64,000 nucleotides of DNA from positions 1,707,001-1,771,000 of the forward strand of contig NZ_CP116413.1 of NCBI RefSeq assembly GCF_030064675.1, in the 5' to 3' direction. This DNA comes from Crossiella sp. CA-258035. Lineage in GTDB: Bacteria > Actinomycetota > Actinomycetes > Mycobacteriales > Pseudonocardiaceae. The position numbers were made by a program, and so were the translations under genes. This document shows, piece after piece, positions 1 to 64,000 of the stretch; positions within the stretch are counted from its first letter, which is position 1, and every line of letters starts with the position of its first letter. The notes below the pieces were generated by a model. The model saw only the letters and a program-made list of their open reading frames with translations, did no database searches and was not told the origin of the DNA.

Positions 1-236
1 TCGGGCACGATCAGCGGCAGGGCCTGCAGGGCGTGGAAGCCGTGCACGTCGGCGTAGCGCAGCGAGGGCCAGTAGTGCTGCCAGGCGCCACCGGCGTGCG
101 GGGCCGAGTCCAGCAGCACGTGGTCGATCCCGGCGCGGCGCAGGAAGTACGAGCTGGACAGGCCGGCCTGGCCCGCCCCGATCACCACCACGTCCGTGTC
201 CACGACCACCGGAACGCCGGTGGGCGGGTGACCCAT
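1..236 (-). CDS. FAD-dependent oxidoreductase, N-terminal part (cut by window edge)
   Basis: Only the first 78 or so residues are present; the rest lies left of the window. The N-terminus contains a Rossmann FAD-binding fold: a hydrophobic strand (DVVVIGAGQAGLSSSYFLRR) with GxGxxG, followed by an acidic residue at the end of the second strand (VLLD). Next come GGAWQHYWPSLRYADVHGFH, typical of flavin monooxygenases of the YUC/FMO or thioredoxin-reductase-like group that use NADPH and O2. The ATG at 236 is the first start after an in-frame stop at 255-257; a GGGGA stretch sits very close to it. The substrate cannot be told from this piece. Confidence 0.8.
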   Translation of the reverse strand, partial: MGHPPTGVPVVVDTDVVVIGAGQAGLSSSYFLRRAGIDHVLLDSAPHAGGAWQHYWPSLRYADVHGFHALQALPLIVP

Positions 237-301
237 TCCCCTGCGGAAGGAAGGTCACACCCGCCCACCGGCACGACGACCGCGAGGGTCGGTCGCCGCC
301 G

Positions 302-1729
302 CTACGGGGCGCCGGTGGTCAGCGTGTAGCTGCCGGAGCCGCTGTAGGCGTGCACCCGGTAGCGGTAGTAGCCCGCGGTGCCGGAGTAGCTGACCTTCTC
401 GGTGTTGCCGGGGCCGGCCGACTCGGCCACGTCCGCCCAGGCGCTGCCGTTCCACTTCTGCAGGTACAGGTCGAAGTCGGTGCCGGAGGGACCGCTCAGG
501 CAGCCGGTGTGCGTGCCCGCGGCGGTGGACTGGTAGTAGCTGTTGTTCGGCTGGTACGCGCTGCCGTTGGCGGCCAGCGAACCGGAGTACGTGCCCTTGC
601 CACACTCACCGCCGGGCGGCGGGTTGCCACCATCGGTGAGCAGGGTCAGTCCGTAGGTCTGCAGGATCTCGTTGACCGGCTGGAAGTAGGTGGTGCCACC
701 CGAGCGGCAGTTGCCGGAGCCGCCGGAGGTCACCCCCTGGGCCTGGTTGCCGGCCAGCAGCGAACCGCCGGAGTCACCGGGTTCGGCGCACACGCTGGTC
801 TGGATCAGCCCGGACACCGTGCCCTGCGGGTAGGTCACCGAGGAGTTGCGCGCCTGGATGGCGCCGCAGTGCCAGCCGGTGGTCGACCCGGACCGGCACA
901 CCGTGGACCCGACCGGCGCGTCCTGGGACCCGGCCACCGCTACCCGGCCGCCGCTGTAGTTGTTCACCGCGCCGACCGGGGTGTTGCCCGCGGCCACCTG
1001 CACCCAGGCGTAGTCGTTGCCGGGGAAGCTGGAGCCGCGGAAGGTGCCGCTGGGGTTGCTGGTGGCGGCCCCGGTGTTGCCGCAGTGCCCCGCGGTGACG
1101 AACCCGCCGGTGACCGAGAACCCGACCGAGCAGCGCGAGCCGGAGCCGATGTTGTAGGCGTTGCCGCCGACCACGTCGATCAGCGGCCGGGCCTGCTCCA
1201 GGCTGGACTCGAACCGGACCGCGCCCGCCTGCGCCCCGCTGGCCAGCACGAACGCCCGCGCCGCGGCCAGCGCCTCCGGCCGGGACCGGACCACCACGCT
1301 GTTGCTGGCCACGTCCACGTACCAGCCGTGCACCGTGCCCGGGGCCTTCGCCGCCGCACTGTCCAAAGTGGACTTGACCGCGTCCAGTGCGGGTTCGGCG
1401 CGGCTGACCAGCTTCGGGATGCCACCGGCCGCGCGGACCGCCTCGGCGCGGGCCTGGCTGGTGACCCCGGCGACCAGGCGGCCGTTCGGATCGAGCCAGG
1501 AGCCGCCGTCGGCGCTGGCGGCCACCCGCTTGCGCACCGAGCGCGCCAGGTCCTCCACGGCGAGCCGGGCGCGGGCCTGGTCGGCGGAGAGGCCGAGATC
1601 GCGCTGGAGGGCGGCGAACAGGCCGGGGTCGACCTCGGCGGGCGCGCCGACCGAGGACGGGGCCACCGCGGCGGAGAGCGCCATGGTGGTGAACGCGGCG
1701 ACCAGCAACGCGGATAGGCGTCGGCTCAT
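302..1729 (-). CDS. Secreted S1 family serine protease (alpha-lytic/streptogrisin type) with C-terminal PPC-like domain
   Basis: A 475-residue pre-pro-protease. A signal peptide (about 1-29) is followed by a pro-region of about 150 residues with the alpha-lytic-protease prodomain pattern. The mature S1E domain shows the triad: His in VTAGHCG, Asp in GNDYAWV, Ser in EPGDSGGS. It has the cysteines usual for streptogrisins. After a PPPGG linker comes a domain of about 95 residues (GTDFDLYLQKWNGSAW) that resembles a pre-peptidase C-terminal (PPC) beta-sandwich. The ATG at 1729 is chosen over an upstream in-frame start because AAGGAGA lies 8 nt before it. It should be an extracellular protein-degrading enzyme. 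The gene stands alone on the minus strand. Confidence 0.93.
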   Translation of the reverse strand: MSRRLSALLVAAFTTMALSAAVAPSSVGAPAEVDPGLFAALQRDLGLSADQARARLAVEDLARSVRKRVAASADGGSWLDPNGRLVAGVTSQARAEAVRAAGGIPKLVSRAEPALDAVKSTLDSAAAKAPGTVHGWYVDVASNSVVVRSRPEALAAARAFVLASGAQAGAVRFESSLEQARPLIDVVGGNAYNIGSGSRCSVGFSVTGGFVTAGHCGNTGAATSNPSGTFRGSSFPGNDYAWVQVAAGNTPVGAVNNYSGGRVAVAGSQDAPVGSTVCRSGSTTGWHCGAIQARNSSVTYPQGTVSGLIQTSVCAEPGDSGGSLLAGNQAQGVTSGGSGNCRSGGTTYFQPVNEILQTYGLTLLTDGGNPPPGGECGKGTYSGSLAANGSAYQPNNSYYQSTAAGTHTGCLSGPSGTDFDLYLQKWNGSAWADVAESAGPGNTEKVSYSGTAGYYRYRVHAYSGSGSYTLTTGAP

Positions 1730-1807
1730 GCCGGTGTCTCCTTGGATGGGCAGGGATGCAGGGACCTGCACGTTAGGCCCGGCCCAGCCAGGGGAGGGAG
1801 ATACCAG

Positions 1808-2770
1808 TTACCTCATACCGAAGCCGGGATGCCCCGCCAGCCACTCGGTGTAGCGGGGGCTGCGGCTGACCACGTCGGCGTAGGCGGCCAGCGCGTGCCC
1901 GGCCATCCGCTCCGCCGCCGCCGAGCTCTGGCCGTCGATGTGCCAGCCGATGAACTGCCGCCAGCGCAACGGGATGCCCGCGATCGGCACCGGGACCACG
2001 CCGGTCCACTCGCGGAAGGTCGGCTGGCACAACGCGACCGCGTCCCCGGAGCGGACCAGGTCGACGCAGCTGACCACGTCCGCCTCGTACAGCTCCCTGG
2101 GCGCGAACCCGGCGCGGGCGCAGGCGGCGGCGAAGCAGTCGCCGAAGCAGCCGTCGCCCGGGGTGGCCGCCCAGCGCGCCTCGGCCAGGTCGGCCAGCTC
2201 CAGCTCGTCCTTGTCCGCCAGCGGGTGGTCCTCCGGCAGCAGCACGAACACCGGGTCCACCGCGAGCAGCCGCCACTGCACACCGGGCGCGGTCGGCGGC
2301 GCGGCCTCCCCGCACGCCCCGATCAGCGCGAAGTCCAGGCGTCCGGCGGCGACCAGCTCGGTCAGCTCGTCGCTGGAGTAGGAGGTGTGCGGGGAGATCC
2401 GCGCCTGCGGCCGGTCCAGGCCCAGGTGGTGCATGAGCCCACCCAGCATCGGCCCGTTGGCCGAGCCGATCCGGAAGTGGGTGGCGCCCTCATCGCCTGC
2501 CGAGTTGGCCAGCCGCGCGGCCTCCTCGCGCAGCTCGCTGACCGCGGGCAGCAACAGCCGGGCGCGGGCCAGCACCAGCTCGCCCAGCTGGGTGGGCCGG
2601 GAGCCGCGCCGGTCCCGCTCGAACAGGGCCCCGCCCAGCGCGCGTTCGATCCGGTTGAGCTGGGCGGTGAGCGCCGGTTGCGCCAGACCGAGTTTGGCGG
2701 CCGCCTTGGTCACGCTGCCGGTGTCCGCGACGGTGCAGATCACCCGCAGATGCCGCAGCTCCAGTTCCAT
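1808..2770 (-). CDS. LysR-family transcriptional regulator
   Basis: A 320-residue protein of normal LysR length. The N-terminal winged helix-turn-helix (about 3-62) reads ELRHLRVICTVADTGSVTKA then AAKLGLAQPALTAQLNRIER. The rest is the periplasmic-binding-protein-like effector domain (GRLDFALIG, VFVLLPEDHPLA). It has two cysteines close together in the effector domain (GDGCFGDCFA), which is unusual but not diagnostic. The neighbours are a secreted protease and a MazG-like pyrophosphatase, both also on the minus strand, so the target is unclear. The divergent partner that LysR regulators often control is missing. Confidence 0.9.
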   Translation of the reverse strand: MELELRHLRVICTVADTGSVTKAAAKLGLAQPALTAQLNRIERALGGALFERDRRGSRPTQLGELVLARARLLLPAVSELREEAARLANSAGDEGATHFRIGSANGPMLGGLMHHLGLDRPQARISPHTSYSSDELTELVAAGRLDFALIGACGEAAPPTAPGVQWRLLAVDPVFVLLPEDHPLADKDELELADLAEARWAATPGDGCFGDCFAAACARAGFAPRELYEADVVSCVDLVRSGDAVALCQPTFREWTGVVPVPIAGIPLRWRQFIGWHIDGQSSAAAERMAGHALAAYADVVSRSPRYTEWLAGHPGFGMR

Positions 2771-2795
2771 AAGACGACGCTAAATCCCTTGCCGC

Positions 2796-3131
2796 TCAGG
2801 GGGAAGGGTTTGCCTCCAGCGGAGGAAACCGGTGTTCGTTGCGATCGATCTTGGCATGCGCCTCGGCCGGGAGGTCCAGACCACAGACATCGGCGAAACG
2901 CACCAGGTAGAGCAGCACGTCGGCCACCTCGTCGGCAACCCGCTCGCGCAGCGCGCCACCGTCGAGCTGCTCGGCGATCTCCTTGTCGCCCAACCACTGC
3001 AGCTCGGAGACCAGTTCGCCGACCTCGCCGGAGAGCGCCATGGCGAGGTTGCGCGGGGTATGGAACGGCTCCCACTCCCGCGCCGCCGCGAACTCCCGCA
3101 ACCGGGGCACCAGCTCGTCAAATCCACGCAT
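2796..3131 (-). CDS. MazG-like nucleotide pyrophosphohydrolase (dCTP pyrophosphatase type)
   Basis: A 111-residue all-alpha NTP pyrophosphohydrolase. The metal-binding signature is visible as SGEVGELVSE (ExxE) followed by DEVADVLLYL (ExxD), the MazG/RS21-C6 arrangement. The N-terminal FAAAREWEPFHTPRNLAMAL is characteristic of the DCTPP1/RS21-C6 subgroup, which hydrolyses dCTP and modified dCTP to the monophosphate and so cleans the nucleotide pool. The start MRGFDEL at 3131 fits the family; an upstream in-frame start would add 27 unrelated residues. The intergenic space to the next plus-strand gene (3132-3272) is the likely shared promoter region. Confidence 0.88.
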   Translation of the reverse strand: MRGFDELVPRLREFAAAREWEPFHTPRNLAMALSGEVGELVSELQWLGDKEIAEQLDGGALRERVADEVADVLLYLVRFADVCGLDLPAEAHAKIDRNEHRFPPLEANPSP

Positions 3132-3272
3132 GCGCCGAACCCTAGGCCGTAGCCAATCGTTGCCTGGGCTGGGCCAGCTCCGCCCGCCAGGTTCTCGACC
3201 CTGGGTAATCACCTGGTCAGCCCCCGTGACCCGGCTTGCTGTCGATCTACCTAGTCATCCAGACTCGCACAC

Positions 3273-3620
3273 GTGTTCGACCGAACGGTGCAACTCGCTC
3301 CCTCCCTCGGCCGGGTCTACGACCGCAGCAGACCGGTCTGGGTGGACCTCAACGAGCTGTACCGGCACGGCTTCCTCGGCGACGCCTCCTCCGCCACCCT
3401 GCTCATCCGTCAGCAGGGCCTGGTGGTCAGCGGCCGGGTACCGGGCACCCTGCACGCCTGGCTGCGCACCGAGGAGGGCTACTGGGCCGGGCTGGTGTCC
3501 TTCTGCATCGCGGGCCGGTCGGAGAGCACGGTGCCACCGCTGGCCCTCAAGCACCTGGTGCCGAGAGGGGCCCTGCGGCCGAGGGCGCCGGAGGAACGGG
3601 GAGCGGAACGCCGGTACTAG
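3273..3620 (+). CDS. Conserved-looking hypothetical protein of unknown function
   Basis: A 115-residue protein starting at GTG 3273. The central part (PVWVDLNELYRHGFLG then LRTEEGYWAGLVSFCI) looks like a small alpha/beta domain and has amino acid use typical of a real gene. I do not recognise the family. Its last 74 bases overlap the 3' end of the convergent minus-strand gene at 3547-4965; the overlapping C-terminal tail (RPRAPEERGAERRY) is low in complexity and probably unstructured. No membrane segment or signal peptide is seen. Confidence 0.6.
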   Translation: MFDRTVQLAPSLGRVYDRSRPVWVDLNELYRHGFLGDASSATLLIRQQGLVVSGRVPGTLHAWLRTEEGYWAGLVSFCIAGRSESTVPPLALKHLVPRGALRPRAPEERGAERRY

Positions 3621-4965
3621 GCGGCTCCTCGGCGCCGTCCTGGGAGGACGGCGCGGTGGACACCAGGGCCACCGGCACCTGCTCCGGCGGGGTGAAGGCC
3701 GAGTCGGGGCGCATCCGGGGTGGCTGGGCGGCCCAGGGCTTCAGGTTCTGCAGCACGTCCTCGTAGAAACGGTTGATCGCTTCCAGCACGGAGTCGATGA
3801 ACGAGCCCCGGCCGGTGCCGCGCTTGCCGCCCAGCGGAAAGGTCCGCGCCACCCGGAAGGACCTGATCTCCTTCTTCGGGTCCTCGATGAGCACCGCCGG
3901 ATCCAGCCGCACCGCGCGCAGCAGCTCCGCCGCGCCCGCGCCCCTGGCGTGCAGCGCGAAGGACTCCAGCCGCACCTGCTCCGGCGCGTCCTTGAGCTGC
4001 CGCACCAGCCAGTTGACCCGGGTGGCGGGCCTGCCCTCCCTCGGCGCGTCGACCTCCACCTGGCAGCACACCTGGTTCGCGCGCAGGTCCGCGGTCACCC
4101 GCAGCGTGCCGACCGTGTCCGGGATGCGGATGCCACCGCTGAACGTGCCCCCGTTGACCAGCTGCGCCACCTGGCCCTGCACCCGCAGCTGCGGTTCGGC
4201 CAGCTCACGGCGGCTCAGCGCGGGCACCACCTCGGCGCCCAGCCTGCGGCCCAGCTGCAACCCGGCGAAGCGCAGCAGCGCGTCGAACCGCAACGCGACC
4301 TCGGCCGCGGCGGCGTCGGTGGCGCGCAGGGTGCCCGCGCTGACCGCCTCACGCAGCGGCACCCAGCTGGGACCCATGTCCTCGAAGGCCATCGCACCCG
4401 ACCGCGGGTGCTCCAGGTACCGGATCAGCTCGCCGAGGATCCACGCCTGGTCCGGGTCGGCGACCCCGCGGTGCTCCTTCTGCAGCACCGCCTCGCAGAG
4501 CACGTGCGTCCAGGACCAGTGGTGCAGCGCGACCTTGCGCAGCTTGCGCTTGTCGACCTTGGCCGGGTGCTGGCCCGGCATCGCGGGGATCTGGTTGGAG
4601 ATGGTGATCAGCGCGTCAAAACCCTGTTCCCGCGCCAGGTCCAGGTAGTTCTCCAGCTGTTCGGCGCCCAGCTCGTTCGTGCCGGTCTTGACCTCCACCA
4701 GCGCGGTCCAGCTGCGCTGACCCCTGCTGACCCGGATCAGGCCGTCCGGGATGACCTTGCGCTCGCCCAGCTGGAACGGGACTTCGATGTAGGTCCGCAC
4801 GGCGCCGGCCGGGGCGCCCAGCGGCTGGGTGAGCACGCGGCCGAACTCGCGCACCGCGGCGAGCACCGCCAGCAGCGCCGAGGTCGCGCGCCGCTCCTGC
4901 TCCTCGGCGCCGTTGATGCCGGACGTCGGGATCAACCGGGCGGAATGCCAGGACTCCTCGGACAA
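3547..4965 (-). CDS. PD-(D/E)XK nuclease-fold protein of unknown function
   Basis: A 472-residue protein. Residues about 50-125 contain ERKVIPDGLIRV followed by SWTALVEVKTG and NYLDLAREQGFDALITISNQ, which matches the core of a PD-(D/E)XK fold (Asp in PDG, Glu-x-Lys in VEVKTG, then a helix and strand). The middle (about 170-350) is a conserved alpha/beta region, and the C-terminus is proline-rich. Proteins of this look are annotated in actinomycetes as hypothetical or stress-response proteins. The TTG at 4965 is chosen because GGGGAGG lies 5 nt upstream; the longer open frame reads into unrelated sequence. Whether it cleaves DNA is an inference from the motif only. The 3' end overlaps a convergent gene. 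Confidence 0.78.
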   Translation of the reverse strand: MSEESWHSARLIPTSGINGAEEQERRATSALLAVLAAVREFGRVLTQPLGAPAGAVRTYIEVPFQLGERKVIPDGLIRVSRGQRSWTALVEVKTGTNELGAEQLENYLDLAREQGFDALITISNQIPAMPGQHPAKVDKRKLRKVALHHWSWTHVLCEAVLQKEHRGVADPDQAWILGELIRYLEHPRSGAMAFEDMGPSWVPLREAVSAGTLRATDAAAAEVALRFDALLRFAGLQLGRRLGAEVVPALSRRELAEPQLRVQGQVAQLVNGGTFSGGIRIPDTVGTLRVTADLRANQVCCQVEVDAPREGRPATRVNWLVRQLKDAPEQVRLESFALHARGAGAAELLRAVRLDPAVLIEDPKKEIRSFRVARTFPLGGKRGTGRGSFIDSVLEAINRFYEDVLQNLKPWAAQPPRMRPDSAFTPPEQVPVALVSTAPSSQDGAEEPPSTGVPLPVPPAPSAAGPLSAPGA

Positions 4966-5081
4966 GAACGCCTCCCCCGCATGTGGTCGGCGCTCTGCCG
5001 GCCGACGCTGCACACACGGAGCGTCGTACACCGCTGACCCGGCGTTAGCGATCTTCCGCGGCGTTGTCCGATCGTGTCCGC

Positions 5082-5696
5082 TCAGCCCCGGTAGTGCCCC
5101 GGCCAGTCCGCGTGCCGGATCCGCCTGATCTCCCGCACCCCGCCCACCGTCCCCCACTCGTCCCGCCCCAGCCGCGACAACGGCCGCAGCAGCTCCACGG
5201 ATGGCAGCCCGTCGCGGACCACCTCCGCCGCCACCGCCGCGTGCACCACCCGCCCGAACACCACCGTGGAGTCGCCCAGCCGCAGGGTGCTGTGCAGCAC
5301 GCACTCCAGCGCGGCGGGGCTGGTGGCGACCCTGGGCGGCTTGACCTTGAGGCTGGGTTCGCGGGGGATGCCGGCCGCGTCGAACTCGCTGGTGGCCGGG
5401 GGGAAGTCGGTGCCGGTGGCGTTGACCTGGGCGAAGTTCGGCTCGGTGGCCAGGTTCACCACGAACTCGCCGGTGGCCTCCACGTTGGCCAGGGTGTCCT
5501 TGCGGCCCACCGAGGTGAACTGCACGATCGGCGGGTCGACGCAGGCCACGGTGAAGAACGAGTGCGGGGCGAGGTTGTCCACCCCCTCGGCCGAGACCGT
5601 GGACACCCAGGCGATCGGGCGGGGCAGCACCACGGCGGTGAGCAGGCGGTAGAACCGGCCGGAGCCGGTGGCCTCCGGGTCGAAGTCCAGGCGCAT
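5082..5696 (-). CDS. Flavin reductase-like FMN-binding protein
   Basis: A 204-residue protein of the flavin reductase-like split-barrel family. It begins MRLDFDPEATG and contains LPRPIAWVSTVS, NLAPHSFFTVAC and PPIVQFTSVGRKDTLANVEA, the usual FMN-binding strands. These proteins bind FMN and either reduce free flavin with NAD(P)H or act in unknown redox reactions. The start lies 14 bases beyond the stop of the upstream epimerase gene, so the two are probably co-transcribed. Confidence 0.88.
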   Translation of the reverse strand: MRLDFDPEATGSGRFYRLLTAVVLPRPIAWVSTVSAEGVDNLAPHSFFTVACVDPPIVQFTSVGRKDTLANVEATGEFVVNLATEPNFAQVNATGTDFPPATSEFDAAGIPREPSLKVKPPRVATSPAALECVLHSTLRLGDSTVVFGRVVHAAVAAEVVRDGLPSVELLRPLSRLGRDEWGTVGGVREIRRIRHADWPGHYRG

Positions 5697-5710
5697 GCCC
5701 CGATCCTCGG

Positions 5711-6655
5711 TCAGCGGTGGCGGCGCAGCAGCTCGGCCTCCCACTGGCCGCGGATCATCTCGGTGAGCGTGGACTGCCGCGGTGACCAGCCGAGACGTTG
5801 CCTGATCAGCGAGTTGTCGCCGACCGAGCGCGCGGACTCGCCGGGGTTGGCCGGGCGGTGCGTGACGCGGATCTCCCGGCCGGTCACCTCGCGCACGGTG
5901 TCCACGATCTGGGCCACGCTGGCCGGGGTGGCGCCCACGTTGTACACGTCGAACCGGCCGGGCGTGGCGTCCTCCAGCGCCGCGACCATGGCCCTGGCCA
6001 CGTCGTTGACGTGCACGAAGTCCCGGACCGCCGAACCGTCGCCGTTGATCTCCACCGAGGGCAGGTGGCCGGCCGCCACGCCCACCGTCCTGGTGATGAT
6101 CCGGGTGTCGTCGTAGTCGCCGAGCTCGCCGACCGCGCCGGCGATGTTGAAGATCCGCAGCACCGCCGCGCCCAGTCCGCCGGTGGCCACCTGCCAGCGG
6201 ATGGCCTCCTCGGCGGCGACCTTGGAGGCGGCGTAGGGGTTCTGCGGGGCGACCGGGGTGGTCTCGTCGATGGGCTGGCGCTCCGGGTTGCCGTAGACGC
6301 TGGCGGTGGAGGCCATCACCAGCCTCGGCTTCACCCCGGTGACCTCGGCCTGCCTGGCCAGCGCCTCCAGCACGTGCAGGGTGCCGCCCAGGTTGACCCG
6401 GTAGTACAGCGTGGGGTGCGCGAAGGCCTCGCGGATCCTGGTCAGCGAGACCAGGTGCACCGCCGCGTGCACCCCGTCCGCGGCCGCGAGCAGGCCCTCG
6501 CCGTCCAGCACGTCGCCCCTGCGCAGCTCCACCCCCTCGGGCACGTTCACCACTGAGCGGTGGACCAGCGCCACGACCTCGTGGCCGGTCTGGGAAAGTT
6601 GGCGTACGACGGCCTGTCCCACATAGCCGCTCGCGCCGGTGACCAGGACTCGCAT
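5711..6655 (-). CDS. NAD-dependent epimerase/dehydratase (UDP-glucose 4-epimerase-like SDR)
   Basis: A 314-residue extended short-chain dehydrogenase. TGASGYVGQAVVRQL near the N-terminus is the GxxGxxG NAD-binding motif. ASTASVYGNP followed by NPYAASKVAAEE gives the Ser and YxxxK catalytic residues, and RDFVHVNDVARA is the nucleotide-sugar epimerase signature. It likely interconverts or dehydrates a nucleotide-activated sugar. It lies about 12 kb from the exopolysaccharide locus and next to a flavin reductase, so its sugar is unknown. The ATG at 6655 begins directly with the Rossmann strand MRVLVTGASG. It is divergent from the Crp-family gene. Confidence 0.9.
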   Translation of the reverse strand: MRVLVTGASGYVGQAVVRQLSQTGHEVVALVHRSVVNVPEGVELRRGDVLDGEGLLAAADGVHAAVHLVSLTRIREAFAHPTLYYRVNLGGTLHVLEALARQAEVTGVKPRLVMASTASVYGNPERQPIDETTPVAPQNPYAASKVAAEEAIRWQVATGGLGAAVLRIFNIAGAVGELGDYDDTRIITRTVGVAAGHLPSVEINGDGSAVRDFVHVNDVARAMVAALEDATPGRFDVYNVGATPASVAQIVDTVREVTGREIRVTHRPANPGESARSVGDNSLIRQRLGWSPRQSTLTEMIRGQWEAELLRRHR

Positions 6656-6805
6656 ACCACCATCTCACCAGAAGGAAATGGGTGCACCGGCAAGTTTTGT
6701 GGCCTTCACACGGAGGTCGGGATTACCTTACTCCGGTAGGGCAAAACGCTGTGACAGGGAGTTGTTCGCATTGGGCCGTTCGGGGCATTATCTGCTGGCT
6801 ATCGG

Positions 6806-7519
6806 GTGAGTAGTGGACCTTTCCCCTCCATATTCCCCAGCGCCAACGTCGACCCTTCCTCTATGAGCGTGGAAGGGCTCGGGGCGGCCAGCCGGGTTTT
6901 ACTGGCCGACGTCGGGCGTCGTCGCAGCGTGCGCCGGGGCACGGTGCTGTTCAGGCAGGACAACGAGTCCGACTCGGTCCTGCTGGTCGAGCACGGCCTG
7001 CTGCGCATCTCGGTGGTCAGCCAGGACGGCACCGACAGCGTGCTCGCGCTGCGCGGCAGCGGTGAGCTGGTGGGCGAGTTCGGCGCCATAACCGCACGTC
7101 GGCGCTCGGCCACCGTGGTGGCGCTGACCGACTCGACGGTCGTGGTGATCGCCTCGGCCCGGTTCCGCTCGCTGCTGCGCCAGTTCTCCGGCCTCGCCTG
7201 TGACGTGCTGTCCTTACTGGTCACCCGAGTGGATGAATCTGACCGGCGGCGGCTGGAGGTGGGCACCTGCACGGTGTCCCAGCGGCTGGCCCGCTTCCTC
7301 GGCGAGCTGGCCGCCACGCACGGCACCGAACGGGCCGACGGCGGGGTGGAGATCGCCGCGCAGCTGACCCAGGAGGAGCTGGGCAGCGCGATCGGCGCGA
7401 CCCGCGAGTCGGTGTCCAGGGCGCTGGCCGAGCTGCGCGACGACGGCCTGCTGTCCACCGCACGTCGCCGGATCACGATTCTGGCCCCCACCCGGCTGGA
7501 CTCCTACCTTGGGACGTAA
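6806..7519 (+). CDS. Crp/Fnr-family transcriptional regulator
   Basis: A 237-residue regulator. Residues about 30-140 form a cyclic-nucleotide-binding-type beta-roll (GTVLFRQDNESDSVLLVEHG; GSGELVGEFGAITARRRSAT holds the position of the phosphate-binding cassette). Residues about 165-230 are the Crp winged helix (LTQEELGSAIGATRESVSRA as recognition helix). It is followed 69 bases later by a nucleotide-cyclase-like gene, and a GTG-N8-CAC site lies in between, so it may sense the cyclase product or another ligand and control that operon. The cassette resembles but does not exactly match E. coli Crp, so ligand identity is open. The GTG at 6806 is uncertain; ATG 6863 is an alternative. Confidence 0.9.
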   Translation: MSSGPFPSIFPSANVDPSSMSVEGLGAASRVLLADVGRRRSVRRGTVLFRQDNESDSVLLVEHGLLRISVVSQDGTDSVLALRGSGELVGEFGAITARRRSATVVALTDSTVVVIASARFRSLLRQFSGLACDVLSLLVTRVDESDRRRLEVGTCTVSQRLARFLGELAATHGTERADGGVEIAAQLTQEELGSAIGATRESVSRALAELRDDGLLSTARRRITILAPTRLDSYLGT

Positions 7520-7538
7520 GACTGAATCACACCTCGAA

Positions 7539-7554
7539 AGTGCGTTGGATCACA
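7539..7554. promoter_or_regulatory. Candidate Crp-family operator
   Basis: The sequence AGTGC-GTTGGA-TCACA has the GTG-N8-CAC core of Crp/Fnr sites, with a perfect right half (TCACA) and a partial left half. It lies 35 bases before the start of the cyclase-like gene and 20 bases after the stop of the Crp-family gene. A second TCACA half-site lies about 24 bases upstream in direct orientation. Binding is an inference. Confidence 0.45.
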
Positions 7555-7588
7555 GATTGACCTGCGGTTTTAGGGTAAACACACGCTG

Positions 7589-8284
7589 ATGCAATACCAC
7601 CCGGTGCATTTCTCGATCGTGGTCGTGGACATCGCGAAGTTCGGCACCCGAGATGACCGGTTCCAGCTGCTGCTGCGCAGCGGGCTGACGGCTGTCCTCA
7701 AGCAGGCGTTCGAGGAGTCCGGCATCGACTGGGACGAGCTCGCGATCGAGGACCGCGGGGACGGCAAGTGCCTGCTCATCCCCGCCTCGGTGTCCAAGGT
7801 CCGGCTGCTGGACCCGCTGATCGGCAGGCTCGCCGTCGCGCTGCGCCAGCACAACCAGTTCACCAGCGAGCAGGGCCAGATCCGGCTGCGCATGTCGGTG
7901 CACGCCGGTGAGGTGCACCGGGACCGGGACGGCTGGTCCGGCACCGACCTGAACTTCGCCTTCCGGCTGGTCGGCAGCGAGGCGCTCTACGAGGTGCTGG
8001 CCGCGGTGCCGGAGGCGGAGCTGGTGGTGATCGTCTCCGAGGCCATCCACAACGCGGTGGTGCGGCACGGCTACGGCGCGGTCGACCCGGCCTCCTTCCA
8101 CCAGATCGAGGTGCACCGCAAGGAGGTCAGCGCGGAGGCGTGGGTGCACGTGCCCGGCATCCTGGCCCCGCTGGCCCGGCTGGAGCTCGACAGCGGCAGC
8201 AGCGGGCCGCCCGCGATCACCGTGCGCGGCAACGTCAACGGTGACGTGGTCGGCAGGGACAAGCACGTCGGCGGGCCATGGTGA
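7589..8284 (+). CDS. Class III nucleotide cyclase-like protein with C-terminal GNVNGDVVGRD segment
   Basis: A 231-residue protein. Residues 8-130 look like a class III cyclase domain: IVVVDIAKF carries the first metal Asp (D14), EDRGDGKCL the second (D58), and GTDLNFAFRL the transition-state Asn (N122) and Arg (R126). The residue in the base-choosing Lys position of adenylyl cyclases is Glu (E54), as in guanylyl cyclases; the second base-choosing position appears to be Gly. A single domain would have to dimerise. Residues 209-229 carry ITVRGNVNGDVVGRD, nearly repeated in the next protein. Its 3' end overlaps the NTPase start by 7 bases. Activity and product are not known; it could also be a catalytically altered relative. 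Confidence 0.75.
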   Translation: MQYHPVHFSIVVVDIAKFGTRDDRFQLLLRSGLTAVLKQAFEESGIDWDELAIEDRGDGKCLLIPASVSKVRLLDPLIGRLAVALRQHNQFTSEQGQIRLRMSVHAGEVHRDRDGWSGTDLNFAFRLVGSEALYEVLAAVPEAELVVIVSEAIHNAVVRHGYGAVDPASFHQIEVHRKEVSAEAWVHVPGILAPLARLELDSGSSGPPAITVRGNVNGDVVGRDKHVGGPW

Positions 8285-10479
8285 GTGCCGACCGCGTCGG
8301 AGGACTGGCCGAACCGCTCCCGGATCGGGCACACCACGGGGTCGACCACACCGGCCGGTCAGGCGGCGCCGAGGGCGAGGGCGGCCCGCACCGGGACGCC
8401 GCGCGGGCGCTGACCATCGACAAGATCAAGGAACAGCTGAGCAACCCGGCCCGGCTGCTGGACTCGGTCTCGCTGGTGGAGGAGATCCACCGCCAGGTCA
8501 GCACGCTGCGCCCGGCGGGCGGCGGCCAAGCGGCCGCGCCGATCGTGATCATGGGCGATGTCACCGGCGACGTGGTCGGCCGGGACTCCTTCGCCGGCCG
8601 CCGCGGCGGCGGGGTGGACACCGCCGAGCCGGTGGCCAGGCGGGTGGCCGCGCCGGTGCTGGCCGGTTTCCGCGGCGCCTTCGTCGAACCCGGCAGCGCC
8701 GCGGCGATCAGGGCCAGGCTGGCCAGGCCGGGGCTGGTGCTGCTGGCCGGGCCCAGGGGCTGGGGCAAGACCGCGCTGGGCATGGTGCTGCTGGACGAGC
8801 GCTGCCACGGCGAGGTGTACGAGTTCGAGCCGATCGAGGACCTGCTGCGGCTGCCCACCGGCGCGCTCAAGTCCGGCCGCGGCTACCTGGTCACCGACCT
8901 GCCGCCGCACGTGCTGGCCACCGCCCGCGGCGCGGACCTGCACCGGCTGGACGAGGAGGTCACCGCGCGCGGCGCCCGGCTGGTGCTCACCGTGGCCGGG
9001 GCGGGTGTCGCGGAGAAGCCCTGCCAGCTGCCGGTGGCCGACCACCCCGAGCCGAAGGCGCTGGTGCTGGCCCACCTGGGCAGGCTGCTGGCCGCCGACC
9101 GGATCGCCGAGCTGACCGGGCGGCGCGCGGTCGCCGAGCTCATCGAGGGCAGTTGTCAGGAGCCGTTCGAGGCGGCCGCGCTGGTCCGGCTGGCCGAGGA
9201 GCTGGCCAGGCTGGACCGGCTGGACCGCGGCGCGGAGGCGGCCGAGATCGCCCAGCGGCTGACCGTGCGCTCCAAGGAGGAGTTGCGCGCCTGGCTGGAC
9301 GAGGTGTCCTCGCCGGACCGGGCGTTCCTGCTGTGCGTGGCCATGTTCGACGGCCTGGCCTACGGCACCGTGGTGGACCTGGCCGAACGGCTGGACCGGC
9401 TGACCACCGGCCGGGCCGCGGCCAGGGTGGACGGGCCGCCACACGGGCGGCAGGCCCGCTGCGAGCGCACCCGCACCGAGATCCTGCGGGCCTGGAGCCA
9501 CACCCCGTACGGCCGGGTGCCCACCGAGATCGTCCGGCTGCGCCAGCCCGACCACCGGCCGTGGATCGTGGACCAGCTGTGGTGCGCCGGCTACTACGGC
9601 CGCCCCGCGCTGCTGCGCTGGCTGCGCGAGCTGGGCACGCACCACGCCCGGCCGGTGCGCGGCGGGGCGGGCGCGGCGGTCGGGCTGCTGATGTCCAGGG
9701 AGTTCGAGACCTTCCGCAGGGCCGTGCTGGAGCCGTGGGCCGCCGGGGACGACCCGGCGGGCCGGGAGGCCGCGCTGGTGGCCCTCGGCGTGGCCGCGGG
9801 CGACTTCCAGCTGACCGGGGCGGTGGTCCGGCTGGCGCACAGCTGGTCCCGGTCCGGGGAGTGGCAGCTGCGCCGCACCGCGGCCCGCGCCTTCGGCGAG
9901 TCCCTGGGCCACCTGGTGCCGGACACCGCGTTCGAGGTGCTCGGCGAGCTGGCCGGGCAGTCCGATCCCGGCGGCGTGTTCGCCATCTCGCAGAGCCTGG
10001 TGGAGCTGGCCCGCTCCGCCGACGACGCGCTGCTGGCCACCGTGATCGCCACCGTGGAGAGCTGGGCGACCTCGCACCGGGCGCACCGCAGGCACGTCGG
10101 GGTCTACGGGTTCCTCCAGCTCTGCGCCGACCTCTGCCGGCCAGGCGAGAGCAGCGCGCCGCGGCTGTTGCAGTGGGCTGACCAGGGGGCGGAGGCGTCC
10201 TCGGCGCTGGCCGGGCTGTGGCGGCGGGCGCTGATCGACCCGCTGGTCAATCGCCCGGCCAGGTGGGTGCTGCGCTGGTGGGCACAGTCCTGCGAAGGTG
10301 ATACCGCCGCCACCACGGCCCTGGCCAGGCTGGCCCGCTCCATCGCGAGACTGCCGAGGGAGGTTGAGATTCTGCGTCGCGCCGCGCTCACCTGGCCGGA
10401 CGCCGACCCGCCAGCCACCGCGGCCGCGGCCGCGGTGCTCGACGCGCTGTCGTCACCAGTCCGAGGAGCACGGCCTTGA
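8278..10479 (+). CDS. P-loop NTPase with GDVTGDVVGRD segment and helical C-terminal region
   Basis: A 733-residue protein with no recognised name. Residues 1-80 are partly disordered with a short helical stretch (SLVEEIHRQVSTL). Residues 88-103 (PIVIMGDVTGDVVGRD) copy the C-terminal segment of the upstream cyclase-like protein. Residues 158-165 (GPRGWGKT) are a Walker A motif, and YLVTD at 203-207 is a possible Walker B. The following region resembles the compact NTPase core seen in STAND-type signalling proteins. Residues about 480-730 are rich in Ala/Leu helices with a HEAT-repeat look. It is soluble, with no signal or membrane segment. It is translationally coupled to both neighbours. It may be an ATP-driven switch that assembles with the cyclase-like partner; this is inference. 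Confidence 0.72.
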   Translation: MVSADRVGGLAEPLPDRAHHGVDHTGRSGGAEGEGGPHRDAARALTIDKIKEQLSNPARLLDSVSLVEEIHRQVSTLRPAGGGQAAAPIVIMGDVTGDVVGRDSFAGRRGGGVDTAEPVARRVAAPVLAGFRGAFVEPGSAAAIRARLARPGLVLLAGPRGWGKTALGMVLLDERCHGEVYEFEPIEDLLRLPTGALKSGRGYLVTDLPPHVLATARGADLHRLDEEVTARGARLVLTVAGAGVAEKPCQLPVADHPEPKALVLAHLGRLLAADRIAELTGRRAVAELIEGSCQEPFEAAALVRLAEELARLDRLDRGAEAAEIAQRLTVRSKEELRAWLDEVSSPDRAFLLCVAMFDGLAYGTVVDLAERLDRLTTGRAAARVDGPPHGRQARCERTRTEILRAWSHTPYGRVPTEIVRLRQPDHRPWIVDQLWCAGYYGRPALLRWLRELGTHHARPVRGGAGAAVGLLMSREFETFRRAVLEPWAAGDDPAGREAALVALGVAAGDFQLTGAVVRLAHSWSRSGEWQLRRTAARAFGESLGHLVPDTAFEVLGELAGQSDPGGVFAISQSLVELARSADDALLATVIATVESWATSHRAHRRHVGVYGFLQLCADLCRPGESSAPRLLQWADQGAEASSALAGLWRRALIDPLVNRPARWVLRWWAQSCEGDTAATTALARLARSIARLPREVEILRRAALTWPDADPPATAAAAAVLDALSSPVRGARP

Positions 10480-11450
10480 CCGCACCCCATGACGAGCACA
10501 CGGCGGAACCCCACCTCACCGCCGACCTCCGCAGCCCCATCCGCAGTGAGATCGAGCTGCCGGTCCGCAGAATGCTGGCCGGCCGTCCCGCGCCCCGCCC
10601 GCACACCACGTTCGTGCTGTCCACGGTGGACGGCAACGTGTACGTGCCGCCCCGGATGCCCAGCGCGCGGGAGTGGCGCTCCGGCGGGGTGCGCTGGCTG
10701 TACGAGGTGGACCTGGCCGACCACTGGGCGCTGACCAACGTGCTGCTGCCCTGCCACGGCGACCTGTTCCAGTTCCACACCGAGCTGGAGTTCGGCTGGC
10801 GGGTGCACGACCCCGTGCAGGTGGTGCGCAACCGGCTCACCGACGCGGTCGAACTGTGCCGCAGGCACCTGCTGGCCCAGCTGCGCCAGGAGTCCCGCCG
10901 GTTCGACCCGGCGGCGACCGCGCTGGCCGAGACCGCGCTCAACCAGCTGCCCGCGATCGCGCCGACCGCGCTGCCGGAGGGCGTCACGCTGTTCCGCTGC
11001 CACGTCCGGATCACCCAGGACGAGCGGCTGCGCGAGCACCGGCTGGCCATGCTGGCCGACCAGCAGCAGGGCGAGCTGATCGTGACCAGGGCGCAGCGGC
11101 TGCGCAGGCTGGTCGAGGACGGGCACTACGCGGTGCTCGCCCTGCACCTGGCCGAGCACCCCGGCGACACCGCGAAGGTGGTGCAGCTGCTGGCCGAGCA
11201 GGAGAAGCTGAGCCTGGACACCAGCCGCGGCATCGTGCAGTCCCTGCTGGACTCCGGCTTCGCCCAGGACGTGGACATCGACCAGCTCGGCGGCGAGGCG
11301 CTGCGCCGGGTGCTGGCGCACCTGCAAGCCGGTCCGGGCCGGGCGCTGCGCGAGTTCGCGGCCAACCGCACCCAGCTGCCGGAGATGCCGGACTACCCGG
11401 CCGCCTCGCGGTTCCCGCCCGACCCGCGCAACGGCCAGCAGCCGCTGTAG
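10476..11450 (+). CDS. SPFH/Band 7-like protein, third gene of the NTPase operon
   Basis: A 324-residue protein starting at TTG 10476, with GAGGAG 7 nt upstream; the start overlaps the NTPase stop by four bases (TTGA). The N-terminal half (about 40-150) has strands and a segment ELEFGWRVHDPVQVVRNRLT followed by DAVELCRRHLLAQLRQES, which resembles the SPFH/Band 7 fold (beta strands with an xVxDP turn, then a long helix). The C-terminal half is helical, then a short disordered tail. No membrane anchor is visible. SPFH proteins usually form oligomeric cages or membrane microdomains. The assignment rests on pattern only and could be wrong. Confidence 0.55.
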   Translation: MTAPHDEHTAEPHLTADLRSPIRSEIELPVRRMLAGRPAPRPHTTFVLSTVDGNVYVPPRMPSAREWRSGGVRWLYEVDLADHWALTNVLLPCHGDLFQFHTELEFGWRVHDPVQVVRNRLTDAVELCRRHLLAQLRQESRRFDPAATALAETALNQLPAIAPTALPEGVTLFRCHVRITQDERLREHRLAMLADQQQGELIVTRAQRLRRLVEDGHYAVLALHLAEHPGDTAKVVQLLAEQEKLSLDTSRGIVQSLLDSGFAQDVDIDQLGGEALRRVLAHLQAGPGRALREFAANRTQLPEMPDYPAASRFPPDPRNGQQPL

Positions 11451-11503
11451 ACCCGACCGGTGGAGGATTGTCCTGAAGTCGGTCGTGTGCGAAAAAGTTT
11501 GAC

Positions 11504-12475
11504 ATGTTCGCGCGTGTGCTCGGCCGGGCGGCGCTCGCCCTGCTGGTGACGACCCTGGTGCTGGTGAGCACGGCCGCTCCGGCCGCGGCCCTCCCCGGCG
11601 CGTTCCTGCCCGCGCTGGGCGCGGGCAACCGGGGCGCCGATGTGCTGGCGCTCCAACAGTTGCTGCGTCAGCACGGGCAGAGCCCACCGGCCGACGGGGT
11701 GTACGCGGCCAGCACCACCACCGCGGTCCGCGCCTTCCAACAGGCCAAGGGCCTGGCCGTGGACGGCATCGCGGGCCCGGCGACCTGGGGCGCGCTGCTG
11801 GTGACCCTGCGCCAGGGCGCGAGCGGCCCCGCGGTGTCGGCACTCCAGGCGCAGCTCAACGCCAAGCGCGGGCTGAGCCTGCCGGTCAACGGCAGCTTCG
11901 ACGCGGCCACCCGGTCCGCAGTGCTGGCCTTCCAGCAGCACGCCGGGATCGGCGCGGACGGCGTGGCCGGCCCGGACACCTGGCGAAACCTGTTGTGGCA
12001 CTACGACTACCCGGACCTGGCCGCCCTGTGCGACCAGGACCCCGACGGCAACGGCACGGCCAACTGGGGGACCGGCGCGACCATCGGCCAGCTGGAGGCG
12101 GCGGCGCGGTCCTTCGCCGGGACCGGCCAGGGCAAGGTGCCACTGGGCGATGTCAGCAAGGAGCACGGCGGCGACATCGCCGGCCACGCCAGCCACGAGC
12201 TCGGCATGGACGTCGACCTGTGGCCGATCCGCGCGGACCGCGCCCAGTGCACCGCGGGCCGGATCACCTGGCGGGACCCCGCCTACGACCGCGCCGCCAC
12301 CAGGTCGCTGGTGCGGGCGCTGCGCTCGACCGCCGCCGGCCGGGTGAAACTGATCTTCTTCAACGACCCCGAGCTGATCAGGGAGGGCTTGACCACCAGG
12401 TATGACAACCACGACAACCACCTGCACATCCGCTACTGCGCCCCGGTGCACCCCAATCCGCTCTACGCCTGTTGA
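11504..12475 (+). CDS. Secreted peptidoglycan-binding protein with penicillin-insensitive murein endopeptidase-like domain
   Basis: A 323-residue exported protein. Signal peptide about 1-29 (LALLVTTLVLVSTAAPAAA). Two peptidoglycan-binding domains follow (about 37-98 and 101-162; DGVYAASTTTAVRAFQQAKG and DGVAGPDTW). Residues about 185-323 resemble the MepA/M74 zinc endopeptidase: GDVSKEHGGD, HASHELGMDVDLWPIRAD (HxxHxxGxxxD zinc ligands) and HDNHLHIRYC. It probably cuts peptide cross-links in the cell wall. Preceded by 53 intergenic bases and followed directly by an oxidoreductase gene. Confidence 0.88.
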   Translation: MFARVLGRAALALLVTTLVLVSTAAPAAALPGAFLPALGAGNRGADVLALQQLLRQHGQSPPADGVYAASTTTAVRAFQQAKGLAVDGIAGPATWGALLVTLRQGASGPAVSALQAQLNAKRGLSLPVNGSFDAATRSAVLAFQQHAGIGADGVAGPDTWRNLLWHYDYPDLAALCDQDPDGNGTANWGTGATIGQLEAAARSFAGTGQGKVPLGDVSKEHGGDIAGHASHELGMDVDLWPIRADRAQCTAGRITWRDPAYDRAATRSLVRALRSTAAGRVKLIFFNDPELIREGLTTRYDNHDNHLHIRYCAPVHPNPLYAC

Positions 12476-12504
12476 TCTCCGCCGGTCTGTGGTCTGCTTC
12501 CCGG

Positions 12505-13836
12505 GTGAGCGAACAGCTGAGCTGGCTGACCGGCCGGATCATCACCCGGGACATGCCCCGGTACGACGAGGTCTGCACCGGGTGGAACAGCCGGATCCGG
12601 CACCGCCCCGAGGTCGTGATCGCCCCGGCTGACGCCGCCGACGTGCAGGCCGCGGTCCGCTTCGCCGCCGAACTGAGCCTCCCGGTCCGCGTCCAGTCCA
12701 CCGGCCACGGCGCCCTGGCCCCAGCCGAGGGCGGTTTGCTGATCGACACCAGCGCCCTCACCGGCATCCGCCTGGACCCGGTGGCCCGCACCGCCGAGAT
12801 CGGCGCGGGCATCCGCTGGCAGGAGCTACTGGAAGCCGCCCACCCCTATGGCCTAGTAGGCCTGTCCGGCTCCTCCGGCAACGTCGGCGTCACCGGCTAC
12901 GCCCTCACCGGCGGCTCCGGCTGGCTGGCGAGAAAATATGGACTCTGCGCCGAGACCATCCTGGCCGCCGAGATCGTCACCGCCAACGGCCGCCTCCGCT
13001 GGGTCGACGCCGACCGCGAACCCGAGCTGTGGCAAGCAGTCCGCGGCGGCGGCCCCAACGTCGGCGTGGTCACCAAGCTCCGCCTGCGCCTGTTCGAGGT
13101 CCCCCGCGTCTACGCCGGCGCCACCTACTGGCCAATCGAGTCCGCCCCGGAAATCTTTGCCCTGTACCGGGAATGGGCCGGCGGAACCCCGCTGGAACTG
13201 ACCTCCGCACTGACCTTCCTCCAGTACCCGGCCAGCCCCGCCCTCCCGGAACCCTTGCGGAACCGGACCCTGGTCGCGTTGCGCGCCGCGTACGCCGGTA
13301 GCGCCGGCGAGGCCGAGGAGTTGTTGCGCCCCTTGCGATCCCAGCCGGGAGTCGTGCTGGACACGTTCCGCGAGATGCCGTACCGCGAGATCGACACGGT
13401 GACCAATGATCCGGTGAAACCCTTGCCGCGCACGGGATATTCGACCGCGGTCACGGAGCTGCCGGAGGCGTTGGTGGAACTCGCCAAGCCGGGGGAGTCG
13501 TTCGTGACACTGGAAGCCCGGCACGTCGCGGGCGAGGGGGCTCGGCTGGGCGCGACGGGGGCGGAGTTCCTGGTGTACACGATGGCGGTGACGCCGGATG
13601 AGACGAGCGTGGCCGAGGCGGGGGAGTTCGGACGCCGGGTGGAAGCTGCCTGCGCGCCTTGGCGGACCGGGGGGAACCTGTTGAGCTTCTTGCTGGCGCC
13701 CGCGGAGGCCGGGGGGCTGGGGGAGCAGGTGGCTGGGGCGTTGCCTGGGGAGTATCGGGGGCGGTTGGCGGAGGTGAAGGCGCATTACGACCCGGCGGGG
13801 TTGTTTGGTGGGGATCGGCGGTTGGCGGGGCCGTAG
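12505..13836 (+). CDS. FAD-binding oxidoreductase (PCMH/berberine-bridge-like)
   Basis: About 443 residues. The FAD-binding PCMH domain is clear: PADAADVQAAVRFAAELSLP, then QSTGHGALAP, whose His is the usual attachment site for 8-alpha-histidyl FAD, then GLSGSSGNVGVTGYALTGGS. The second covalent Cys of bicovalent enzymes is absent. The C-terminal YDPAGLFG is the berberine-bridge-enzyme tail. These enzymes oxidise alcohols, sugars or secondary metabolites with O2. The start is uncertain: TTG 12472 overlaps the previous stop, whereas GTG 12505 gives the more typical N-terminus; neither has a good ribosome binding site. Confidence 0.85.
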   Translation: MSEQLSWLTGRIITRDMPRYDEVCTGWNSRIRHRPEVVIAPADAADVQAAVRFAAELSLPVRVQSTGHGALAPAEGGLLIDTSALTGIRLDPVARTAEIGAGIRWQELLEAAHPYGLVGLSGSSGNVGVTGYALTGGSGWLARKYGLCAETILAAEIVTANGRLRWVDADREPELWQAVRGGGPNVGVVTKLRLRLFEVPRVYAGATYWPIESAPEIFALYREWAGGTPLELTSALTFLQYPASPALPEPLRNRTLVALRAAYAGSAGEAEELLRPLRSQPGVVLDTFREMPYREIDTVTNDPVKPLPRTGYSTAVTELPEALVELAKPGESFVTLEARHVAGEGARLGATGAEFLVYTMAVTPDETSVAEAGEFGRRVEAACAPWRTGGNLLSFLLAPAEAGGLGEQVAGALPGEYRGRLAEVKAHYDPAGLFGGDRRLAGP

Positions 13837-13847
13837 CCGAAAAGAAA

Positions 13848-13876
13848 GATGGCCACCGGTTCAGTGGGCGGCCATC
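13848..13876. terminator. Weak hairpin between convergent genes
   Basis: GATGGCC at 13848-13854 pairs with GGCCATC at 13870-13876. It lies just after the oxidoreductase stop and before the end of the convergent small membrane protein gene. There is an A-rich run upstream and C-rich sequence downstream, so a bidirectional terminator is plausible but weak. Confidence 0.35.
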
Positions 13877-13895
13877 CCCCAGAAATTGCTTCCGA

Positions 13896-14099
13896 TCAGG
13901 CGACGGACTGGTCGCCGGTGTTCTGCGGTTTGCGGTTCACAATGACCGCGATCACGATCATCAGGCCGATGACGGTGATACCGATGCTGGCCCAGGGCTG
14001 GTAGTCCTCGACCAGATCCATGATGCGGAATCGCAGGCCGATGAGCGGCAGCAGGAAAGCGCCGAGGCCCAGGACGATGAGCAGGATGCCGAACTGCAC
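13896..14099 (-). CDS. Small two-helix membrane protein
   Basis: A 67-residue protein with two hydrophobic segments: FGILLIVLGLGAFLLPLIGL (about 3-22) and an ITVIGLMIVIAVIV helix (about 40-55), joined by a loop FRIMDLVEDYQPW. The tail is polar. Small proteins of this pattern are common in actinomycetes and have no known function. The promoter should lie in the AT-richer stretch to the right. Confidence 0.7.
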   Translation of the reverse strand: MQFGILLIVLGLGAFLLPLIGLRFRIMDLVEDYQPWASIGITVIGLMIVIAVIVNRKPQNTGDQSVA

Positions 14100-14417
14100 G
14101 ATGTACTCCTTGACGGGTGAAACGAGCGGTGGACTCTAACCTGGGGCCGCTTCGCCCGGGTGCGTTTCGGTCAACTCAGGCGTGGATCCTGGGTAATTGT
14201 TACCGCTCTTCACTATTGCGATCACCGTGAGTGCGCGGGCCGCTACTATAAGTGATGCCGCAATCGGTTCAATATGACCGGTCGTCTTGCTGACTGATCG
14301 CCTGTCCCCCTTTGTTGGTAACATGTTGTTTTGGTCACGTTTTTATTGGCTGGGTGAGCTGATACGTTTTTGTGGCCGATCCGGGGGGATCGGCCACAAA
14401 AACAATATGAGGTTTTC
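14100..14417. other. AT-richer intergenic region between divergent genes
   Basis: About 318 bases with visibly lower G+C than the surroundings. It should hold divergent promoters for the small membrane protein (minus) and the secreted protein (plus). The only strong structure I see is the hairpin at 14366-14403. Short open frames here lack ribosome binding sites and coding-like composition. Confidence 0.6.
14366..14403. repeat. Perfect 17-bp inverted repeat in the leader of the secreted protein gene
   Basis: The arms GTTTTTGTGGCCGATCC (14366-14382) and GGATCGGCCACAAAAAC (14387-14403) are perfectly complementary with a GGGG spacer. The T run is on the outside left and the A run on the outside right, which is the reverse of an intrinsic terminator. 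The repeat ends 14 bases before the ATG of the next gene and just before its GAGG, so in RNA it would be a stable hairpin beside the ribosome binding site. Confidence 0.85.
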
Positions 14418-14711
14418 ATGATTCGTAAGCTTTTGCTGTCACTCGGTCTTGTGGGGGCGTCCCTGCTTTCTGTTTCTGCCGGGACGGCGAGTGCTGATGT
14501 CAATATCAAGCCGCCGCCCTACCTGGCGCCGCCCACCTGCGAGCCGCGTTCGCAGGTTGCACCCGGATATGAATGGGAATTCATCGACACATCGATTTTC
14601 CACAAGCGTGGTGGCGTCACCATCAAGACGCACAAGTTCCTGCTCCAGTACGCCAGCAACTGGAACCCGCTGGCCGTGGGCAGGTACGTGACCTGTGAGG
14701 TCCGCGGCTAG
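14418..14711 (+). CDS. Small secreted protein of unknown function
   Basis: A 97-residue protein starting at ATG 14418 with GAGG 5 nt upstream. Residues 1-27 are a signal peptide (MIRKLLLSLGLVGASLLSVS then GTASA). The mature part, about 70 residues, has two cysteines (PPTCEPRS and VTCEVRG), likely a disulfide, and beta-rich sequence between them. Codon use is less GC-biased than in neighbours, which may indicate later acquisition. The family is not recognised. Confidence 0.75.
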   Translation: MIRKLLLSLGLVGASLLSVSAGTASADVNIKPPPYLAPPTCEPRSQVAPGYEWEFIDTSIFHKRGGVTIKTHKFLLQYASNWNPLAVGRYVTCEVRG

Positions 14712-14718
14712 TCCACGA

Positions 14719-16731
14719 TCATGAATGGGCAGGACTGCGCTCCCAGTGGCGCTCTCGCAAGGTGGTGTGATCCGCGATCATCCGGCTTGCCAGACGATCG
14801 ACCGCGGCAGCCAGTTCTGCCCCTCGGCCAGGATCCTCGGTGGCCAGCAGTTCCGTTAGCCAGTCGCGCCAGACGGCGGTCAGGCGGACGATGGCCTGTT
14901 CGCCGTCGGGGGTGAAGCTCAGCCAGTCGCCTTCGCGGGCGAGCAGGCCGCGCTGGACCAGGTCCGTGACCGTGGGTTCCAGGATCCGGGGTGGCAGGTC
15001 CAGGGGGTCGGCGATCTCGGTGAGGGTGGTGCGACCCTCCTGCTTGCTGTTCCGATAGATCTGCGCCAGCAGCCAGGCGTCGGCCTCGTCCATGCAGTCG
15101 CGCAGGCGTTCGCGGAGCAGGGGGCGCAGCTCCTTGCGCCTGCGTTGCCAGACGGCGGCGACGGACTTCTCCAGCTCCTGCTCGTTCGTGTGGGACTCGG
15201 GCATGCCGAAGCCCTCGCCCAGGTCGCCTGCCTTGTCCCGGACCGAGTCGCGGAGCTGGACGCCGGGGAGCAGCCAGGCGATGGCGAAGGCCAGCAGCGC
15301 CACCGGGACGGCCCAGGTGAAGACCGTTTGCAGGCTGTCCTGGTAGGCGGTGGCCAGCGGGGTGAGCAGCTCCGGGGGCAGGTGGCGGACCATCTCCGGG
15401 TTGGCCGCGGCGCCCGGGTCGAAGCCGGGGGGCAGGTTGGCGCCTGCCAGGTTCGCGGTCAGCTGGGCGGAGAAGATCGCGCCGAAGACCGCGACGCCGA
15501 AGGAGCTGCCCAGGGTGCGCAGGAAGGTGACGCCGCTGGTGGCGGCGCCCAGGTCGGCGTAGTCGCAGGTGTTCTGCACCGCGATCACCAGCACCTGCAT
15601 GCCCAGGCCCAGGCCGGCGCCGAGCACGAGCATGTACAGCGAGGCGGTGACGAAGGTGGTCTCGCGGTCCAGGTGGGACATCAGCCACAGGCCGGCCGCG
15701 GTGACGCCGGTGCCGATGATCGGGAAGTGCCGGTAGCGGCCGGTGCGGCCGACCCAGCTGCCGCTGAAGATCGAGGCGGCCATCAGGCCCGCGACCATCG
15801 GCAGCATGCGCAGGCCGGACTCGGTCGCCGAGTGGCCCTGCACCACCTGCAGGAAGATCGGCAGGTAGGTGATGCCGCCGAACATGGCGAAGCCGATCAC
15901 GAAGCTGAGCACGCCGGAGACCGAGAACACCCGACCCCGGAACAGCCGCATGGGCAGCACCGGCTCGGTGGCGCGCAGCTCCACCAGCACGAACAGCGCC
16001 ACCGCGACCAGCGAGACCACGCCCAGCCAGAGGATCTCCGGCGAGTCCCAGGCGTAGGTGGTGCCGCCCCAGCTGGTCAGCAGGGTCAGGCCCCCCGCGC
16101 CCAGGGCCAGCAGCAGGATGCCCAGGTAGTCGATCACCGGGCGGGCGCCCTTGGGCACCCTGGGCATCACCGCGCCCGCGACCAGCAGCACCAGCAGGCC
16201 CAGCGGCACGTTGACGTAGAACGCCCAGCGCCAGCTGAGCTGGTCCACGAACAGCCCGCCCAGCAGCGGGCCGGCCACCGTGACCACGCCGAACACCGAG
16301 CCCATCAGGCCCTGGTACTTGCCACGTTCGCGCAGCGGGATCAGGTCGGCCACCAGTGCCATCGAGGTGACCATCAACCCGCCGGCGCCGAAGCCCTGCA
16401 ACGCCCGCGCCGCGACCAGGCCGAACATGCCGGTGGCCATCCCGCAGAACAGCGAGCCCGCGGTGAACAGCGCCACCGAGACCTGGAAGACGATCTTGCG
16501 GCCGAACAGGTCGCCGAACTTGCCGAACAGCGGGGTGGCGATGGTCTCGGCCAGCATGTAGCCGGTGACCACCCAGGACAGGTGGTTCGCGCCGCCCAGC
16601 TCGCTGACGATGGTGGGCAGTGCGGTGGCCACGATGGTCTGGTCCAGTGCGGCCAGCAGCAGGCCGAGCACCATCGCGCCGAAGACCAGGTTGGTCCGGG
16701 AACCGCGCTCGACCTCTGCCGCAGCCGTCAT
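14719..16731 (-). CDS. DHA2-type MFS multidrug transporter with C-terminal MarR-like winged helix
   Basis: About 670 residues. The first 510 residues are a 14-helix drug:H+ antiporter: LDQTIVATALPTIVSELGG is the motif of the EmrB/QacA group, and GKFGDLFGRK is motif A. After the last helix there is about 150 residues of soluble sequence (ADAWLLAQIYRNSKQEGRTT; DLVQRGLLAREGDWLSFTPD) that looks like a MarR winged helix. It is the last gene of a MarR-TetR-transporter run, so it probably exports a toxic compound sensed by those regulators. ATG 16731 is preferred; TTG 16740 is possible. The C-terminal domain may tie transport to regulation, or be a remnant. Confidence 0.9.
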   Translation of the reverse strand: MTAAAEVERGSRTNLVFGAMVLGLLLAALDQTIVATALPTIVSELGGANHLSWVVTGYMLAETIATPLFGKFGDLFGRKIVFQVSVALFTAGSLFCGMATGMFGLVAARALQGFGAGGLMVTSMALVADLIPLRERGKYQGLMGSVFGVVTVAGPLLGGLFVDQLSWRWAFYVNVPLGLLVLLVAGAVMPRVPKGARPVIDYLGILLLALGAGGLTLLTSWGGTTYAWDSPEILWLGVVSLVAVALFVLVELRATEPVLPMRLFRGRVFSVSGVLSFVIGFAMFGGITYLPIFLQVVQGHSATESGLRMLPMVAGLMAASIFSGSWVGRTGRYRHFPIIGTGVTAAGLWLMSHLDRETTFVTASLYMLVLGAGLGLGMQVLVIAVQNTCDYADLGAATSGVTFLRTLGSSFGVAVFGAIFSAQLTANLAGANLPPGFDPGAAANPEMVRHLPPELLTPLATAYQDSLQTVFTWAVPVALLAFAIAWLLPGVQLRDSVRDKAGDLGEGFGMPESHTNEQELEKSVAAVWQRRRKELRPLLRERLRDCMDEADAWLLAQIYRNSKQEGRTTLTEIADPLDLPPRILEPTVTDLVQRGLLAREGDWLSFTPDGEQAIVRLTAVWRDWLTELLATEDPGRGAELAAAVDRLASRMIADHTTLRERHWERSPAHS

Positions 16732-16741
16732 GCTTGGCAAA

Positions 16742-17362
16742 CTAGGGCGGGTTCCCCTGGCTCTGCTGGGCGGCGGTGGTCGCTCGTTTGGTTGAAAGCG
16801 GGCCGATGATCCCGTCGGCCACCCGGTCGATGAGCTGCTCGTCCGGTGGCACGCCGCGCACCAGCAGCTGGAACAGGTACAGCGCGCCGATCAGGTCCTG
16901 CAGGATCTCCAGGTCCACATCGGGGGCCAGCTCGCCGCGCTCGGCGGCGCGCTGGACCACCAGCTGGGCCAGGTCGGGGCCGCCCTGCTGCATCCGCTCC
17001 AGGTAGAGCCTGGCCAGCTCCTCGTCCCGGCGGCTGCCCTCCAGCAGGCCGATGACCAGGCCGCGGGTGTCCGCGTTGGTCTGGGTGACCGCCCAGCGGC
17101 CCAGGAACCGGAAGTCCTCCACCAGCGAGCCGGTGTCCGGGCAGTCCGGGCGGGCCTGGTAGGTGTGGATGGCGTCGATGATCAGCGCGGCCTTGGACGG
17201 CCAGCGCTGGTACAGGGTGGCCTTGCTGGCCTGCACGCGGCGGGCCACCAGGTCCATGTTGAACCGCTCGTAGCCGACCTCGGCGAGCACCGCGCGGGCC
17301 GCGGTCAGCACCTCCCGGTACCGGTCCGGGTCGCTGAGCGGGACCTTCTTCCGCGAGGCCAT
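16742..17362 (-). CDS. TetR-family transcriptional regulator
   Basis: A 206-residue TetR protein. N-terminal helix-turn-helix about 15-60: REVLTAARAVLAEVGYERFN then RVQASKATLYQRWPSKAALI. The rest is the ligand-binding helical domain with the TetR_C pattern. Its ATG shares one base with the stop of the upstream MarR gene (TGATG), and its stop lies 10 bases from the transporter start, so the three are one operon. It is probably a repressor of the transporter. Confidence 0.92.
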   Translation of the reverse strand: MASRKKVPLSDPDRYREVLTAARAVLAEVGYERFNMDLVARRVQASKATLYQRWPSKAALIIDAIHTYQARPDCPDTGSLVEDFRFLGRWAVTQTNADTRGLVIGLLEGSRRDEELARLYLERMQQGGPDLAQLVVQRAAERGELAPDVDLEILQDLIGALYLFQLLVRGVPPDEQLIDRVADGIIGPLSTKRATTAAQQSQGNPP

Positions 17363-17829
17363 CAGTGCGGCCCGCCGGGGAGCCGGTGCTGGTCCAGTTC
17401 GTGCGCCTCGGCCAGCTTGGTCAGCAGCTCGTGCAGGCTGTGCCGCTCCTGCTCGGAGAGCGGGGCGGTGATCTCCGCGTCGTGCCTGGCCGCCTCGGCC
17501 AGCGCGGTCTCCAGCAGCTCCCGGCCGCGCCCGGTCAGGTGCAGGGCGTAGGCGCGGCGGTCGGCCGGGTTGCGCTTGCGCTGCACCAGGCCGCGCGCCT
17601 CCAGGTCGTCGACGAAGGCGACCATCCGGCTGGGCGCGATCCGCATCCGCTCGCCGATGGCCTGCTGGGACTGCCCCTCGGCCGCGGCCACCACGCGGAG
17701 CAGGCCGACGTGCCTGGGCTCCAGGTCCAGCGGGGCCAGCCGTTCGGCGAACCGCCTGGCCGCGGTGAACCCGAGCTGCGCCAACAGGAACGCCGAGCTG
17801 CCGCCATGGGGATAGCCGCCGTGGTGCAT
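17362..17829 (-). CDS. MarR-family transcriptional regulator
   Basis: A 155-residue MarR protein. LEPRHVGLLRVVAAAEGQSQ then QAIGERMRIAPSRMVAFVDD form the winged helix with recognition helix, and LEARGLVQRKRNPADRRAYA is the wing signature with the conserved DxR. It is the first gene of the operon with a TetR regulator and an MFS exporter, and is divergent from a membrane protein gene. Phenolic or drug ligands are usual for the family; the one used here cannot be read. Confidence 0.92.
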   Translation of the reverse strand: MHHGGYPHGGSSAFLLAQLGFTAARRFAERLAPLDLEPRHVGLLRVVAAAEGQSQQAIGERMRIAPSRMVAFVDDLEARGLVQRKRNPADRRAYALHLTGRGRELLETALAEAARHDAEITAPLSEQERHSLHELLTKLAEAHELDQHRLPGGPH

Positions 17830-17942
17830 GGGGGCACTCTACTGCCGGGGCAACAATTCCCCGGTTGAACGATTTTCTGCTGGACGCGCTCCGTTGTGGG
17901 TTGCTCACCGACGGCGACCACACCAGGATCGAGGACGTGGCT

Positions 17943-18680
17943 GTGACGTGGTCGAGGTGGCGTGAACTTCCCGGTGCCTGGGCGACCGCGGTCACCCGTC
18001 CCCGCTGGCAGTTGGCGCTGGCCTGGCCGATCTCGGTGTGGGTGCTGGTCTGGGTCGGCGCCCAGTTCAACACCACCGGCGCGGTGTTCACCCCGCTGGA
18101 CGTGCCGCGCGCGGTGCTGTCGCGTTTTGGCCAGGGCGCCGCGGGCTGGCTGGACGTGGTCGGCGGCTGGCTGCGCGATCCGGCGCACGCCGGGCTGCTC
18201 ACCGCGACCGCCTGGGTGGCCGGGCTGCTGTGGGCGGCCACCACCGAGCGGACCCTGCTGCCCGCGCTGGCCGGCTGGCTGCTGGTGATGGCCGCGGCCG
18301 AGGGGCTGGGCTACCAGCCGGCGATCTCCAGGGCGGTGCTGGTGCTGGCCGGGTTCATCGCGCTGCTGGCGCTGTGCGCGCTGCCCGGCCGCGGCAAGCT
18401 GGTCGACCGCCGGGCGCGGCTGCTGCCGGTGGACGTGCTGACCGCTGGGGCGGTCGCGGCTGCCCTATCGGGCATGGTTCCGCTGCTCGCGCCGGGTTTG
18501 GCGCTCACCAGACTGCTGCGGCCCTACCTGACCAAGCCCGCCCGGCCGGACCCTTCCCGGCCGCTCATCCCCGCGGCCCGCCCGCCAACCGAGCTGATTA
18601 CCCCGCCGAAGGTCCCACATGCGGGTGAAATGAGGTCACCGAGTCGTAACGAGTCGACTGTGGCCGATGTCTCCGAGTGA
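17943..18680 (+). CDS. Multi-pass membrane protein of unknown function
   Basis: About 245 residues from GTG 17943, which has GAGGA 7 nt upstream; a longer frame opens at TTG 17865 without a ribosome binding site. Hydrophobic segments are seen at PRWQLALAWPISVWVLVWVG, LLTATAWVAGLLWAATT, LPALAGWLLVMAAAEGLG, AVLVLAGFIALLALCAL and a C-terminal one; the tail is polar and Pro-rich. I do not recognise the family. It is divergent from the MarR operon and precedes the leader of the exopolysaccharide locus. Confidence 0.72.
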   Translation: MTWSRWRELPGAWATAVTRPRWQLALAWPISVWVLVWVGAQFNTTGAVFTPLDVPRAVLSRFGQGAAGWLDVVGGWLRDPAHAGLLTATAWVAGLLWAATTERTLLPALAGWLLVMAAAEGLGYQPAISRAVLVLAGFIALLALCALPGRGKLVDRRARLLPVDVLTAGAVAAALSGMVPLLAPGLALTRLLRPYLTKPARPDPSRPLIPAARPPTELITPPKVPHAGEMRSPSRNESTVADVSE

Positions 18681-19007
18681 TCGAAATGAGACCGAACGGT
18701 AGCGGCCTCATTACGCCAATCGGGTCTAAGTAGTACGCCGTGTGGAGTAAAACCTGACTACCGGTCAGTTGCGTCCCCCGTTCGGACGATTTTTGTCTGT
18801 TTTTGACGTCGACTACCTTCCTGCGGCGGGGGAGTTTCACGCAGCGCGGAATCTACGGGGACAGAAGCTTCAGCCTGGGCGCGGCCAGGCGGCTTTCAGT
18901 AAGTCACCGACAGGCAGGCGTTGGCCGTTACCTGGTCACGGGGGATTGGGTAACACACGTGGCTCTCCCATGCCCAAAAAATGGTGGCGTTACCGCGAGG
19001 TGAATAA
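18681..19007 (+). promoter_or_regulatory. Leader region of the exopolysaccharide locus
   Basis: A gene-free stretch of 327 bases before the first glycosyltransferase gene. It contains the motif CATTACGCCAATCGGGTCT (18709-18727), which recurs at 51299. Several GTTACC/GGTAAC hexamers (near 18927, 18949 and 18990) and T-rich tracts suggest promoter or leader elements. GAGG at 18997-19000 is the ribosome binding site of the next gene. I could not fit a known riboswitch. Confidence 0.55.
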
Positions 19008-20495
19008 GTGCGAGCCGCTTTGTGGCAAACGGGAGAGAAGAAAGTATCGGCAACCGAGGCCCCCGCGTTACAGGGCCGGAAGGTTTTCGCAGGGTGGGAG
19101 CTGCGATACCAGCTGGCGGTCGTGGTGGGAGACCTGCTGGCCATCGTGTGCGCGGTGGTCGCGGTCGGAGTGTTCGTGATCAACGGGACGCCGGGAACGG
19201 GGCGTCTTGAGCTGTTGCTGGGTCTGGTCACCGCGGCTACCGCGGTGCTGGCCCTGCCGCTGAACCGGGCCTGGGACCCCAGGGTGCTGGGACAGGGCCC
19301 CGAGGAGTTCCGCCGGGTCGGGCGCGCCGCGCTGACCGGCATGGTGGTGCTGGCGCTGGCCGCGCTGGCCATCCAGGCACAGGGGATGCGGGGCTGGGTG
19401 TTCGCCGCGCTGCCCGCCTTCGCCGGGATCGCGATCCCGGTCCGCTACCTGCTGCGCCGGGTGCTGCACCGCCGGCGCCGGCAGGGCAGCTGCCTGCTGC
19501 CGGTGCTGGCCGCGGGCAGTCCGGAGGCGGTGCGCGACCTGATCGAGCGCACCCGCAGGGACTCGCACCTGGGCTGGCGGGTGGAGGCCGTGTGCACGCC
19601 GCACGGCGCCGGCGCGGGCGTCCGGGTGCCGGGTGAGATCGCCGGGGTGCCGGTGGTCGGCGACCTGGACGACCTGGTCGACCGGGTCCGGCTGGGCGGC
19701 TACCGGATGGTGGCCGTGGCCGGGTCCACCGACTGGACCCCGCCGCGGTTGCAGCAGCTGGCCTGGCAGCTGGAGGGCAGCACCGCCGAGCTGGTGGTGG
19801 CGCCCTCGCTGGTGGAGATCGCCGGGCCGAGGCTGCACGTGGCCCCGGTGTTCGGGCTGACCATGCTCTGGGTCAGCGCGCCCACCTTCAGCGGGATCGG
19901 CTGGCTGGTCAAGGCGGCGGTGGACCGGGTGTCCGCGCTGCTGCTGACCGTGCTGCTCAGCCCGGCGTTCCTGGGCATCGCGCTGGCCATCAAGTGCACC
20001 AGCCGCGGCCCGGTGCTCTACCGGCAGTCGCGGGTGGGCCGGGACGGGCGGCGGTTCACCATGCTCAAGTTCCGGTCCATGGTGCCGGACGCGGACCGCC
20101 GCAAGGCCGACTACGAGTCAGCCAACCAGGCGGCAGGACCGCTGTTCAAGCTGCGCCGGGACCCGAGGGTGACCAAGGTAGGTGCGGTGTTGCGCCGCTA
20201 CTCCCTCGACGAGCTGCCCCAGCTGTTCAACGTGCTGGCCGGCTCGATGTCCCTGGTCGGCCCGCGCCCGCCGCTGCCGGAGGAGGTCGCCCGCTACGGC
20301 CCCGACGCGCGCAGGCGCCTGTTGGTCAAACCGGGCCTGACCGGGTTGTGGCAGGTCAGCGGGCGCAGCGACCTGTCATGGGAGGAGTCGGTGCGGCTGG
20401 ACCTGCGTTATGTGGAGAGTTGGTCGTTGTTCATGGACCTGGTGATCCTGTGGAAGACCGCCTCGGCGGTCGTCGGTGGGCGGGGTGCGTACTGA
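19008..20495 (+). CDS. Polyprenyl-phosphate sugar-1-phosphate transferase (initiating exopolysaccharide glycosyltransferase)
   Basis: A 495-residue membrane enzyme of the WbaP/CpsE type. Four to five N-terminal helices precede a CoA-binding-like domain, then one more helix (VSALLLTVLLSPAFLGIALA). The C-terminal bacterial sugar transferase domain is clear: YRQSRVGRDGRRFTMLKFRS, RYSLDELPQLFNVLAGSMSL, VGPRPPLPEEV and KPGLTGLWQVSGRS. It moves a sugar-1-phosphate from a nucleotide sugar to polyprenyl phosphate and so starts the repeat unit. GTG 19008 has GAGG 7 nt upstream. Its stop overlaps the next start by one base (TGATG), beginning the operon. Confidence 0.93.
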   Translation: MRAALWQTGEKKVSATEAPALQGRKVFAGWELRYQLAVVVGDLLAIVCAVVAVGVFVINGTPGTGRLELLLGLVTAATAVLALPLNRAWDPRVLGQGPEEFRRVGRAALTGMVVLALAALAIQAQGMRGWVFAALPAFAGIAIPVRYLLRRVLHRRRRQGSCLLPVLAAGSPEAVRDLIERTRRDSHLGWRVEAVCTPHGAGAGVRVPGEIAGVPVVGDLDDLVDRVRLGGYRMVAVAGSTDWTPPRLQQLAWQLEGSTAELVVAPSLVEIAGPRLHVAPVFGLTMLWVSAPTFSGIGWLVKAAVDRVSALLLTVLLSPAFLGIALAIKCTSRGPVLYRQSRVGRDGRRFTMLKFRSMVPDADRRKADYESANQAAGPLFKLRRDPRVTKVGAVLRRYSLDELPQLFNVLAGSMSLVGPRPPLPEEVARYGPDARRRLLVKPGLTGLWQVSGRSDLSWEESVRLDLRYVESWSLFMDLVILWKTASAVVGGRGAY

Positions 20496-21760
20496 TGACC
20501 TGCCGACTGTGCGGCTCCGCCACGCTGCACAGCGTGGTCGACCTGGGCGCGAGCCCGCCGTGTGAGCACTTCCTCACCGCGGCCGAGCTCGACGCGCCGG
20601 AGCAGACCTATCCGCTGCACCTGCGGGTGTGCGGGGACTGCCTGCTGGCGCAGCTGCCGCCGCTGATCACGCCGGAGGACACCTTCACCGAGTACGCCTA
20701 CTTCTCCTCCTTCTCCACCTCCTGGGTGGCGCACGCGGAGAAGTTCGTCACCGAGGCAGCCCAGCGCCTCGGTCTCGGCGGTGACTCCTTCGTGGTGGAG
20801 GTGGCCAGCAACGACGGCTACCTGCTGCAGCACGTGCTGGCCAGGGGCATCCGCTGCCTCGGCGTCGAGCCCTCGGTGAACGTGGGCGAGGCGGCGCGGG
20901 CCAAGGGCGTGCCCACCGTGACCGAGTTCCTCTCCGCGGAGACCGGGGCGGCGGTGCGCGCCGAGCACGGGCCCGCCGACCTGGTGGTGGCCAACAACGT
21001 CTACGCGCACATCCCGGACGTGCTCGGCTTCACCCAGGGCCTGCGGGCGCTGGTGGCCGAGGACGGCTGGGTCTCCATCGAGGTCCAGCACCTGCTCACG
21101 CTGATCCGGCACACCCAGTACGACACGATCTACCACGAGCACTTCCAGTACTACACCGTCGCCGCGGCGCAGCGCGCGCTGGCCAGCGGCGGCCTGACCC
21201 TGGTCGACGTCGAGCTGCTGCCCACCCACGGCGGGTCCATCCGGCTGTGGGCGCGGCCCAGCGAGGTCGCCGGGGAGCCGGAGGCACGGGTGGCCGCGGT
21301 CCTCGCCGAGGAGGCCGCGGCCGGGCTGCACACCGTCGCCGGGTACGCCGAGTTCGGCAGGCAGGTGGCCAAGGTCCGCCGGGACCTGCTGCGCTTCCTC
21401 GTCGAGGCGGCCGAGGCGGGCAAGACCGTGGTCGGCTACGGCGCGCCGGGCAAGGGCAACACGCTGCTCAACCACTGCGGGATCCGGCCGGACCTGCTGC
21501 GCTACACCGTGGACCGCAACCCGTACAAGCACGGGCGGTTCACCCCCGGCACCCGGATCCCGGTGCTGCCGGTGGCGCGGATCGAGCAGGACCGGCCGGA
21601 CTACGTGCTGGTGCTGCCCTGGAACCTGCGCGCCGAGCTGACCGAGCAACTCCGATATGTGGCCGAATGGGGCGGACGTCTGGTTTTTCCCATTCCCGAG
21701 CTCTCGATAGTCGACCCCGCAGCCGGCACGGCCGACGGACACAATGAGGTGAACCCATGA
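20495..21760 (+). CDS. Sugar C-methyltransferase (NovU/TylC3-like)
   Basis: A 421-residue SAM-dependent methyltransferase. The N-terminal zinc-binding domain has CRLCGS and CGDCLLAQL. The central Rossmann domain has VVEVASNDGYLLQHV for SAM. IYHEHFQYYT holds the Tyr, His, Glu-His residues used for catalysis in TylC3. The C-terminal domain has VVGYGAPGKGNTLLNHCGI. These enzymes methylate C3 of a 4-keto nucleotide sugar, giving a branched deoxysugar. All key residues are present, unlike the related copy at 25024. Its ATGA overlap with the cytidylyltransferase gene ties the two together. Confidence 0.92.
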   Translation: MTCRLCGSATLHSVVDLGASPPCEHFLTAAELDAPEQTYPLHLRVCGDCLLAQLPPLITPEDTFTEYAYFSSFSTSWVAHAEKFVTEAAQRLGLGGDSFVVEVASNDGYLLQHVLARGIRCLGVEPSVNVGEAARAKGVPTVTEFLSAETGAAVRAEHGPADLVVANNVYAHIPDVLGFTQGLRALVAEDGWVSIEVQHLLTLIRHTQYDTIYHEHFQYYTVAAAQRALASGGLTLVDVELLPTHGGSIRLWARPSEVAGEPEARVAAVLAEEAAAGLHTVAGYAEFGRQVAKVRRDLLRFLVEAAEAGKTVVGYGAPGKGNTLLNHCGIRPDLLRYTVDRNPYKHGRFTPGTRIPVLPVARIEQDRPDYVLVLPWNLRAELTEQLRYVAEWGGRLVFPIPELSIVDPAAGTADGHNEVNP

Positions 21761-22581
21761 AGGTAGTGCTGTTCTGCGGCGGTTACGGGATGCGCATGCG
21801 CAACGGCTCCGCCGACGATCTGCCCAAGCCGATGCACCCGGTCGGGCCACGTCCGTTGCTCTGGCACGTGATGCGGTACTACGCGCATTTCGGGCACAAG
21901 GACTTCATCCTGTGCCTGGGATACGGTGCGCAGTACATCAAAGACTTCTTCCTGAACTACTCGGAAACGGCGTCAAACGATTTCGTGCTGCGCAACGGCA
22001 AGGTCGAGCTGCTCTCGACTGATATCAGCGACTGGACCATCACCTTCGCGCAGACCGGCCAGAACTCGCCGATCGGCGAGCGGCTGCGCCGGGTCCGGCA
22101 CCTGGTGGCGGGCGAGGAGATGTTCCTGGCCAACTACGCCGACGTGCTCACCGACGCGCCGCTGGATGAGATGGTCCGCCGGTTCGCCGGCAGCGGGGCC
22201 TCGGCCTCGATGATGGTGGTGCCGCCGCAGTCCTCCTTCCACTGCGTGGACCTGGGGGACAACGGCAAGGTCGCCGGGATCACCCCGGTGAGCAGCCTGC
22301 CGCTGTGGGAGAACGGCGGTTTCTTCGTGCTCCGCCAGGAGGTTTTCGACCACATCCCGGAGAACGGGGACCTGGTCGAGGACGGCTGCGGGGAACTGGC
22401 CAAGCAGGGCAAGCTGCTGGCCTATCCCTACCGCGGTTTCTGGCAGCCCGCGGACACGGTGAAGGAGCGGGTGGCGCTGGAACAGGGCTACCAGAACGGC
22501 GACCGCCCGTGGATGTTGTGGGAGCGGGAGGCCGAGGAGTCGGCGCCCGTGGCCAAGGTGCTCCGGCTGAGCGGGGTCTGA
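21757..22581 (+). CDS. rfbF: Glucose-1-phosphate cytidylyltransferase-like nucleotidyltransferase
   Basis: A 274-residue protein of RfbF length. FCGGYGMRMR replaces the usual GGxGTRxxP signature, as in RfbF-like proteins, and KPMHPVGPRPLLWHVMRYYA follows. FLANYADVLTDAPL holds the metal Asp, and GFWQPADTVKER is the C-terminal signature. It should make CDP-glucose from CTP and glucose-1-phosphate, the entry to CDP-linked 3,6-dideoxy or branched sugars. No RfbG 4,6-dehydratase of the classical kind is adjacent; the NAD-epimerase two genes downstream may take that place. Confidence 0.88.
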   Translation: MKVVLFCGGYGMRMRNGSADDLPKPMHPVGPRPLLWHVMRYYAHFGHKDFILCLGYGAQYIKDFFLNYSETASNDFVLRNGKVELLSTDISDWTITFAQTGQNSPIGERLRRVRHLVAGEEMFLANYADVLTDAPLDEMVRRFAGSGASASMMVVPPQSSFHCVDLGDNGKVAGITPVSSLPLWENGGFFVLRQEVFDHIPENGDLVEDGCGELAKQGKLLAYPYRGFWQPADTVKERVALEQGYQNGDRPWMLWEREAEESAPVAKVLRLSGV

Positions 22582-22582
22582 G

Positions 22583-23236
22583 GTGCTCTCGCTGTCCCCG
22601 CCCGGGCCGGTGCCCGTGGTGGTGCTCGGCGCGCACTGTGACGACATCGCCATCGGCTGCGGCGGCACGCTGCTGTCGCTGTGCGCGGCCCGGCCGGGGC
22701 AACGGGTGAGCGCGCTGGTGCTCACCGGCGCGGGCAGCAAGCGCGAGGACGAGGAGCGGGCCGCGCTGGCCGCCTTCTGCCCCGGCGCGGACCTGGACGT
22801 CACCGTGCTCGACCTGCCCGACGGCCGGGTGCCCCAGCACTGGGGCCGGGCCAAGGAGGAGCTGGCCACCTTCCGCGCGCGGGTCGAGGCCGAGGTGGTC
22901 TTCGCGCCCGCGCCGCACGACGCGCACCAGGACCACCGCGCCCTGGCCGAGCTGGTCCCGCAGGTGTTCCGGGACCAGCTGCGGCTGGGCTACGAGATCC
23001 TCAAGTGGGAGAGCGACCTCGCCCAGCCCACCGTCTTCCAGCCACTCGAACCCGCCGTCGCGCAGGCCAAGGCCACGCTGCTCGACGCGCACTACCCGTC
23101 TCAGCGGGACAAGGACTGGTTCGACCGGGAGACCTTCCTCGGCCTCGCCCGGATCCGCGGCGTGCAGACCCGCGCCCGGTACGCGGAGGCCTTCCACACG
23201 GACAAGGTCCAGCTCCGGCTGGACGCGGAAGGGTGA
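22583..23236 (+). CDS. PIG-L/LmbE-type deacetylase
   Basis: A 217-residue zinc-dependent deacetylase. [15 protein letters not shown] holds the AHxDD zinc motif, and [15 protein letters not shown] holds the second HxxxH-type motif. The family removes acetyl groups from N-acetylglucosamine-type sugars attached to inositol, nucleotide or lipid. In this operon it probably acts on a nucleotide sugar or an intermediate. GTG 22583 follows the upstream stop directly. Confidence 0.9.
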
Positions 23237-23241
23237 GAACG

Positions 23242-24276
23242 ATGCGGGTGCTGCTCACCGGCCACCAGGGTTACCTCGGCAGCGTCATGGCCCCGGCGCT
23301 GACCGCGGCCGGGCACCAGGTGCACGGCCTGGACTCCGGCCTGTTCGCCGACTGCGTGCTCGGCCCGGAACCGGCCGACCCGGACGGTTTCGCCGTCGAC
23401 CTGCGGGACGTCACCGCCGAGCACGTCGCCGGGTTCGACGCGGTGGTCCACCTGGCCGCGCTGTCCAACGACCCGCTCGGGTCGCTGGAGCCCGGCCTGA
23501 CCTACGACATCAACCATGCCGCCTCGGTGCGGCTGGCCCGGCTGGCCAAGGAGGCCGGGGTCGCCCGGTTCCTCTACGCCTCGACCTGCTCGGTCTACGG
23601 CGCGGCGGGCGAGGAGCTGGTCGGGGAGAGCGCGCCGCTGCGGCCGGTCACCCCGTACGCGGAGAGCAAGGTCCGGGTGGAGGACGACCTGGTGCACCTG
23701 GCCGGGGACGGCTTCAGTCCGGTGTTCCTGCGCAACGCCACCGCCTTCGGCTTCTCGCCGAGGCTGCGCGCGGACATCGTGCTGAACAACCTGGTCGGCC
23801 ACGCCATCCTGACCGGCCAGGTCCGGGTGCTCTCCGACGGCACCCCGTGGCGGCCACTGGTGCACGCCGCGGACATCGCGGCGGCCTTCCTGGCCGCGCT
23901 GCACGCGCCCGCCGAGGCCGTGCACTGCCAGGCGTTCAACGTGGGCATGGCGGAGAACAACCTGACCGTGGCCCAGATCGCCGAGTCGGTGGTGGCCGCG
24001 GTGCCCGGCTCCGAGCTGCTGATCACCGGCGAGGCCGGCAACGACCCGCGCTCCTACCGGGTGGACTTCGCCAAGATCACCGAGGTGCTGCCCGAGTACC
24101 GTCCACAGTGGACTGTGCTGGGCGGCGCGGCGGAACTGGCCGACGCCTACCGCAAGCACGGCCTGACCCAGGAGTCCTTCCAGCGCCGCTTCACCCGCCT
24201 GCCCCGCCTGTCCGACCGCAGGGACGCCGGCACCCTCGCCCCCGACCTCCGCCCGGTGCGGGAGCCGGTCCCGTGA
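23242..24276 (+). CDS. NAD-dependent epimerase/dehydratase
   Basis: A 344-residue extended [20 protein letters not shown] is the NAD-binding motif (GxxGxxG with His in second place). [11 protein letters not shown] and [13 protein letters not shown] give Ser and Yxxx[18 protein letters not shown] is the nucleotide-sugar signature. It is the last plus-strand gene of the CDP-sugar set and may be the dehydratase or reductase step. ATG 23242 has GGAAGGG upstream; GTG 23233 is an alternative that overlaps the previous stop. A repeat cluster follows the stop. Confidence 0.9.
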
Positions 24277-24294
24277 CCGCCTCAACCCTCCGCC

Positions 24295-24437
24295 GTGTTG
24301 GCCGTTGTCGTACGCCGTGTTGGCCGTTGTCGTACGCCACGTTGGCCGAAACGGACAGCAGAAGCGGTGCGCCTCGCCCACAACGGCCAACACCGGGTAC
24401 GAGTTCGGCCAACACTCCGTACGAGTTCGGCCAACAC
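24295..24437. repeat. Inverted cluster of 19-bp repeats between convergent genes
   Basis: Two tandem copies of GTGTTGGCCGTTGTCGTAC (24295-24313, 24317-24335) and a degenerate third (around 24339-24353) face a partial copy at 24379-24393 and two copies of GTACGAGTTCGGCCAACAC in the opposite direction (24397-24415, 24419-24437). The consensus is GTACGA-N3-CGGCCAACAC. The cluster fills the space between two convergent genes and could fold into one large hairpin. A further copy lies at 33665. Confidence 0.92.
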
Positions 24438-24449
24438 GGTGGGGAGGGG

Positions 24450-25025
24450 TCAGCTCAGGGTGTCGCGGAGGGTGGCCCAGGTGCCGGCGGCGGCGTCGCG
24501 GGGGCTGAGCATGCGGACCTCCTGGGGCCAGTCGATGGCCAGGTCCGGGTCGTCGTAGCGGACCGCGACGTCCTCGGCCGGGTCGTGCGGGCGGTCGATG
24601 CGGTAGCAGACGTCGGCGGTCTCGCTGAGCACCTGGAAGCCGTGCAGGAAACCCGGCGGCACGTACAGGTGCGCGAAGGTCTCGTCGTCCAGGCGGAAGG
24701 CCTGGTGGCGGCCGAAGGTGGGCGAGCCGGGGCGGGCGTCGACCAGCACGTCGTGCACCGCGCCGCGGGCGCAGCGGACCAGCTTGGCCTCGCCGCGGCC
24801 GAGCCGGCCGTGCAGGCCGCGCAGCACGCCCCGGTGCGAGCGGGACTGCGAGTCCTGGCGGAAGGCATCGGGGTCAAGGCCGTGCGCGGCGGCGATGTCG
24901 GCGTCGAAGGTGCGGGTGAACAGGCCGCGGTCGTCCCGGTGCGGGCTGGGCAGGAACAGCAGGACGTCGGCGAGGTCGGTGCGGCGGATCTCCACCCGGG
25001 CATCTTGCACGAGCGGGCCCGCCAT
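24450..25025 (-). CDS. dTDP-4-dehydrorhamnose 3,5-epimerase-like cupin (RmlC family)
   Basis: A 191-residue RmlC-family protein. DDRGLFTRTFDAD, FRQDSQSRSHRGVLRGLHGR (the catalytic His and the phosphate-binding Arg lie here), HDVLVDARPGSPTFGR and YVPPGFLHGFQVLSETADV follow the family order. The usual NxS before RGVLRG is DSQS. It would epimerise C3 and/or C5 of a 4-keto sugar, fitting the CDP-sugar set next door. It is the only minus-strand gene in this part of the locus, and the ATG at 25025 shares the CATG of the divergent gene; GTG 25010 is an alternative start. Confidence 0.88.
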   Translation of the reverse strand: MAGPLVQDARVEIRRTDLADVLLFLPSPHRDDRGLFTRTFDADIAAAHGLDPDAFRQDSQSRSHRGVLRGLHGRLGRGEAKLVRCARGAVHDVLVDARPGSPTFGRHQAFRLDDETFAHLYVPPGFLHGFQVLSETADVCYRIDRPHDPAEDVAVRYDDPDLAIDWPQEVRMLSPRDAAAGTWATLRDTLS

Positions 25026-27138
25026 GGGGACTGACCAGACGGGTGGCGCCCGGCACGCCTGCCGGTTCTGCCGAGGGGTGCGCGGGCGGATCGTGCTGGA
25101 CCTGCACACCCAACCGGCCTGCGACCACTTCCCGCCCGCTGCCGACTCCGGCCCCGACCCGGCCTACCCGTTGCAGCTGTGGCTGTGCGAGGACTGCGGG
25201 CTGGCCCAGCTGCTCGACGACCCGACCGTGCCGGAGGAGCCGCTGGCCACCGAACCCGCGGCACTCGTGCACCAGGCCGCCGACGCGGTCCACCGGGTGG
25301 CCGCCGCCGGGCTGCTGCCGGAGGGGGCCACCGTCGCGGAGTACGGCAGCCCGCACGGCGGCTCCTGGCTGCCCCGGCTGGCCGAGCGCGGCCTGCGCCC
25401 GGTCGCCGACGGGGAGTCCGCGCAGGTGGTGCTGGACTGCTTCGGGCTCATGCACCACGCCGACCAGGCCGCCGCGGTCAAGGAGCGGGCAGACCGGCTG
25501 GAGACCGGTGGTGTGCTGCTGGTCCAGTTCCACTCGCTGGCTACCATTGTCCGATGTGGACAGTGGAACGCGTTGCGGCACGGCCACTACGCCTACTACT
25601 CGACCCCGGCGCTGGCCAGGATGCTCACCGTGGCCGGGCTGTGCCCGCGCTCGGCCTGGGTGTTCGACCTCTACGGCGGCACCGTGCTGCTGGCCGCGGT
25701 CAAGGGACCGGCCGCGCCCGACCCGGCGCTGTCCGCGTTGCTGATCGGGGAGAGCTCGCTCGGGGTCACCGATCCGGCGGTGCTGGGCGGTGTGCAGCGC
25801 CAGGTCACCGCCAGCGCGGCGGCCCTGCGCGGCTACCTGGTGGCCGCGCGTGCCGAGGGCAGGCGGGTGCTGGGCTACGGGGCCGCCTCCAGGGCGGTGG
25901 CGCTGCTCTGCGCGGCCGGGGTGGACCGGGAGCTGCTGCCCGCGGTGGCCGATGCCTCGCCGGGAAAGCAGGGACGGCGGATGCCGGGCAGCGGGGTGCC
26001 CGTGATCGCGCCGGCCCGACTGATCGAGGCCGCGCCCGATGAGGTGCTGCTCTTCCTGCCCGACCTGCTCGACGAGGTCAGGGCCGCCTATCCGGAGATC
26101 ACCGGCTGGGTCATCGCCGAACCCGAGCCACGTCCGGCCGAGCCGGTCCGCAGAGAGGAACCCCCGATGAGCGCCCCGACCGACGACCGCCCCCAGCCCG
26201 CCCCGCGACCGGCCCCGGCGCTCATCCGGAAGGTGCCCGCGCCGGTCGCGGTCGGCTTCCCGGTGCGCAACGGCAAGCCCTACCTGCAAGGCGCGCTGGA
26301 CTCGCTGCTGGCCCAGCGCGGGGTCGACTTCGAGCTGCACATCGCGGACAACTGCTCCGACGACGGCACCGAGGACATCTGCCGCGAGCTGGCGGGCAAG
26401 GACGAGCGGGTGCGCTACCTGCGGCGGGCGGAGAACGTCGGGGTCACCGCCAACCACAACATGCTGGTCCGCGAGGTGCACAGCCCCTACTTCCTGTGGG
26501 CGGCCGCCGACGACGCCTCGCACCCCGACCGGCTGCGGCTGCTGCTGGAGGCGCTGGAGAGCGACCCGTTCGCGGTGCTGTCCTTCAGCGCCGCCCGGCA
26601 GATCGACCGGGACGGGCAGACCCTGGGAGTCTGGCGCAACCCCTGCCGCACCAACCACCTGGACCCGGTGGTGCGGCTGAGCGACCTGATCGAGCTGGAA
26701 CATGAGAACTACCACTGCTACGGGCTGATGAAGCGGGAGGTGCTCCTGCGTACGCTGTTGCTGCCGCCGGTGAAGAACAACGACCGCGTCCTGGTCGCCG
26801 AACTGGCGCTGCACGGACCCTTCGCCGAGGTCGAGCAGGACCTGCTCTTCCACCGGCTGCACGAGCGCAGGCTGACCCAGAGCGTCTCCCAGCGTGACTG
26901 GTACCGGCAGCAACGCACCGACGGCCGCAAGCTGGTCCTGCCCAACGTCGAGGAGGCCGGCTGGTACCTCAAGGCGGTGCGCAACTCACCGCTGCGGGGC
27001 GCCGAGCTCGGCCGCGCGCTGTGGGCGTTGCGGCCCTGGTTCAAGGCCAACGCGGTGCCGATGGCGCGCAACGTGGCGCGGGCCGCGGTGGACGGAGCGA
27101 GAATGATCACCGGGCCGGGACGCCCGGACGATCGGTGA
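25024..27138 (+). CDS. In-frame fusion of a degenerate sugar C-methyltransferase-like protein and a GT2 glycosyltransferase
   Basis: One open frame of 704 residues. Residues 1-375 follow the C-methyltransferase fold: CRFCRG and CEDCGLAQL zinc site, then a middle domain, then VLGYGAASRAVALL. But the SAM loop is VAEYGSPHGGS instead of VxEVASNDG, and the catalytic YHEHFxYY is RHGHYAYY, so Tyr and Glu are lost and methyl transfer is doubtful. From about 382 (MSAPTDD) a GT2 follows: VAVGFPVRNGKPYLQGALDS, ADNCSDDGTE, FLWAAADD. ATG 26167 has GAGAGGA 7 nt upstream, so the glycosyltransferase may also be made alone. The start at 25024 overlaps the divergent epimerase start. Confidence 0.8.
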   Translation: MGTDQTGGARHACRFCRGVRGRIVLDLHTQPACDHFPPAADSGPDPAYPLQLWLCEDCGLAQLLDDPTVPEEPLATEPAALVHQAADAVHRVAAAGLLPEGATVAEYGSPHGGSWLPRLAERGLRPVADGESAQVVLDCFGLMHHADQAAAVKERADRLETGGVLLVQFHSLATIVRCGQWNALRHGHYAYYSTPALARMLTVAGLCPRSAWVFDLYGGTVLLAAVKGPAAPDPALSALLIGESSLGVTDPAVLGGVQRQVTASAAALRGYLVAARAEGRRVLGYGAASRAVALLCAAGVDRELLPAVADASPGKQGRRMPGSGVPVIAPARLIEAAPDEVLLFLPDLLDEVRAAYPEITGWVIAEPEPRPAEPVRREEPPMSAPTDDRPQPAPRPAPALIRKVPAPVAVGFPVRNGKPYLQGALDSLLAQRGVDFELHIADNCSDDGTEDICRELAGKDERVRYLRRAENVGVTANHNMLVREVHSPYFLWAAADDASHPDRLRLLLEALESDPFAVLSFSAARQIDRDGQTLGVWRNPCRTNHLDPVVRLSDLIELEHENYHCYGLMKREVLLRTLLLPPVKNNDRVLVAELALHGPFAEVEQDLLFHRLHERRLTQSVSQRDWYRQQRTDGRKLVLPNVEEAGWYLKAVRNSPLRGAELGRALWALRPWFKANAVPMARNVARAAVDGARMITGPGRPDDR
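26153..26169 (+). promoter_or_regulatory. Internal ribosome binding site and ATG inside the fused gene
   Basis: GAGAGGA (26153-26159) lies 7 bases before an in-frame ATG (26167-26169), exactly at the junction between the methyltransferase-like part and the glycosyltransferase part. It looks like the original start of a separate glycosyltransferase gene, kept after the upstream stop was lost. Confidence 0.6.
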
Positions 27139-27152
27139 TCGGGAGAGAGCGC

Positions 27153-27878
27153 GTGGACGCACTGGATGTCTTTCGGGTGCTGCGGCAGCGGTGGAAGCTC
27201 ACCGCCCTGCTGCTCGCCGGGCTGGTCCTGTTACTCGCGGCGGTCGCCTTCGCGGTGCCGCAGCAGTACCGGGGAACCAGCCTCACCATGGTGCTGCGCC
27301 AGTACGGCGGCCAGGACCGCAACCCCTTCGCCGCGGTGGACCGCTCGCAGGGCCAGGCCGCGGTGGTGGTGATCGCGGTGCTCAACTCGCAGCAGACCCG
27401 CAGGGAGCTGGCCGCCCAGGGCGGCACCGCGAGCCTGGAGGTCTCCAACGAGGGCGGCGGAGTGTCCACAACGGACAGTCCGTTCATCACCGTGATCGCC
27501 ACCGGGGCCAGCGAGGCCGCGGTGCGCAAGACCGGGCAGCTGGCCATGCAGCGGATCAGGGACGAGCTCAAGCGGCGGCAGGACACCCTGCTGGTGCCGG
27601 TGGAACAGCAGCTCACCCTGAACGAGGTGCTCTCGCCCAACGAGATCACCACCACCAGGGCCGCGCAGCTGCGCGCGCTGGGCCTCACCGCGGGCATCGG
27701 CCTGGTCGCGGTGGTCCTCGCCGTGGTGCTGGTGGACCGCCGCGGCAACCGGCCCAAGCCGGCCGCGCCGGAGCCCAAACCCTCGCCGCGCAAGCGGTTG
27801 CAGGACTCCGACGCCGAGGTCACCGAGCACATCCAGCGTGACCAGGTGCCCGATGTGGCCCCCCAGGAACGTCAGTGA
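27153..27878 (+). CDS. Wzz-like polysaccharide chain-length/co-polymerase membrane protein
   Basis: A 241-residue protein. A short cytoplasmic start (MDALDVFRVLRQRWKLTALL) leads into helix 1 (LLLAGLVLLLAAVAFAV), then an outer domain of about 145 residues, then helix 2 (LGLTAGIGLVAVVLAVVLV) and a basic, Pro-rich tail. This is the Wzz_N topology found in polysaccharide co-polymerases, here without a kinase domain. It probably helps set polymer length with the polymerase encoded next. GTG 27153 has GGGAGAGAG upstream. Its end overlaps the next start (GTGA). Confidence 0.85.
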   Translation: MDALDVFRVLRQRWKLTALLLAGLVLLLAAVAFAVPQQYRGTSLTMVLRQYGGQDRNPFAAVDRSQGQAAVVVIAVLNSQQTRRELAAQGGTASLEVSNEGGGVSTTDSPFITVIATGASEAAVRKTGQLAMQRIRDELKRRQDTLLVPVEQQLTLNEVLSPNEITTTRAAQLRALGLTAGIGLVAVVLAVVLVDRRGNRPKPAAPEPKPSPRKRLQDSDAEVTEHIQRDQVPDVAPQERQ

Positions 27879-29164
27879 GCATGCGGGTGGCGGCCCCGGC
27901 CGCCCCGGCACGGCGGCTGCCACCGCACCGGGTGCTGGTGGCGGCCGTGCTGCTGTTCGCGCTGCCGCAGAACCTGGTCATCGCCGGGGTCGGCGGCTCG
28001 CTCACCCCCGGCCGCCTGCTGGGCGCGCTGTGCCTGCTCTGGTGGCTGGTCGCCCGCTTCGGCGGCGGGCTCGGCCTGCGGCCCGCGCCGAACCTGGTGC
28101 GGGCCACCCTGTTCGGCGCGCTGCTGGTCTTCGCCGCGGCCAACGCGCTCGCGCTGTTCCTCGGCGTGCCGGACGACCGGCTCGGTTCGGCGGACCGGAG
28201 CACGCTGCTGTTCGCGGTGTGCACCGGCCTGGCCCTGCTGGCCTGCGACGGCCTGGACCGGCCCGGCATGCTGCGCGCGGTCTTCGGCGCGGTGGTGCTG
28301 GGCGCGACCGCCTCGGCCTGCACCGCGGGCGTGCAGTTCGCCACCAAGATCGACCTGCGCAGCTACCTGAGCTTCCCCGGCCTGAGCGCCCAGGGCCTGG
28401 GCACGGTGGACCTGGCCCGCGGCGGGCTGGAACGCGCGCTGGGCTTCGCCAACCACCCCATCGAGCTGGCCGCGGTCTGCGCCGCCGCGGTGCCGCTGGC
28501 CCTGCACCTGATCCGGCACGGCCGCCACCCGCTGCTGTGGTGGGCCTGCGCGGCGGTGCTCAGCGGCGGCATCGTGGTCAGCATCTCCCGCACCGGCCTG
28601 CTCGGCCTGGCGCTGGTCCTGCTGCTCAGCCTGCCCAGGATCGGCGGCCTGCGCTGGGGCACCGGGGTGCTGCTGCTCGGCGTCGCGGTCAGCCTGGCCG
28701 CGACCGCGGTGCCCCGGCTCTACGAGGTGCTGGCCAACACGATCCTGGGCGCCCGCACCGACAACAGCCTCACCGGCCGCCTCGACGACTACGGCTACGT
28801 GGCCGACAAGCTGGCCGCCGCGCCGTTGAGCGGTCAGGGGTTCGGCACCTACACCGCGCCGCCGCAGCCATACCTGGACAACCAGTACCTGCTGACCGCG
28901 GTCGAATCCGGCCTGCCCGGGGTGCTCGCACTCGCCGCCCTTCTGGTTTTGCCAGCCTTTCTGGCCTGGCGGACCTTCCGGCGCCCTGGCAGCATCCCGG
29001 CCGAACTGCGCGACGCCGCGTGGGCGGTGGCGACGGGACTCCTGGTGTGCACGGTGTGCTTCGCCACCTTCGACGCGCTGTCCTTCCCCCAGTTCCAGGC
29101 GCTGACCTTCCTGATGATCGGGTTGGCAGGCGCGGTCGTGACCCAAGCCGGAGGACGACGTTGA
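27875..29164 (+). CDS. O-antigen ligase/polymerase family membrane protein
   Basis: A 429-residue protein with about ten hydrophobic segments. The Wzy_C region is visible: the outer loop after GARTDNSLTGRLDDYGYVAD contains SGQGFGTYT and DNQYLLTAVESGLPGVLALA, the usual GxG and N-x-Y/H-N features of O-antigen ligases and Wzy polymerases. It should polymerise the lipid-linked repeat unit outside the membrane or ligate it to an acceptor. It lies between the Wzz-like gene and two glycosyltransferases. Confidence 0.88.
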   Translation: MSMRVAAPAAPARRLPPHRVLVAAVLLFALPQNLVIAGVGGSLTPGRLLGALCLLWWLVARFGGGLGLRPAPNLVRATLFGALLVFAAANALALFLGVPDDRLGSADRSTLLFAVCTGLALLACDGLDRPGMLRAVFGAVVLGATASACTAGVQFATKIDLRSYLSFPGLSAQGLGTVDLARGGLERALGFANHPIELAAVCAAAVPLALHLIRHGRHPLLWWACAAVLSGGIVVSISRTGLLGLALVLLLSLPRIGGLRWGTGVLLLGVAVSLAATAVPRLYEVLANTILGARTDNSLTGRLDDYGYVADKLAAAPLSGQGFGTYTAPPQPYLDNQYLLTAVESGLPGVLALAALLVLPAFLAWRTFRRPGSIPAELRDAAWAVATGLLVCTVCFATFDALSFPQFQALTFLMIGLAGAVVTQAGGRR

Positions 29165-30102
29165 GCCAGCAAATCCCAGGCGTGCTGCTGGCCGTGGTGA
29201 CCTACAACTCCGCGGCCGATCTGCCCGACTTCCTGGACGCCCTGCCCGCCGCGCTGGCCGGGGTGCCGGAGTGGCGGCTGGTGGTGGCCGACAACGCCTC
29301 CAGCGATGGAAGTCCCGAGCTGGTGGCGGAGCTGGCGCCCAAGGCGACCGTGCTGCACACCGGCGGCAACCTCGGCTACGCGGCCGGGGTGAACGCCTGC
29401 CTGGAGCTGGCCACGCCGGAAGAGGCGGTGCTGGTGCTCAACCCGGACGTGCGGCTGGAGTCCGGCGCGGTGCGCGAGCTGCTGGAGGTCTGCGCCGACC
29501 CCGCGGTGGGCATCGCCGCGCCGCTGGTGCGCAGGCCGGACGGCGCGCCGGAGGCGACCCTGCGCCGCCGCCCGACCGCGCGGCGGGTGCTGGCCGAGGC
29601 GCTGCTGGGCGCCCGCGCCGGAGCCCTCGGCGAGCAGCTGCCGCCCGGCCCGGCGCGTGAGCGGGTGGACTGGGCCAACGGGGCCGCGCTGATGATCGCG
29701 CCAGGCGTCGCGCACCGGGTCGGCCGCTGGCGCGAGGAGCTGTTCCTGTACTCCGAGGAGACCGACTACTGCCGCCGGGTCACCGACGCGGGCTGGCAGG
29801 TCCGCCAGGCCCCGCGCGCGCACGCGCTGCACCGGGGCGGGGAGTACGGCGTCTCGCCCGCGCTGTGGGCGCAGCTGGTCACCAACAAGGTGGTGCACCT
29901 GGCCACCTGGGAGTCCCGCGCCGCTGCCGCGGCCGGCTGGCTGGCCCTGGTGCTCAGCCAGGCGCTGCGGCTGCCGCTGCGCCGCGGCACGCACCTGCGC
30001 GCGTTGCGCGAGCTGCTGAGTGGACGAGCCCGGCTGCTCGCCGGGCTGCCGACCAACCCGGCCGCCACCGCCGAGGTCCGAGCACAGCTGGCGGGAAGGT
30101 GA
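29161..30102 (+). CDS. GT2 glycosyltransferase (rhamnosyltransferase-like)
   Basis: A 313-residue enzyme starting at TTG 29161, with GGAGG 6 nt upstream and a TTGA overlap with the previous stop. LLAVVTYNSAADLPDFLDAL, VVADNASSDGS, GGNLGYAAGVNACLELA and LNPDVRLESGAV (DxD-equivalent NPD) are those of the rhamnosyl/galactofuranosyl GT2 group. FLYSEETDYCRRVTDAGW is the acceptor-side acidic motif. No membrane helix except a weak one near 255-275. It adds one sugar of the repeat unit at the cytoplasmic face. Confidence 0.9.
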   Translation: MSQQIPGVLLAVVTYNSAADLPDFLDALPAALAGVPEWRLVVADNASSDGSPELVAELAPKATVLHTGGNLGYAAGVNACLELATPEEAVLVLNPDVRLESGAVRELLEVCADPAVGIAAPLVRRPDGAPEATLRRRPTARRVLAEALLGARAGALGEQLPPGPARERVDWANGAALMIAPGVAHRVGRWREELFLYSEETDYCRRVTDAGWQVRQAPRAHALHRGGEYGVSPALWAQLVTNKVVHLATWESRAAAAAGWLALVLSQALRLPLRRGTHLRALRELLSGRARLLAGLPTNPAATAEVRAQLAGR

Positions 30103-30104
30103 GC

Positions 30105-30929
30105 ATGGGCAACCGGGACTACGGGCTGCTGCCCGGCGGGGTGAAACAGGCGCTGCGCCGCACCGTCGGCCGCTACGTGGTGGGCGAGACCTGGTGGCGG
30201 GTGAAGTTCGCCGCCGAGCGGGCCGCCGCGCGCCGGGCCGAGGACGCCGAGATCGCCCGCCTGGCCACGCTGTTACCCGCCACGCCGACCGCGCTGTTCA
30301 CCGTGGCCATCCCGACCTACAAGCGGCCGGAAGCCCTGGCCCGCGCGGTGCGCAGCGCGCTCGCGCAGACCGTCACCGACCTCTCCGTGGTGGTGGTCGA
30401 CGACGGCGGTGGAGAGCTCGGCGCGCTGCCGGCGGACCCCCGGCTGACCGTGTTGTCCTTGGCGCGCAACCACCACAGCCCCGGACTGGCCCGCAACGCG
30501 GCCATCCGGCTGACCCGCTCGCCGTTCGTGGCCTTCCTCGACGACGACAACACCTGGCGCCCGCACCACCTGGAGACCGTGCTGCCCGCGCTGCGCGCCG
30601 GGGCCGGGCTGGTCTACACCGCGCTGCACCGGAGCAGGCCGGACGGGTCCACTGTGGACATCCTCGGCCGGGACTTCGACCGGCGTGCGCACGCCGACAC
30701 CGCGTGGGTGGACGTCAACGCGGTCGCCGTGCGCCGCTTCCCCGGCCTGCGCTTCGACCCGTGGGCCAGACCGGGCTGGGTGCACCCCAGGGAGGACTGG
30801 GAGTTCACGCACCGGCTCTCCGCCGCGCTGCGGGTGCGGCACCTGCCGGAGGTCACCGTGGACTACGCGGTGCACGCCGGCAGCTACTTCAGCGAGTGGA
30901 CCACCGAGGCGCTGGGAGCGGGCAAGTGA
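30105..30929 (+). CDS. GT2 glycosyltransferase
   Basis: A 274-residue enzyme. After a basic N-terminal stretch of about 60 residues the GT-A fold begins: LFTVAIPTYKRPEALARAVR, LSVVVVDDGGG, PGLARNAAIRLTRSPFVAFL then DDDNTWRPHHLE, where DDD is the metal site. GWVHPREDWEFTHRL is the catalytic-acid region. ATG 30105 has GGAAGG upstream; GTG 30099 is an alternative. The start lies two bases after the previous stop. Confidence 0.9.
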   Translation: MGNRDYGLLPGGVKQALRRTVGRYVVGETWWRVKFAAERAAARRAEDAEIARLATLLPATPTALFTVAIPTYKRPEALARAVRSALAQTVTDLSVVVVDDGGGELGALPADPRLTVLSLARNHHSPGLARNAAIRLTRSPFVAFLDDDNTWRPHHLETVLPALRAGAGLVYTALHRSRPDGSTVDILGRDFDRRAHADTAWVDVNAVAVRRFPGLRFDPWARPGWVHPREDWEFTHRLSAALRVRHLPEVTVDYAVHAGSYFSEWTTEALGAGK

Positions 30930-32410
30930 GCACGGACGGTGGCATCGGGCAGGCCGAGCTCGGCGGCCGGTTCCGCAGGGGACTGGGCCTGAGCCTGCTC
31001 AACACCCTGCTGTCCCGGCTGGGCACCTTCCTGCTCGGCGTGCTGCTGGCCAGGCTGCTCGCGCCGGAGGACTTCGGCCTCTACGCCGCCGCGCTGGTGG
31101 TGCAGATGCTGCTGCTCACCTTCAACGACCTCGGCGCGGCCGCCTCGGTGGTGCGCCACTCCGGCGACGTGCGGCCGCTGCTGCCCACCGCGTGGACGGT
31201 GGCGGTCTGCGGCGGCACCACGGCCTTCGCGCTGTGCCTGGTGGCCGCGCCCGCGCTGGCCGCGGGGCTGGGCAGCCCGCAGGCCACCGACATCGTGCGG
31301 CTGCTGGCCGCGAACGTGTTCCTGGACGGTTTCGCCGCCGTGCCGGGCGCGCTGCTGACCAGGGAGCTGCGCCAGGCCAGCAGGCTGGTGGCCGACCTCT
31401 CCGGCGTGGTGGTGAACCTGGCGCTGACCGGGGCGCTCGCGCTCTCCGGCTTCGGCGCCTGGTCGCTGGCCATCGGGCACGTCTCCGGCACCGCGGTGGT
31501 CGTGGTGGTGCTGCTGTTCGTCAGCAGGCAGTGGCCGCGGTTCGGCTTCGACCGGGAGCACTTCGGTGAGGTCGGCCGGTACGGGGTCACCGTGGTGGCC
31601 TCCGGGATGGTGATCGTGTTGTCCAACGCCGTGCCCCAGGTGGTCGCCGGCAGCATCCTCGGCGCCACCGCTCTAGGTTTCTTCTACCTGGCCAACAACG
31701 TGGCCAACTGGCCGGTCTCGATCGTCTCCACCACCCTGGAAAGGGTTGCGCTGGCAACCTTTTCCCGCGCCAGGGACCGCGGCGTGGACCTGAACCTGGC
31801 CGCCGGCGAGGTGGTCGGACTGGTCGGCATCGCGGTGCTGCCGGGCGGTCTGGCGCTGGCCATCCTGTCCGGGCCGATCGTCGAGGTGGTCTACGGCTCG
31901 GCCTGGGCGCCCGCCGCGCACGTGCTCAGCGCGCTCGCGATCGCCGCCGTGGCACGGGTTCTCACCGATCTTGCCTTCCACCTGCTGCTGGCCGTGGGCG
32001 CCCCGCTGTCCTCCGCGCTGGTGAACGTGTCCTGGCTGGTCGCGCTGGTGCCGGCGACCGTGGCCGCGGCCATGGTGTGGGGACTGGTCGGCATCGGCTG
32101 GGCGCAGGCGGTGGTCGCCTTCGTGGTCGCGGTGCCGGTGCACGCCTGGCGGCTGCACCGGGCCGGCATCTCGCTGGCCGCGCTGGCCAAGGGCCTGGCC
32201 TACCCGGCGCTGGCCGGGCTGCTCGCGGTCGCCGGACTGCTCGCCATCCGGGCCTTCGCCGACTCGCCGCTGCTGGACGTGGCCCTCGGCGCGGCACTGA
32301 CGGCCGCGGTCGTCGGGGTGGGCTGGTACACCCGGCGGCACCACATCGACCGTGCGCTGAACGGGGCAGCGGCCGATCGACCGGTCGCGACCTTCAGGGA
32401 AGGGTCTTAG
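30926..32410 (+). CDS. Wzx-type polysaccharide flippase (MOP superfamily)
   Basis: A 494-residue protein with about 12-14 hydrophobic segments. The N-terminal pattern LLNTLLSRLGTFLLGVLLAR followed by LLAPEDFGLYAAALVVQMLL is the polysaccharide_synt signature of lipid-linked repeat-unit flippases. ALGFFYLANNVANWPVSIVS fits the second half. It would turn the polyprenyl-linked oligosaccharide across the membrane to the polymerase. GTG 30926 overlaps the upstream stop (GTGA). Confidence 0.9.
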   Translation: MSTDGGIGQAELGGRFRRGLGLSLLNTLLSRLGTFLLGVLLARLLAPEDFGLYAAALVVQMLLLTFNDLGAAASVVRHSGDVRPLLPTAWTVAVCGGTTAFALCLVAAPALAAGLGSPQATDIVRLLAANVFLDGFAAVPGALLTRELRQASRLVADLSGVVVNLALTGALALSGFGAWSLAIGHVSGTAVVVVVLLFVSRQWPRFGFDREHFGEVGRYGVTVVASGMVIVLSNAVPQVVAGSILGATALGFFYLANNVANWPVSIVSTTLERVALATFSRARDRGVDLNLAAGEVVGLVGIAVLPGGLALAILSGPIVEVVYGSAWAPAAHVLSALAIAAVARVLTDLAFHLLLAVGAPLSSALVNVSWLVALVPATVAAAMVWGLVGIGWAQAVVAFVVAVPVHAWRLHRAGISLAALAKGLAYPALAGLLAVAGLLAIRAFADSPLLDVALGAALTAAVVGVGWYTRRHHIDRALNGAAADRPVATFREGS

Positions 32411-32468
32411 TCTCACAAGTTCTGGCACCCCCAGCAGGGGACAACAAACCCACACGGGAGCAAAGCTG

Positions 32469-33611
32469 ATGGGATCGAACACAGCGCGCCGACGGGGGTT
32501 GGCGGCGTCCGGGATCGCGGCGCTCTTAGCCGTGGCCGCGTGCGGAACTCCGGAGCCCGCGGCCGCCCCCTCCAGCTCGACGGAACCGTCCGTCCTCGCG
32601 GAGTCCACCTCCGTGCCCGACGAGTCGACCTCCCCGCCGCCGGCCTCGTCCGAACCGCCGCCCAGATCGTCCACCAGCAAACCGGAGCGCCAGCCCCGCC
32701 CGCCAGCCCAGCCACCAGCGCCCAGCCCGCTCAGCGAGACCAGGGGCCTGTTCGTGGACTGGGAGAGCAATGCTGCCCGCTGGGTGCGGGCGAACAAGGG
32801 CGACGGCAGGGCGCACGTGATCAACGAACGCATCGCCGCCCAGCCGATGGCCCGCTGGATCGCCGGTGACGGCGACATCCGCGGCTGGCTCGGCGCCTAC
32901 ATCCGCGCCGCGGAGAAGGAAGACCAGCTGCCCGTCGTGGTGCCGTACAACATCCCGCAGCGGGACTGCGGCAGCCACTCCGCGGGCGGCGCCGGATCGG
33001 TGGAGAACTACCGCAAGTGGGTGGAGATGGTGGCCGACACCATCGGCAAGACCCCCGCGCTGGTGGTGCTCGAACCGGACGCGCTGATCCACCTGTCCTG
33101 CCTGGACCCCACCGGCAAGCAGGAACGCCTGCGCATGCTCTCCGAGGCGGTGGCCACCCTGAGCCAGCGCGCGCCGAACGCCTGGACCTACCTCGACGGC
33201 GGTGACGGCCGGTACAACCCGCCCGGCACGCTGGCCCAGCGGCTGATCGACGCGGGGGTGAGCGGGGCGCGCGGGTTCGCGGTCAACGTGTCCAACTTCA
33301 ACACCACCGCCGAGGCGATCTCCTACGGCCGCCAGGTGCAGGCCGCGGTCTCGGCCCGCGGCGGCGGCAAACCCGGGTTCGTCATCGACGTCAGCCGCAA
33401 CGGCAACGGCTCCAACGGCGAGTGGTGCAACCCGCCCGGCCGCAAGATCGGCCAGTCGCCCGCGGTGGACGGCAGCAACCCGCAGACGCCGGACGCGCTG
33501 CTGTGGATCAAACAGCCCGGCGCCTCCGACGGCGACTGCGGCACCGGCAAGGGCACCACCTCCGGCGCCTTCGTGCCGGAACTGGCGATCAGCCTGCTCA
33601 ACGGCATGTGA
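32469..33611 (+). CDS. GH6 family glycosidase lipoprotein (endoglucanase/cellobiohydrolase-like)
   Basis: A 380-residue lipoprotein. LLAVAACGT at about 18-26 is a lipobox. A Ser/Pro/Glu-rich linker runs to about residue 92. The GH6 domain follows: FVDWESNAARWV, LPVVVPYNIPQRDCGSHSAG (the Asp of RDC is the general acid), ALVVLEPDALIHL and NVSNFNTTAEAI then FVIDVSRNGNGSNGEWCNPP. GH6 enzymes cut beta-1,4-glucan with inversion. Placed at the end of an exopolysaccharide operon, it may trim or release the polymer, as hydrolases in cellulose-like synthesis loci do. Confidence 0.9.
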   Translation: MGSNTARRRGLAASGIAALLAVAACGTPEPAAAPSSSTEPSVLAESTSVPDESTSPPPASSEPPPRSSTSKPERQPRPPAQPPAPSPLSETRGLFVDWESNAARWVRANKGDGRAHVINERIAAQPMARWIAGDGDIRGWLGAYIRAAEKEDQLPVVVPYNIPQRDCGSHSAGGAGSVENYRKWVEMVADTIGKTPALVVLEPDALIHLSCLDPTGKQERLRMLSEAVATLSQRAPNAWTYLDGGDGRYNPPGTLAQRLIDAGVSGARGFAVNVSNFNTTAEAISYGRQVQAAVSARGGGKPGFVIDVSRNGNGSNGEWCNPPGRKIGQSPAVDGSNPQTPDALLWIKQPGASDGDCGTGKGTTSGAFVPELAISLLNGM

Positions 33612-33664
33612 ACCGGGTTCGGGCCACCGGGATGGGTCGCGCCATCCCGTCGGCCGGCCCCGGC

Positions 33665-33683
33665 GTACCAGTTCGGCCAACAC
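33665..33683. repeat. Single dispersed copy of the 19-bp repeat
   Basis: GTACCAGTTCGGCCAACAC differs by one base from the copies at 24397 and 24419. It lies in the 110-base gap between the GH6 gene and the DUF1707 gene and is followed by a short inverted partial copy (GGGTTGGCC). Confidence 0.85.
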
Positions 33684-33721
33684 CCGGCATCGGGTTGGCC
33701 TCTGCTACTAGCCTGGCAGGC

Positions 33722-34327
33722 ATGAACGACCTCCCCGAGATGCGGGTCAGCGACGCCGAACGCGACCTGATCGCCCAGCGGCTCAACCTCGCTGTGGGTG
33801 AGGGGCGACTCACCCTGACCGAGTACAACGAGCGGGTCGGCCAGGCCTACGCCGCGGTGACCCGTGGCGAGCTGGACCGCGTGGTCGCCGACCTGCCGAT
33901 GACCACCGCCTCCGCGCCGAGCCCGGTGCCGGTGCGGCCCAGCCCGGTGGGGGAGAAGACCAAGTGGGTCGTGTCCTTCATGTCCGGCGCGGTGCGCAAG
34001 GGGCGCTGGCGGGTCACCCGCAGGACCGCGGCCATCGCGGTCATGGGCGGCACCGAGATCGACCTGCGCCGGGCGGAGTTCAGCGCGCCGGAGATCACCG
34101 TGGTCGCGGTGGCCGTGATGGGCGGGGTGGAGATCACCGTGCCGCCAGGGGTGCGGGTGGAGGTCGGCGGGTTCAGCTTCATGGGCGGCAAGGAGGTCAA
34201 GGTCGACGACGAGGACCTGCCGCTGAACGCGCCCGTGGTGCACGTCAAGGGCTTCGCCCTGATGGGCGGCATCGACATCCGCACCAAGCCGGTGCGCAGG
34301 TCGGTCACCCGCGGGGACGACGACTGA
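33722..34327 (+). CDS. DUF1707 and LiaF-like (cell-wall-active antibiotics response) domain protein
   Basis: A 201-residue protein. Residues 6-60 (MRVSDAERDLIAQRLNLAVG; LTLTEYNERVGQAYAAVTRG) are a DUF1707 domain, found at the N-terminus of many actinobacterial membrane or envelope proteins. Residues about 95-190 hold repeated VMGG/FMGG beta motifs (AIAVMGGTEIDLRRA, AVMGGVEITVPPGVRV, FSFMGGKEVKV), the LiaF/DUF2154 pattern. No membrane helix is seen, so it is probably soluble or peripheral. It overlaps nothing and is followed 1 base later by a small gene. Confidence 0.88.
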   Translation: MNDLPEMRVSDAERDLIAQRLNLAVGEGRLTLTEYNERVGQAYAAVTRGELDRVVADLPMTTASAPSPVPVRPSPVGEKTKWVVSFMSGAVRKGRWRVTRRTAAIAVMGGTEIDLRRAEFSAPEITVVAVAVMGGVEITVPPGVRVEVGGFSFMGGKEVKVDDEDLPLNAPVVHVKGFALMGGIDIRTKPVRRSVTRGDDD

Positions 34328-34328
34328 G

Positions 34329-34694
34329 GTGCCGCTCTCCAGCGAGGTGCGCGACCGCTGCCGCGGCTTCCTGCCCGCGGGCGCCGAGCTGCGCTACCTG
34401 TTCCCCGCGCTCAGCCTGAACCCGGGCATGGCGCCGGTGCTGGTCGCGGTCACCAGCCGCACGGTCACCGTGCTGACGTGCAGCTTCCTCCGGCGGAACC
34501 GGCCGACCGGGGTGCTGGTGCACTACCCGAGGACCATCCAGCTCGGCCCGGTGGACACCAGGACCACGCCGACCATCGAGTTCGGCAACCTGATGCTGGA
34601 GATCGACGACGAGTACATCTCGGTGGTGCGCTGCGCGGACGCCGAGGTGGACGAGCAGTCCTTCCTGCCGCCCGATCCGCTACCGGACCTGTAG
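34329..34694 (+). CDS. Small hypothetical protein, PH-like fold possible
   Basis: A 121-residue protein starting at GTG 34329, one base after the DUF1707 gene stop. Strand-rich sequence (APVLVAVTSRTVTVLTCSFL, VLVHYPRTIQLGPVD, ISVVRCADAEVDEQS) has the look of a bacterial PH-like domain. No signal or membrane segment. The family is not recognised. Likely co-transcribed with the DUF1707 gene. Confidence 0.68.
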   Translation: MPLSSEVRDRCRGFLPAGAELRYLFPALSLNPGMAPVLVAVTSRTVTVLTCSFLRRNRPTGVLVHYPRTIQLGPVDTRTTPTIEFGNLMLEIDDEYISVVRCADAEVDEQSFLPPDPLPDL

Positions 34695-34696
34695 CG

Positions 34697-35815
34697 CTAG
34701 AGCGCCGCCAGCAGCGTCCGCGCGGTATCCGTGCCGTCGTGCGCCGCGGTCCACGCCGCCACGTCCACCTCGACCTCGCCCCGGTGCCAGCGGCGGATGG
34801 CCGCCGCGGTCTCCGCCGGGCCGTTGGCGAGCAGCCACGGACCGGCCGGGTCCACCGCCTCGGCCAGCTGCGGCGGCACCACCGAGGGCAGTCCGTACTC
34901 GGCCGCCTCCAGCATCTTCACGCTGATCCCGGTGCTGGCCCCGAACCTGGGCACCACGACAAGGCCGACCTGCCGGTAGAACTCGGCCTCACTGGCCACC
35001 CGGCCCAGCGCGGTGGTGCGCGGATGTCCTTGGTGCACCTCGGTTCCCGATCCGGCCAGCACGAACTTCACGTCCACCGCCAGCCGGGTCAGCTCCTCGT
35101 GCACCGGGCCCAGCAGGCTGGCCAGCGCGCGCTCGTTGGGCGGCCAGCTGGCCTTGCCGATGAAGCCGACCGCCTGCGCGGCAACCGGATCCGGCACCGG
35201 CCGCACGGTCAGCGGCAGCGGCGTGGCGGGCGCGGCCCAGCGGGTGATGAGCTCCGCGTCGGTGCGGGAGAGGGCGAAGACGTTGCGCGGCAAGCGGAGC
35301 AGCCTGCGTTCGGCCTTCGGCAGGCGCCAGGTCTCACCCAGCAGGCGCAGCGGGCGGGGCGAATGCTCCACCGCGATGGTGCTCTCCACGTTGTGCGCGA
35401 TGTGCGCGGCCACCGGCACCCCGGCCGCCTCGGCCAGCAGCAGGCCCGGCCAGCCGCTGGTGACCACCCGCCGCCCGGCCGCGCGCTCGGCCAGCAGCGC
35501 CGCCGCCCGCCGCCAGCCGGGGAAGGCGGTGAACTTGCGGGACAGGTACGGCTGCTCGGTCACCGCCATGCCCAGCGCGACCCGCAGCAGCTTGGCCCGG
35601 TCGCCGCGGATCTCCAGCGGCACATCGCCGTCGGCGCGGCAGACCACCTCCTGCTCGGCCCACTGGCCGGGCGGGCCGGTCACGCACACCACCTCGACCT
35701 CCACTCCGGCCGCGCGCAGCACCGCGACCAGCCTGCGATCCACCCAGCCGCTGCCGCCGAGCTCGGCCCGGCCGAGCGGGTAGGTGGTCACGAAGCACAC
35801 CCGGGAAGTCGTCAC
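34697..35815 (-). CDS. GT4-type glycosyltransferase
   Basis: A 372-residue GT-B enzyme. VCFVTTYPLGRAELGGSGWV is the N-terminal sugar-acceptor loop. VGFIGKASWPPNERAL, FVLAGSGTEV and FGASTGISVKMLEAAEYGLP are the nucleotide-sugar-binding half, close to the GT4 pattern G-x-K-x-(L/I)E. GTG 35815 overlaps the stop of the upstream WecG/TagA-type gene by four bases, so the two form a minus-strand operon that probably adds later sugars of the same polymer. Confidence 0.88.
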   Translation of the reverse strand: MTTSRVCFVTTYPLGRAELGGSGWVDRRLVAVLRAAGVEVEVVCVTGPPGQWAEQEVVCRADGDVPLEIRGDRAKLLRVALGMAVTEQPYLSRKFTAFPGWRRAAALLAERAAGRRVVTSGWPGLLLAEAAGVPVAAHIAHNVESTIAVEHSPRPLRLLGETWRLPKAERRLLRLPRNVFALSRTDAELITRWAAPATPLPLTVRPVPDPVAAQAVGFIGKASWPPNERALASLLGPVHEELTRLAVDVKFVLAGSGTEVHQGHPRTTALGRVASEAEFYRQVGLVVVPRFGASTGISVKMLEAAEYGLPSVVPPQLAEAVDPAGPWLLANGPAETAAAIRRWHRGEVEVDVAAWTAAHDGTDTARTLLAAL

Positions 35816-36564
35816 GACCCCGATTTGTACCGCTCCAGCAGCACCCGCGCCAGGAACAGCGGGTTGCCCAGCACGTAGCGGGTGAACAGCCTGCGCGGCT
35901 CCAGCGCCAGCCGGTACAGCCACTCGACGCCGGCCTTGCGCATCCAGCCCGGCGCGCGGGAGACCTTGCCCGCGGCGAAGTCCAGGAACGCGCCGACGGC
36001 TACGCCCAGATGCGCGCCGGTATCGGCCAGATGGCGGTCCAGCCACAGCTCCTGTCGCGGATTTCCCATGGCCACCACCAGCATTCGCGCCCCACTGGCC
36101 TTGATCTCGGCGAGCACTTCCCGCTCTTCCGCCGGGGTGAAGAAGCCGTGCCGGGCGCCCGCAACCCGCAGTCCGGGGATCCTGGCAGTGAGGTTTCTCG
36201 CAGCGGTCTCCGCGATGCCCGGTTCGCCGCCGAGGAAGTACACCGGGGCGTCACGCTCCGCCGCCAGCCGCAGGACCTCCGGGGTCAGGTCGGTGCCGTT
36301 GAGGTTGTCCGGAAAGCTTTTTCCTTGCAGTTTCGCGGCGATCGCCAGGCCGGAGCCGTCGTTGAGCACCAGCGCCGCGTCGTGCAGAACGCGCCGGTAG
36401 GCGGGGTGGCGGACGGCCAGGTTGAGCGAGTGCGCGTTGGCGTAGGCGAGCAGGTCGGGGGCGGGCGAGTCGAGCAGCTCACCGACTACGGAGAGCACCT
36501 GTTGCCTGGGCAGGCAAACCACCCGAATGCCGAGCACGGTCACTGTCGGGACGTTCGAGCGCAT
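35812..36564 (-). CDS. WecG/TagA/CpsF-family glycosyltransferase (GT26)
   Basis: A 250-residue enzyme of normal family length. YANAHSLNLAVRHPAYRRVL, LNDGSGLAIAAKLQG (the Asp is the catalytic-loop residue), PVYFLGGEPGIAETAARNL and VVAMGNPRQELWLDRHL are all GT26 signatures. The family adds N-acetylmannosamine(-uronate) or a similar sugar to a polyprenyl-diphosphate-linked first sugar. The C-terminal helical tail (EWLYRLALEPRRLFTRYVLG) binds the membrane. It is divergent from a GNAT gene 42 bases away. Confidence 0.92.
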   Translation of the reverse strand: MRSNVPTVTVLGIRVVCLPRQQVLSVVGELLDSPAPDLLAYANAHSLNLAVRHPAYRRVLHDAALVLNDGSGLAIAAKLQGKSFPDNLNGTDLTPEVLRLAAERDAPVYFLGGEPGIAETAARNLTARIPGLRVAGARHGFFTPAEEREVLAEIKASGARMLVVAMGNPRQELWLDRHLADTGAHLGVAVGAFLDFAAGKVSRAPGWMRKAGVEWLYRLALEPRRLFTRYVLGNPLFLARVLLERYKSGS

Positions 36565-36606
36565 GTCAGTATCTTGCCGTCGATTCGCTTCGAGGAGTGG
36601 GAATTC

Positions 36607-37263
36607 ATGCGCAGCGGCGTTCTCTTGGCCGCGGTGACCCGGCGGTTGCGGCCACACCACCCGGGCTGGCCCGCGGTGCTCGGCCCGGTCCACGCGCACG
36701 GTCGCGCGATCGCGCTGCGCCCGCCGCGTCCCGGTGACGCCGCGGACTGGTGCGCCGCGGTCCGGCACGACCAGCAGTGGCTGGAACCCTGGTGGCCCAC
36801 CAGTTCGGCCGCCTGGGACAGCCGCAGCTGCGCGCAGGTCTGGCGGGACCGCTGTGACAACTTCCTGCGCTCGGCCCGGCGCGGCGGCATGATCCCGATG
36901 GTGGTGCAGGTCGACGGCCGCTTCGCCGGGGAGATGATGCTGGACCGGATCGACCGGGACCAGGGGCTGGCCGAGCTGGGCGGCTGGGTGTACTCGGAGT
37001 TCCACGGCACCGCGGTGGCGGCCACCGCGATGCGCGAGCTGATCCGGCACGGCTTCGGCCCGGTCGGCCTGCGCAGGCTCACCGCGCCGGTCGGGGTGGG
37101 CAACCGGGCCGCGGGCATCCTGGTGGCGCGCAACGGTTTCCGCAAGGAAGGCCTGTTGCGCTCGCACATGCACGTCGGCGGCAAGCTGCTGGACCACCAG
37201 CTGTGGGGCCTGCTGCCGGAGGACGCTGAATGGCTGCGGGGCCCGGCGAATATTGTGGGGTGA
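36607..37263 (+). CDS. RimJ/RimL-type GNAT acetyltransferase
   Basis: A 218-residue N-acetyltransferase. IALRPPRPGDAADWCAAVRH is the typical start of the RimJ/RimL group. FAGEMMLDRIDRDQGLAELG and GWVYSEFHGTAVAATAMREL give the acetyl-CoA region (usually GxGxA; here HGTAVA). LRRLTAPVGVGNRAAGILVA and NGFRKEGLLRSHMHVGG are the C-terminal signature. It might modify an amino sugar, since its stop overlaps the start of an aminotransferase (TGATG). The protein target is not known. Confidence 0.88.
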   Translation: MRSGVLLAAVTRRLRPHHPGWPAVLGPVHAHGRAIALRPPRPGDAADWCAAVRHDQQWLEPWWPTSSAAWDSRSCAQVWRDRCDNFLRSARRGGMIPMVVQVDGRFAGEMMLDRIDRDQGLAELGGWVYSEFHGTAVAATAMRELIRHGFGPVGLRRLTAPVGVGNRAAGILVARNGFRKEGLLRSHMHVGGKLLDHQLWGLLPEDAEWLRGPANIVG

Positions 37264-38594
37264 TGAGCTTCCACCGCTCCGCCGAGCTCCAGGCCAGACT
37301 GCACCAGCTGGTGCCAGGGGGCGCGCACACCTACGCCAGGGGCGCCGACCAGTACCCGGAGTTCATGACCCCGGTGCTGGTCAAGGGCAGCGGGGCCAGG
37401 GTCACCGACGCCGACGGCAACGAGTTCGTCGAGTACGGCATGGGCCTGCGCGCGGTCACCCTCGGCCACGGCTACGCCCCGGTGACCGAGGCGGTGCGCG
37501 CGGTGCTGGCCGACGGCCTCAGCTTCACCCGGCCCACCACCCTGGAGCTGGCCGCGGCCGAGGACTTCCTGGCCACCGTGCCCGGCGCGGACATGGTGAA
37601 GTTCGCCAAGAACGGCTCCGACGTGACCACCGCCGCGGTCCGGCTGGCCCGCGCCGCCACCGGCCGCGACCTGGTCGCCATCTGCGCTGACCAGCCGTTC
37701 TTCTCCACCGACGACTGGTTCATCGGCACCGTGCCGATGTCCGCGGGCATCCCGGAAGCCGTCCGCGCGCTCACCGTGTCCTTCCGCTACAACGACCTGG
37801 ACTCACTGCGGTCCATTGTGGACGTCCATAGTGGACAGATCGCCTGTGTGGTGCTGGAGGCGGGCACCGCGCTGGCCGAACCGGAGCCGGGGTTCCTGGC
37901 AGGCGTGCGGGAGGTCTGCGACCGGCACGGCATCGTGCTGGTCTTCGACGAGATGATCACCGGTTTCCGCTGGGCCGCCGGTGGCGCGCAGTCGGTCTAC
38001 GAGGTGGTGCCGGACCTGTCCTGCTGGGGCAAGGCGATGGGCAACGGCTTCCCGATCGCCGCGCTGGCGGGTAAGCGTGAGCTGATGGAGCTGGGCGGGC
38101 TGGCCACCGGCGCGGACCGGGTGTTCCTGCTCTCCACCACGCACGGCCCGGAGTCGGTTTCGCTGGCCGCCTTCCGCGCGGTGGCCAGGGCCTACCGGGA
38201 GACCGACCCGGTGGCGGTGATGGAACGCCAGGGCGCCGCGCTTGCCATCGCGGTCAACCAGCTGGCCAGGGAGTTCGGTGTGGCGGATGCGGTGGCCGCG
38301 GTGGGCCGCCCGTCCTGCCTGGTGTTCACCACCCGGGACGCCAACGGCAACCCGTCCCAGGCCTACCGAACGCTGTTCCTGCAGGAACTGCTCAGCCGGG
38401 GCGTGCTCGGCCAGTCCTTCGTGATCTCCGCCGCGCACACCGACGCCGACCTCGCGCACACCGTCGAGGCGGTGCGGGGCGCGCTGGGCGTGTACCGCAA
38501 GGCTCTGGAGGCAGGCACCGTCGAGGGCCTGCTCCAGGGCCGTCCGGTGGCCCCGGCGCTACGCAGCCGCGCCGACCCGCGCCGGCTGGGCTGA
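37263..38594 (+). CDS. Class III PLP aminotransferase, HemL-like (glutamate-1-semialdehyde aminomutase family)
   Basis: A 443-residue enzyme. PGGAHTYARGADQYP, DADGNEFVEYGMGLRAVTLG, FAKNGSDVTTAAVRLARAAT, FDEMITGFRW (PLP Asp) and SCWGKAMGNGFPIAALAGKR (PLP Lys) are in class III order. Variants of HemL in sugar loci transfer amino groups to non-haem substrates, and its partner here is a GNAT, so amino-sugar or amino-acid decoration of the polymer is likelier than haem synthesis. Its last 36 bases overlap the 3' end of the convergent acyltransferase gene. Confidence 0.88.
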   Translation: MSFHRSAELQARLHQLVPGGAHTYARGADQYPEFMTPVLVKGSGARVTDADGNEFVEYGMGLRAVTLGHGYAPVTEAVRAVLADGLSFTRPTTLELAAAEDFLATVPGADMVKFAKNGSDVTTAAVRLARAATGRDLVAICADQPFFSTDDWFIGTVPMSAGIPEAVRALTVSFRYNDLDSLRSIVDVHSGQIACVVLEAGTALAEPEPGFLAGVREVCDRHGIVLVFDEMITGFRWAAGGAQSVYEVVPDLSCWGKAMGNGFPIAALAGKRELMELGGLATGADRVFLLSTTHGPESVSLAAFRAVARAYRETDPVAVMERQGAALAIAVNQLAREFGVADAVAAVGRPSCLVFTTRDANGNPSQAYRTLFLQELLSRGVLGQSFVISAAHTDADLAHTVEAVRGALGVYRKALEAGTVEGLLQGRPVAPALRSRADPRRLG

Positions 38595-39905
38595 CCCGCC
38601 GACCCGCTCGGCCCGGCGCAGCAGGACCGCTCCCACCCCCAGTGCGAGCACCCCGCGCCACGCCCCCGCCGCGTCCGGCCCCGCCAGGTCCAGGCCGTGG
38701 ATGAAGATCTCGTGCAGCCCGAAGGCCGCGCCGGCCGTGCCCAGCACCACCAGCGGCGCGGACACCGGCCCGCCGCGCCGGGTCTCCCGCTCGCCGGTCT
38801 CGAAGTGCCGCAACCACTTCACCAGCGCGAGCAGCACCAGCCCGCAGACCAGCAGCCACATCGGCCGGGAGGACCACCAGGCCGCGCCAGGCGCGGGCAG
38901 CAGCAGCTCCGGCGCGAGCAGGCAGGCCCCGGCCACAACCAGCGCCGCCGGGATGTGCCACAGGTACACCGTCATCAGCCCGGAGTTCCCGCGCAGCAGC
39001 ACCTTCCTGGTCCGCGCGCCGTCCAGCCTGCGCTCCAGCCATGGGGTGGCCAGCGCGAGCAGCGCCACCTGCGCGATGCCCAGCAGCACGATCAGCAGCG
39101 TGGGCGGGGCCAGGTTGGACACCGGCACGTCCGGCAGCCCGATCGGCGCGGGCGGGTACGGCCCGAACACGATCAGCCCGAGGATCCCGGCCGCCGCGGT
39201 GCCCGCGATGCCGAGCAGCCCCCGCCTGCCCAGCCCGGAGAGTCCGCCGCGGGCCAGCACGATGCCCAGCTGGTGCACGGTCAGCCAGACCAGCACCAGG
39301 CTCACGTCACCGAGCAGGTTCGCCTGCCCGTGCAGGCCCACGGTGGCGAACCGGTAGGCGTCCACCCCGGCCACCGCCGCGGTCAGCACCGCGGGCACGG
39401 CCAGCCCGAACCGGTCGTGCAGCCGCACCATCAGCGGCGCCAGCGCGACCACCACCAGGTAGACCGCGAGGAACCACAGCGGGTTCGCCGCCTGGTCGCC
39501 CACGATCGCGATCGCGGGCATGCCGAGCAGCGAACCCGCGGTGGCCAGCGCCGCGCAGATGCCGACCAGTGGCAGGGTCGGCACCACCAGGCGCCGGGCC
39601 CGGCGGGCCAGGAACGTCACCGCGGACTGCCCCTTGAGGGCCGTCGCGTCCACCCCCGCGGTGTTGACGAAGCCACCCGCGATGAACACCAGCGGCATCA
39701 CCTGCAGGAACCAGGTCACCACCCAGGTCACCGGGCCGGAGAAGGCGATGCCCGCCTTCACCGCGCCGTTGGTGACGGTGATCACCGGGCTGAGCCAGTG
39801 CAGGAAGACGACCATCCCCACCGCGACCAGCCGGACCAGGTCGACCACCGTGTTCCGGTTGCCGGTGCCGATCGGCGCCGCGTCGCGGACCCCCATGCTG
39901 TTCAT
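38559..39905 (-). CDS. Membrane acyltransferase (acyltransferase 3 family)
   Basis: A 448-residue protein with about ten to twelve helices. VVDLVRLVAVGMVVFLHWLS carries the first-helix R and His of acyltransferase 3 proteins. FIAGGFVNTAGVDA and FLARRARRLVVPTLPLV follow the family order. It should O-acetylate or otherwise acylate an extracellular sugar or peptidoglycan. It lies just beyond the polysaccharide genes and converges on the aminotransferase gene. Confidence 0.88.
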   Translation of the reverse strand: MNSMGVRDAAPIGTGNRNTVVDLVRLVAVGMVVFLHWLSPVITVTNGAVKAGIAFSGPVTWVVTWFLQVMPLVFIAGGFVNTAGVDATALKGQSAVTFLARRARRLVVPTLPLVGICAALATAGSLLGMPAIAIVGDQAANPLWFLAVYLVVVALAPLMVRLHDRFGLAVPAVLTAAVAGVDAYRFATVGLHGQANLLGDVSLVLVWLTVHQLGIVLARGGLSGLGRRGLLGIAGTAAAGILGLIVFGPYPPAPIGLPDVPVSNLAPPTLLIVLLGIAQVALLALATPWLERRLDGARTRKVLLRGNSGLMTVYLWHIPAALVVAGACLLAPELLLPAPGAAWWSSRPMWLLVCGLVLLALVKWLRHFETGERETRRGGPVSAPLVVLGTAGAAFGLHEIFIHGLDLAGPDAAGAWRGVLALGVGAVLLRRAERVGGSAQPARVGAAA

Positions 39906-40042
39906 GGGAAAGAGCCTCGCGGGCGGGGCCCGCCGGAACCATGGGGTGGACTCCCGAGTCGTCTCAGGGGTGGCTCCCCCGGAGGTAGGGGGGCTGACAC
40001 CACCTTTGGTCGGTGACCGGCCCGCCGCTACGGTGGCAGGCG

Positions 40043-40885
40043 ATGAGCCAGCCGCAGCCCGAACAGCCGGACCCCGCCGCCCAGCACGCCCAGCCCGCGG
40101 GCGCGCAGCCCGAGAACGCCCAGCCCCCGGGCGACCAGCCCGCCAAGCGCCCCGGCTGGCAGCTCGCCCTGCCCGCCGTCGTCGTGGTGATCGGCGTGCT
40201 GCTGGCCTACCTGGCCCTGGGCCGCACCGGCGACACCCCGCCCGCGGACCCGCCGGCCGCGCAGGACACCGCCGCCCAGAGCACCACCGCCCAGCGGCCG
40301 AACCAGAGCGAGATCGACGCGGCGGCCAAGGAGCTGGACACCAAGTTCACCCGCCGCCGCGAGGGCGACCCCTACGCCAAGGGCCGGGTGGACGCGCCGG
40401 TGGTGCTGGTGGAGTACGCCGACTACCGCTGCCCGTACTGCGCCAAGTTCAGCACCGACACCCGCCCCGAACTGGTCCGCCGCTTCGTGGAGCAGGGCAT
40501 CCTGCGGATCGAGTGGCGGGACCTGCCGCTGTTCGGCGAGCAGTCCGAGGCCGCCGCGCTGGCCGCCCGCGCCGCGGGCAGGCAGGGCAAGTTCTGGCCG
40601 TTCCACGAGCTGGCCTTCGCCGAGGCCCCGCGCTCGGGGCACGGCGAGTTCGGCCCGGACCGGCTGCGCGACCTGGCCCGCCGCTCCGGCGTGGCGGACC
40701 TGGCCAAGTTCGAGCGCGATATGACCGACCCCGCGCTGCGCGAGGAGGTCAGGGTCGACGCGGCCGAGGGCCAGGAGATGGGCCTGACCAGCACCCCGGC
40801 CTTCCTGATCAACGGCAGGGCCGTGGTCGGCGCGCAGCCGCTGGAGACCTTCACCAAGCTGATCGAGCAGGCCGCCCGCAAGTGA
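40043..40885 (+). CDS. Membrane-anchored DsbA-like thiol oxidoreductase
   Basis: A 280-residue protein. A Pro/Gln-rich cytoplasmic start (about 1-36) leads into one helix (LALPAVVVVIGVLLAYLAL) and an outer thioredoxin fold. VLVEYADYRCPYCAKFSTDT holds the CPYC active site, and GLTSTPAFLINGRAVVGAQP holds the cis-Pro loop. This is the DsbA/DsbG-like (thioredoxin_4) family for disulfide formation outside the cell. It overlaps the downstream CcdA-like gene by four bases (GTGA). Confidence 0.92.
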   Translation: MSQPQPEQPDPAAQHAQPAGAQPENAQPPGDQPAKRPGWQLALPAVVVVIGVLLAYLALGRTGDTPPADPPAAQDTAAQSTTAQRPNQSEIDAAAKELDTKFTRRREGDPYAKGRVDAPVVLVEYADYRCPYCAKFSTDTRPELVRRFVEQGILRIEWRDLPLFGEQSEAAALAARAAGRQGKFWPFHELAFAEAPRSGHGEFGPDRLRDLARRSGVADLAKFERDMTDPALREEVRVDAAEGQEMGLTSTPAFLINGRAVVGAQPLETFTKLIEQAARK

Positions 40886-41697
40886 GCGGGCAGCTCGGCT
40901 ACCTCGGCGCGCTGCTCGGCGGCGCGCTCGCGCTGGCCAGTCCCTGCTCGGCGCTGCTGCTGCCCGCCTTCTTCGCCTACGCCTTCGGCCACCCGGCCCG
41001 GCTGCTGGCCCGCACCGGCGTGTTCTACCTCGGCCTGGCCACCACGCTGGTGCCGCTGGGCGCGGCCGCGGCCAGTCTGGGCGGGCTGCTCACCGCGCAC
41101 CGCCAGACGGTGATCGGTGTGGCCGCGGTGCTGCTGATCGCCTTCGGCACGGCCCAGCTGTTCGGCCGCGGCTTCGGGTCAGGGCTGTCCCAGCGCTTCG
41201 CGGCCACCACCCGGATCTCCTCGGCCGTCTCGGTGTACGTGCTGGGCGCCACCTACGGCCTGGCCGGGTTCTGCTCCGGCCCGATCCTCGGCGGCGTGCT
41301 CACCGTGGCCGCCGCCGGCGGCGATCCCGGCTACGGCGCGGCCCTGCTCGCGGTCTACGGCCTCGGCATGGTGCTGCCGCTGTTCGTGCTGGCCATGCTG
41401 TGGGACCGGCTGAAGCTGGGCGAGCGGAGCTGGCTGCGCGGCCGAGAGGTCAGCCTGGGCCGCCTGCGCCTGCACTCGACGAACCTGGTGGCCGGGCTGC
41501 TGTTCATCGGCATCGGCGTGCTGTTCCTGGTCACCGACGGCACCGCGGCACTGCCGGGGATCGTCAGCGTGGACACCGAGTCCGCACTGGCCGAGCGCGC
41601 GGGCGAGCTGGCCGCGGGCGTGCCGGACCTGGTCGTCCTGCTCCCGGTACTCGCCGTGGCCAGCACCATGTTGGTCTGGCGGCTGCGCAAGGGTTAG
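40882..41697 (+). CDS. CcdA/DsbD-like transmembrane electron carrier
   Basis: A 271-residue protein with six to seven helices. ALASPCSALLLPAFFAYAFG in helix 1 and YGLAGFCSGPILGGVLTVAA in a later helix carry the two membrane cysteines of CcdA-type proteins, with the usual adjacent prolines. It would move electrons from cytoplasmic thioredoxin to the outer thioredoxin-fold partner, here the DsbA-like protein encoded upstream. The 3' end overlaps the convergent gene by four bases. Confidence 0.88.
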   Translation: MSGQLGYLGALLGGALALASPCSALLLPAFFAYAFGHPARLLARTGVFYLGLATTLVPLGAAAASLGGLLTAHRQTVIGVAAVLLIAFGTAQLFGRGFGSGLSQRFAATTRISSAVSVYVLGATYGLAGFCSGPILGGVLTVAAAGGDPGYGAALLAVYGLGMVLPLFVLAMLWDRLKLGERSWLRGREVSLGRLRLHSTNLVAGLLFIGIGVLFLVTDGTAALPGIVSVDTESALAERAGELAAGVPDLVVLLPVLAVASTMLVWRLRKG

Positions 41698-43019
41698 CCG
41701 GGCAGCGGCAGCCGCAGCGCGCGTTCCGCGATGCCCTGCAGCACCACATCGGTCGGCTTGGTCTCCTGACCCACCCACACCGCGCGCACGATCCGCACCC
41801 GGGAACCGTCCCGCGAGGTCGAGGACACCGCCTGCGCGAACGAGCTGGGCCCGCCCGGCCAGCTGCGGCCCTCGCGCAGCAGCTCGGTCACCCCGCCGCT
41901 CTGCTCGTCGTCGGCCAGCGCCTGGAACCGCTCGGCCTGCACCGCGTCGGCGAAGCTGACCACCACCACCGACACCGCGGCCTTGCGCTCCTCGTTGACC
42001 TCGAACAGGCTGCGCACCAGCGCGGTGCACGGGTTCTCCCGCAGCCACTGCTGCACCTGGCCGAAGGCCCTCGGCCCGCAGTCGGTCTCCCGCGACGAGC
42101 CGCGCGGCACGAAGTCCAGGCCGTCCACAGTGGACTCGGGCGGTTCCGGGCTGTGCAGCGCGGAGACCGCGCCGCTGCCGTTGGACTCCGGGGCCTCGCT
42201 GCCACAGGAGCGGGCCACCGCGGCGATCAGCAGCACCAGGGCCAGCGCGGCCACGGCCAGGCCGGCGATCGGCAGCCACGGCGGGCGCTTGGCCTTGGGC
42301 TTCGGCGCGGCCGGGCGCGGGGGAGCGGGGCGGCCGTCGGCGGTGAAGCGGGGGATGAGCATGGTGCTGGCGCTGGCCAGGTCCGGACTCACCGAGTCGG
42401 CGAAGCCCTCCGCGACCAGCTCACCGGCGGTCAGCGTGGCGGTCCGCCGGTCCACACTGGACAGCAGCCGCCTGGCCGCCTCCGCGGTGCACGGGCGCTC
42501 GTAGGTGGACAGCTCCTTCACCGCGGCCAGCAGCGCGGTCGGCGCCGGGTGCAGCACCCTGATGCCGCGGTGCAGGTCGCCGGTGGGCTGCAACACCTGG
42601 GCCACGTACGGGCCGACCGCGACCACGGTGGAGACGGGTAACGGCTCGATCCGCTCCGCCTGCAACCGCTGGGTCAGCGCGGAGGCCGCGGACAGCGCCT
42701 CCACCGCCGGGTTGAGCAGTCCGTCGTCCCTGATCAGCGGCCAGCCGTCGACCTTCCACTGCCCCTGCAACGGGGCTTCCAGCTTCATCGCGGGGCCGGG
42801 CAGGTCCACCCCGACCACCACGATCACCCCGCGCGGCAGCACGATCACCGCGTCCAGCGGCCGCAGGCTGCCCGGCGGCGTGCAGTCCAGCAGCGCGACC
42901 CCGCCGGCCAGGTCGGTGCCCACGCCCCAGGTCGACAGCGCCGCGCGCAGGTCGGCCTCGACCCCGTCCACCCGGGCTGACGGGTCGTCACCGAGCCGCA
43001 CCAACCGCACGCTGACCAC
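41694..43019 (-). CDS. Membrane protein with degenerate NERD-like N-terminal domain
   Basis: A 441-residue protein. Residues about 50-130 (PLDAVIVLPRGVIVVVGVDL, GQWKVDGWPLI, LLNPAVEALSAASALTQRLQ) follow the order of a nuclease-related NERD domain, but the E-x-K strand is GVDL, so no nuclease activity is expected. A Pro/Lys-rich linker precedes one helix (LPIAGLAVAALALVLLIAAV); the C-terminal 170 residues are outside and hold cysteines (CGSEA, TDCGPRA, NPCTALV). Function unknown. GTG 43019 is the first start. Confidence 0.7.
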   Translation of the reverse strand: MVSVRLVRLGDDPSARVDGVEADLRAALSTWGVGTDLAGGVALLDCTPPGSLRPLDAVIVLPRGVIVVVGVDLPGPAMKLEAPLQGQWKVDGWPLIRDDGLLNPAVEALSAASALTQRLQAERIEPLPVSTVVAVGPYVAQVLQPTGDLHRGIRVLHPAPTALLAAVKELSTYERPCTAEAARRLLSSVDRRTATLTAGELVAEGFADSVSPDLASASTMLIPRFTADGRPAPPRPAAPKPKAKRPPWLPIAGLAVAALALVLLIAAVARSCGSEAPESNGSGAVSALHSPEPPESTVDGLDFVPRGSSRETDCGPRAFGQVQQWLRENPCTALVRSLFEVNEERKAAVSVVVVSFADAVQAERFQALADDEQSGGVTELLREGRSWPGGPSSFAQAVSSTSRDGSRVRIVRAVWVGQETKPTDVVLQGIAERALRLPLPG

Positions 43020-43312
43020 CTCCGCGCGTGACTCGTCCCAGTCCCGGTTGCTCCGGTCGGCTCAAACCGTAGCGGGAGACCCCCGCTGGGTTACCGGCAA
43101 CCACCCAAATCGCAGTCTGTTCTTGAACACAATGCGTGAAGGCCCCCGGCCGGGTGACACTGATCGGGGTGTCGGTTGGTTCTTCTGGCGCATTGGAGGT
43201 TGTGCAGGGCAGAATGACCGCACGGGTGATCGCCGATCGTTCGACGCACCGTCCGTTGCACAAGACGAGGGCCGCGGGGAAGACGTCCCTCGTCGAGTAG
43301 CGGAGGTCAGCA

Positions 43313-43816
43313 GTGAGCGCACGGGGATGCACCAGTGGCGTTGTCTACGTCCACTCGTCGCCGTCTGCGGTCTGTCCGCACGTCGAGTGGGCGATCTCGG
43401 GCACCCTGGGTGGCCGGGCCGACTTGAAGTGGACCGCCCAACCGGCGGCGCCGGGACAGCTGCGCGCCGAGTGCGCCTGGACCGGCGATGCCGGCACCGG
43501 GGCGTCGTTGGTGTCCGCGCTGCGGGCCTGGCCGATGCTCCGCTTCGAGGTCACCGAGGAACCCAGTCCAGGCGTGGACGGCGAGCGGTTCTGCCACGTG
43601 CCGGGTCTCGGCCTGTGGCGGGCGCGCACCAGCGCCAACGGCGACATCGTGGTCAACGAGGACCAGCTGCGCACGCTGATGACGGCCAACCGGGCCGCCG
43701 AGGCGATGACGCACCGGATCGGCGAGCTGCTCGGCGCGGCGTGGGACGACGCGCTGGAGCCGTTCCGGCGGGCCGGTGACGGGGCGCCGGTGACCTGGCT
43801 GCACCGGGTGGGCTGA
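43313..43816 (+). CDS. DUF3145 family protein
   Basis: A 167-residue protein of the actinobacterial DUF3145 family: GVVYVHSSPSAVCPHVEWAI, GRADLKWTAQPAAPGQLRAE, ALRAWPMLRFEVTEEPSPGV and ERFCHVPGLGLWRARTSANG are the conserved blocks. It is cytoplasmic and widely kept in actinomycetes; no function is established. GTG 43313 has GGAGG 6 nt upstream. The 293-base gap before it holds no gene I can support. Confidence 0.92.
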   Translation: MSARGCTSGVVYVHSSPSAVCPHVEWAISGTLGGRADLKWTAQPAAPGQLRAECAWTGDAGTGASLVSALRAWPMLRFEVTEEPSPGVDGERFCHVPGLGLWRARTSANGDIVVNEDQLRTLMTANRAAEAMTHRIGELLGAAWDDALEPFRRAGDGAPVTWLHRVG

Positions 43817-43851
43817 CCAGCGGTGTCCGGCCGGTGTGGCACCCTGTTGGG

Positions 43852-44436
43852 GTGAGTGCCTCGGGTGGCTTGCGGCGGTTCTGGCCGCTGTTCCTGGTCG
43901 GGTTGGTGCTGCTCGGCGCGGGCACGGCCGGGCTGAGCCTGCGCCAGGCCGAGTCGCGGGTCAGCGAGGACCCCCAGGTGCCCGCGGTCATCGACACCAC
44001 CTCGGCCCGGCCGCGCGCCGAGGAGCCCGGACCGTCCACAGTGGAGTTCACCCCGGACGCCAGCGCGCACCCGGACGCCGCCGCCATCAGGAGCACGCTC
44101 ACCGGCTACTTCGACGCGATCAACAACCGCGACTTCGACAAGTGGCGCGCGCACGTGACCAGCAAGGTCGCCCTGGAGTACCAGCGCGCGAACTGGCTGG
44201 CCGACTACGCCAGCACCAAGGACGGCAGCATCCTGGTCCGCCGGGTGATCAACTCGCCGAACAACACGCTGCGGATCATGCTCAGCTTCACCAGCACCCA
44301 GGACGAGGCGAAGTCGCCTGCCACGGCCCGCTCGGACTGCAACCGCTGGCGCTCGACCTACCAGCTGGCCTGGGAGGGACGCCTGCTGCGCATCGACAAG
44401 GGCTCCCCGCAGAGCACCGTGGTCACCGTCTGCTGA
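43852..44436 (+). CDS. Membrane-anchored protein of unknown function
   Basis: A 194-residue protein from GTG 43852. One N-terminal helix (FWPLFLVGLVLLGAGTAGLS) anchors an outer part. Residues about 80-190 (AAIRSTLTGYFDAINNRDFD; TYQLAWEGRLLRIDKGSP) resemble an NTF2-like cone fold as in actinobacterial DUF4878-type proteins. The C-terminal VTVC and the stop codon are part of an 18-bp tandem duplication. Confidence 0.75.
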   Translation: MSASGGLRRFWPLFLVGLVLLGAGTAGLSLRQAESRVSEDPQVPAVIDTTSARPRAEEPGPSTVEFTPDASAHPDAAAIRSTLTGYFDAINNRDFDKWRAHVTSKVALEYQRANWLADYASTKDGSILVRRVINSPNNTLRIMLSFTSTQDEAKSPATARSDCNRWRSTYQLAWEGRLLRIDKGSPQSTVVTVC

Positions 44437-44459
44437 GGGGACACCGTCTGCTGAGGCGG
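44424..44459. repeat. 18-bp tandem duplication across a stop codon
   Basis: CACCGTCTGCTGAGG occurs at 44424-44438 and again at 44442-44456. The unit length is 18, so the copy keeps the same frame and gives a second TGA downstream of the first. It covers the last codons and stop of the gene at 43852. Confidence 0.9.
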
Positions 44460-44496
44460 AAGGCGGACTTGCGCCCCGGTCTGAGGCAGGTGCTGC

Positions 44497-45723
44497 TCAG
44501 ACCGAGGCGAAGGCCAGTGCCACGTTGTGCCCGCCGAAACCGAACGAGTCGTTCACGGCGGCGTGCAGGTTGACGCGGCGGGGTTCACCCGTGACCACGT
44601 CCAGCCCGACCTTGGGGTCGAGGTTCTCCAGGTTCAGCGTCGGCGGGATCAGGCCGTCGCGGACCGCGAGCACGGTGGCGATCGCCTCCACCGCGCCGGA
44701 GCCACCCAGCAGGTGTCCCAGCGCGGACTTCGGCGCGGTGACCACCGCGTGCGTGCCGATGGCGGAGCGGATGGCCGCCGCCTCGGCCACGTCGCCGACC
44801 GGGGTCGACGTCGCGTGCGCGTTCACATGGCCCACGTCCGAGGGCTGGAGGCCCCCGGTGCGCAGCGCGGCCGTGATGGCCCGGCTGGCGCCCTTGCCCT
44901 CGGGTTCGGGCGCGGTGATGTGGTAGGCGTCGGCAGTGGTGCCGATACCGGCCAGCCTGCCGTACACCTTGGCCTTCCGGGCCGCGGCGTACTCGGCCCG
45001 CTCCAGCACCATGATCCCGGCGCCCTCACCCAGCACGAACCCGTCGCGCGCGAGGTCGAACGGACGGGAGGCCCGTTCGGGTTCGTCGTTGCGCGTGCTC
45101 ATCGCCCGCATCTGCGAGAACCCGGCCACCGGCAGCGCGCAGATGCTCGCCTCGGCGCCGCCGCAGACCACCACGTCGACCTCCCCGGCCTTGAGCATCC
45201 GCCACGCCCAGGCGATCGCCTCGGCGCCGGAGGCGCAGGCCGAGACCGGGGCGTGCACCCCGGCCCTGGAGCCCAGCTCGAGCCCGACCACGGCCGCGGG
45301 GCCGTTGGGCATGAGCATCGGCACGGTCAGCGGCGAGACCTTCCGCTTCCCGTACTGCTCCAGGATGTCGTCCTGGCCGAGGATGGTCAGTGCGCCGCCG
45401 ATGCCGGTGCCCACCACCACGGCCAGCCGCTCGGGCTCGACCTCGGGGGAACCGGCGTCCGCCCACGCCTGGCGGGCGGCGACCAGCGCGACCTGCTCCG
45501 ACCGGTCGAGGCGGCGAGCCTCGACCCTGGTCAGCACCTCGGTGGGCTCGACAGCGAGCTGGGCGGCGATCCGCACGTCCAGCTCGAACCTGTCCACCCA
45601 GTCGGCCTTCAGCTCGCCGACCCCGCTGCGCCCGGCGAGCATCGCGTCCCAGGTGGACGCGACGTCGCCGCCGAGCGGGGTCGTCGCACCGAGACCGGTG
45701 ACGACAACGTCAGCAGATGTCAT
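44497..45723 (-). CDS. fabF: Beta-ketoacyl-ACP synthase II (KasA/KasB-type)
   Basis: A 408-residue condensing enzyme. SACASGAEAIAWAWRML holds the active Cys, NAHATSTPVGD and KSALGHLLGGSG hold the two His residues, and FGFGGHNVALAF is the C-terminal loop. It extends acyl-ACP with malonyl-ACP in fatty acid synthase II. Its start overlaps the acyl carrier protein stop by four bases, and it is the last gene of fabD-fabH-acp-fabF, the actinobacterial arrangement. Confidence 0.96.
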   Translation of the reverse strand: MTSADVVVTGLGATTPLGGDVASTWDAMLAGRSGVGELKADWVDRFELDVRIAAQLAVEPTEVLTRVEARRLDRSEQVALVAARQAWADAGSPEVEPERLAVVVGTGIGGALTILGQDDILEQYGKRKVSPLTVPMLMPNGPAAVVGLELGSRAGVHAPVSACASGAEAIAWAWRMLKAGEVDVVVCGGAEASICALPVAGFSQMRAMSTRNDEPERASRPFDLARDGFVLGEGAGIMVLERAEYAAARKAKVYGRLAGIGTTADAYHITAPEPEGKGASRAITAALRTGGLQPSDVGHVNAHATSTPVGDVAEAAAIRSAIGTHAVVTAPKSALGHLLGGSGAVEAIATVLAVRDGLIPPTLNLENLDPKVGLDVVTGEPRRVNLHAAVNDSFGFGGHNVALAFASV

Positions 45724-45962
45724 TGGTTCTTCGAGATGTAGGCCACCGCGTCACCGACGGTCTTCAGGTTGACCAGCTCGTCGTCCGGGATCTTCACGCC
45801 GAACTTGTCCTCGGCCTGCACCGCGACCTCGACCATGGACAGCGAGTCGATGTCCAGGTCGTCCACGAAGGACTTCTCGGCGGCCACGTCGGCCTGGTCG
45901 ACACCCGCGACCTCCTCGATGATCTCCGCGAGGCCGTCGAGAATTTCCTTTTCCGAAGCCAT
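45720..45962 (-). CDS. acpP: Acyl carrier protein
   Basis: An 80-residue acidic four-helix protein. DDLDIDSLSMVEVAVQAEDK contains the DSL serine that takes the phosphopantetheine arm. FGVKIPDDELVNLKTVGDAV is the standard second half. It carries the growing acyl chain between FabD, FabH and FabF, all encoded beside it. Confidence 0.97.
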   Translation of the reverse strand: MASEKEILDGLAEIIEEVAGVDQADVAAEKSFVDDLDIDSLSMVEVAVQAEDKFGVKIPDDELVNLKTVGDAVAYISKNQ

Positions 45963-46041
45963 GAAGCTGTTCCTCTCTAGTTACCCACCGACCGGGACGG
46001 CAACGGCCGTCCCGGAGTCTGTTGTGCGCCCGCCCCCGCGC

Positions 46042-47007
46042 TCAGGGGCAGATGACCACCTGTCCGGCCGAGACCAGCCCGGCGCCGAAACCGATCAGCA
46101 GCAGCACGTCACCGCTGGAGATCTCGCCCGCCTCGCGCATGTGGTCCAGCGCGATCGGGATCGAGGCGGAGGAGGTGTTGCCACTGGTGACGATGTCACG
46201 GGCGACCACCAGGTCCTCGCGGGCGCCCCGGCCGCGCAGCTCCTTGGCGATCGACTCCACGATGCGCAGGTTCGCCTGGTGCGGCACCAGCGCGTCGATG
46301 TCGGAGAGCTTGAGCCCGGCCAGCTCCACCGCGCGCTCGGCCACCGGCCAGTTCTCCGTGGTCGCCCAGCGGAAGACCGACTGGCCCTCCTGGTAGAGGT
46401 AGCGCTGCGGGGTCACGCCGATCATCTCGGCAAGGCCGCCCGCGCTCTCCCAGGCCACCGGCCCGATGGCCGGCTCGTCCGAGGGTCCGATCACCGCGGC
46501 GCCCGCGCCGTCGGCGAAGATGATGCAGGTCGAGCGGTCGGTCCAGTCCACCCAGTCGGTGAAGCGCTCGGCGCCGATCACCAGCGCGTACCGGGAGGAG
46601 CCGCCGCGGACCAGGTCCGAGGCGGTGGCCATGGCGTAGCAGAAGCCCGCGCAGGCCGCGTTCACGTCGAAGGCGCCCGCCCGGCCGACCCCGATCCGCG
46701 CGGCGACCTGGGCCGCGGCGTTGGGGATGGTGCTGGGCATGGTGCAGGTGGCGATGATGACCGTGTCGATGTCATTGGGGTCCAGCCCGGAGTCCGCGAC
46801 GGCCTTCTTGCCGGCCTCGACCGCCATGTCGGTCAGCGACTGGTCCTCGCGGGCGAGCCTGCGGGTCTTGATGCCGACCCGGCTCTGGATCCACTCGTCG
46901 GAGGTGTCCACCAGCTTCGCGATGTCGTGGTTGGTCACCACGCGGTCGCCCTGGTGGCTGCCTAGTCCGATGATCTTCGTGCCGACCGGGCCGGGGGCCA
47001 GCTGCAT
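46042..47007 (-). CDS. fabH: Beta-ketoacyl-ACP synthase III
   Basis: A 321-residue initiating condensing enzyme. FDVNAACAGFCYAMATASDL holds the active Cys, ALVPHQANLRIVESIAKEL the His, and NTSSASIPIALDHM the Asn; SDEWIQSRVGIKTRRLA is the N-terminal signature. It condenses an acyl-CoA primer with malonyl-ACP to begin each fatty acid. ATG 47007 has GAGGAG 9 nt upstream; an in-frame GTG at 47031 overlapping fabD is possible. Confidence 0.95.
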   Translation of the reverse strand: MQLAPGPVGTKIIGLGSHQGDRVVTNHDIAKLVDTSDEWIQSRVGIKTRRLAREDQSLTDMAVEAGKKAVADSGLDPNDIDTVIIATCTMPSTIPNAAAQVAARIGVGRAGAFDVNAACAGFCYAMATASDLVRGGSSRYALVIGAERFTDWVDWTDRSTCIIFADGAGAAVIGPSDEPAIGPVAWESAGGLAEMIGVTPQRYLYQEGQSVFRWATTENWPVAERAVELAGLKLSDIDALVPHQANLRIVESIAKELRGRGAREDLVVARDIVTSGNTSSASIPIALDHMREAGEISSGDVLLLIGFGAGLVSAGQVVICP

Positions 47008-47027
47008 CGTTGGTCGCTCCTCGTTGC

Positions 47028-47960
47028 TCACGCCGCACCACCGGCGAACAGGTCGGCCGCCTTGTCGAGGTCGGCCGGGGACTTCAGGGGGAGCCGCGTC
47101 AGGTCGGGAAGCTCCCGCTTGACCAGTCCGCTCAGCGTCCCGGCCGGAGGCAGCTCGACGACCGCGGTGACCCCCTGAGTGCCGAGGGTGGTCATGCAGG
47201 CGTCCCAACGCACCGGCGAGGTCACCTGGGTGACCAGCCGGCCAAGCACTTCGGCACCGTCGGTGCCCACAGGGAGCACAGCGCCTTCGGCGTTGGACAA
47301 CAAGGGGCGCGTGACGTTGTTCACCGCCACCGACGCGGCGCGGGCGCGCAGCGCCTCGGCCGCGGGGGCCATGTAATGGGTGTGGAAGGCGCCCGCCACG
47401 GGCAGCGCCTTGACCCGCGCCCGCTCGGGCGCCTCGGCGAGCAGCTTGTCCAGCCCGGCCAGGCTGCCCGCGGCCACGATCTGTCCGGCGCCGTTGCGGT
47501 TGGCGGGAACCAGGCCGAGCTCCTCGATCCGCGCGAGGACCTCGGTCTCCACACCGCCCATCACGGCGACCATGCCGGTCGGTTCGAGCGCGCACGCGGC
47601 GGCCATCTCGGCCCCGCGCACCGCGGCCAGCGCGACGGCGTCATCGGCGGTGAGCACGCCACCAACTGCTGCGGCGGCGAGCTCACCGACCGAGTGGCCG
47701 GCAACCGGGACGTCGGTGGGCAACTCGACCCGGCGGGCCAACTCTTCGTACGCCAGCAGCGCCAGAGCCACCACCAGTGGCTGGGTCACCGACGTGTCCT
47801 TGATCTCCTCGGCGCTCGCCGTGGTGCCGAGGCGGACCAGGTCCAGCCCGGTCAGCTCGGACCAGTGGGACAGCCGCTCGGCAGTGCCGGGCAGTTCGAG
47901 CCATGGACCGAACATGCCGGGGGACTGCGAGCCCTGTCCGGGAGCGAGGAGCGCGATCAC
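47028..47960 (-). CDS. fabD: Malonyl-CoA:ACP transacylase
   Basis: A 310-residue acyltransferase. LLAPGQGSQSPGM is the first oxyanion loop, AGHSVGELAAAAVGGVLTA holds the active Ser (GHSxGE), and AGAFHTHYMAPAAEAL holds the catalytic His. It loads malonyl groups onto the acyl carrier protein. It is first in the fatty acid operon, behind the FasR-type regulator gene, and the 185-base gap upstream holds a candidate operator. Confidence 0.95.
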   Translation of the reverse strand: MIALLAPGQGSQSPGMFGPWLELPGTAERLSHWSELTGLDLVRLGTTASAEEIKDTSVTQPLVVALALLAYEELARRVELPTDVPVAGHSVGELAAAAVGGVLTADDAVALAAVRGAEMAAACALEPTGMVAVMGGVETEVLARIEELGLVPANRNGAGQIVAAGSLAGLDKLLAEAPERARVKALPVAGAFHTHYMAPAAEALRARAASVAVNNVTRPLLSNAEGAVLPVGTDGAEVLGRLVTQVTSPVRWDACMTTLGTQGVTAVVELPPAGTLSGLVKRELPDLTRLPLKSPADLDKAADLFAGGAA

Positions 47961-48027
47961 GTCGGTAACTGAACACGCTCCGGCGGTTTGCTGGCATGCC
48001 GCCGGGAACCAACTTCGGGGGCTCTGT

Positions 48028-48044
48028 TTGTGGAGTGTCTACAA
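48028..48044. promoter_or_regulatory. Candidate FasR operator upstream of fabD
   Basis: TTGTGGAGTGTCTACAA is an imperfect palindrome (TTGTnGAn-T-nTCnACAA) about 68-84 bases before the fabD start, in the only sizeable gap between fasR and fabD. The position suits the acyl-CoA-responsive activator encoded next to it. Binding is inferred from position and symmetry. Confidence 0.4.
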
Positions 48045-48145
48045 GCGGTGAGCAAAAACCGCCCCGCATATGTCTGTTTCATTGTGGTCAGCGCCAAGAA
48101 GTCCGCTCGCTGGCTAGGCCGAACGGGTGAGTGGTGAGACCGGGA

Positions 48146-49351
48146 TCACCAGAGTCCGCGAGCCCTGGCCAGCCGCCCGACCGCCAGGGCCACCCGCAGC
48201 ACCAGCGCGTCCCTCGGATCGGTGGCGGTGTGCCCGGTGATCTCGGCCACCCGGCGCAGCCGGTACCGCACCGTGTTGGAGTGCACGAACAAGGTCCGCG
48301 CACAGCTCTCCAGCACGCCACCGGCCTCCAGGTAGGCCTCCACCGTCTCCAGCAGCGAGCCGCCCGCCTCCACCAGCGGCCGCACCACCCGTTCCACCAG
48401 CTGCCGCTCCGCCTCCGGGTCCCCGGCCAGCGCGCGCTCGGGCAGCAGCTCGCCGGAGCGCACCGGCCGCGGCGCGGCGGGCCAGCCGACCACCGCGCGC
48501 AGCCCGGAGATGGCGTCGGCCGCGCTGTGGTGCGCCTCGGCCAGGCTGGCCACGGTCGGCCCGGCCACCACCGGCCCGTCGCCGAAGGCCTCGGACATCT
48601 TGGCCAGCACGTCGTGCCCGGTGGACCCGGCCACCGGCCCGCCGAGCACCACCACCAGCCGGGAGCCCTGCACGCCGAGCAGCACCGCGCGCCCGGTGCG
48701 GGCGGCCCGGCTGCGCACGTCGAAGACCACCGCGGGCGGGTCGTCGCTGGCCGGGTTGCCGACCAGCACGGTGGCCTCGGCGGCCAGGTCCCAGCCGAGC
48801 GCGGCGGCCCGCGAGAGCAGCGACTCCTCGGCGTCGCCACGCACGATGCCGTCCACCATCAGCGCTTCCAGCCGGGCGTCCCAGGCGCCCCTGGCCTCGG
48901 CCGCGGCGGCGTAGGAGGTGGCCGCGGCGAAGGCGATCTCCCGGCCGTAGCGCAGCACCGCCTCGGTCAGCCAGCTCCGCTCCGCGGTGTCCCGGCCCAG
49001 TATCGGCAGCTGCTGCTCCAGCTGGTCGATGGCGATCCGGACCAGCTCCACGGTCTGCCGCAGGCTGACCCAGCGGGAGATGTCGCGCGGCGCGGCCCGG
49101 AACGCCTCCGCGGTCAGCCGGATGGCCTGCCGGGGGTCGCGCAGCCACTCCACGAAGTTGGCCGCGCCGGTCTGGATCACCAGCAGCACGCTGGCCCGCT
49201 GGTCGGCCGGCATCCGGCGGAACCAGGGCAGCTGGGAGTCCATCGCGGCGATGCTGGCCGCGGCCAGGTCGCCGGAGGCGCGCTCCAGTCCGCGCAGGGT
49301 GGCCGGCGACAGCTCCGGCGGATGCGTGCCGGGCCCGGCCTCGGTGCTCAT
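48146..49351 (-). CDS. fasR: PucR-family transcriptional regulator of fatty acid synthesis (FasR-like)
   Basis: A 401-residue regulator. The C-terminal PucR helix-turn-helix is clear: ETVEAYLEAGGVLESCARTL then FVHSNTVRYRLRRVAEITGH. The N-terminal 350 residues are the GGDEF-like/CdaR-type sensory region of the Streptomyces FasR protein. FasR in Streptomyces binds in front of fabD and activates the fabD-fabH-acp-fabF operon; the same gene order here supports the name. Confidence 0.9.
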   Translation of the reverse strand: MSTEAGPGTHPPELSPATLRGLERASGDLAAASIAAMDSQLPWFRRMPADQRASVLLVIQTGAANFVEWLRDPRQAIRLTAEAFRAAPRDISRWVSLRQTVELVRIAIDQLEQQLPILGRDTAERSWLTEAVLRYGREIAFAAATSYAAAAEARGAWDARLEALMVDGIVRGDAEESLLSRAAALGWDLAAEATVLVGNPASDDPPAVVFDVRSRAARTGRAVLLGVQGSRLVVVLGGPVAGSTGHDVLAKMSEAFGDGPVVAGPTVASLAEAHHSAADAISGLRAVVGWPAAPRPVRSGELLPERALAGDPEAERQLVERVVRPLVEAGGSLLETVEAYLEAGGVLESCARTLFVHSNTVRYRLRRVAEITGHTATDPRDALVLRVALAVGRLARARGLW

Positions 49352-49539
49352 GCCGCCCAGAATCCCACGTCCGGCCGGTACTCAGGCGCACGCTGAGCGT
49401 TACCACAGTCGGGCGACCTTCTATACGGGGAAAATCCCAGATTAATGTGCGGCCAGTTCGCCCTGTTTTCCCTGCTCACCCGTCGGTAGGAACGAGCTGC
49501 TCGCCCGAAAGGGGCACAGGCGATGCAGGAGGTTCCACT

Positions 49540-51180
49540 GTGCGTAGCACAACCGCCATCCGCGGCAGGTGGTCGCGAGCGGCCGCGCTGACGCTGGCGC
49601 TGCTCGGGCTGCTCGGCACCCAGGTCGTGACCGCGACCTCGGCGGCCGACGCGGCCGAGACGGCCAGCCCGGCCGCGCTCAAGGAGTTCTACGGCCAGGT
49701 CCCGAACTGGCAGCCGTGCAAGTTCAACACCGGGCTGGACTGCGCCACCCTGGTGGTGCCGCTGGACTACCGCAAGCCCAAGCAGGAGAAGATCTCGCTG
49801 TCGGTGAGCAGGCTCAAGGCCAGCGACCCGGCCAAGCGGCGCGGCATCCTGCTGACCAACCCGGGTGGTCCCGGCGGCAGCGGCCTGGCCATGCCGACCT
49901 ACTTCTACGGCACCCCGCTGACCGAGGTCTACGACCTGATCGGCTTCGACCCGCGCGGGGTCAACGAGTCCACCCTGCTCAGCTGCGAGGTCACCACCGA
50001 CCTGCACAAGCTCAGCTCCCGCCCGGAGGACAAGGACTTCCCGGCCTGGGCGGCCAGCGCCCGGCAGAGCGAGGAAGCCTGCCGCAAGGCCGGTGGCGCG
50101 CTGCGCAAGCACGTCAACACGCCCAACACCGCCCGCGACATGGACGTCATCCGCGGCGTGCTGGGGGAGAAGAAGCTCAACTACGTCGGCTACTCCTACG
50201 GCACCTACCTCGGCGCGGTCTACGGCAGCCTGTTCCCCAAGCAGCTGGACCGCAGCGTGCTGGACTCCGCGGTGCACCCGGAGTGGATCTGGCGGGAGCA
50301 GTTCAAGCGCCAGTCGGTGGCCTTCCGGGAGAACGTGGACCTGTGGGCCGAGTGGGCCGGGCAGCGCAACAACCGCTTCGGCATCGGCAAGACCAAGGCC
50401 GAGGTGCTGGCCACCGTCGAGCAGGTGGCGGCCAAGCTGCACGCCAAGCCGGTGGACGGCTTCGACCGCACCCAGTTCGACGCGGGCATGGGCGGCGGCG
50501 CGCGGTACCGGTTCAACTGGGAGTTCCTGGCCGAGGACGTGAAGTACTTCCGGGACTTCCAGCCGGGCTCCGCCGAGTTCGCCGAGGCGGTCAAGGCGGG
50601 CAAGGAACTGGCCGCGCTGGGCCTGGCCCAGCTGCGTCCCGGCGTGTTCGACACGGTGACCTGCGAGGCGGACTGGCCGGGTGACCTCAACACCTACTAC
50701 CAGGACATGCGTGAGTTCCGGGACCGCTACCCCTACGGCCTCGGCGTCGGCCGCGCCGCGCCGCGCACCTGCACCTTCCGCTCCTTCACCCCGCCGGAGC
50801 AGCCGGTCAAGCTCAAGCGCAAGGGCTACCAGACCGGTCTGGTGATCCAGGCCGACGGCGACACCCAGACCCACTACGACGGCGGCCCGGCCATGGCCGA
50901 GCGACTGGAGGACCACCTGATCTCGGTGGCCGACGAGGGCCGCCACGGCCTGTACGCCCTCGGCGGCAACACCTGCGTGGACCAGCACGTGAACCGGTAC
51001 CTGGTCGACGGCGTGCTGCCGCCGAGCCGGGTGATCTGCGCGGGCACCCCGCGTCCGGACGTGCCTGCCGACACCGAGTCCGCGTGGTCCCGCCGGTCCG
51101 CGCCCACCCCGCCGTCCGCGCTGGCGGAGAAGGTGCGCGCGGCCGCGGCAGCCAACAAGGTGACCAACCTGCCGTTCTGA
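49540..51180 (+). CDS. Secreted tripeptidyl aminopeptidase-like alpha/beta hydrolase
   Basis: A 546-residue exported hydrolase. Signal peptide about 1-38 (ALTLALLGLLGTQVVTATSA). LTNPGGPGGSGLAM is the oxyanion region, NYVGYSYGTYLGAVYGSLFP holds the nucleophile (GxSxG), and late residues LVIQADGDTQTHYDGGPAMA and DEGRHGLYALGGNTCVD hold the Asp and His. The C-terminal TAP-like domain is present. Such enzymes of Streptomyces cut tripeptides from the N-terminus of proteins. GTG 49540 has GGAGG 7 nt upstream. Confidence 0.92.
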   Translation: MRSTTAIRGRWSRAAALTLALLGLLGTQVVTATSAADAAETASPAALKEFYGQVPNWQPCKFNTGLDCATLVVPLDYRKPKQEKISLSVSRLKASDPAKRRGILLTNPGGPGGSGLAMPTYFYGTPLTEVYDLIGFDPRGVNESTLLSCEVTTDLHKLSSRPEDKDFPAWAASARQSEEACRKAGGALRKHVNTPNTARDMDVIRGVLGEKKLNYVGYSYGTYLGAVYGSLFPKQLDRSVLDSAVHPEWIWREQFKRQSVAFRENVDLWAEWAGQRNNRFGIGKTKAEVLATVEQVAAKLHAKPVDGFDRTQFDAGMGGGARYRFNWEFLAEDVKYFRDFQPGSAEFAEAVKAGKELAALGLAQLRPGVFDTVTCEADWPGDLNTYYQDMREFRDRYPYGLGVGRAAPRTCTFRSFTPPEQPVKLKRKGYQTGLVIQADGDTQTHYDGGPAMAERLEDHLISVADEGRHGLYALGGNTCVDQHVNRYLVDGVLPPSRVICAGTPRPDVPADTESAWSRRSAPTPPSALAEKVRAAAAANKVTNLPF

Positions 51181-51207
51181 TTTCCACGCTGACACAACGA
51201 AAAAAGG

Positions 51208-51239
51208 GAGAAGGCCCGGCGCTCGCGCCGGGCCTTCTC
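51208..51239 (+). terminator. Strong hairpin terminator after the aminopeptidase gene
   Basis: GAGAAGGCCCGGCG (51208-51221) pairs perfectly with CGCCGGGCCTTCTC (51226-51239) around a CTCG loop. It begins 27 bases after the stop, with an A run just upstream; the T tract is poor, as is usual in high-GC actinomycetes. Confidence 0.85.
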
Positions 51240-51298
51240 ATCCCTCCGGTCCCCACCGGTGGTTCTACTGTGGACGGTCAGGGCCGTTCGGGCCAGTC

Positions 51299-51317
51299 CA
51301 TTACTCCTATCGGGTCT
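51299..51317 (+). promoter_or_regulatory. Conserved upstream motif, second copy
   Basis: CATTACTCCTATCGGGTCT matches the motif at 18709 in 17 of 19 bases. It lies 83 bases before the start of the next gene and after the terminator of the previous one, so it is in a promoter position. Confidence 0.5.
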
Positions 51318-51399
51318 GTGTTGCGCCTTGCTGGTTTAGGCCGAGCAGCCCACGATCAACTCCGGTAGCGACAACCTGTCGCGGACAGAGGAGGAAGTC

Positions 51400-52179
51400 G
51401 TGGGAGGCGAACTACGCCGGGGACTCGCGGACGCGTGGTCCATGGTGGCGACATTTGTGCCGAAGCTCTTCGGCTTCCTGCTGATCCTGTTGGTCGGCTG
51501 GCTGATCGCCAAGGCGCTGGCCAAGGTGGTCTCGTTGCTGCTGCGCAAGACTGGCTTCAACCGGCTGGCCGACAAGGCGGGCGTGGGCACGCTGCTGGCC
51601 AGCCAGCGGGTGGACGCCGCCGAGATCATCGTCAAGCTCGTCTACTACTTCGTCCTGCTGATCGCACTGCAACTGGCCTTCAGCGCCTTCGGCACCGGCA
51701 ACGCGGTGAGCCAGCTGCTCACCGACATCGTCAGCTACCTGCCGCGGATCGTGGTGGCGATCGTGCTGCTGCTGGTGTCCGCGGCCATCGCCAGGGTGGT
51801 GCGGGACATGGTGAGCGCCGCGCTCGGCGCGCGCCCGTTCACCCCGCTGCTGCGCGGCATCACCTACGCCTTCATCCTGGCGCTGGGTGTGATCGCCGCG
51901 CTGAACCAGCTCGGCATCGCCACCGCGGTCACCCTGCCGGTGCTGATCACGGTGCTGGCTACGGTCGGCGGCATCCTGGTGGTGGGCGTCGGCGGCGGCC
52001 TGATCCGGCCGATGCAGGACCGCTGGGGTCGCTGGCTGAGCCGGATCGAGAGCGAGGCCGCGGCCGGCCGCAACCCCGCTCCCGCGCCGGGCACCTCAAC
52101 GCCGCCGGGGCCGCCGCCGAACAACGACCCGACCCCGCCCGCCGGGACGCCGATCCCGCCGATGCCGCCGGCGCAGTAG
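51400..52179 (+). CDS. TM-helix-repeat membrane protein (mechanosensitive-channel-like)
   Basis: A 259-residue protein. FVPKLFGFLLILLVGWLIAK then ALAKVVSLLLRKTGFNRLAD is the conserved TM-helix repeat found in CmpX/MscS-related proteins; a second repeat (YLPRIVVAIVLLLVSAAIAR) follows. Four or five helices in all, then a Pro-rich tail of about 45 residues. The MscS beta domain is missing, so channel activity is uncertain. GTG 51400 is the start; it converges on the phytase gene, with one base between the stops. Confidence 0.82.
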   Translation: MGGELRRGLADAWSMVATFVPKLFGFLLILLVGWLIAKALAKVVSLLLRKTGFNRLADKAGVGTLLASQRVDAAEIIVKLVYYFVLLIALQLAFSAFGTGNAVSQLLTDIVSYLPRIVVAIVLLLVSAAIARVVRDMVSAALGARPFTPLLRGITYAFILALGVIAALNQLGIATAVTLPVLITVLATVGGILVVGVGGGLIRPMQDRWGRWLSRIESEAAAGRNPAPAPGTSTPPGPPPNNDPTPPAGTPIPPMPPAQ

Positions 52180-52180
52180 C

Positions 52181-53443
52181 TCACCGCTCCAGCGACGCCA
52201 GCACGTCCTGCCAGCTCAGATAAGCGAAACCGGTGGTCTCCAGTTCCTCGCCAGAGGGACCGGTGGCCACCGGTTTCCGCTCTCCGTCGTGCACCACGAG
52301 CAGTCCGGCCGGATATCCGGGCAGCGGCGTGGTCACCACGGCCGCCCCGTCGGAGTGCTCCACCGAGTCCCGCCCGTGCCCCTCGCGCACCCGGAAGGTG
52401 CCCAGCACCTTGCCGGGCCTGACCCGGTCGTAGACCACGAACCGCGAGTCGCCCTGGCTGGAGGCGACCAGCTGCCCCTTGCCGTCCCCGGCGTCGGCGA
52501 TGGTCAGCCCCTCGGCGTCCGCGGTCAGCCACTTGCCGCCGAAGCCCGGGTCCGGGCCGTCCGGCACGCACTCCTCGGTCTGCTCGTCGTACTTCGCGGG
52601 CACGCCGAACTCGCGCACCCGGTCGATCAGCTCCGGCTGGCCGAAGCCCTTGGTGGACAACGGAATCCGCCAGATGCCGACATCCTCCTGGGCGGCGTAG
52701 AGCACCCGGTGCCGGGAGTCGATCACCATGCCCTCGATCTGCGGCCGCTCACCCGGCTCGGCGCACGGCGTCCAGGTCTTGCCGTCGGGCAGCCGGAAGC
52801 TCGCCGGGATGTCCACAGTGGACAGTTTGCGGACACTGACACCCGCCGCGGTGCGCACCGGGGTGAGCAGGGCCAGCCGGGTCTCGTGGCGGCGGCTGGC
52901 CACCACCAGCGGGACGCCCCGGTCGGTGCCCGCGGCCAGGCCGTAGGCGGTGCGCTGCTCGTCCACCTCGGCCTCGGTCGCGCTGAACACCCTCGGCGTC
53001 TCCGGCGCGGTCACGTCGGTGAGCACCTTGTTCCCGGCCGCCGCGCCGCGCGGGTCGACCCGGTACACCCGCACCCGGTCCCGGCCGCGGTCGCTGACGA
53101 AGGCCAGGTCGCCCAGCAGGTCCACGTTGTTGAACCGGCCCGGCGCGGCCCCTGGCTGTGGCGGCGGTGGCGCGGCCACCAGCTGCAACTGCTTGCCGGC
53201 GAGGTCGAAGACGGCCAGGCCGCCCTCCTTCAGCGTGCCCAGCACCACGCTGTCCGCCGGCCGGGACGGGTGCGTCCAGATCGCCGGGTCGTCGGCGTTG
53301 GCCTTCGGCGGGCGGCCACTGGCGTCGTCGACGAACGGCGGGGTCTGGGCGACGGGGACGACGGTGCCGGGCCGGGCGTTGGCGAGGCCGGGCAGACCGA
53401 GCACGAGCAGGGCGACAACTGGGGGGACCAGCAGGTTGCGCAT
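52181..53443 (-). CDS. Secreted beta-propeller phytase-like protein
   Basis: A 420-residue exported protein with signal peptide (about 1-23). KANADDPAIWTHPSRPADSV, TLKEGGLAVFDLAGKQLQLV, FNNVDLLGDLAFVSDRGRDR and VRVYRVDPR are classic for 3-phytases of the beta-propeller type; DAEGLTIADAGDGKGQLVAS and SSQGDSRFVVYDR follow. The acidic residues that bind calcium are kept (DDPAIW, NNVD, DAEG). It would release phosphate from inositol hexakisphosphate outside the cell. Confidence 0.92.
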   Translation of the reverse strand: MRNLLVPPVVALLVLGLPGLANARPGTVVPVAQTPPFVDDASGRPPKANADDPAIWTHPSRPADSVVLGTLKEGGLAVFDLAGKQLQLVAAPPPPQPGAAPGRFNNVDLLGDLAFVSDRGRDRVRVYRVDPRGAAAGNKVLTDVTAPETPRVFSATEAEVDEQRTAYGLAAGTDRGVPLVVASRRHETRLALLTPVRTAAGVSVRKLSTVDIPASFRLPDGKTWTPCAEPGERPQIEGMVIDSRHRVLYAAQEDVGIWRIPLSTKGFGQPELIDRVREFGVPAKYDEQTEECVPDGPDPGFGGKWLTADAEGLTIADAGDGKGQLVASSQGDSRFVVYDRVRPGKVLGTFRVREGHGRDSVEHSDGAAVVTTPLPGYPAGLLVVHDGERKPVATGPSGEELETTGFAYLSWQDVLASLER

Positions 53444-53550
53444 GGCTCAACCCTGGCGGTCACAGGTGAACGCGAACAGTCTTTCAGGTCACTATCCCCT
53501 GGGCGGAATAGCGGCAGGGGAGGACAGTGTTGGCCAGAGCAGAAGTGTCG

Positions 53551-53676
53551 TGCGCTCCGGGGTCGGTGAAAATCCGAGCCGGCGGTGAAAGCCCGCGACC
53601 CGCCGGCAGCCAGCCGGCGGTTGACACGGTGAAAATCCGTGGCCGACGGTGACAGTCCGGATGGGAGGCAGCGCAC
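53551..53676 (+). ncRNA. FMN riboswitch (RFN element)
   Basis: The conserved core is plain: CCGGGGTCGGTGAAAATCCG, then CCGGCGGTGA and AGCCCGCGACCC, a variable arm, then GGTGAAAATCCGTGGCCGAC, then GGTGACAGTCCGGATGGGAG. P1 is formed by GTGCGCT (53551-53557) and AGCGCAC (53670-53676). FMN binding should reduce expression of the transporter gene 98 bases downstream. Confidence 0.96.
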
Positions 53677-53694
53677 GCGCGCCCGCGTGCGCTG
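53669..53694 (+). promoter_or_regulatory. Expression-platform hairpin of the FMN riboswitch
   Basis: CAGCGCACGCG (53669-53679) pairs perfectly with CGCGTGCGCTG (53684-53694). Its left arm includes the 3' strand of riboswitch P1, so P1 and this hairpin exclude each other. A further GC-rich hairpin (AGGCCCC/GGGGCCT, about 53742-53756) lies just before the ribosome binding site. Confidence 0.75.
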
Positions 53695-53773
53695 ACGTCT
53701 GAGTCCGCACGCCGGTGTCGCGTCGCCGTTCCCAGAAACAGGCCCCGGGGGCCTGGACTGTGGGGAGAGGCAG

Positions 53774-54409
53774 ATGCGGTTCCTGATGGACCACGGGTTC
53801 GAGTTCTTCGGCCAACGGGTCGCCTACGCCGAGCTGATCGGCCAACTGGGCGCGCTGGCCGTGGTCTTCCTGGCCCAGCGCCGCACCCTGTGGACCTGGC
53901 CGGTGCAGATCGTCACCGCGGTGCTGCTGTTCAGCGTCTACCTCTCCGCCCAGCTCGGCGGCCTGGCCACCCGGCAGGTCGCGGTGCTGGCCATCGCGCT
54001 CTACGGCTGGTGGGCCTGGACCCGCCGCCGGGACCCGGTCTTCGGCGTCGCGGTGCGCGCGGCCACCACCACCGAACGCCTGGTGATGCTCGGCCTGATG
54101 CTCGTCGGCACCACCGGTTTCGCGCTGCTGCTGGACGCGCTGGACGCCTCCTGGGCGCCGTGGCCGGACGCCTGGATCTTCATCGGCACCCTGGTCGCCT
54201 ACGGCGCGCAGGCCTACGGGCTGGTCGAGTTCTGGCTGGTGTGGCTGGCCGTGGACGCGGTCGGCGTGCCCTTGCAGCTGATGTCGGGACTGTGGTTCTC
54301 CGCGCTGGTCTACCTCGTGTTCGCGGTGCTGGTGATCCGCGGCTGGCAGGACTGGAACCGCACCGCGGCCGCCGCCCGGCAACGAATGACGGTTGACACC
54401 GCCAGGTGA
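53774..54409 (+). CDS. ribM: PnuC-type vitamin transporter, probably riboflavin (RibM/PnuX)
   Basis: A 211-residue membrane protein with about seven helices. LWTWPVQIVTAVLLFSVYLS, ALYGWWAWTRR (the conserved WxxW/YGWWxW) and LVEFWLVWLAVDAVGVPLQL are PnuC-family signatures. The family usually takes up nicotinamide riboside, but control by an FMN riboswitch marks the riboflavin-carrying RibM branch known from Corynebacterium and Streptomyces. The start has GGGGAGAGG 4 nt upstream. Confidence 0.9.
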   Translation: MRFLMDHGFEFFGQRVAYAELIGQLGALAVVFLAQRRTLWTWPVQIVTAVLLFSVYLSAQLGGLATRQVAVLAIALYGWWAWTRRRDPVFGVAVRAATTTERLVMLGLMLVGTTGFALLLDALDASWAPWPDAWIFIGTLVAYGAQAYGLVEFWLVWLAVDAVGVPLQLMSGLWFSALVYLVFAVLVIRGWQDWNRTAAAARQRMTVDTAR

Positions 54410-54469
54410 CGGTGATGGGTTCGGGCCGGGGCTCACTGGGGGCCTCACCCGAACCCACCGAGGAGTCAC

Positions 54470-55723
54470 GTGCGTCGACTCATCGCCCTGGCCGCGCTGA
54501 CCACAGCCGCCCTTGGCCTCGTCGTACCCGCCGCAACCGCGGCGCCCGCCCCGCCGCGCACCGGCTTCGAGCAGACCAACGGCGCCAGCTGGACCGGCCT
54601 GGACGAGGAGCAGGCATTCCTCGCCGCCGTGGACAAGGCCAGCCGCCACACCGCCGTCTCCCGCATCGGCGAGAGCGTGCAGGGCCGCCCGATCAACCTG
54701 GTCCGGGTCGGTCCCGCGCACGCCATCAGCACCGTGCTGTTCATCTGCTCCCAGCACGGCGACGAGCCCTCCGGCCGCGAGGGCTGCCTGAGCAAGCTGC
54801 GCGACCTGGCCTTCCAGCGCCCGGACCCCAAGGTGCGCTACCTGTTCGTGCCCACCGCCAACCCGGACGGCCGGGCCGCGGACACCCGCACCAACGCCAA
54901 GGGCGTGGACATCAACCGCGACCACCTGCTGCTGGTCTCCCCGGAGGCGAAGGCACTGGCGAAGGTGATCAAGGACTACCGCCCGGAGGTCATCCACGAC
55001 CTGCACGAGTACGGCGCCACGCCCAAGGTCTACGACAAGGACGTGCTGTACCTGTGGTCCCGCAACCTCAACGTGGACGGCCACCTGCACGACGAATCGG
55101 TCGCGCTGTCCAAGGACTACGCCAAGCCGCACGTGGAGCGCGCGGGCCAGAGCACCGGCGAGTACGGCATCTGGACCGACCCGGTCACCGGCAAGCCGAT
55201 CCGCCAGGTCGCCGGTGACGGCCAGGAACGCATCCTGCGCAACACCGCGGGCCTCAAGCACGCGGTCGGCATGCTGCTGGAGACCAAGGTGGACGCCAAG
55301 GACCCGGCCGAGGCCGCCGATCCAGCGCTCAACCAGCGCCGCCGGGTGCAGGGTCAGCTGGCCGCGGTCGCGGGCACCCTCAAGCTGGTCGCCGACCGGT
55401 GGGTGTCGATCCAGCTCGCGGTGGCCAAGAGCAGGCTGGCCGCGGTGCTCGGCCAGGGCCCGGTCTACTTCGGCGGCGCGGACAACGAGCCGGCCAAGCC
55501 CGAGGACGTGGACAAGAACCCGGCCTGCGGGTACCGGCTGACCGCCGAGCAGTTCGCCGCGCACCGCGAGGTGCTGGGCCTGCACGGCATCTTCTCGGTG
55601 TCGGCGCCCGGCGGCCGGATCGTGCCGCGCCACCAGGAAGCCGGCAAGCTGGTCCCACTGCTGCTGGACCCGCGCGCGGACTTCGGCCTGGTGAAGACCG
55701 CGCCCGCGCCGCACTGCGTCTGA
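54470..55723 (+). CDS. Secreted M14 zinc carboxypeptidase
   Basis: A 417-residue exported enzyme. Signal peptide about 1-25. FICSQHGDEPSGREGCLSKL holds the HxxE zinc residues, TANPDGRAADTRTNAKGVDI followed by NRDH the substrate-binding Asn-Arg, and VIHDLHEYG the third zinc His. The middle and C-terminal part are longer than in simple carboxypeptidase A domains. It removes C-terminal residues of peptides or acts on cell-wall peptides. GTG 54470 has AGGAG 5 nt upstream. Confidence 0.9.
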   Translation: MRRLIALAALTTAALGLVVPAATAAPAPPRTGFEQTNGASWTGLDEEQAFLAAVDKASRHTAVSRIGESVQGRPINLVRVGPAHAISTVLFICSQHGDEPSGREGCLSKLRDLAFQRPDPKVRYLFVPTANPDGRAADTRTNAKGVDINRDHLLLVSPEAKALAKVIKDYRPEVIHDLHEYGATPKVYDKDVLYLWSRNLNVDGHLHDESVALSKDYAKPHVERAGQSTGEYGIWTDPVTGKPIRQVAGDGQERILRNTAGLKHAVGMLLETKVDAKDPAEAADPALNQRRRVQGQLAAVAGTLKLVADRWVSIQLAVAKSRLAAVLGQGPVYFGGADNEPAKPEDVDKNPACGYRLTAEQFAAHREVLGLHGIFSVSAPGGRIVPRHQEAGKLVPLLLDPRADFGLVKTAPAPHCV

Positions 55724-55740
55724 GCTGACCCGCACAACGA

Positions 55741-55772
55741 GAAGGGGCTCCCCACCACCGGGGAGCCCCTTC
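55741..55772. terminator. Bidirectional terminator between convergent genes
   Basis: GAAGGGGCTCCCC (55741-55753) pairs with GGGGAGCCCCTTC (55760-55772) around ACCACC. It lies 18 bases after the carboxypeptidase stop and 12 bases before the end of aceE on the other strand, so it can serve both. Confidence 0.9.
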
Positions 55773-55783
55773 TTCGCGTTCGC

Positions 55784-58552
<2,769 letters not shown>

Positions 58553-58665
58553 GGGTTCTCCTCGCCATGCTTCGTCGTCAGTTTCGGGGCAGCCTTTCTC
58601 GGCCACGCGGTGTCAGGTGAGCATCCCACGCGTTGGCGCTGCCGTGTCATCGTCCCCCATCCTTA

Positions 58666-58681
58666 CGCGTGCGCGCACGCG
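58666..58681. repeat. 16-bp perfect palindrome upstream of aceE
   Basis: CGCGTGCGCGCACGCG reads the same on both strands. It lies about 115 bases before the aceE start and could be an operator or a Z-DNA-prone alternating purine-pyrimidine tract. Confidence 0.7.
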
Positions 58682-58690
58682 CGTCACCGC

Positions 58691-58702
58691 TACCGGCCGG
58701 TA
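58691..58702. repeat. 12-bp perfect palindrome upstream of aceE
   Basis: TACCGGCCGGTA is a perfect palindrome, nine bases from the first one. Its TACCGG...CCGGTA halves are typical of TetR- or GntR-type operator sites, so it is a candidate regulatory site. Confidence 0.6.
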
Positions 58703-58884
58703 ACTGTCAATAGTCCGATCGAGGGCAGCCAGATGCCGCCAGTTGGGAAGCCATTCCGGCGTGTCCCGCCTCGTGCAGTTGCGCAGGTGGCCACTCGCAG
58801 TGTTCGCTAGCCGGGATCGGTTGGACACACCAGTGCGGCGGCCGTACGGCTTGCCGCACTCGCGTAGTTGGAGGAGTGACACTC

Positions 58885-59316
58885 GTGGTCGCCGCGGAAG
58901 GCGCTGAAAAGGTCGGCGTCGCCGAGAGGCTCGGTATTGAGCCGGACATGGTGGTCCAGGAACTCGGCTGGGACGAGGATGTCGATGACGACATCCGCGC
59001 CGCCGTGGAGGAGCGCTGTGGAGGCGAACTCCTCGACGAGGACGCGCAGGAAGTCATCGACGTGGTGCTGTACTGGTGGCGGGAGGGTGACGGTGATCTC
59101 ACCGACGACCTCGTCGACGCCATCACACCACTCGCCGACGAGGGCGTGATCTGGCTGCTGACACCCAAGACCGGAAAGCCGGGCTACGTGGAGCCGAGTG
59201 ACGTCGGCGACGCGTCCAGCACGGCAGGACTGTCCGTCACCTCGACACTGTCGGTGTCGGAGGGCTGGACGGCCACCCGGCTGGTCGGCGCTCGGGCCGG
59301 GAAGCCCAAGCGCTGA
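58885..59316 (+). CDS. DUF3052 family protein
   Basis: A 143-residue acidic protein of the actinobacterial DUF3052 family: ERLGIEPDMVVQELGWDEDV, DDDIRAAVEERCGGELLDED, EVIDVVLYWWREGDGDLTDD and LADEGVIWLLTPKTGKPGYV are the conserved blocks. Cytoplasmic; function not established. GTG 58885 is preferred because GGAGGA lies 9 nt upstream; GTG 58876 directly touches that sequence. It is divergent from aceE. Confidence 0.9.
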   Translation: MVAAEGAEKVGVAERLGIEPDMVVQELGWDEDVDDDIRAAVEERCGGELLDEDAQEVIDVVLYWWREGDGDLTDDLVDAITPLADEGVIWLLTPKTGKPGYVEPSDVGDASSTAGLSVTSTLSVSEGWTATRLVGARAGKPKR

Positions 59317-59391
59317 GACCAAGTCTGTGAGTTCTCCCTGAGGGTCTAGGCTGGCTCGCTGAAGCCAGCCAGACTCCCAGGAGAGTGCTCG

Positions 59392-59856
59392 ATGACGATC
59401 GAGGTCGGTACGCAGGCCCCGGACTTCACGCTGCCGGACAGCAACAAGGAGAAGGTCACCCTCTCCTCGTTCCGCGGCGAGAAGAACGTCCTGCTCGTGT
59501 TCTACCCCTTCGCGTTCAGCGGCATCTGCACCGGTGAGCTGTGCCAGGTCCGGGACGAGATCGGCGACTACCAGAACGACGCCGTGCAGGTGATCGGTGT
59601 GTCCGTGGACACCCCGTTCAGCCTCAAGGCGTGGGCGGCGCAGGAGGGCTACACCTTCCCGCTGCTGTCCGACTTCTGGCCGCACGGCGAGGTCGCCAAG
59701 TCCTACGGCGTCTTCAACGACACCGCCGGCTTCGCCGTCCGCGGCACCTTCCTGATCGACAAGGACGGCATCGTCCGCTTCGCCGAGGTCAACGGCCCCG
59801 GCGAAGCCCGTGACCAGTCCGCGTGGAAGAAGGCGCTGACCGAGCTGGCCAGCTGA
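59392..59856 (+). CDS. ahpE: AhpE-type peroxiredoxin
   Basis: A 154-residue peroxiredoxin. APDFTLPDSNKEKVTLSSFR, then FYPFAFSGICTGELCQVRDE holds the peroxidatic Cys after the PxxxT/S-type loop, then GVSVDTPFSLKAWA and RGTFLIDKDGIVRFAEV. It reduces peroxides in the cytoplasm. A second Cys lies five residues after the first (C-x4-C), the spacing of resolving Cys in PrxQ/BCP proteins; M. tuberculosis AhpE has Asp there. GTGCTCG separates AGGAGA from the ATG. Confidence 0.93.
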   Translation: MTIEVGTQAPDFTLPDSNKEKVTLSSFRGEKNVLLVFYPFAFSGICTGELCQVRDEIGDYQNDAVQVIGVSVDTPFSLKAWAAQEGYTFPLLSDFWPHGEVAKSYGVFNDTAGFAVRGTFLIDKDGIVRFAEVNGPGEARDQSAWKKALTELAS

Positions 59857-59905
59857 ACCGCAAGATCGCGCAGCGCCCCGGGCGGTACGCTCGGGGCCGC
59901 TGCGG

Positions 59906-59980
59906 GGGCGCATAGCTCAGTGGGAGAGCACTCGCCTTACAAGCGAGGGGTCGTTGGTTCGAAACCAACTGTGCCCACCA
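59906..59980 (+). tRNA. tRNA-Val (anticodon TAC)
   Basis: A complete cloverleaf of 75 bases with encoded CCA. Acceptor GGGCGCA pairs with TGTGCCC (one G-U); D arm GCTC...GAGC; anticodon stem CTCGC/GCGAG with loop CTTACAA, anticodon TAC; T arm GTTGG/CCAAC with TTCGAAA loop. It follows the peroxiredoxin gene by 49 bases and is followed by a strong hairpin. Confidence 0.97.
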
Positions 59981-60001
59981 GGTAGCACCGCTCGACGCCG
60001 G

Positions 60002-60048
60002 ACAGGCCCGGGTCACGTGACGTCAGTCGTCACGAGACCCGGGCCTGT
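60002..60048 (+). terminator. Long hairpin terminator after tRNA-Val
   Basis: ACAGGCCCGGGTC (60002-60014) pairs with GACCCGGGCCTGT (60036-60048). Inside, after one A-A mismatch, CGTGACG pairs with CGTCACG around TCAGT. TTCTTGTCT follows. It should end the tRNA transcript. Confidence 0.9.
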
Positions 60049-60500
60049 TCTTGTCTGCTGGTCCGCGCGCGGAATCCCGGTGGATTCATCCGCCAGTTCT
60101 CGTTGACCCATTGGCAATGCTTGTCCAATCATCAACCAATGCGGCGGTGCTCCGCTGATTGGGTGGCGGACCGCTCGTCGTGCCGGGGAGGCAACTCGGC
60201 GCAGCCGAACCTGTTTCTTGGGGCTGGTGCTGAACATCGCTGCACGTTCGTCTTTGTTCATTCTGCTGACCGGCTGCCTGACCTGCGTAAACACCCGATC
60301 TGGTGATGCTTGCGAGTGCTTGCGCGGCTACCGTGTTTGGTATCCGGCATTCGGGTGGTCCTCTTGCCTGAGTGGCAAGAAATGCCCGGTATTGGATGGC
60401 GGAACGCCGGAATTCGGCCATGATGACGACTACTGCGAGAACCCGGGGAGCTAGGTGTCCGCTCCCGAGAGCGCACCCCGGGGTAGCGGTTCCCAAGATC
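60049..60500. other. Gene-poor intergenic region
   Basis: About 450 bases with lower G+C than the coding parts. A short Cys-rich frame (60218-60454) has no ribosome binding site and no family resemblance, so I do not call it a gene. Nothing else is supported. Confidence 0.5.
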
Positions 60501-60543
60501 ACGCATTGCTGTCCGCAATGCGTACAGCGCATGTTGCATGCGC
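60501..60543. promoter_or_regulatory. Two adjacent inverted repeats, candidate operators
   Basis: ACGCATTGC (60501-60509) and GCAATGCGT (60515-60523) form a 9-bp inverted repeat with a 5-base spacer. Three bases later GCGCATG (60527-60533) and CATGCGC (60537-60543) form a 7-bp one with a 3-base spacer. Both lie just before AAGGAG and the start of the small membrane protein gene, with a helix-turn-helix gene next. Confidence 0.6.
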
Positions 60544-60563
60544 CGGAAAGGAGTAATTCGATC

Positions 60564-60776
60564 ATGATCGCACCACTGCCAGTCCCGTGGCCCGCCCCGA
60601 CGCCGCCGTTGGGCCTGCTGACCTGGCTGATCGCCCTGGCCGGCACCTCGGTGCTGTCGGCGCTCGGCGCCACGCCGGTCACCGCGGCGACCATCGTGAT
60701 CGCGCTCGGCGGGCTGTGCGCGGAGCTGGCCCAGCGGTTCGGACCGGACCCGGCCACGGTTTCCCCCCGGCGCTGA
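60564..60776 (+). CDS. Small membrane protein
   Basis: A 70-residue protein from ATG 60564 with AAGGAG 11 nt upstream. One or two hydrophobic stretches (GLLTWLIALAGTSVLSALGA; AATIVIALGGLCAELAQRFG) fill most of it, flanked by prolines. Not recognised. The next gene starts 27 bases on, so they are probably co-transcribed. Confidence 0.65.
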   Translation: MIAPLPVPWPAPTPPLGLLTWLIALAGTSVLSALGATPVTAATIVIALGGLCAELAQRFGPDPATVSPRR

Positions 60777-60802
60777 CCAGGACAGAAAGATCCGTACCCG
60801 AG

Positions 60803-61861
60803 ATGACGAACAACGCCACCCCGAATGGCGGGCAGGCGCAACCCATCGGCTCCCGTGAGCTGGGGTTGCTGCTTCAACGAGTGCGCAGCCGGGCCCAGGT
60901 CGACACCGGCGTGGTCGCCGACTTCGCCGACACCTCGGTCCAGATCATCGACGACATCGAGTTCGGCGTGGCGGCGCCGACCTGGCGAGTGCTGGAGGCC
61001 TACTTCGACCTGGTGCCGGACGAGGACGCGCTCCGCCAGCAGGTCGGCGACCTGTTCCGCGGCAGCGCGGAGCCCGCGGGCGCACCGGATCAGGCCGGGA
61101 CCGGACTGGCGAAGATCGAGGCCGAGTTCGAGGCCTTGTACCTGCGCAACTACCGGAAGGACATCGAGCGCCCGGACAACTTCAGCGCGCCCGCGCCCCG
61201 CCTGGACGCCGAGACCGAGCAGGCCGAGGCGATCCGGTCCAGGGTCGCCGAGGTGCGCAGGCTCAGCGGCCGGATCGCCCCGCCGATGGAGCCCAGGACC
61301 AACGTCGCCACCTGGCCGCGGCCGGAGTCCGTGCGCAGCGTCGAGCAGTTCCGCGCGGCCATGATGGCGATCAAGAAAGCGGTCGGGGTGAGCTTCCGGG
61401 ACCTGGAACTGCGGGCCACGGTCGCCGGCTACCCGGTGGCCTTCACCACCATCCGCAGCCACTGCGTCCCGGCGAAGTCCCCCAAGGACCTGAGGCTGCC
61501 CAAGGACCAGCACCTGATGGGCATGCTGACCGCCTTCGGCGCCCCACCACCGCTGATCGACGACTGGATCACGGTCCGCCAGACCCTGGCCCAGCTGCCC
61601 GCAGGCGAGATCGTGACAGCGGACCCGGCCGAACTCGACCAGCACCAGCCCGGCCTGCCGCCTGTGCCCCGGAACCCGGCGGGAATGCTCGAACGCGGCG
61701 GACCGTCCACACCGATGGAGCTGACCACCACCGCGCCACCGGCCTCCAGTCCGCCCGCGCGACATGCCCGGCCCAACCCAGACCTACCCGCGCCAACCTG
61801 GTCTGGGGCCTGGGCGGTCTGCTGGTCGGGATCCTGCTCGCCGTGCTGGTGCTGTCGATGA
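60803..61861 (+). CDS. Helix-turn-helix protein with apparent C-terminal frameshift
   Basis: A 352-residue reading frame. Residues about 14-70 are an Xre-like helix-turn-helix (SRELGLLLQRVRSRAQVDTG; VVADFADTSVQIIDDIEFG). The middle is helical and soluble; the last 60 are Pro/Thr-rich. The final residues in this frame (WSGAWAVCWSGSCSPCWCCR) look out of frame: in the -1 frame the same DNA reads NLVWGLGGLLVGILLAVLVL then SMRW and a stop at 61867-61869, a good membrane anchor with basic residues before it. So a -1 shift, a base error or a recent mutation lies near 61750-61800. The native form is probably a membrane-anchored DNA-binding or sensor protein. Confidence 0.72.
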   Translation: MTNNATPNGGQAQPIGSRELGLLLQRVRSRAQVDTGVVADFADTSVQIIDDIEFGVAAPTWRVLEAYFDLVPDEDALRQQVGDLFRGSAEPAGAPDQAGTGLAKIEAEFEALYLRNYRKDIERPDNFSAPAPRLDAETEQAEAIRSRVAEVRRLSGRIAPPMEPRTNVATWPRPESVRSVEQFRAAMMAIKKAVGVSFRDLELRATVAGYPVAFTTIRSHCVPAKSPKDLRLPKDQHLMGMLTAFGAPPPLIDDWITVRQTLAQLPAGEIVTADPAELDQHQPGLPPVPRNPAGMLERGGPSTPMELTTTAPPASSPPARHARPNPDLPAPTWSGAWAVCWSGSCSPCWCCR

Positions 61862-61869
61862 GGTGGTGA
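61750..61869 (+). other. Shifted-frame membrane anchor of the helix-turn-helix gene
   Basis: In the -1 frame relative to the gene at 60803 this stretch encodes RPTRANLVWGLGGLLVGILL and onwards to a stop at 61867-61869. It is strongly hydrophobic with basic residues on the cytoplasmic side, typical of a single C-terminal helix. Confidence 0.6.
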
Positions 61870-62111
61870 TCCGCTGGGGCCGGCTCCCGGCGGGCCGGTC
61901 CCAGCACCTGCCCTGCTGACAAGGAAACGGAGATTTTCGCTGGTCGGAGCCTCTATTGTGGATTCGTCTCGTGCTGTCTCCGGAACTGATAGCCGCCATT
62001 CGGGTGATGTGATCGCGAATACGTGTGGATCAGTGGGGAAGCGGTCGTGACGTCGCTGTGATCGCGTTACTGTCCGTTGGGGAGATTTGCCAGGGGACGG
62101 GGGGATTTGCC

Positions 62112-62477
62112 ATGGGGCCTCGCGATGCGAAGGCGACGATCGACTTCGGCGGGGGCACGAAGTTCACGGTCGATGTGGCGCAGCTGGACAACCTGATCAA
62201 GGGGCTGACGGAGGCCAGGGACAAGGTCAACGCCATCGATCTGATGGCGCGGGAGACCAACCGGATGGCGAACGCGCCCAGCGAAGAGCAGTACAGCCAG
62301 AACGCGATCAAGCAGATCATCGAGCGCACCATCTCCGACCGGGATGGCACGCACACCAAAGCCAACCGGGCGTATCACGCCGCCCTGGATACGATGATCC
62401 AGAAGCTGAAGTCGGCCCGTGACCAGTATGCCGGGACCGAAGGCGTCAACCAGAACAAGCTGAAGCCAGGGGGCTGA
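62112..62477 (+). CDS. Small helical protein of a type VII secretion-like gene set
   Basis: A 121-residue protein from ATG 62112 with a GGGGGGA ribosome binding site; an upstream in-frame start would add 29 unlikely residues. It is polar and mainly helical (VDVAQLDNLIKGLTEARDKV; RAYHAALDTMIQKLKSARDQ), with the size and helix-hairpin look of WXG100/PE-like partners, though the WXG turn itself is not seen. It precedes a DUF3558 lipoprotein and a WXG protein. Confidence 0.7.
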   Translation: MGPRDAKATIDFGGGTKFTVDVAQLDNLIKGLTEARDKVNAIDLMARETNRMANAPSEEQYSQNAIKQIIERTISDRDGTHTKANRAYHAALDTMIQKLKSARDQYAGTEGVNQNKLKPGG

Positions 62478-62479
62478 TT

Positions 62480-63094
62480 GTGACCGGTCGAGGAACTCGT
62501 GCGCTGATTGTGCTCGGCGCGGTCGCCGGGGTGTTGCTCGCCGGCTGTGACGGCCCGCCTGCCCCGAGCACCACGCTTCCGGCGACGAGTGGCGGCAGCC
62601 CCCCGGCGAGTTCCGCGCCGAGTGACGCGCCCGCGGTGCCGTCTCCGGACCTGGACACCAACCGGTTCGCCACCAACCCGTGCGGCATGCTCACCACCGA
62701 GCAGGCCAAGCAGGTTGCCGGGGGCTTGCCCGGTGAAGTGCGGGAGAGCGCGCTCGGTCCATCCTGCAACTGGAAGGCCACGGACACCGCGGCGAAGAAC
62801 AACCTCGCGATCACGGTGAACAACCAGATCGGCGGCATCGCGCAGTTCTACGCGCGCAAGTCGACCTTCAAGGTGTGGGAGCCGGTGCGGGTGGGGGGCT
62901 ACCCGGGGGTGATCGCGCTCGACTCGGACGCCCGGAACATGGGGTTGTGCGCACTGGAGATCGGCACGGCGCAGAAGACGATGGTTTCCGTTGACACCCG
63001 GCTGTCGGTGTCGGCGGCGGACTATGCCAATCCGTGCCAGCGGACTCTGGCGATCGGCGAGATGGTGGTCGCCACGTTGAAGGGGGGAAACTGA
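62480..63094 (+). CDS. DUF3558 family lipoprotein
   Basis: A 204-residue lipoprotein. GVLLAGCDG at about 19-27 is the lipobox; a Ser/Pro/Ala-rich linker follows. FATNPCGMLTTEQAKQVAGG, GPSCNWKATD and CALEIGTAQKTMVSVD are the conserved cysteine-bearing blocks of DUF3558, a family of actinobacterial surface lipoproteins often found in such clusters. GTG 62480 follows the previous stop by two bases; its stop overlaps the next start (TGATG). Confidence 0.88.
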   Translation: MTGRGTRALIVLGAVAGVLLAGCDGPPAPSTTLPATSGGSPPASSAPSDAPAVPSPDLDTNRFATNPCGMLTTEQAKQVAGGLPGEVRESALGPSCNWKATDTAAKNNLAITVNNQIGGIAQFYARKSTFKVWEPVRVGGYPGVIALDSDARNMGLCALEIGTAQKTMVSVDTRLSVSAADYANPCQRTLAIGEMVVATLKGGN

Positions 63095-64000
63095 TGCCAA
63101 TTCCATTGCTGGTCATCGGGATTGGGGCTTTGGTCGGTGCCGGGGGCGCGGCCGGGGCCAGTATGTGGTCCATTGACACGCCGCGGCCGGAAGGTATTCG
63201 CGGGGATCAGATCTACAAGTGGTTCCAGGAAGGCAAGGGGCCTGGGCCGGGGATCTCACCCATTCAGCAGACCTGGGACAAGGTCGGCAAGCAGTACGAC
63301 GAGGTTCGGGGGCTGGTGGAGAAGGTCATCCGGGACTCGCACGGGGTGTGGGAGGGCAAGGCGGCGGATGCGGCGCGGCAGCAGTTCAGTCCGCTGGCCG
63401 CGTTCGCCGATCACGCGAAAGCGATGGCTGGGGCGACTGCCAAGGCCGTTGGTCAGCAGGGCAATGACTGGTTCGGGTGCAAGAACCAGTTGAAGCCGGT
63501 GCCGACGGATCCGCCGCAGAACAACCTGGCGAACAAGATTTACCCGTTCTCCACCAACCTCGACGCGGAAATTGAGAAGTTCAAGGCCGCGACCGGGGAC
63601 AATCAGCGGGTTTATGCCGGGTATGGCGTGCGCACCGACGGCAACGTGCAGTCGTTGCCGACCTGGATGACGCCGCCGGAGGTCGGCGGTGATGTCTCCG
63701 TGGTCAAGCCGGGCGGTCCCGGCGGCCCGGGGGGACCTGGCGGTCCTGGCGGGCCCGGTGGTCCTGGGGGCGGGGGCGGGGGCTTCCAAGGTGGGCAGGG
63801 CGGCGGTTTCGGGCAGTTCGGCGGCGGTGGCGGCGGGGGTGGCTACGGCGGCGGGACTGGCGGTGGCGGGACTGGCGGCGGCGCCGGTGGTGGCGCTGGT
63901 GGTGGTGGCGGGACTGGTGGTGGGGGGACCGGTGAGGTGCCGATCGGGGTGGTGCCGGGGCCGATCGAGCCGCCCCGGGATCAGACCGGGACCGCGGGGT
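63094..64000 (+). CDS. WXG-motif, glycine-rich protein (cut by window edge)
   Basis: At least 302 residues, continuing past the window. A hydrophobic N-terminus (about 5-23, LLVIGIGALVGAGGAAGA) precedes a helical domain with HGVWEGKAADAARQQF near residue 87, a WxG turn as in WXG100/PPE-type secretion substrates. Residues from about 205 are almost only Gly with Pro, Gln and Thr (GPGG and GGGG runs). It is the last gene seen of a type VII secretion-like set. The Gly-rich tail may be an extended surface or linker region. Confidence 0.8.
   Translation, partial: MPIPLLVIGIGALVGAGGAAGASMWSIDTPRPEGIRGDQIYKWFQEGKGPGPGISPIQQTWDKVGKQYDEVRGLVEKVIRDSHGVWEGKAADAARQQFSPLAAFADHAKAMAGATAKAVGQQGNDWFGCKNQLKPVPTDPPQNNLANKIYPFSTNLDAEIEKFKAATGDNQRVYAGYGVRTDGNVQSLPTWMTPPEVGGDVSVVKPGGPGGPGGPGGPGGPGGPGGGGGGFQGGQGGGFGQFGGGGGGGGYGGGTGGGGTGGGAGGGAGGGGGTGGGGTGEVPIGVVPGPIEPPRDQTGTAG

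Follow-up and report, generated by a model that had tools for sequence, protein, structure and literature searches.

A 13-bp palindrome iterated across the Crossiella genome and its candidate reader, a conserved PadR-family regulator

The 64-kb window, meaning the whole stretch of DNA analyzed here, contains four exact copies of the palindrome GTCCACWGTGGAC, a 13-bp sequence with A or T at its center, together with a set of near copies. The sites are given below; where no strand is named, none was assigned.

1361..1373, plus strand: variant GTCCAAAGTGGAC, of the GTCC-NN-W-GTGGAC class
10619..10631, plus strand: one-mismatch form GTCCACGGTGGAC, with a G/C center, a rare class
24101..24113: exact site GTCCACAGTGGAC, within an NAD-dependent epimerase gene (23242-24276, plus strand), frame RPQW
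25549..25561, plus strand: variant GTCCGATGTGGAC, codons CGA TGT GGA
27464..27476, minus strand: variant GTCCGTTGTGGAC; G002 has an exact site at this place
30647..30659: exact site GTCCACTGTGGAC, within a glycosyltransferase-2 gene (30105-30929, plus strand), frame STVD
37811..37823: variant GTCCATTGTGGAC, adjoining the 37824 site, frame SIVD
37824..37836: variant GTCCATAGTGGAC, adjoining the 37811 site, frame VHSG
42123..42135: exact site GTCCACAGTGGAC, within a predicted gene without a Pfam hit (41694-43019, minus strand), frame STVD
42450..42462, minus strand: variant GTCCAGTGTGGAC, identical in all three relatives that align there
44034..44046, plus strand: one-mismatch form GTCCACAGTGGAG
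52811..52823: exact site GTCCACAGTGGAC, within a phytase-like gene (52181-53443, minus strand), frame STVD

The four exact copies and the abutting pair at 37811 and 37824 had been recognized in a sequence-only reading of this DNA, and they are borne out along with the frames it assigned (RPQW, STVD, and SIVD). The near forms it placed at 1361, 25549, 42450, and 44034 also stand, whereas the one placed at 27463 starts at 27464. Those at 10619, 18653, and 51263 were absent from it.

Four exact copies in the window compare with an expectation of about 0.0014, obtained by scaling from the third-order Markov model of the sample, in agreement with the initial estimate of well under one per 64 kb. 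Fourteen places match with at most two mismatches, against a mean of 2.1 and a maximum of 5 in 100 dinucleotide shuffles. The whole 9.17-Mb genome holds 460 copies, or about 50 per Mb, and none of the reversed control. The Markov comparison, which covers a sampled 1.264 Mb, gave 81 exact copies observed versus 0.03 expected, a count far from the third-order expectation. The over-representation is thus confirmed and is larger than was first supposed.

The palindrome is part of a wider motif, GTCC-NN-W-GTGGAC, found at about 150 per Mb, and near copies number about 840 genome-wide (extrapolated from the sample). The one-mismatch forms deviate at position 6 in 39 of 91 cases and at position 1 in 22 of 91, with the inner CC/GG almost invariant, and the two-mismatch forms differ at positions 5 and 6 on one side in 94 of 135. 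Deviations are therefore concentrated at inner positions 5 and 6, with fewer at the ends, and GTCC/GGAC is the fixed part. The spacing between these halves is also constrained, as GTCC-N5-GGAC occurs 375 times versus 72 expected, with an excess at that spacing only. In the A-centered orientation, 64 of 81 sites are preceded by C or T and 40 of 81 are followed by A or G (flank counts leave out sites within 30-40 bases of either locus end). The bases preceding the sites are mostly C, then C or T, and past about 3 bp the flanks show no conservation between sites.

Predicted genes hold 70 of the 81 sampled sites, matching a coding fraction of 0.851 obtained with a home-made gene caller, which missed the frame holding 37811 and 37824, later read as coding. 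Sites fall in genes in proportion to the coding fraction, coding and noncoding DNA being alike, and their description as mostly genic holds. Protein sequence had been said not to explain them, and this is upheld: the tetrapeptide STVD is present 73 times versus about 6 expected, and 67 of the 73 are spelled TCC-ACW-GTG-GAC, demonstrating imposition at the DNA level. These 67 account for about 7% of the 934 ACA/ACT codons of the sampled genes.

Site density varies among genes and along the chromosome. It is lowest, at 72 per Mb, in the quartile of genes whose codon scores are best, versus 116-206 in the others (the gene-length table takes 239 of 242 relaxed sites). Long genes, mostly NRPS/PKS, are enriched, as judged from 1000 residues of each of ten, some of them truncated by locus ends. 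Density by megabase bin is uneven, ranging from 86 to 264 per Mb (p 1e-6), and NRPS/PKS genes account for part of this. Within the sample, no density order with distance from dnaA at position 1 was evident by eye. A hairpin acting in RNA was rejected, since genes carry asymmetric variants in sense and antisense orientation almost equally (69 and 60 of 129 genic), as was a replication-strand signal, for which co-orientation is weak (86 to 64).

Exact sites are retained in G003, a relative with 84.5% identity, where seven of 11 aligned sites are kept, one with a flipped center, whereas random 13-mers are identical in 22% of cases (p 0.004; p 0.02 counting only the six identical sites). Relaxed-only sites are conserved there no better than their flanks (0.826 versus 0.818, n = 15). 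Within the window, the 24101 site is retained in four aligned genomes of the same genus, the 30647 site has A at its center in G001 and G002, and the 37824 position carries exact GTCCACAGTGGAC in G111 and G001. Lost or gained sites differ from their orthologs by 2-7 bases. Replacement of the 13-bp block in one event is not claimed, because the 25549 site shows stepwise, mostly synonymous changes: its codons read CGC TGC GGG in G003, with residues R, C, and G unchanged. A mobile or insertional origin was likewise set aside, as site length is constant across the aligned gains and losses examined and flanking sequence is not conserved between sites past about 3 bp; one of these gains and losses (1582352) shows a gap of two bases in the flank.

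Within the Pseudonocardiaceae, 209 of 249 genomes carry the exact palindrome, with a maximum of 640 copies; it is high in some related families and rare elsewhere in the phylum. G007 and G025 are among the family genomes with no copy. A search for a replacement palindrome, covering 100 kb from each of three genomes, G068 and G025 (0 copies) and G124 (7 copies), gave no strong candidate, at low power. The loose core GTCC-N5-GGAC is slightly raised in G124 (15 versus 5) and G025 (13 versus 8), with varied spacers, and not in G068 (4 versus 5). Among the literature matches listed, there is no recognized account of an actinobacterial palindrome that is highly iterated or over-represented, or of a PadR link, and of 27 papers holding the literal motif string, the 20 listed concern other subjects by title. 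In the available portion of one, GTGGAC occurs in a primer only (PMC5992853), and the SpdA/sps plasmid palindrome CGTCACGTGACG, as given in the text at hand, differs in sequence (PMC4170104).

The strongest lead to a reader comes from genomes with few copies. The protein P0001 has PadR and Vir_act_alpha_C domains, and its structural matches include 5x11 (PadR, E 2.5e-12), 8jxk (NapM, E 1.6e-6), and 1yg2 (AphA); the ortholog in the window genome lies at C1:7983696-7984187. When 395 phylum genomes besides its own were divided by the presence of a certain ortholog (E <= 1e-25), the exact site was present in five of 16 with the ortholog versus 13 of 379 without (Fisher p 0.00035). Four of the five genomes having both, from four families, have the site beginning no more than about 50 bp from where padR starts, although the padR starts were estimated from alignment and are uncertain, as open frames extend further upstream. 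In G313, the exact site and padR are on separate contigs. Three Rhodococcoides genomes and one Propionibacteriales MAG have exactly two copies each, and in every case the two lie upstream of the presumed start of padR, at a distance of 33-35 bp from each other. The inner site with its flanks, ACCGTCCACAGTGGACTGTCAAG, is identical between Rhodococcoides and the MAG, whose PadRs share 46% identity over 148 residues. The base before the site is likewise C or T in the putative operators of L160, L174, L182, and L169, as it is in most of the genome-wide sites.

The ortholog was found in all 36 family genomes checked, own included, with a best match of E 1.1e-26 or better. Codons for the helix octapeptide TRSQVYRE occur once per genome, in the best match in 35 of 36 and in the second match in G035. 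The association has exceptions. No exact site is present in 11 of the 16 ortholog-bearing phylum genomes, and a search for GTCC-NN-W-GTGGAC in these and G313 (12 genomes) placed it at padR in G362 only, overlapping the 5' end of the padR match. Exact sites are not near padR in the family genomes G124, G101, and G069 (all sites listed) and G043 (one site), and a search for relaxed site pairs found none upstream of padR in the window genome. The zero-copy genomes G007 and G025 keep the same PadR and octapeptide, so site number must depend on more than PadR.

We propose, as slightly favored by these sequence comparisons, that the 13-mer is the putative operator of a conserved autoregulatory PadR, multiplied chromosome-wide and bound by it as a chromosome-wide DNA-binding protein. 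The site would be the high-affinity target of this one AphA-like, winged-helix regulator, and its ancestral use would be control of the regulator's own promoter. Since the palindrome precedes padR in several distant relatives with one or two copies, what began as a small local switch may have reached hundreds of exact copies spread through genes in Pseudonocardiaceae and some related families, where selection on the DNA would maintain them. We infer that the PadR of the window genome binds these sites, and any effect of binding is inferred likewise. Most likely, PadR dimers would occupy them chromosome-wide as a nucleoid-level organizer or distributed regulator. A bolder version, tentative and rather doubtful, is that a local autoregulator became a chromosome-wide system with its operator at hundreds to more than 1000 places, including synonymous and amino-acid-changing positions. 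PadR would then coat or organize the whole nucleoid or mark self DNA, with the octapeptide fixed and site number tuned among genera over the range 0 to 640.

P0001 resembles PadR-family regulators in its domains and in a dyad site in its own promoter region. PadR regulators known so far have few sites each, unlike the hundreds of perfect sites in genes here. SlmA, Noc, and MatP have palindromic sites of 12-14 bp scattered over the chromosome, tens each, with a strong ori/ter pattern; here there are hundreds, and the sample shows no clear ori/ter pattern. SlmA, which belongs to a transcription-factor family, has been recruited to chromosome use, and the role of PadR may be comparable in kind to that of SlmA or NapM. 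NapM is, like P0001, an actinobacterial PadR-family protein, described in the accessible part of its report as a mycobacterial nucleoid-associated protein whose role in the chromosome and in transcription is broad; that part describes no such palindromic site (PMC13340245). It is unlikely that P0001 and NapM are the same ortholog, because the 8jxk match is weaker than that to 5x11.

Another chromosomal reader, either an NdgR-like IclR regulator whose half-site spacing has changed or a DnaA-like protein or replication factor, is a fairly unlikely alternative. NdgR of Streptomyces coelicolor, in the excerpted text, binds the 15-bp imperfect palindrome [GT]T[CT]CAC[CA][CTA][TC][GC][TC]GGAC at 18 of 19 ChIP-seq loci (PMC4340878). 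Its half-sites are nearly identical to GTCCAC and GTGGAC, but the operator is 15 bp rather than 13, the loci number 19 rather than hundreds, and the protein family is another (same excerpt, PMC4340878). The NdgR halves lie two bases wider, and GTCC-N7-GGAC shows no excess in the window genome (77 versus 72 expected). GTCCACA within the palindrome presumably resembles an actinobacterial DnaA box, but the TT of the box is unmatched by the bases before the sites. The 13-mer is also repeated within genes resembling replication initiators, in Rhodobacteraceae and on a phage contig, with no PadR nearby in the 3.5-12.6 kb examined, which favors another reader, as does the failure of PadR presence to predict site number. 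However, this leaves the padR promoter position in several lineages unexplained.

A HIP1-like origin, in which the palindromes are made and kept by a DNA methyltransferase together with a repair system that biases mutation, and their use at padR promoters is secondary, appears decidedly unlikely. To our knowledge, known methyltransferase sites are all shorter than 13 bp with 12 fixed bases. The likeness noted at the outset holds in part: as with HIP1 and the alternate HIPs in the available text, the palindrome is far above expectation, genome-wide, mostly genic, imposed on DNA, and clade-wide with lineages that lost it (PMC4390886). It differs in length (HIP1 has 8 bp), in density (about 50 exact or 150 relaxed versus 300-2700 per Mb in most cyanobacteria), and in its link to a PadR promoter (Elhai 2015, PMC4390886, as excerpted). 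Unlike the end-biased single-base deviations of the HIP class in that excerpt, deviations here fall at inner positions 5 and 6, with GTCC/GGAC fixed (PMC4390886). As a pattern, HIP1 offers a fair analogy, but the regulator is the best lead.

A DNA-uptake or transfer-like sequence, spread by biased gain of tagged DNA and accumulating where proteins tolerate it, would fit a taxon-specific, over-specified element that forces residues into proteins, is scarcest in genes with the best codon scores and is enriched in long, mostly NRPS/PKS genes, but it is very improbable, as the palindrome is symmetric, we know of no symmetric uptake sequence, and the padR promoter position in distant genomes is left unexplained.

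For the function of highly iterated palindromes, the 2015 HIP1 paper, in its available part, gives only a model (PMC4390886). The palindrome is a DNA element that reshapes proteins, with about 7% of the sampled ACA/ACT codons in one tetrapeptide. The Pseudonocardiaceae offer a HIP-type element with a concrete candidate reader, site numbers graded from 0 to 640 between genera, and cultured hosts, so that the reader, the function, and the evolutionary drive become directly testable.

The sequence-only reading had reported four exact copies of the palindrome GTCCAC(A/T)GTGGAC (the 13-mer) and several near copies; all were found in the window, one of them at 27464 rather than 27463. The over-representation it proposed held against a third-order Markov model, with 81 copies versus 0.029 expected in a 1.264-Mb sample of this genome (the window together with 60 stretches of 20 kb taken at even intervals). 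The centre base of the sites in this sample is A in 37, T in 44, G in 2 and C in 0. Enlarging the sample by 20 stretches, to 1.636 Mb, gave 92 exact copies, and the whole 9.17-Mb single-contig genome, of which the window spans positions 1,707,001-1,771,000, contains 460, with 0 copies of the reversed pattern used as a control.

Imperfect copies are also in excess. In samples of the window genome, one-mismatch forms number 107 versus 1.2 by chance and two-mismatch forms 135 versus 21, and 94 of the latter are altered at positions 5 and 6, both on one side. GTCC-N5-GGAC was found 375 times versus 72 expected, and none of the other spacings from 0 to 15 exceeded 101; the commonest N5 spacers keep one GT intact, adjoining the W. 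Because the mismatches cluster at positions 5 and 6, the N5 spacing is in excess and the spacers keep one GT and the W, we took GTCC-NN-W-GTGGAC as the working motif (the relaxed site), which has weak ACT...AGT flanks. Counting each place once, there are 242 relaxed sites in 1.636 Mb (~148 per Mb), which extrapolates to ~1,350 in the whole genome, some 840 of them non-exact.

The palindrome works on the DNA level. Its copies had been described as lying mostly inside genes and in different reading frames. Indeed, 70 of 81 exact sites fall within predicted genes, a share equal to the coding fraction, and the VHSG and PQW frames occur beside the commonest, STVD. The STVD tetrapeptide appears 73 times in 1353 predicted proteins versus 5.8 expected from residue frequencies, and 67 of these are encoded by TCC-ACA/ACT-GTG-GAC, with ACA and ACT making up 3.5% of Thr codons. 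At site 25549, the codons CGA TGT GGA correspond to CGC TGC GGG in the relative G003; the residues are unchanged, and the differing third bases form the motif.

Relaxed sites are denser in genes of more than 1200 residues (394 per Mb versus 126 elsewhere, p 3e-10). A domain check of ten long site-bearing genes, covering 1000 residues of each, identified seven NRPS or PKS genes, one WXG100-like gene, one Lhr-type helicase and one gene with no Pfam hit. The lowest density, 72 per Mb, belongs to the top codon-score quartile among genes of 200–700 residues. Density is uneven across megabase bins (p 1e-6) and follows no evident trend with distance from dnaA, which was judged by eye to be the contig's first gene.

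Other repeats were observed as well. A dispersed inverted-repeat element of ~150–190 bp with many diverged copies lies at window 24264-24460; it has 22 matches (query included) in 10 sampled loci of the window genome and occurs in dozens of places in the relative G002. A CCCGGCA heptamer array of ~46 copies lies at L015 7123-7451 (genome ~1,831,120). At L012 2517, an exact site is the centre of a long palindrome that may be a terminator, as the predicted genes on either side of it converge.

Of the 11 exact sites that could be aligned with G003 (84.5% identity), 7 are retained, one with a flipped centre, compared with an identical sequence in 22% of random 13-mers (p 0.004; 0.02 for the 6 identical sites only). 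The four unretained sites have 3–5 positions changed; apart from the centre flip, none of the 11 orthologs differs by 1–2 positions. Two G003 sites have no counterpart in the window genome, with differences of 2 and 7 bases. Relaxed-only sites show no retention (0.826 versus 0.818 in flanks, n=15). Against G111 (97.2%), 5 of 5 aligned exact sites are kept.

The site is present in 209 of 249 family genomes, at a copy number typical of the genus: 0 in 15 of 15 genomes listed for g64, 330–500 in g1 and 640 in g9. Crossiella sp. S99.2 (10.7 Mb) has 500 copies, Crossiella sp. SN42 (9.7 Mb) 473 and Herbihabitans rhizosphaerae 640. Among 395 other genomes sampled across the phylum, 18 carry the site, each with 1 or 2 copies. 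High counts recur in some other families of the order, as grouped by the tool (237, 114 and 74 in G039, G056 and G046), and Virgisporangium (Micromonosporaceae), Dactylosporangium and like genera have 82–450.

We propose that the 13-mer is a putative operator of a conserved PadR-family regulator. A scan of the named genome collection for two sites ≤30 bp apart gave 41 stretches, and in four (three Rhodococcoides, one Propionibacteriales MAG) the pair lies upstream of a PadR-family gene, in genomes with exactly two copies each. The proteins of the two lineages, P0001 and P0002, share 46% identity over 148 residues and the domains PadR and Vir_act_alpha_C; the inner operators upstream of their genes have 23 bases in common, ACCGTCCACAGTGGACTGTCAAG. 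In Rhodococcoides, a DUF1707 (SHOCT-like) gene (L174 555-1058, minus strand) is divergent from padR, with the site pair between them provided that it starts at an internal ATG, and may be co-regulated with padR.

A P0001 ortholog (E ≤ 1e-25) occurs in 16 of the 395 phylum genomes, and the exact site in 5 of these versus 13 of 379 ortholog-free genomes (p 0.00035). In four of the five with both, from four families (G547, G505, G398, G459), the site immediately precedes the estimated start of padR; G313 has the two on separate contigs. The relaxed pattern, sought near padR in G313 and the 11 genomes lacking an exact site, was found only in G362, at the padR 5' end. The ortholog is present in 36 of 36 family genomes searched, including the window genome. 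Codons for the PadR helix octapeptide TRSQVYRE occur once in each, in the best match in 35 and in the second match in G035. Among the main observations against the PadR reading, the exact site is absent from 11 of the 16 ortholog-bearing phylum genomes, zero-copy family members retain an identical octapeptide, and no exact site lies near padR in G124, G101, G069 or G043.

The 13-mer also occurs as repeats in phage-like replication-initiator genes outside the family, which counts against PadR as the sole reader.

Multiple exact 13-mers in Rhodobacteraceae loci and IMG/VR phage contigs
L165 1727-1801: three 13-mers in a replication-initiator-like gene, Rhodobacteraceae; spacing conserved
L170 1678-1752: the same
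L194 1001-1075: the same
L201 3036-3061: abutting pair, IMG/VR phage contig; such pairs also in L204, L205, L206 and L208

The L165 gene belongs to PHROG 270, and the other two proteins, from L170 and L194, begin with the same sequence; by their layout, the triplets look like phage or plasmid iterons. In L201, the pair directly precedes a small gene (Pfam: terminase small subunit; PHROG: minor tail), and its tandem arrangement matches that of window 37811/37824.

Dispersed palindromic sites have a precedent in those of SlmA, a transcription-factor-family protein. NdgR, an IclR-family regulator unrelated to PadR, may be an alternative reader of such half-sites: its Streptomyces coelicolor operator is described with near-identical GTCCAC/GTGGAC-like halves, two bases farther apart than in the 13-mer (PMC4340878). 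However, the NdgR-type spacing is not enriched in the window genome. The half-site may be common to two unrelated regulator families. A broad chromosomal role is described for the mycobacterial PadR-family protein NapM (PMC13340245); from matching structure entries, NapM and P0001 are probably different orthologs.

Because PadR occurs without sites, NdgR has similar half-sites and phage-like initiator genes carry the repeats, sequence is no proof of a single reader. On the simplest reading, the 13-mer is the putative operator of this PadR and would have been multiplied chromosome-wide in one radiation, with selection acting on the DNA.
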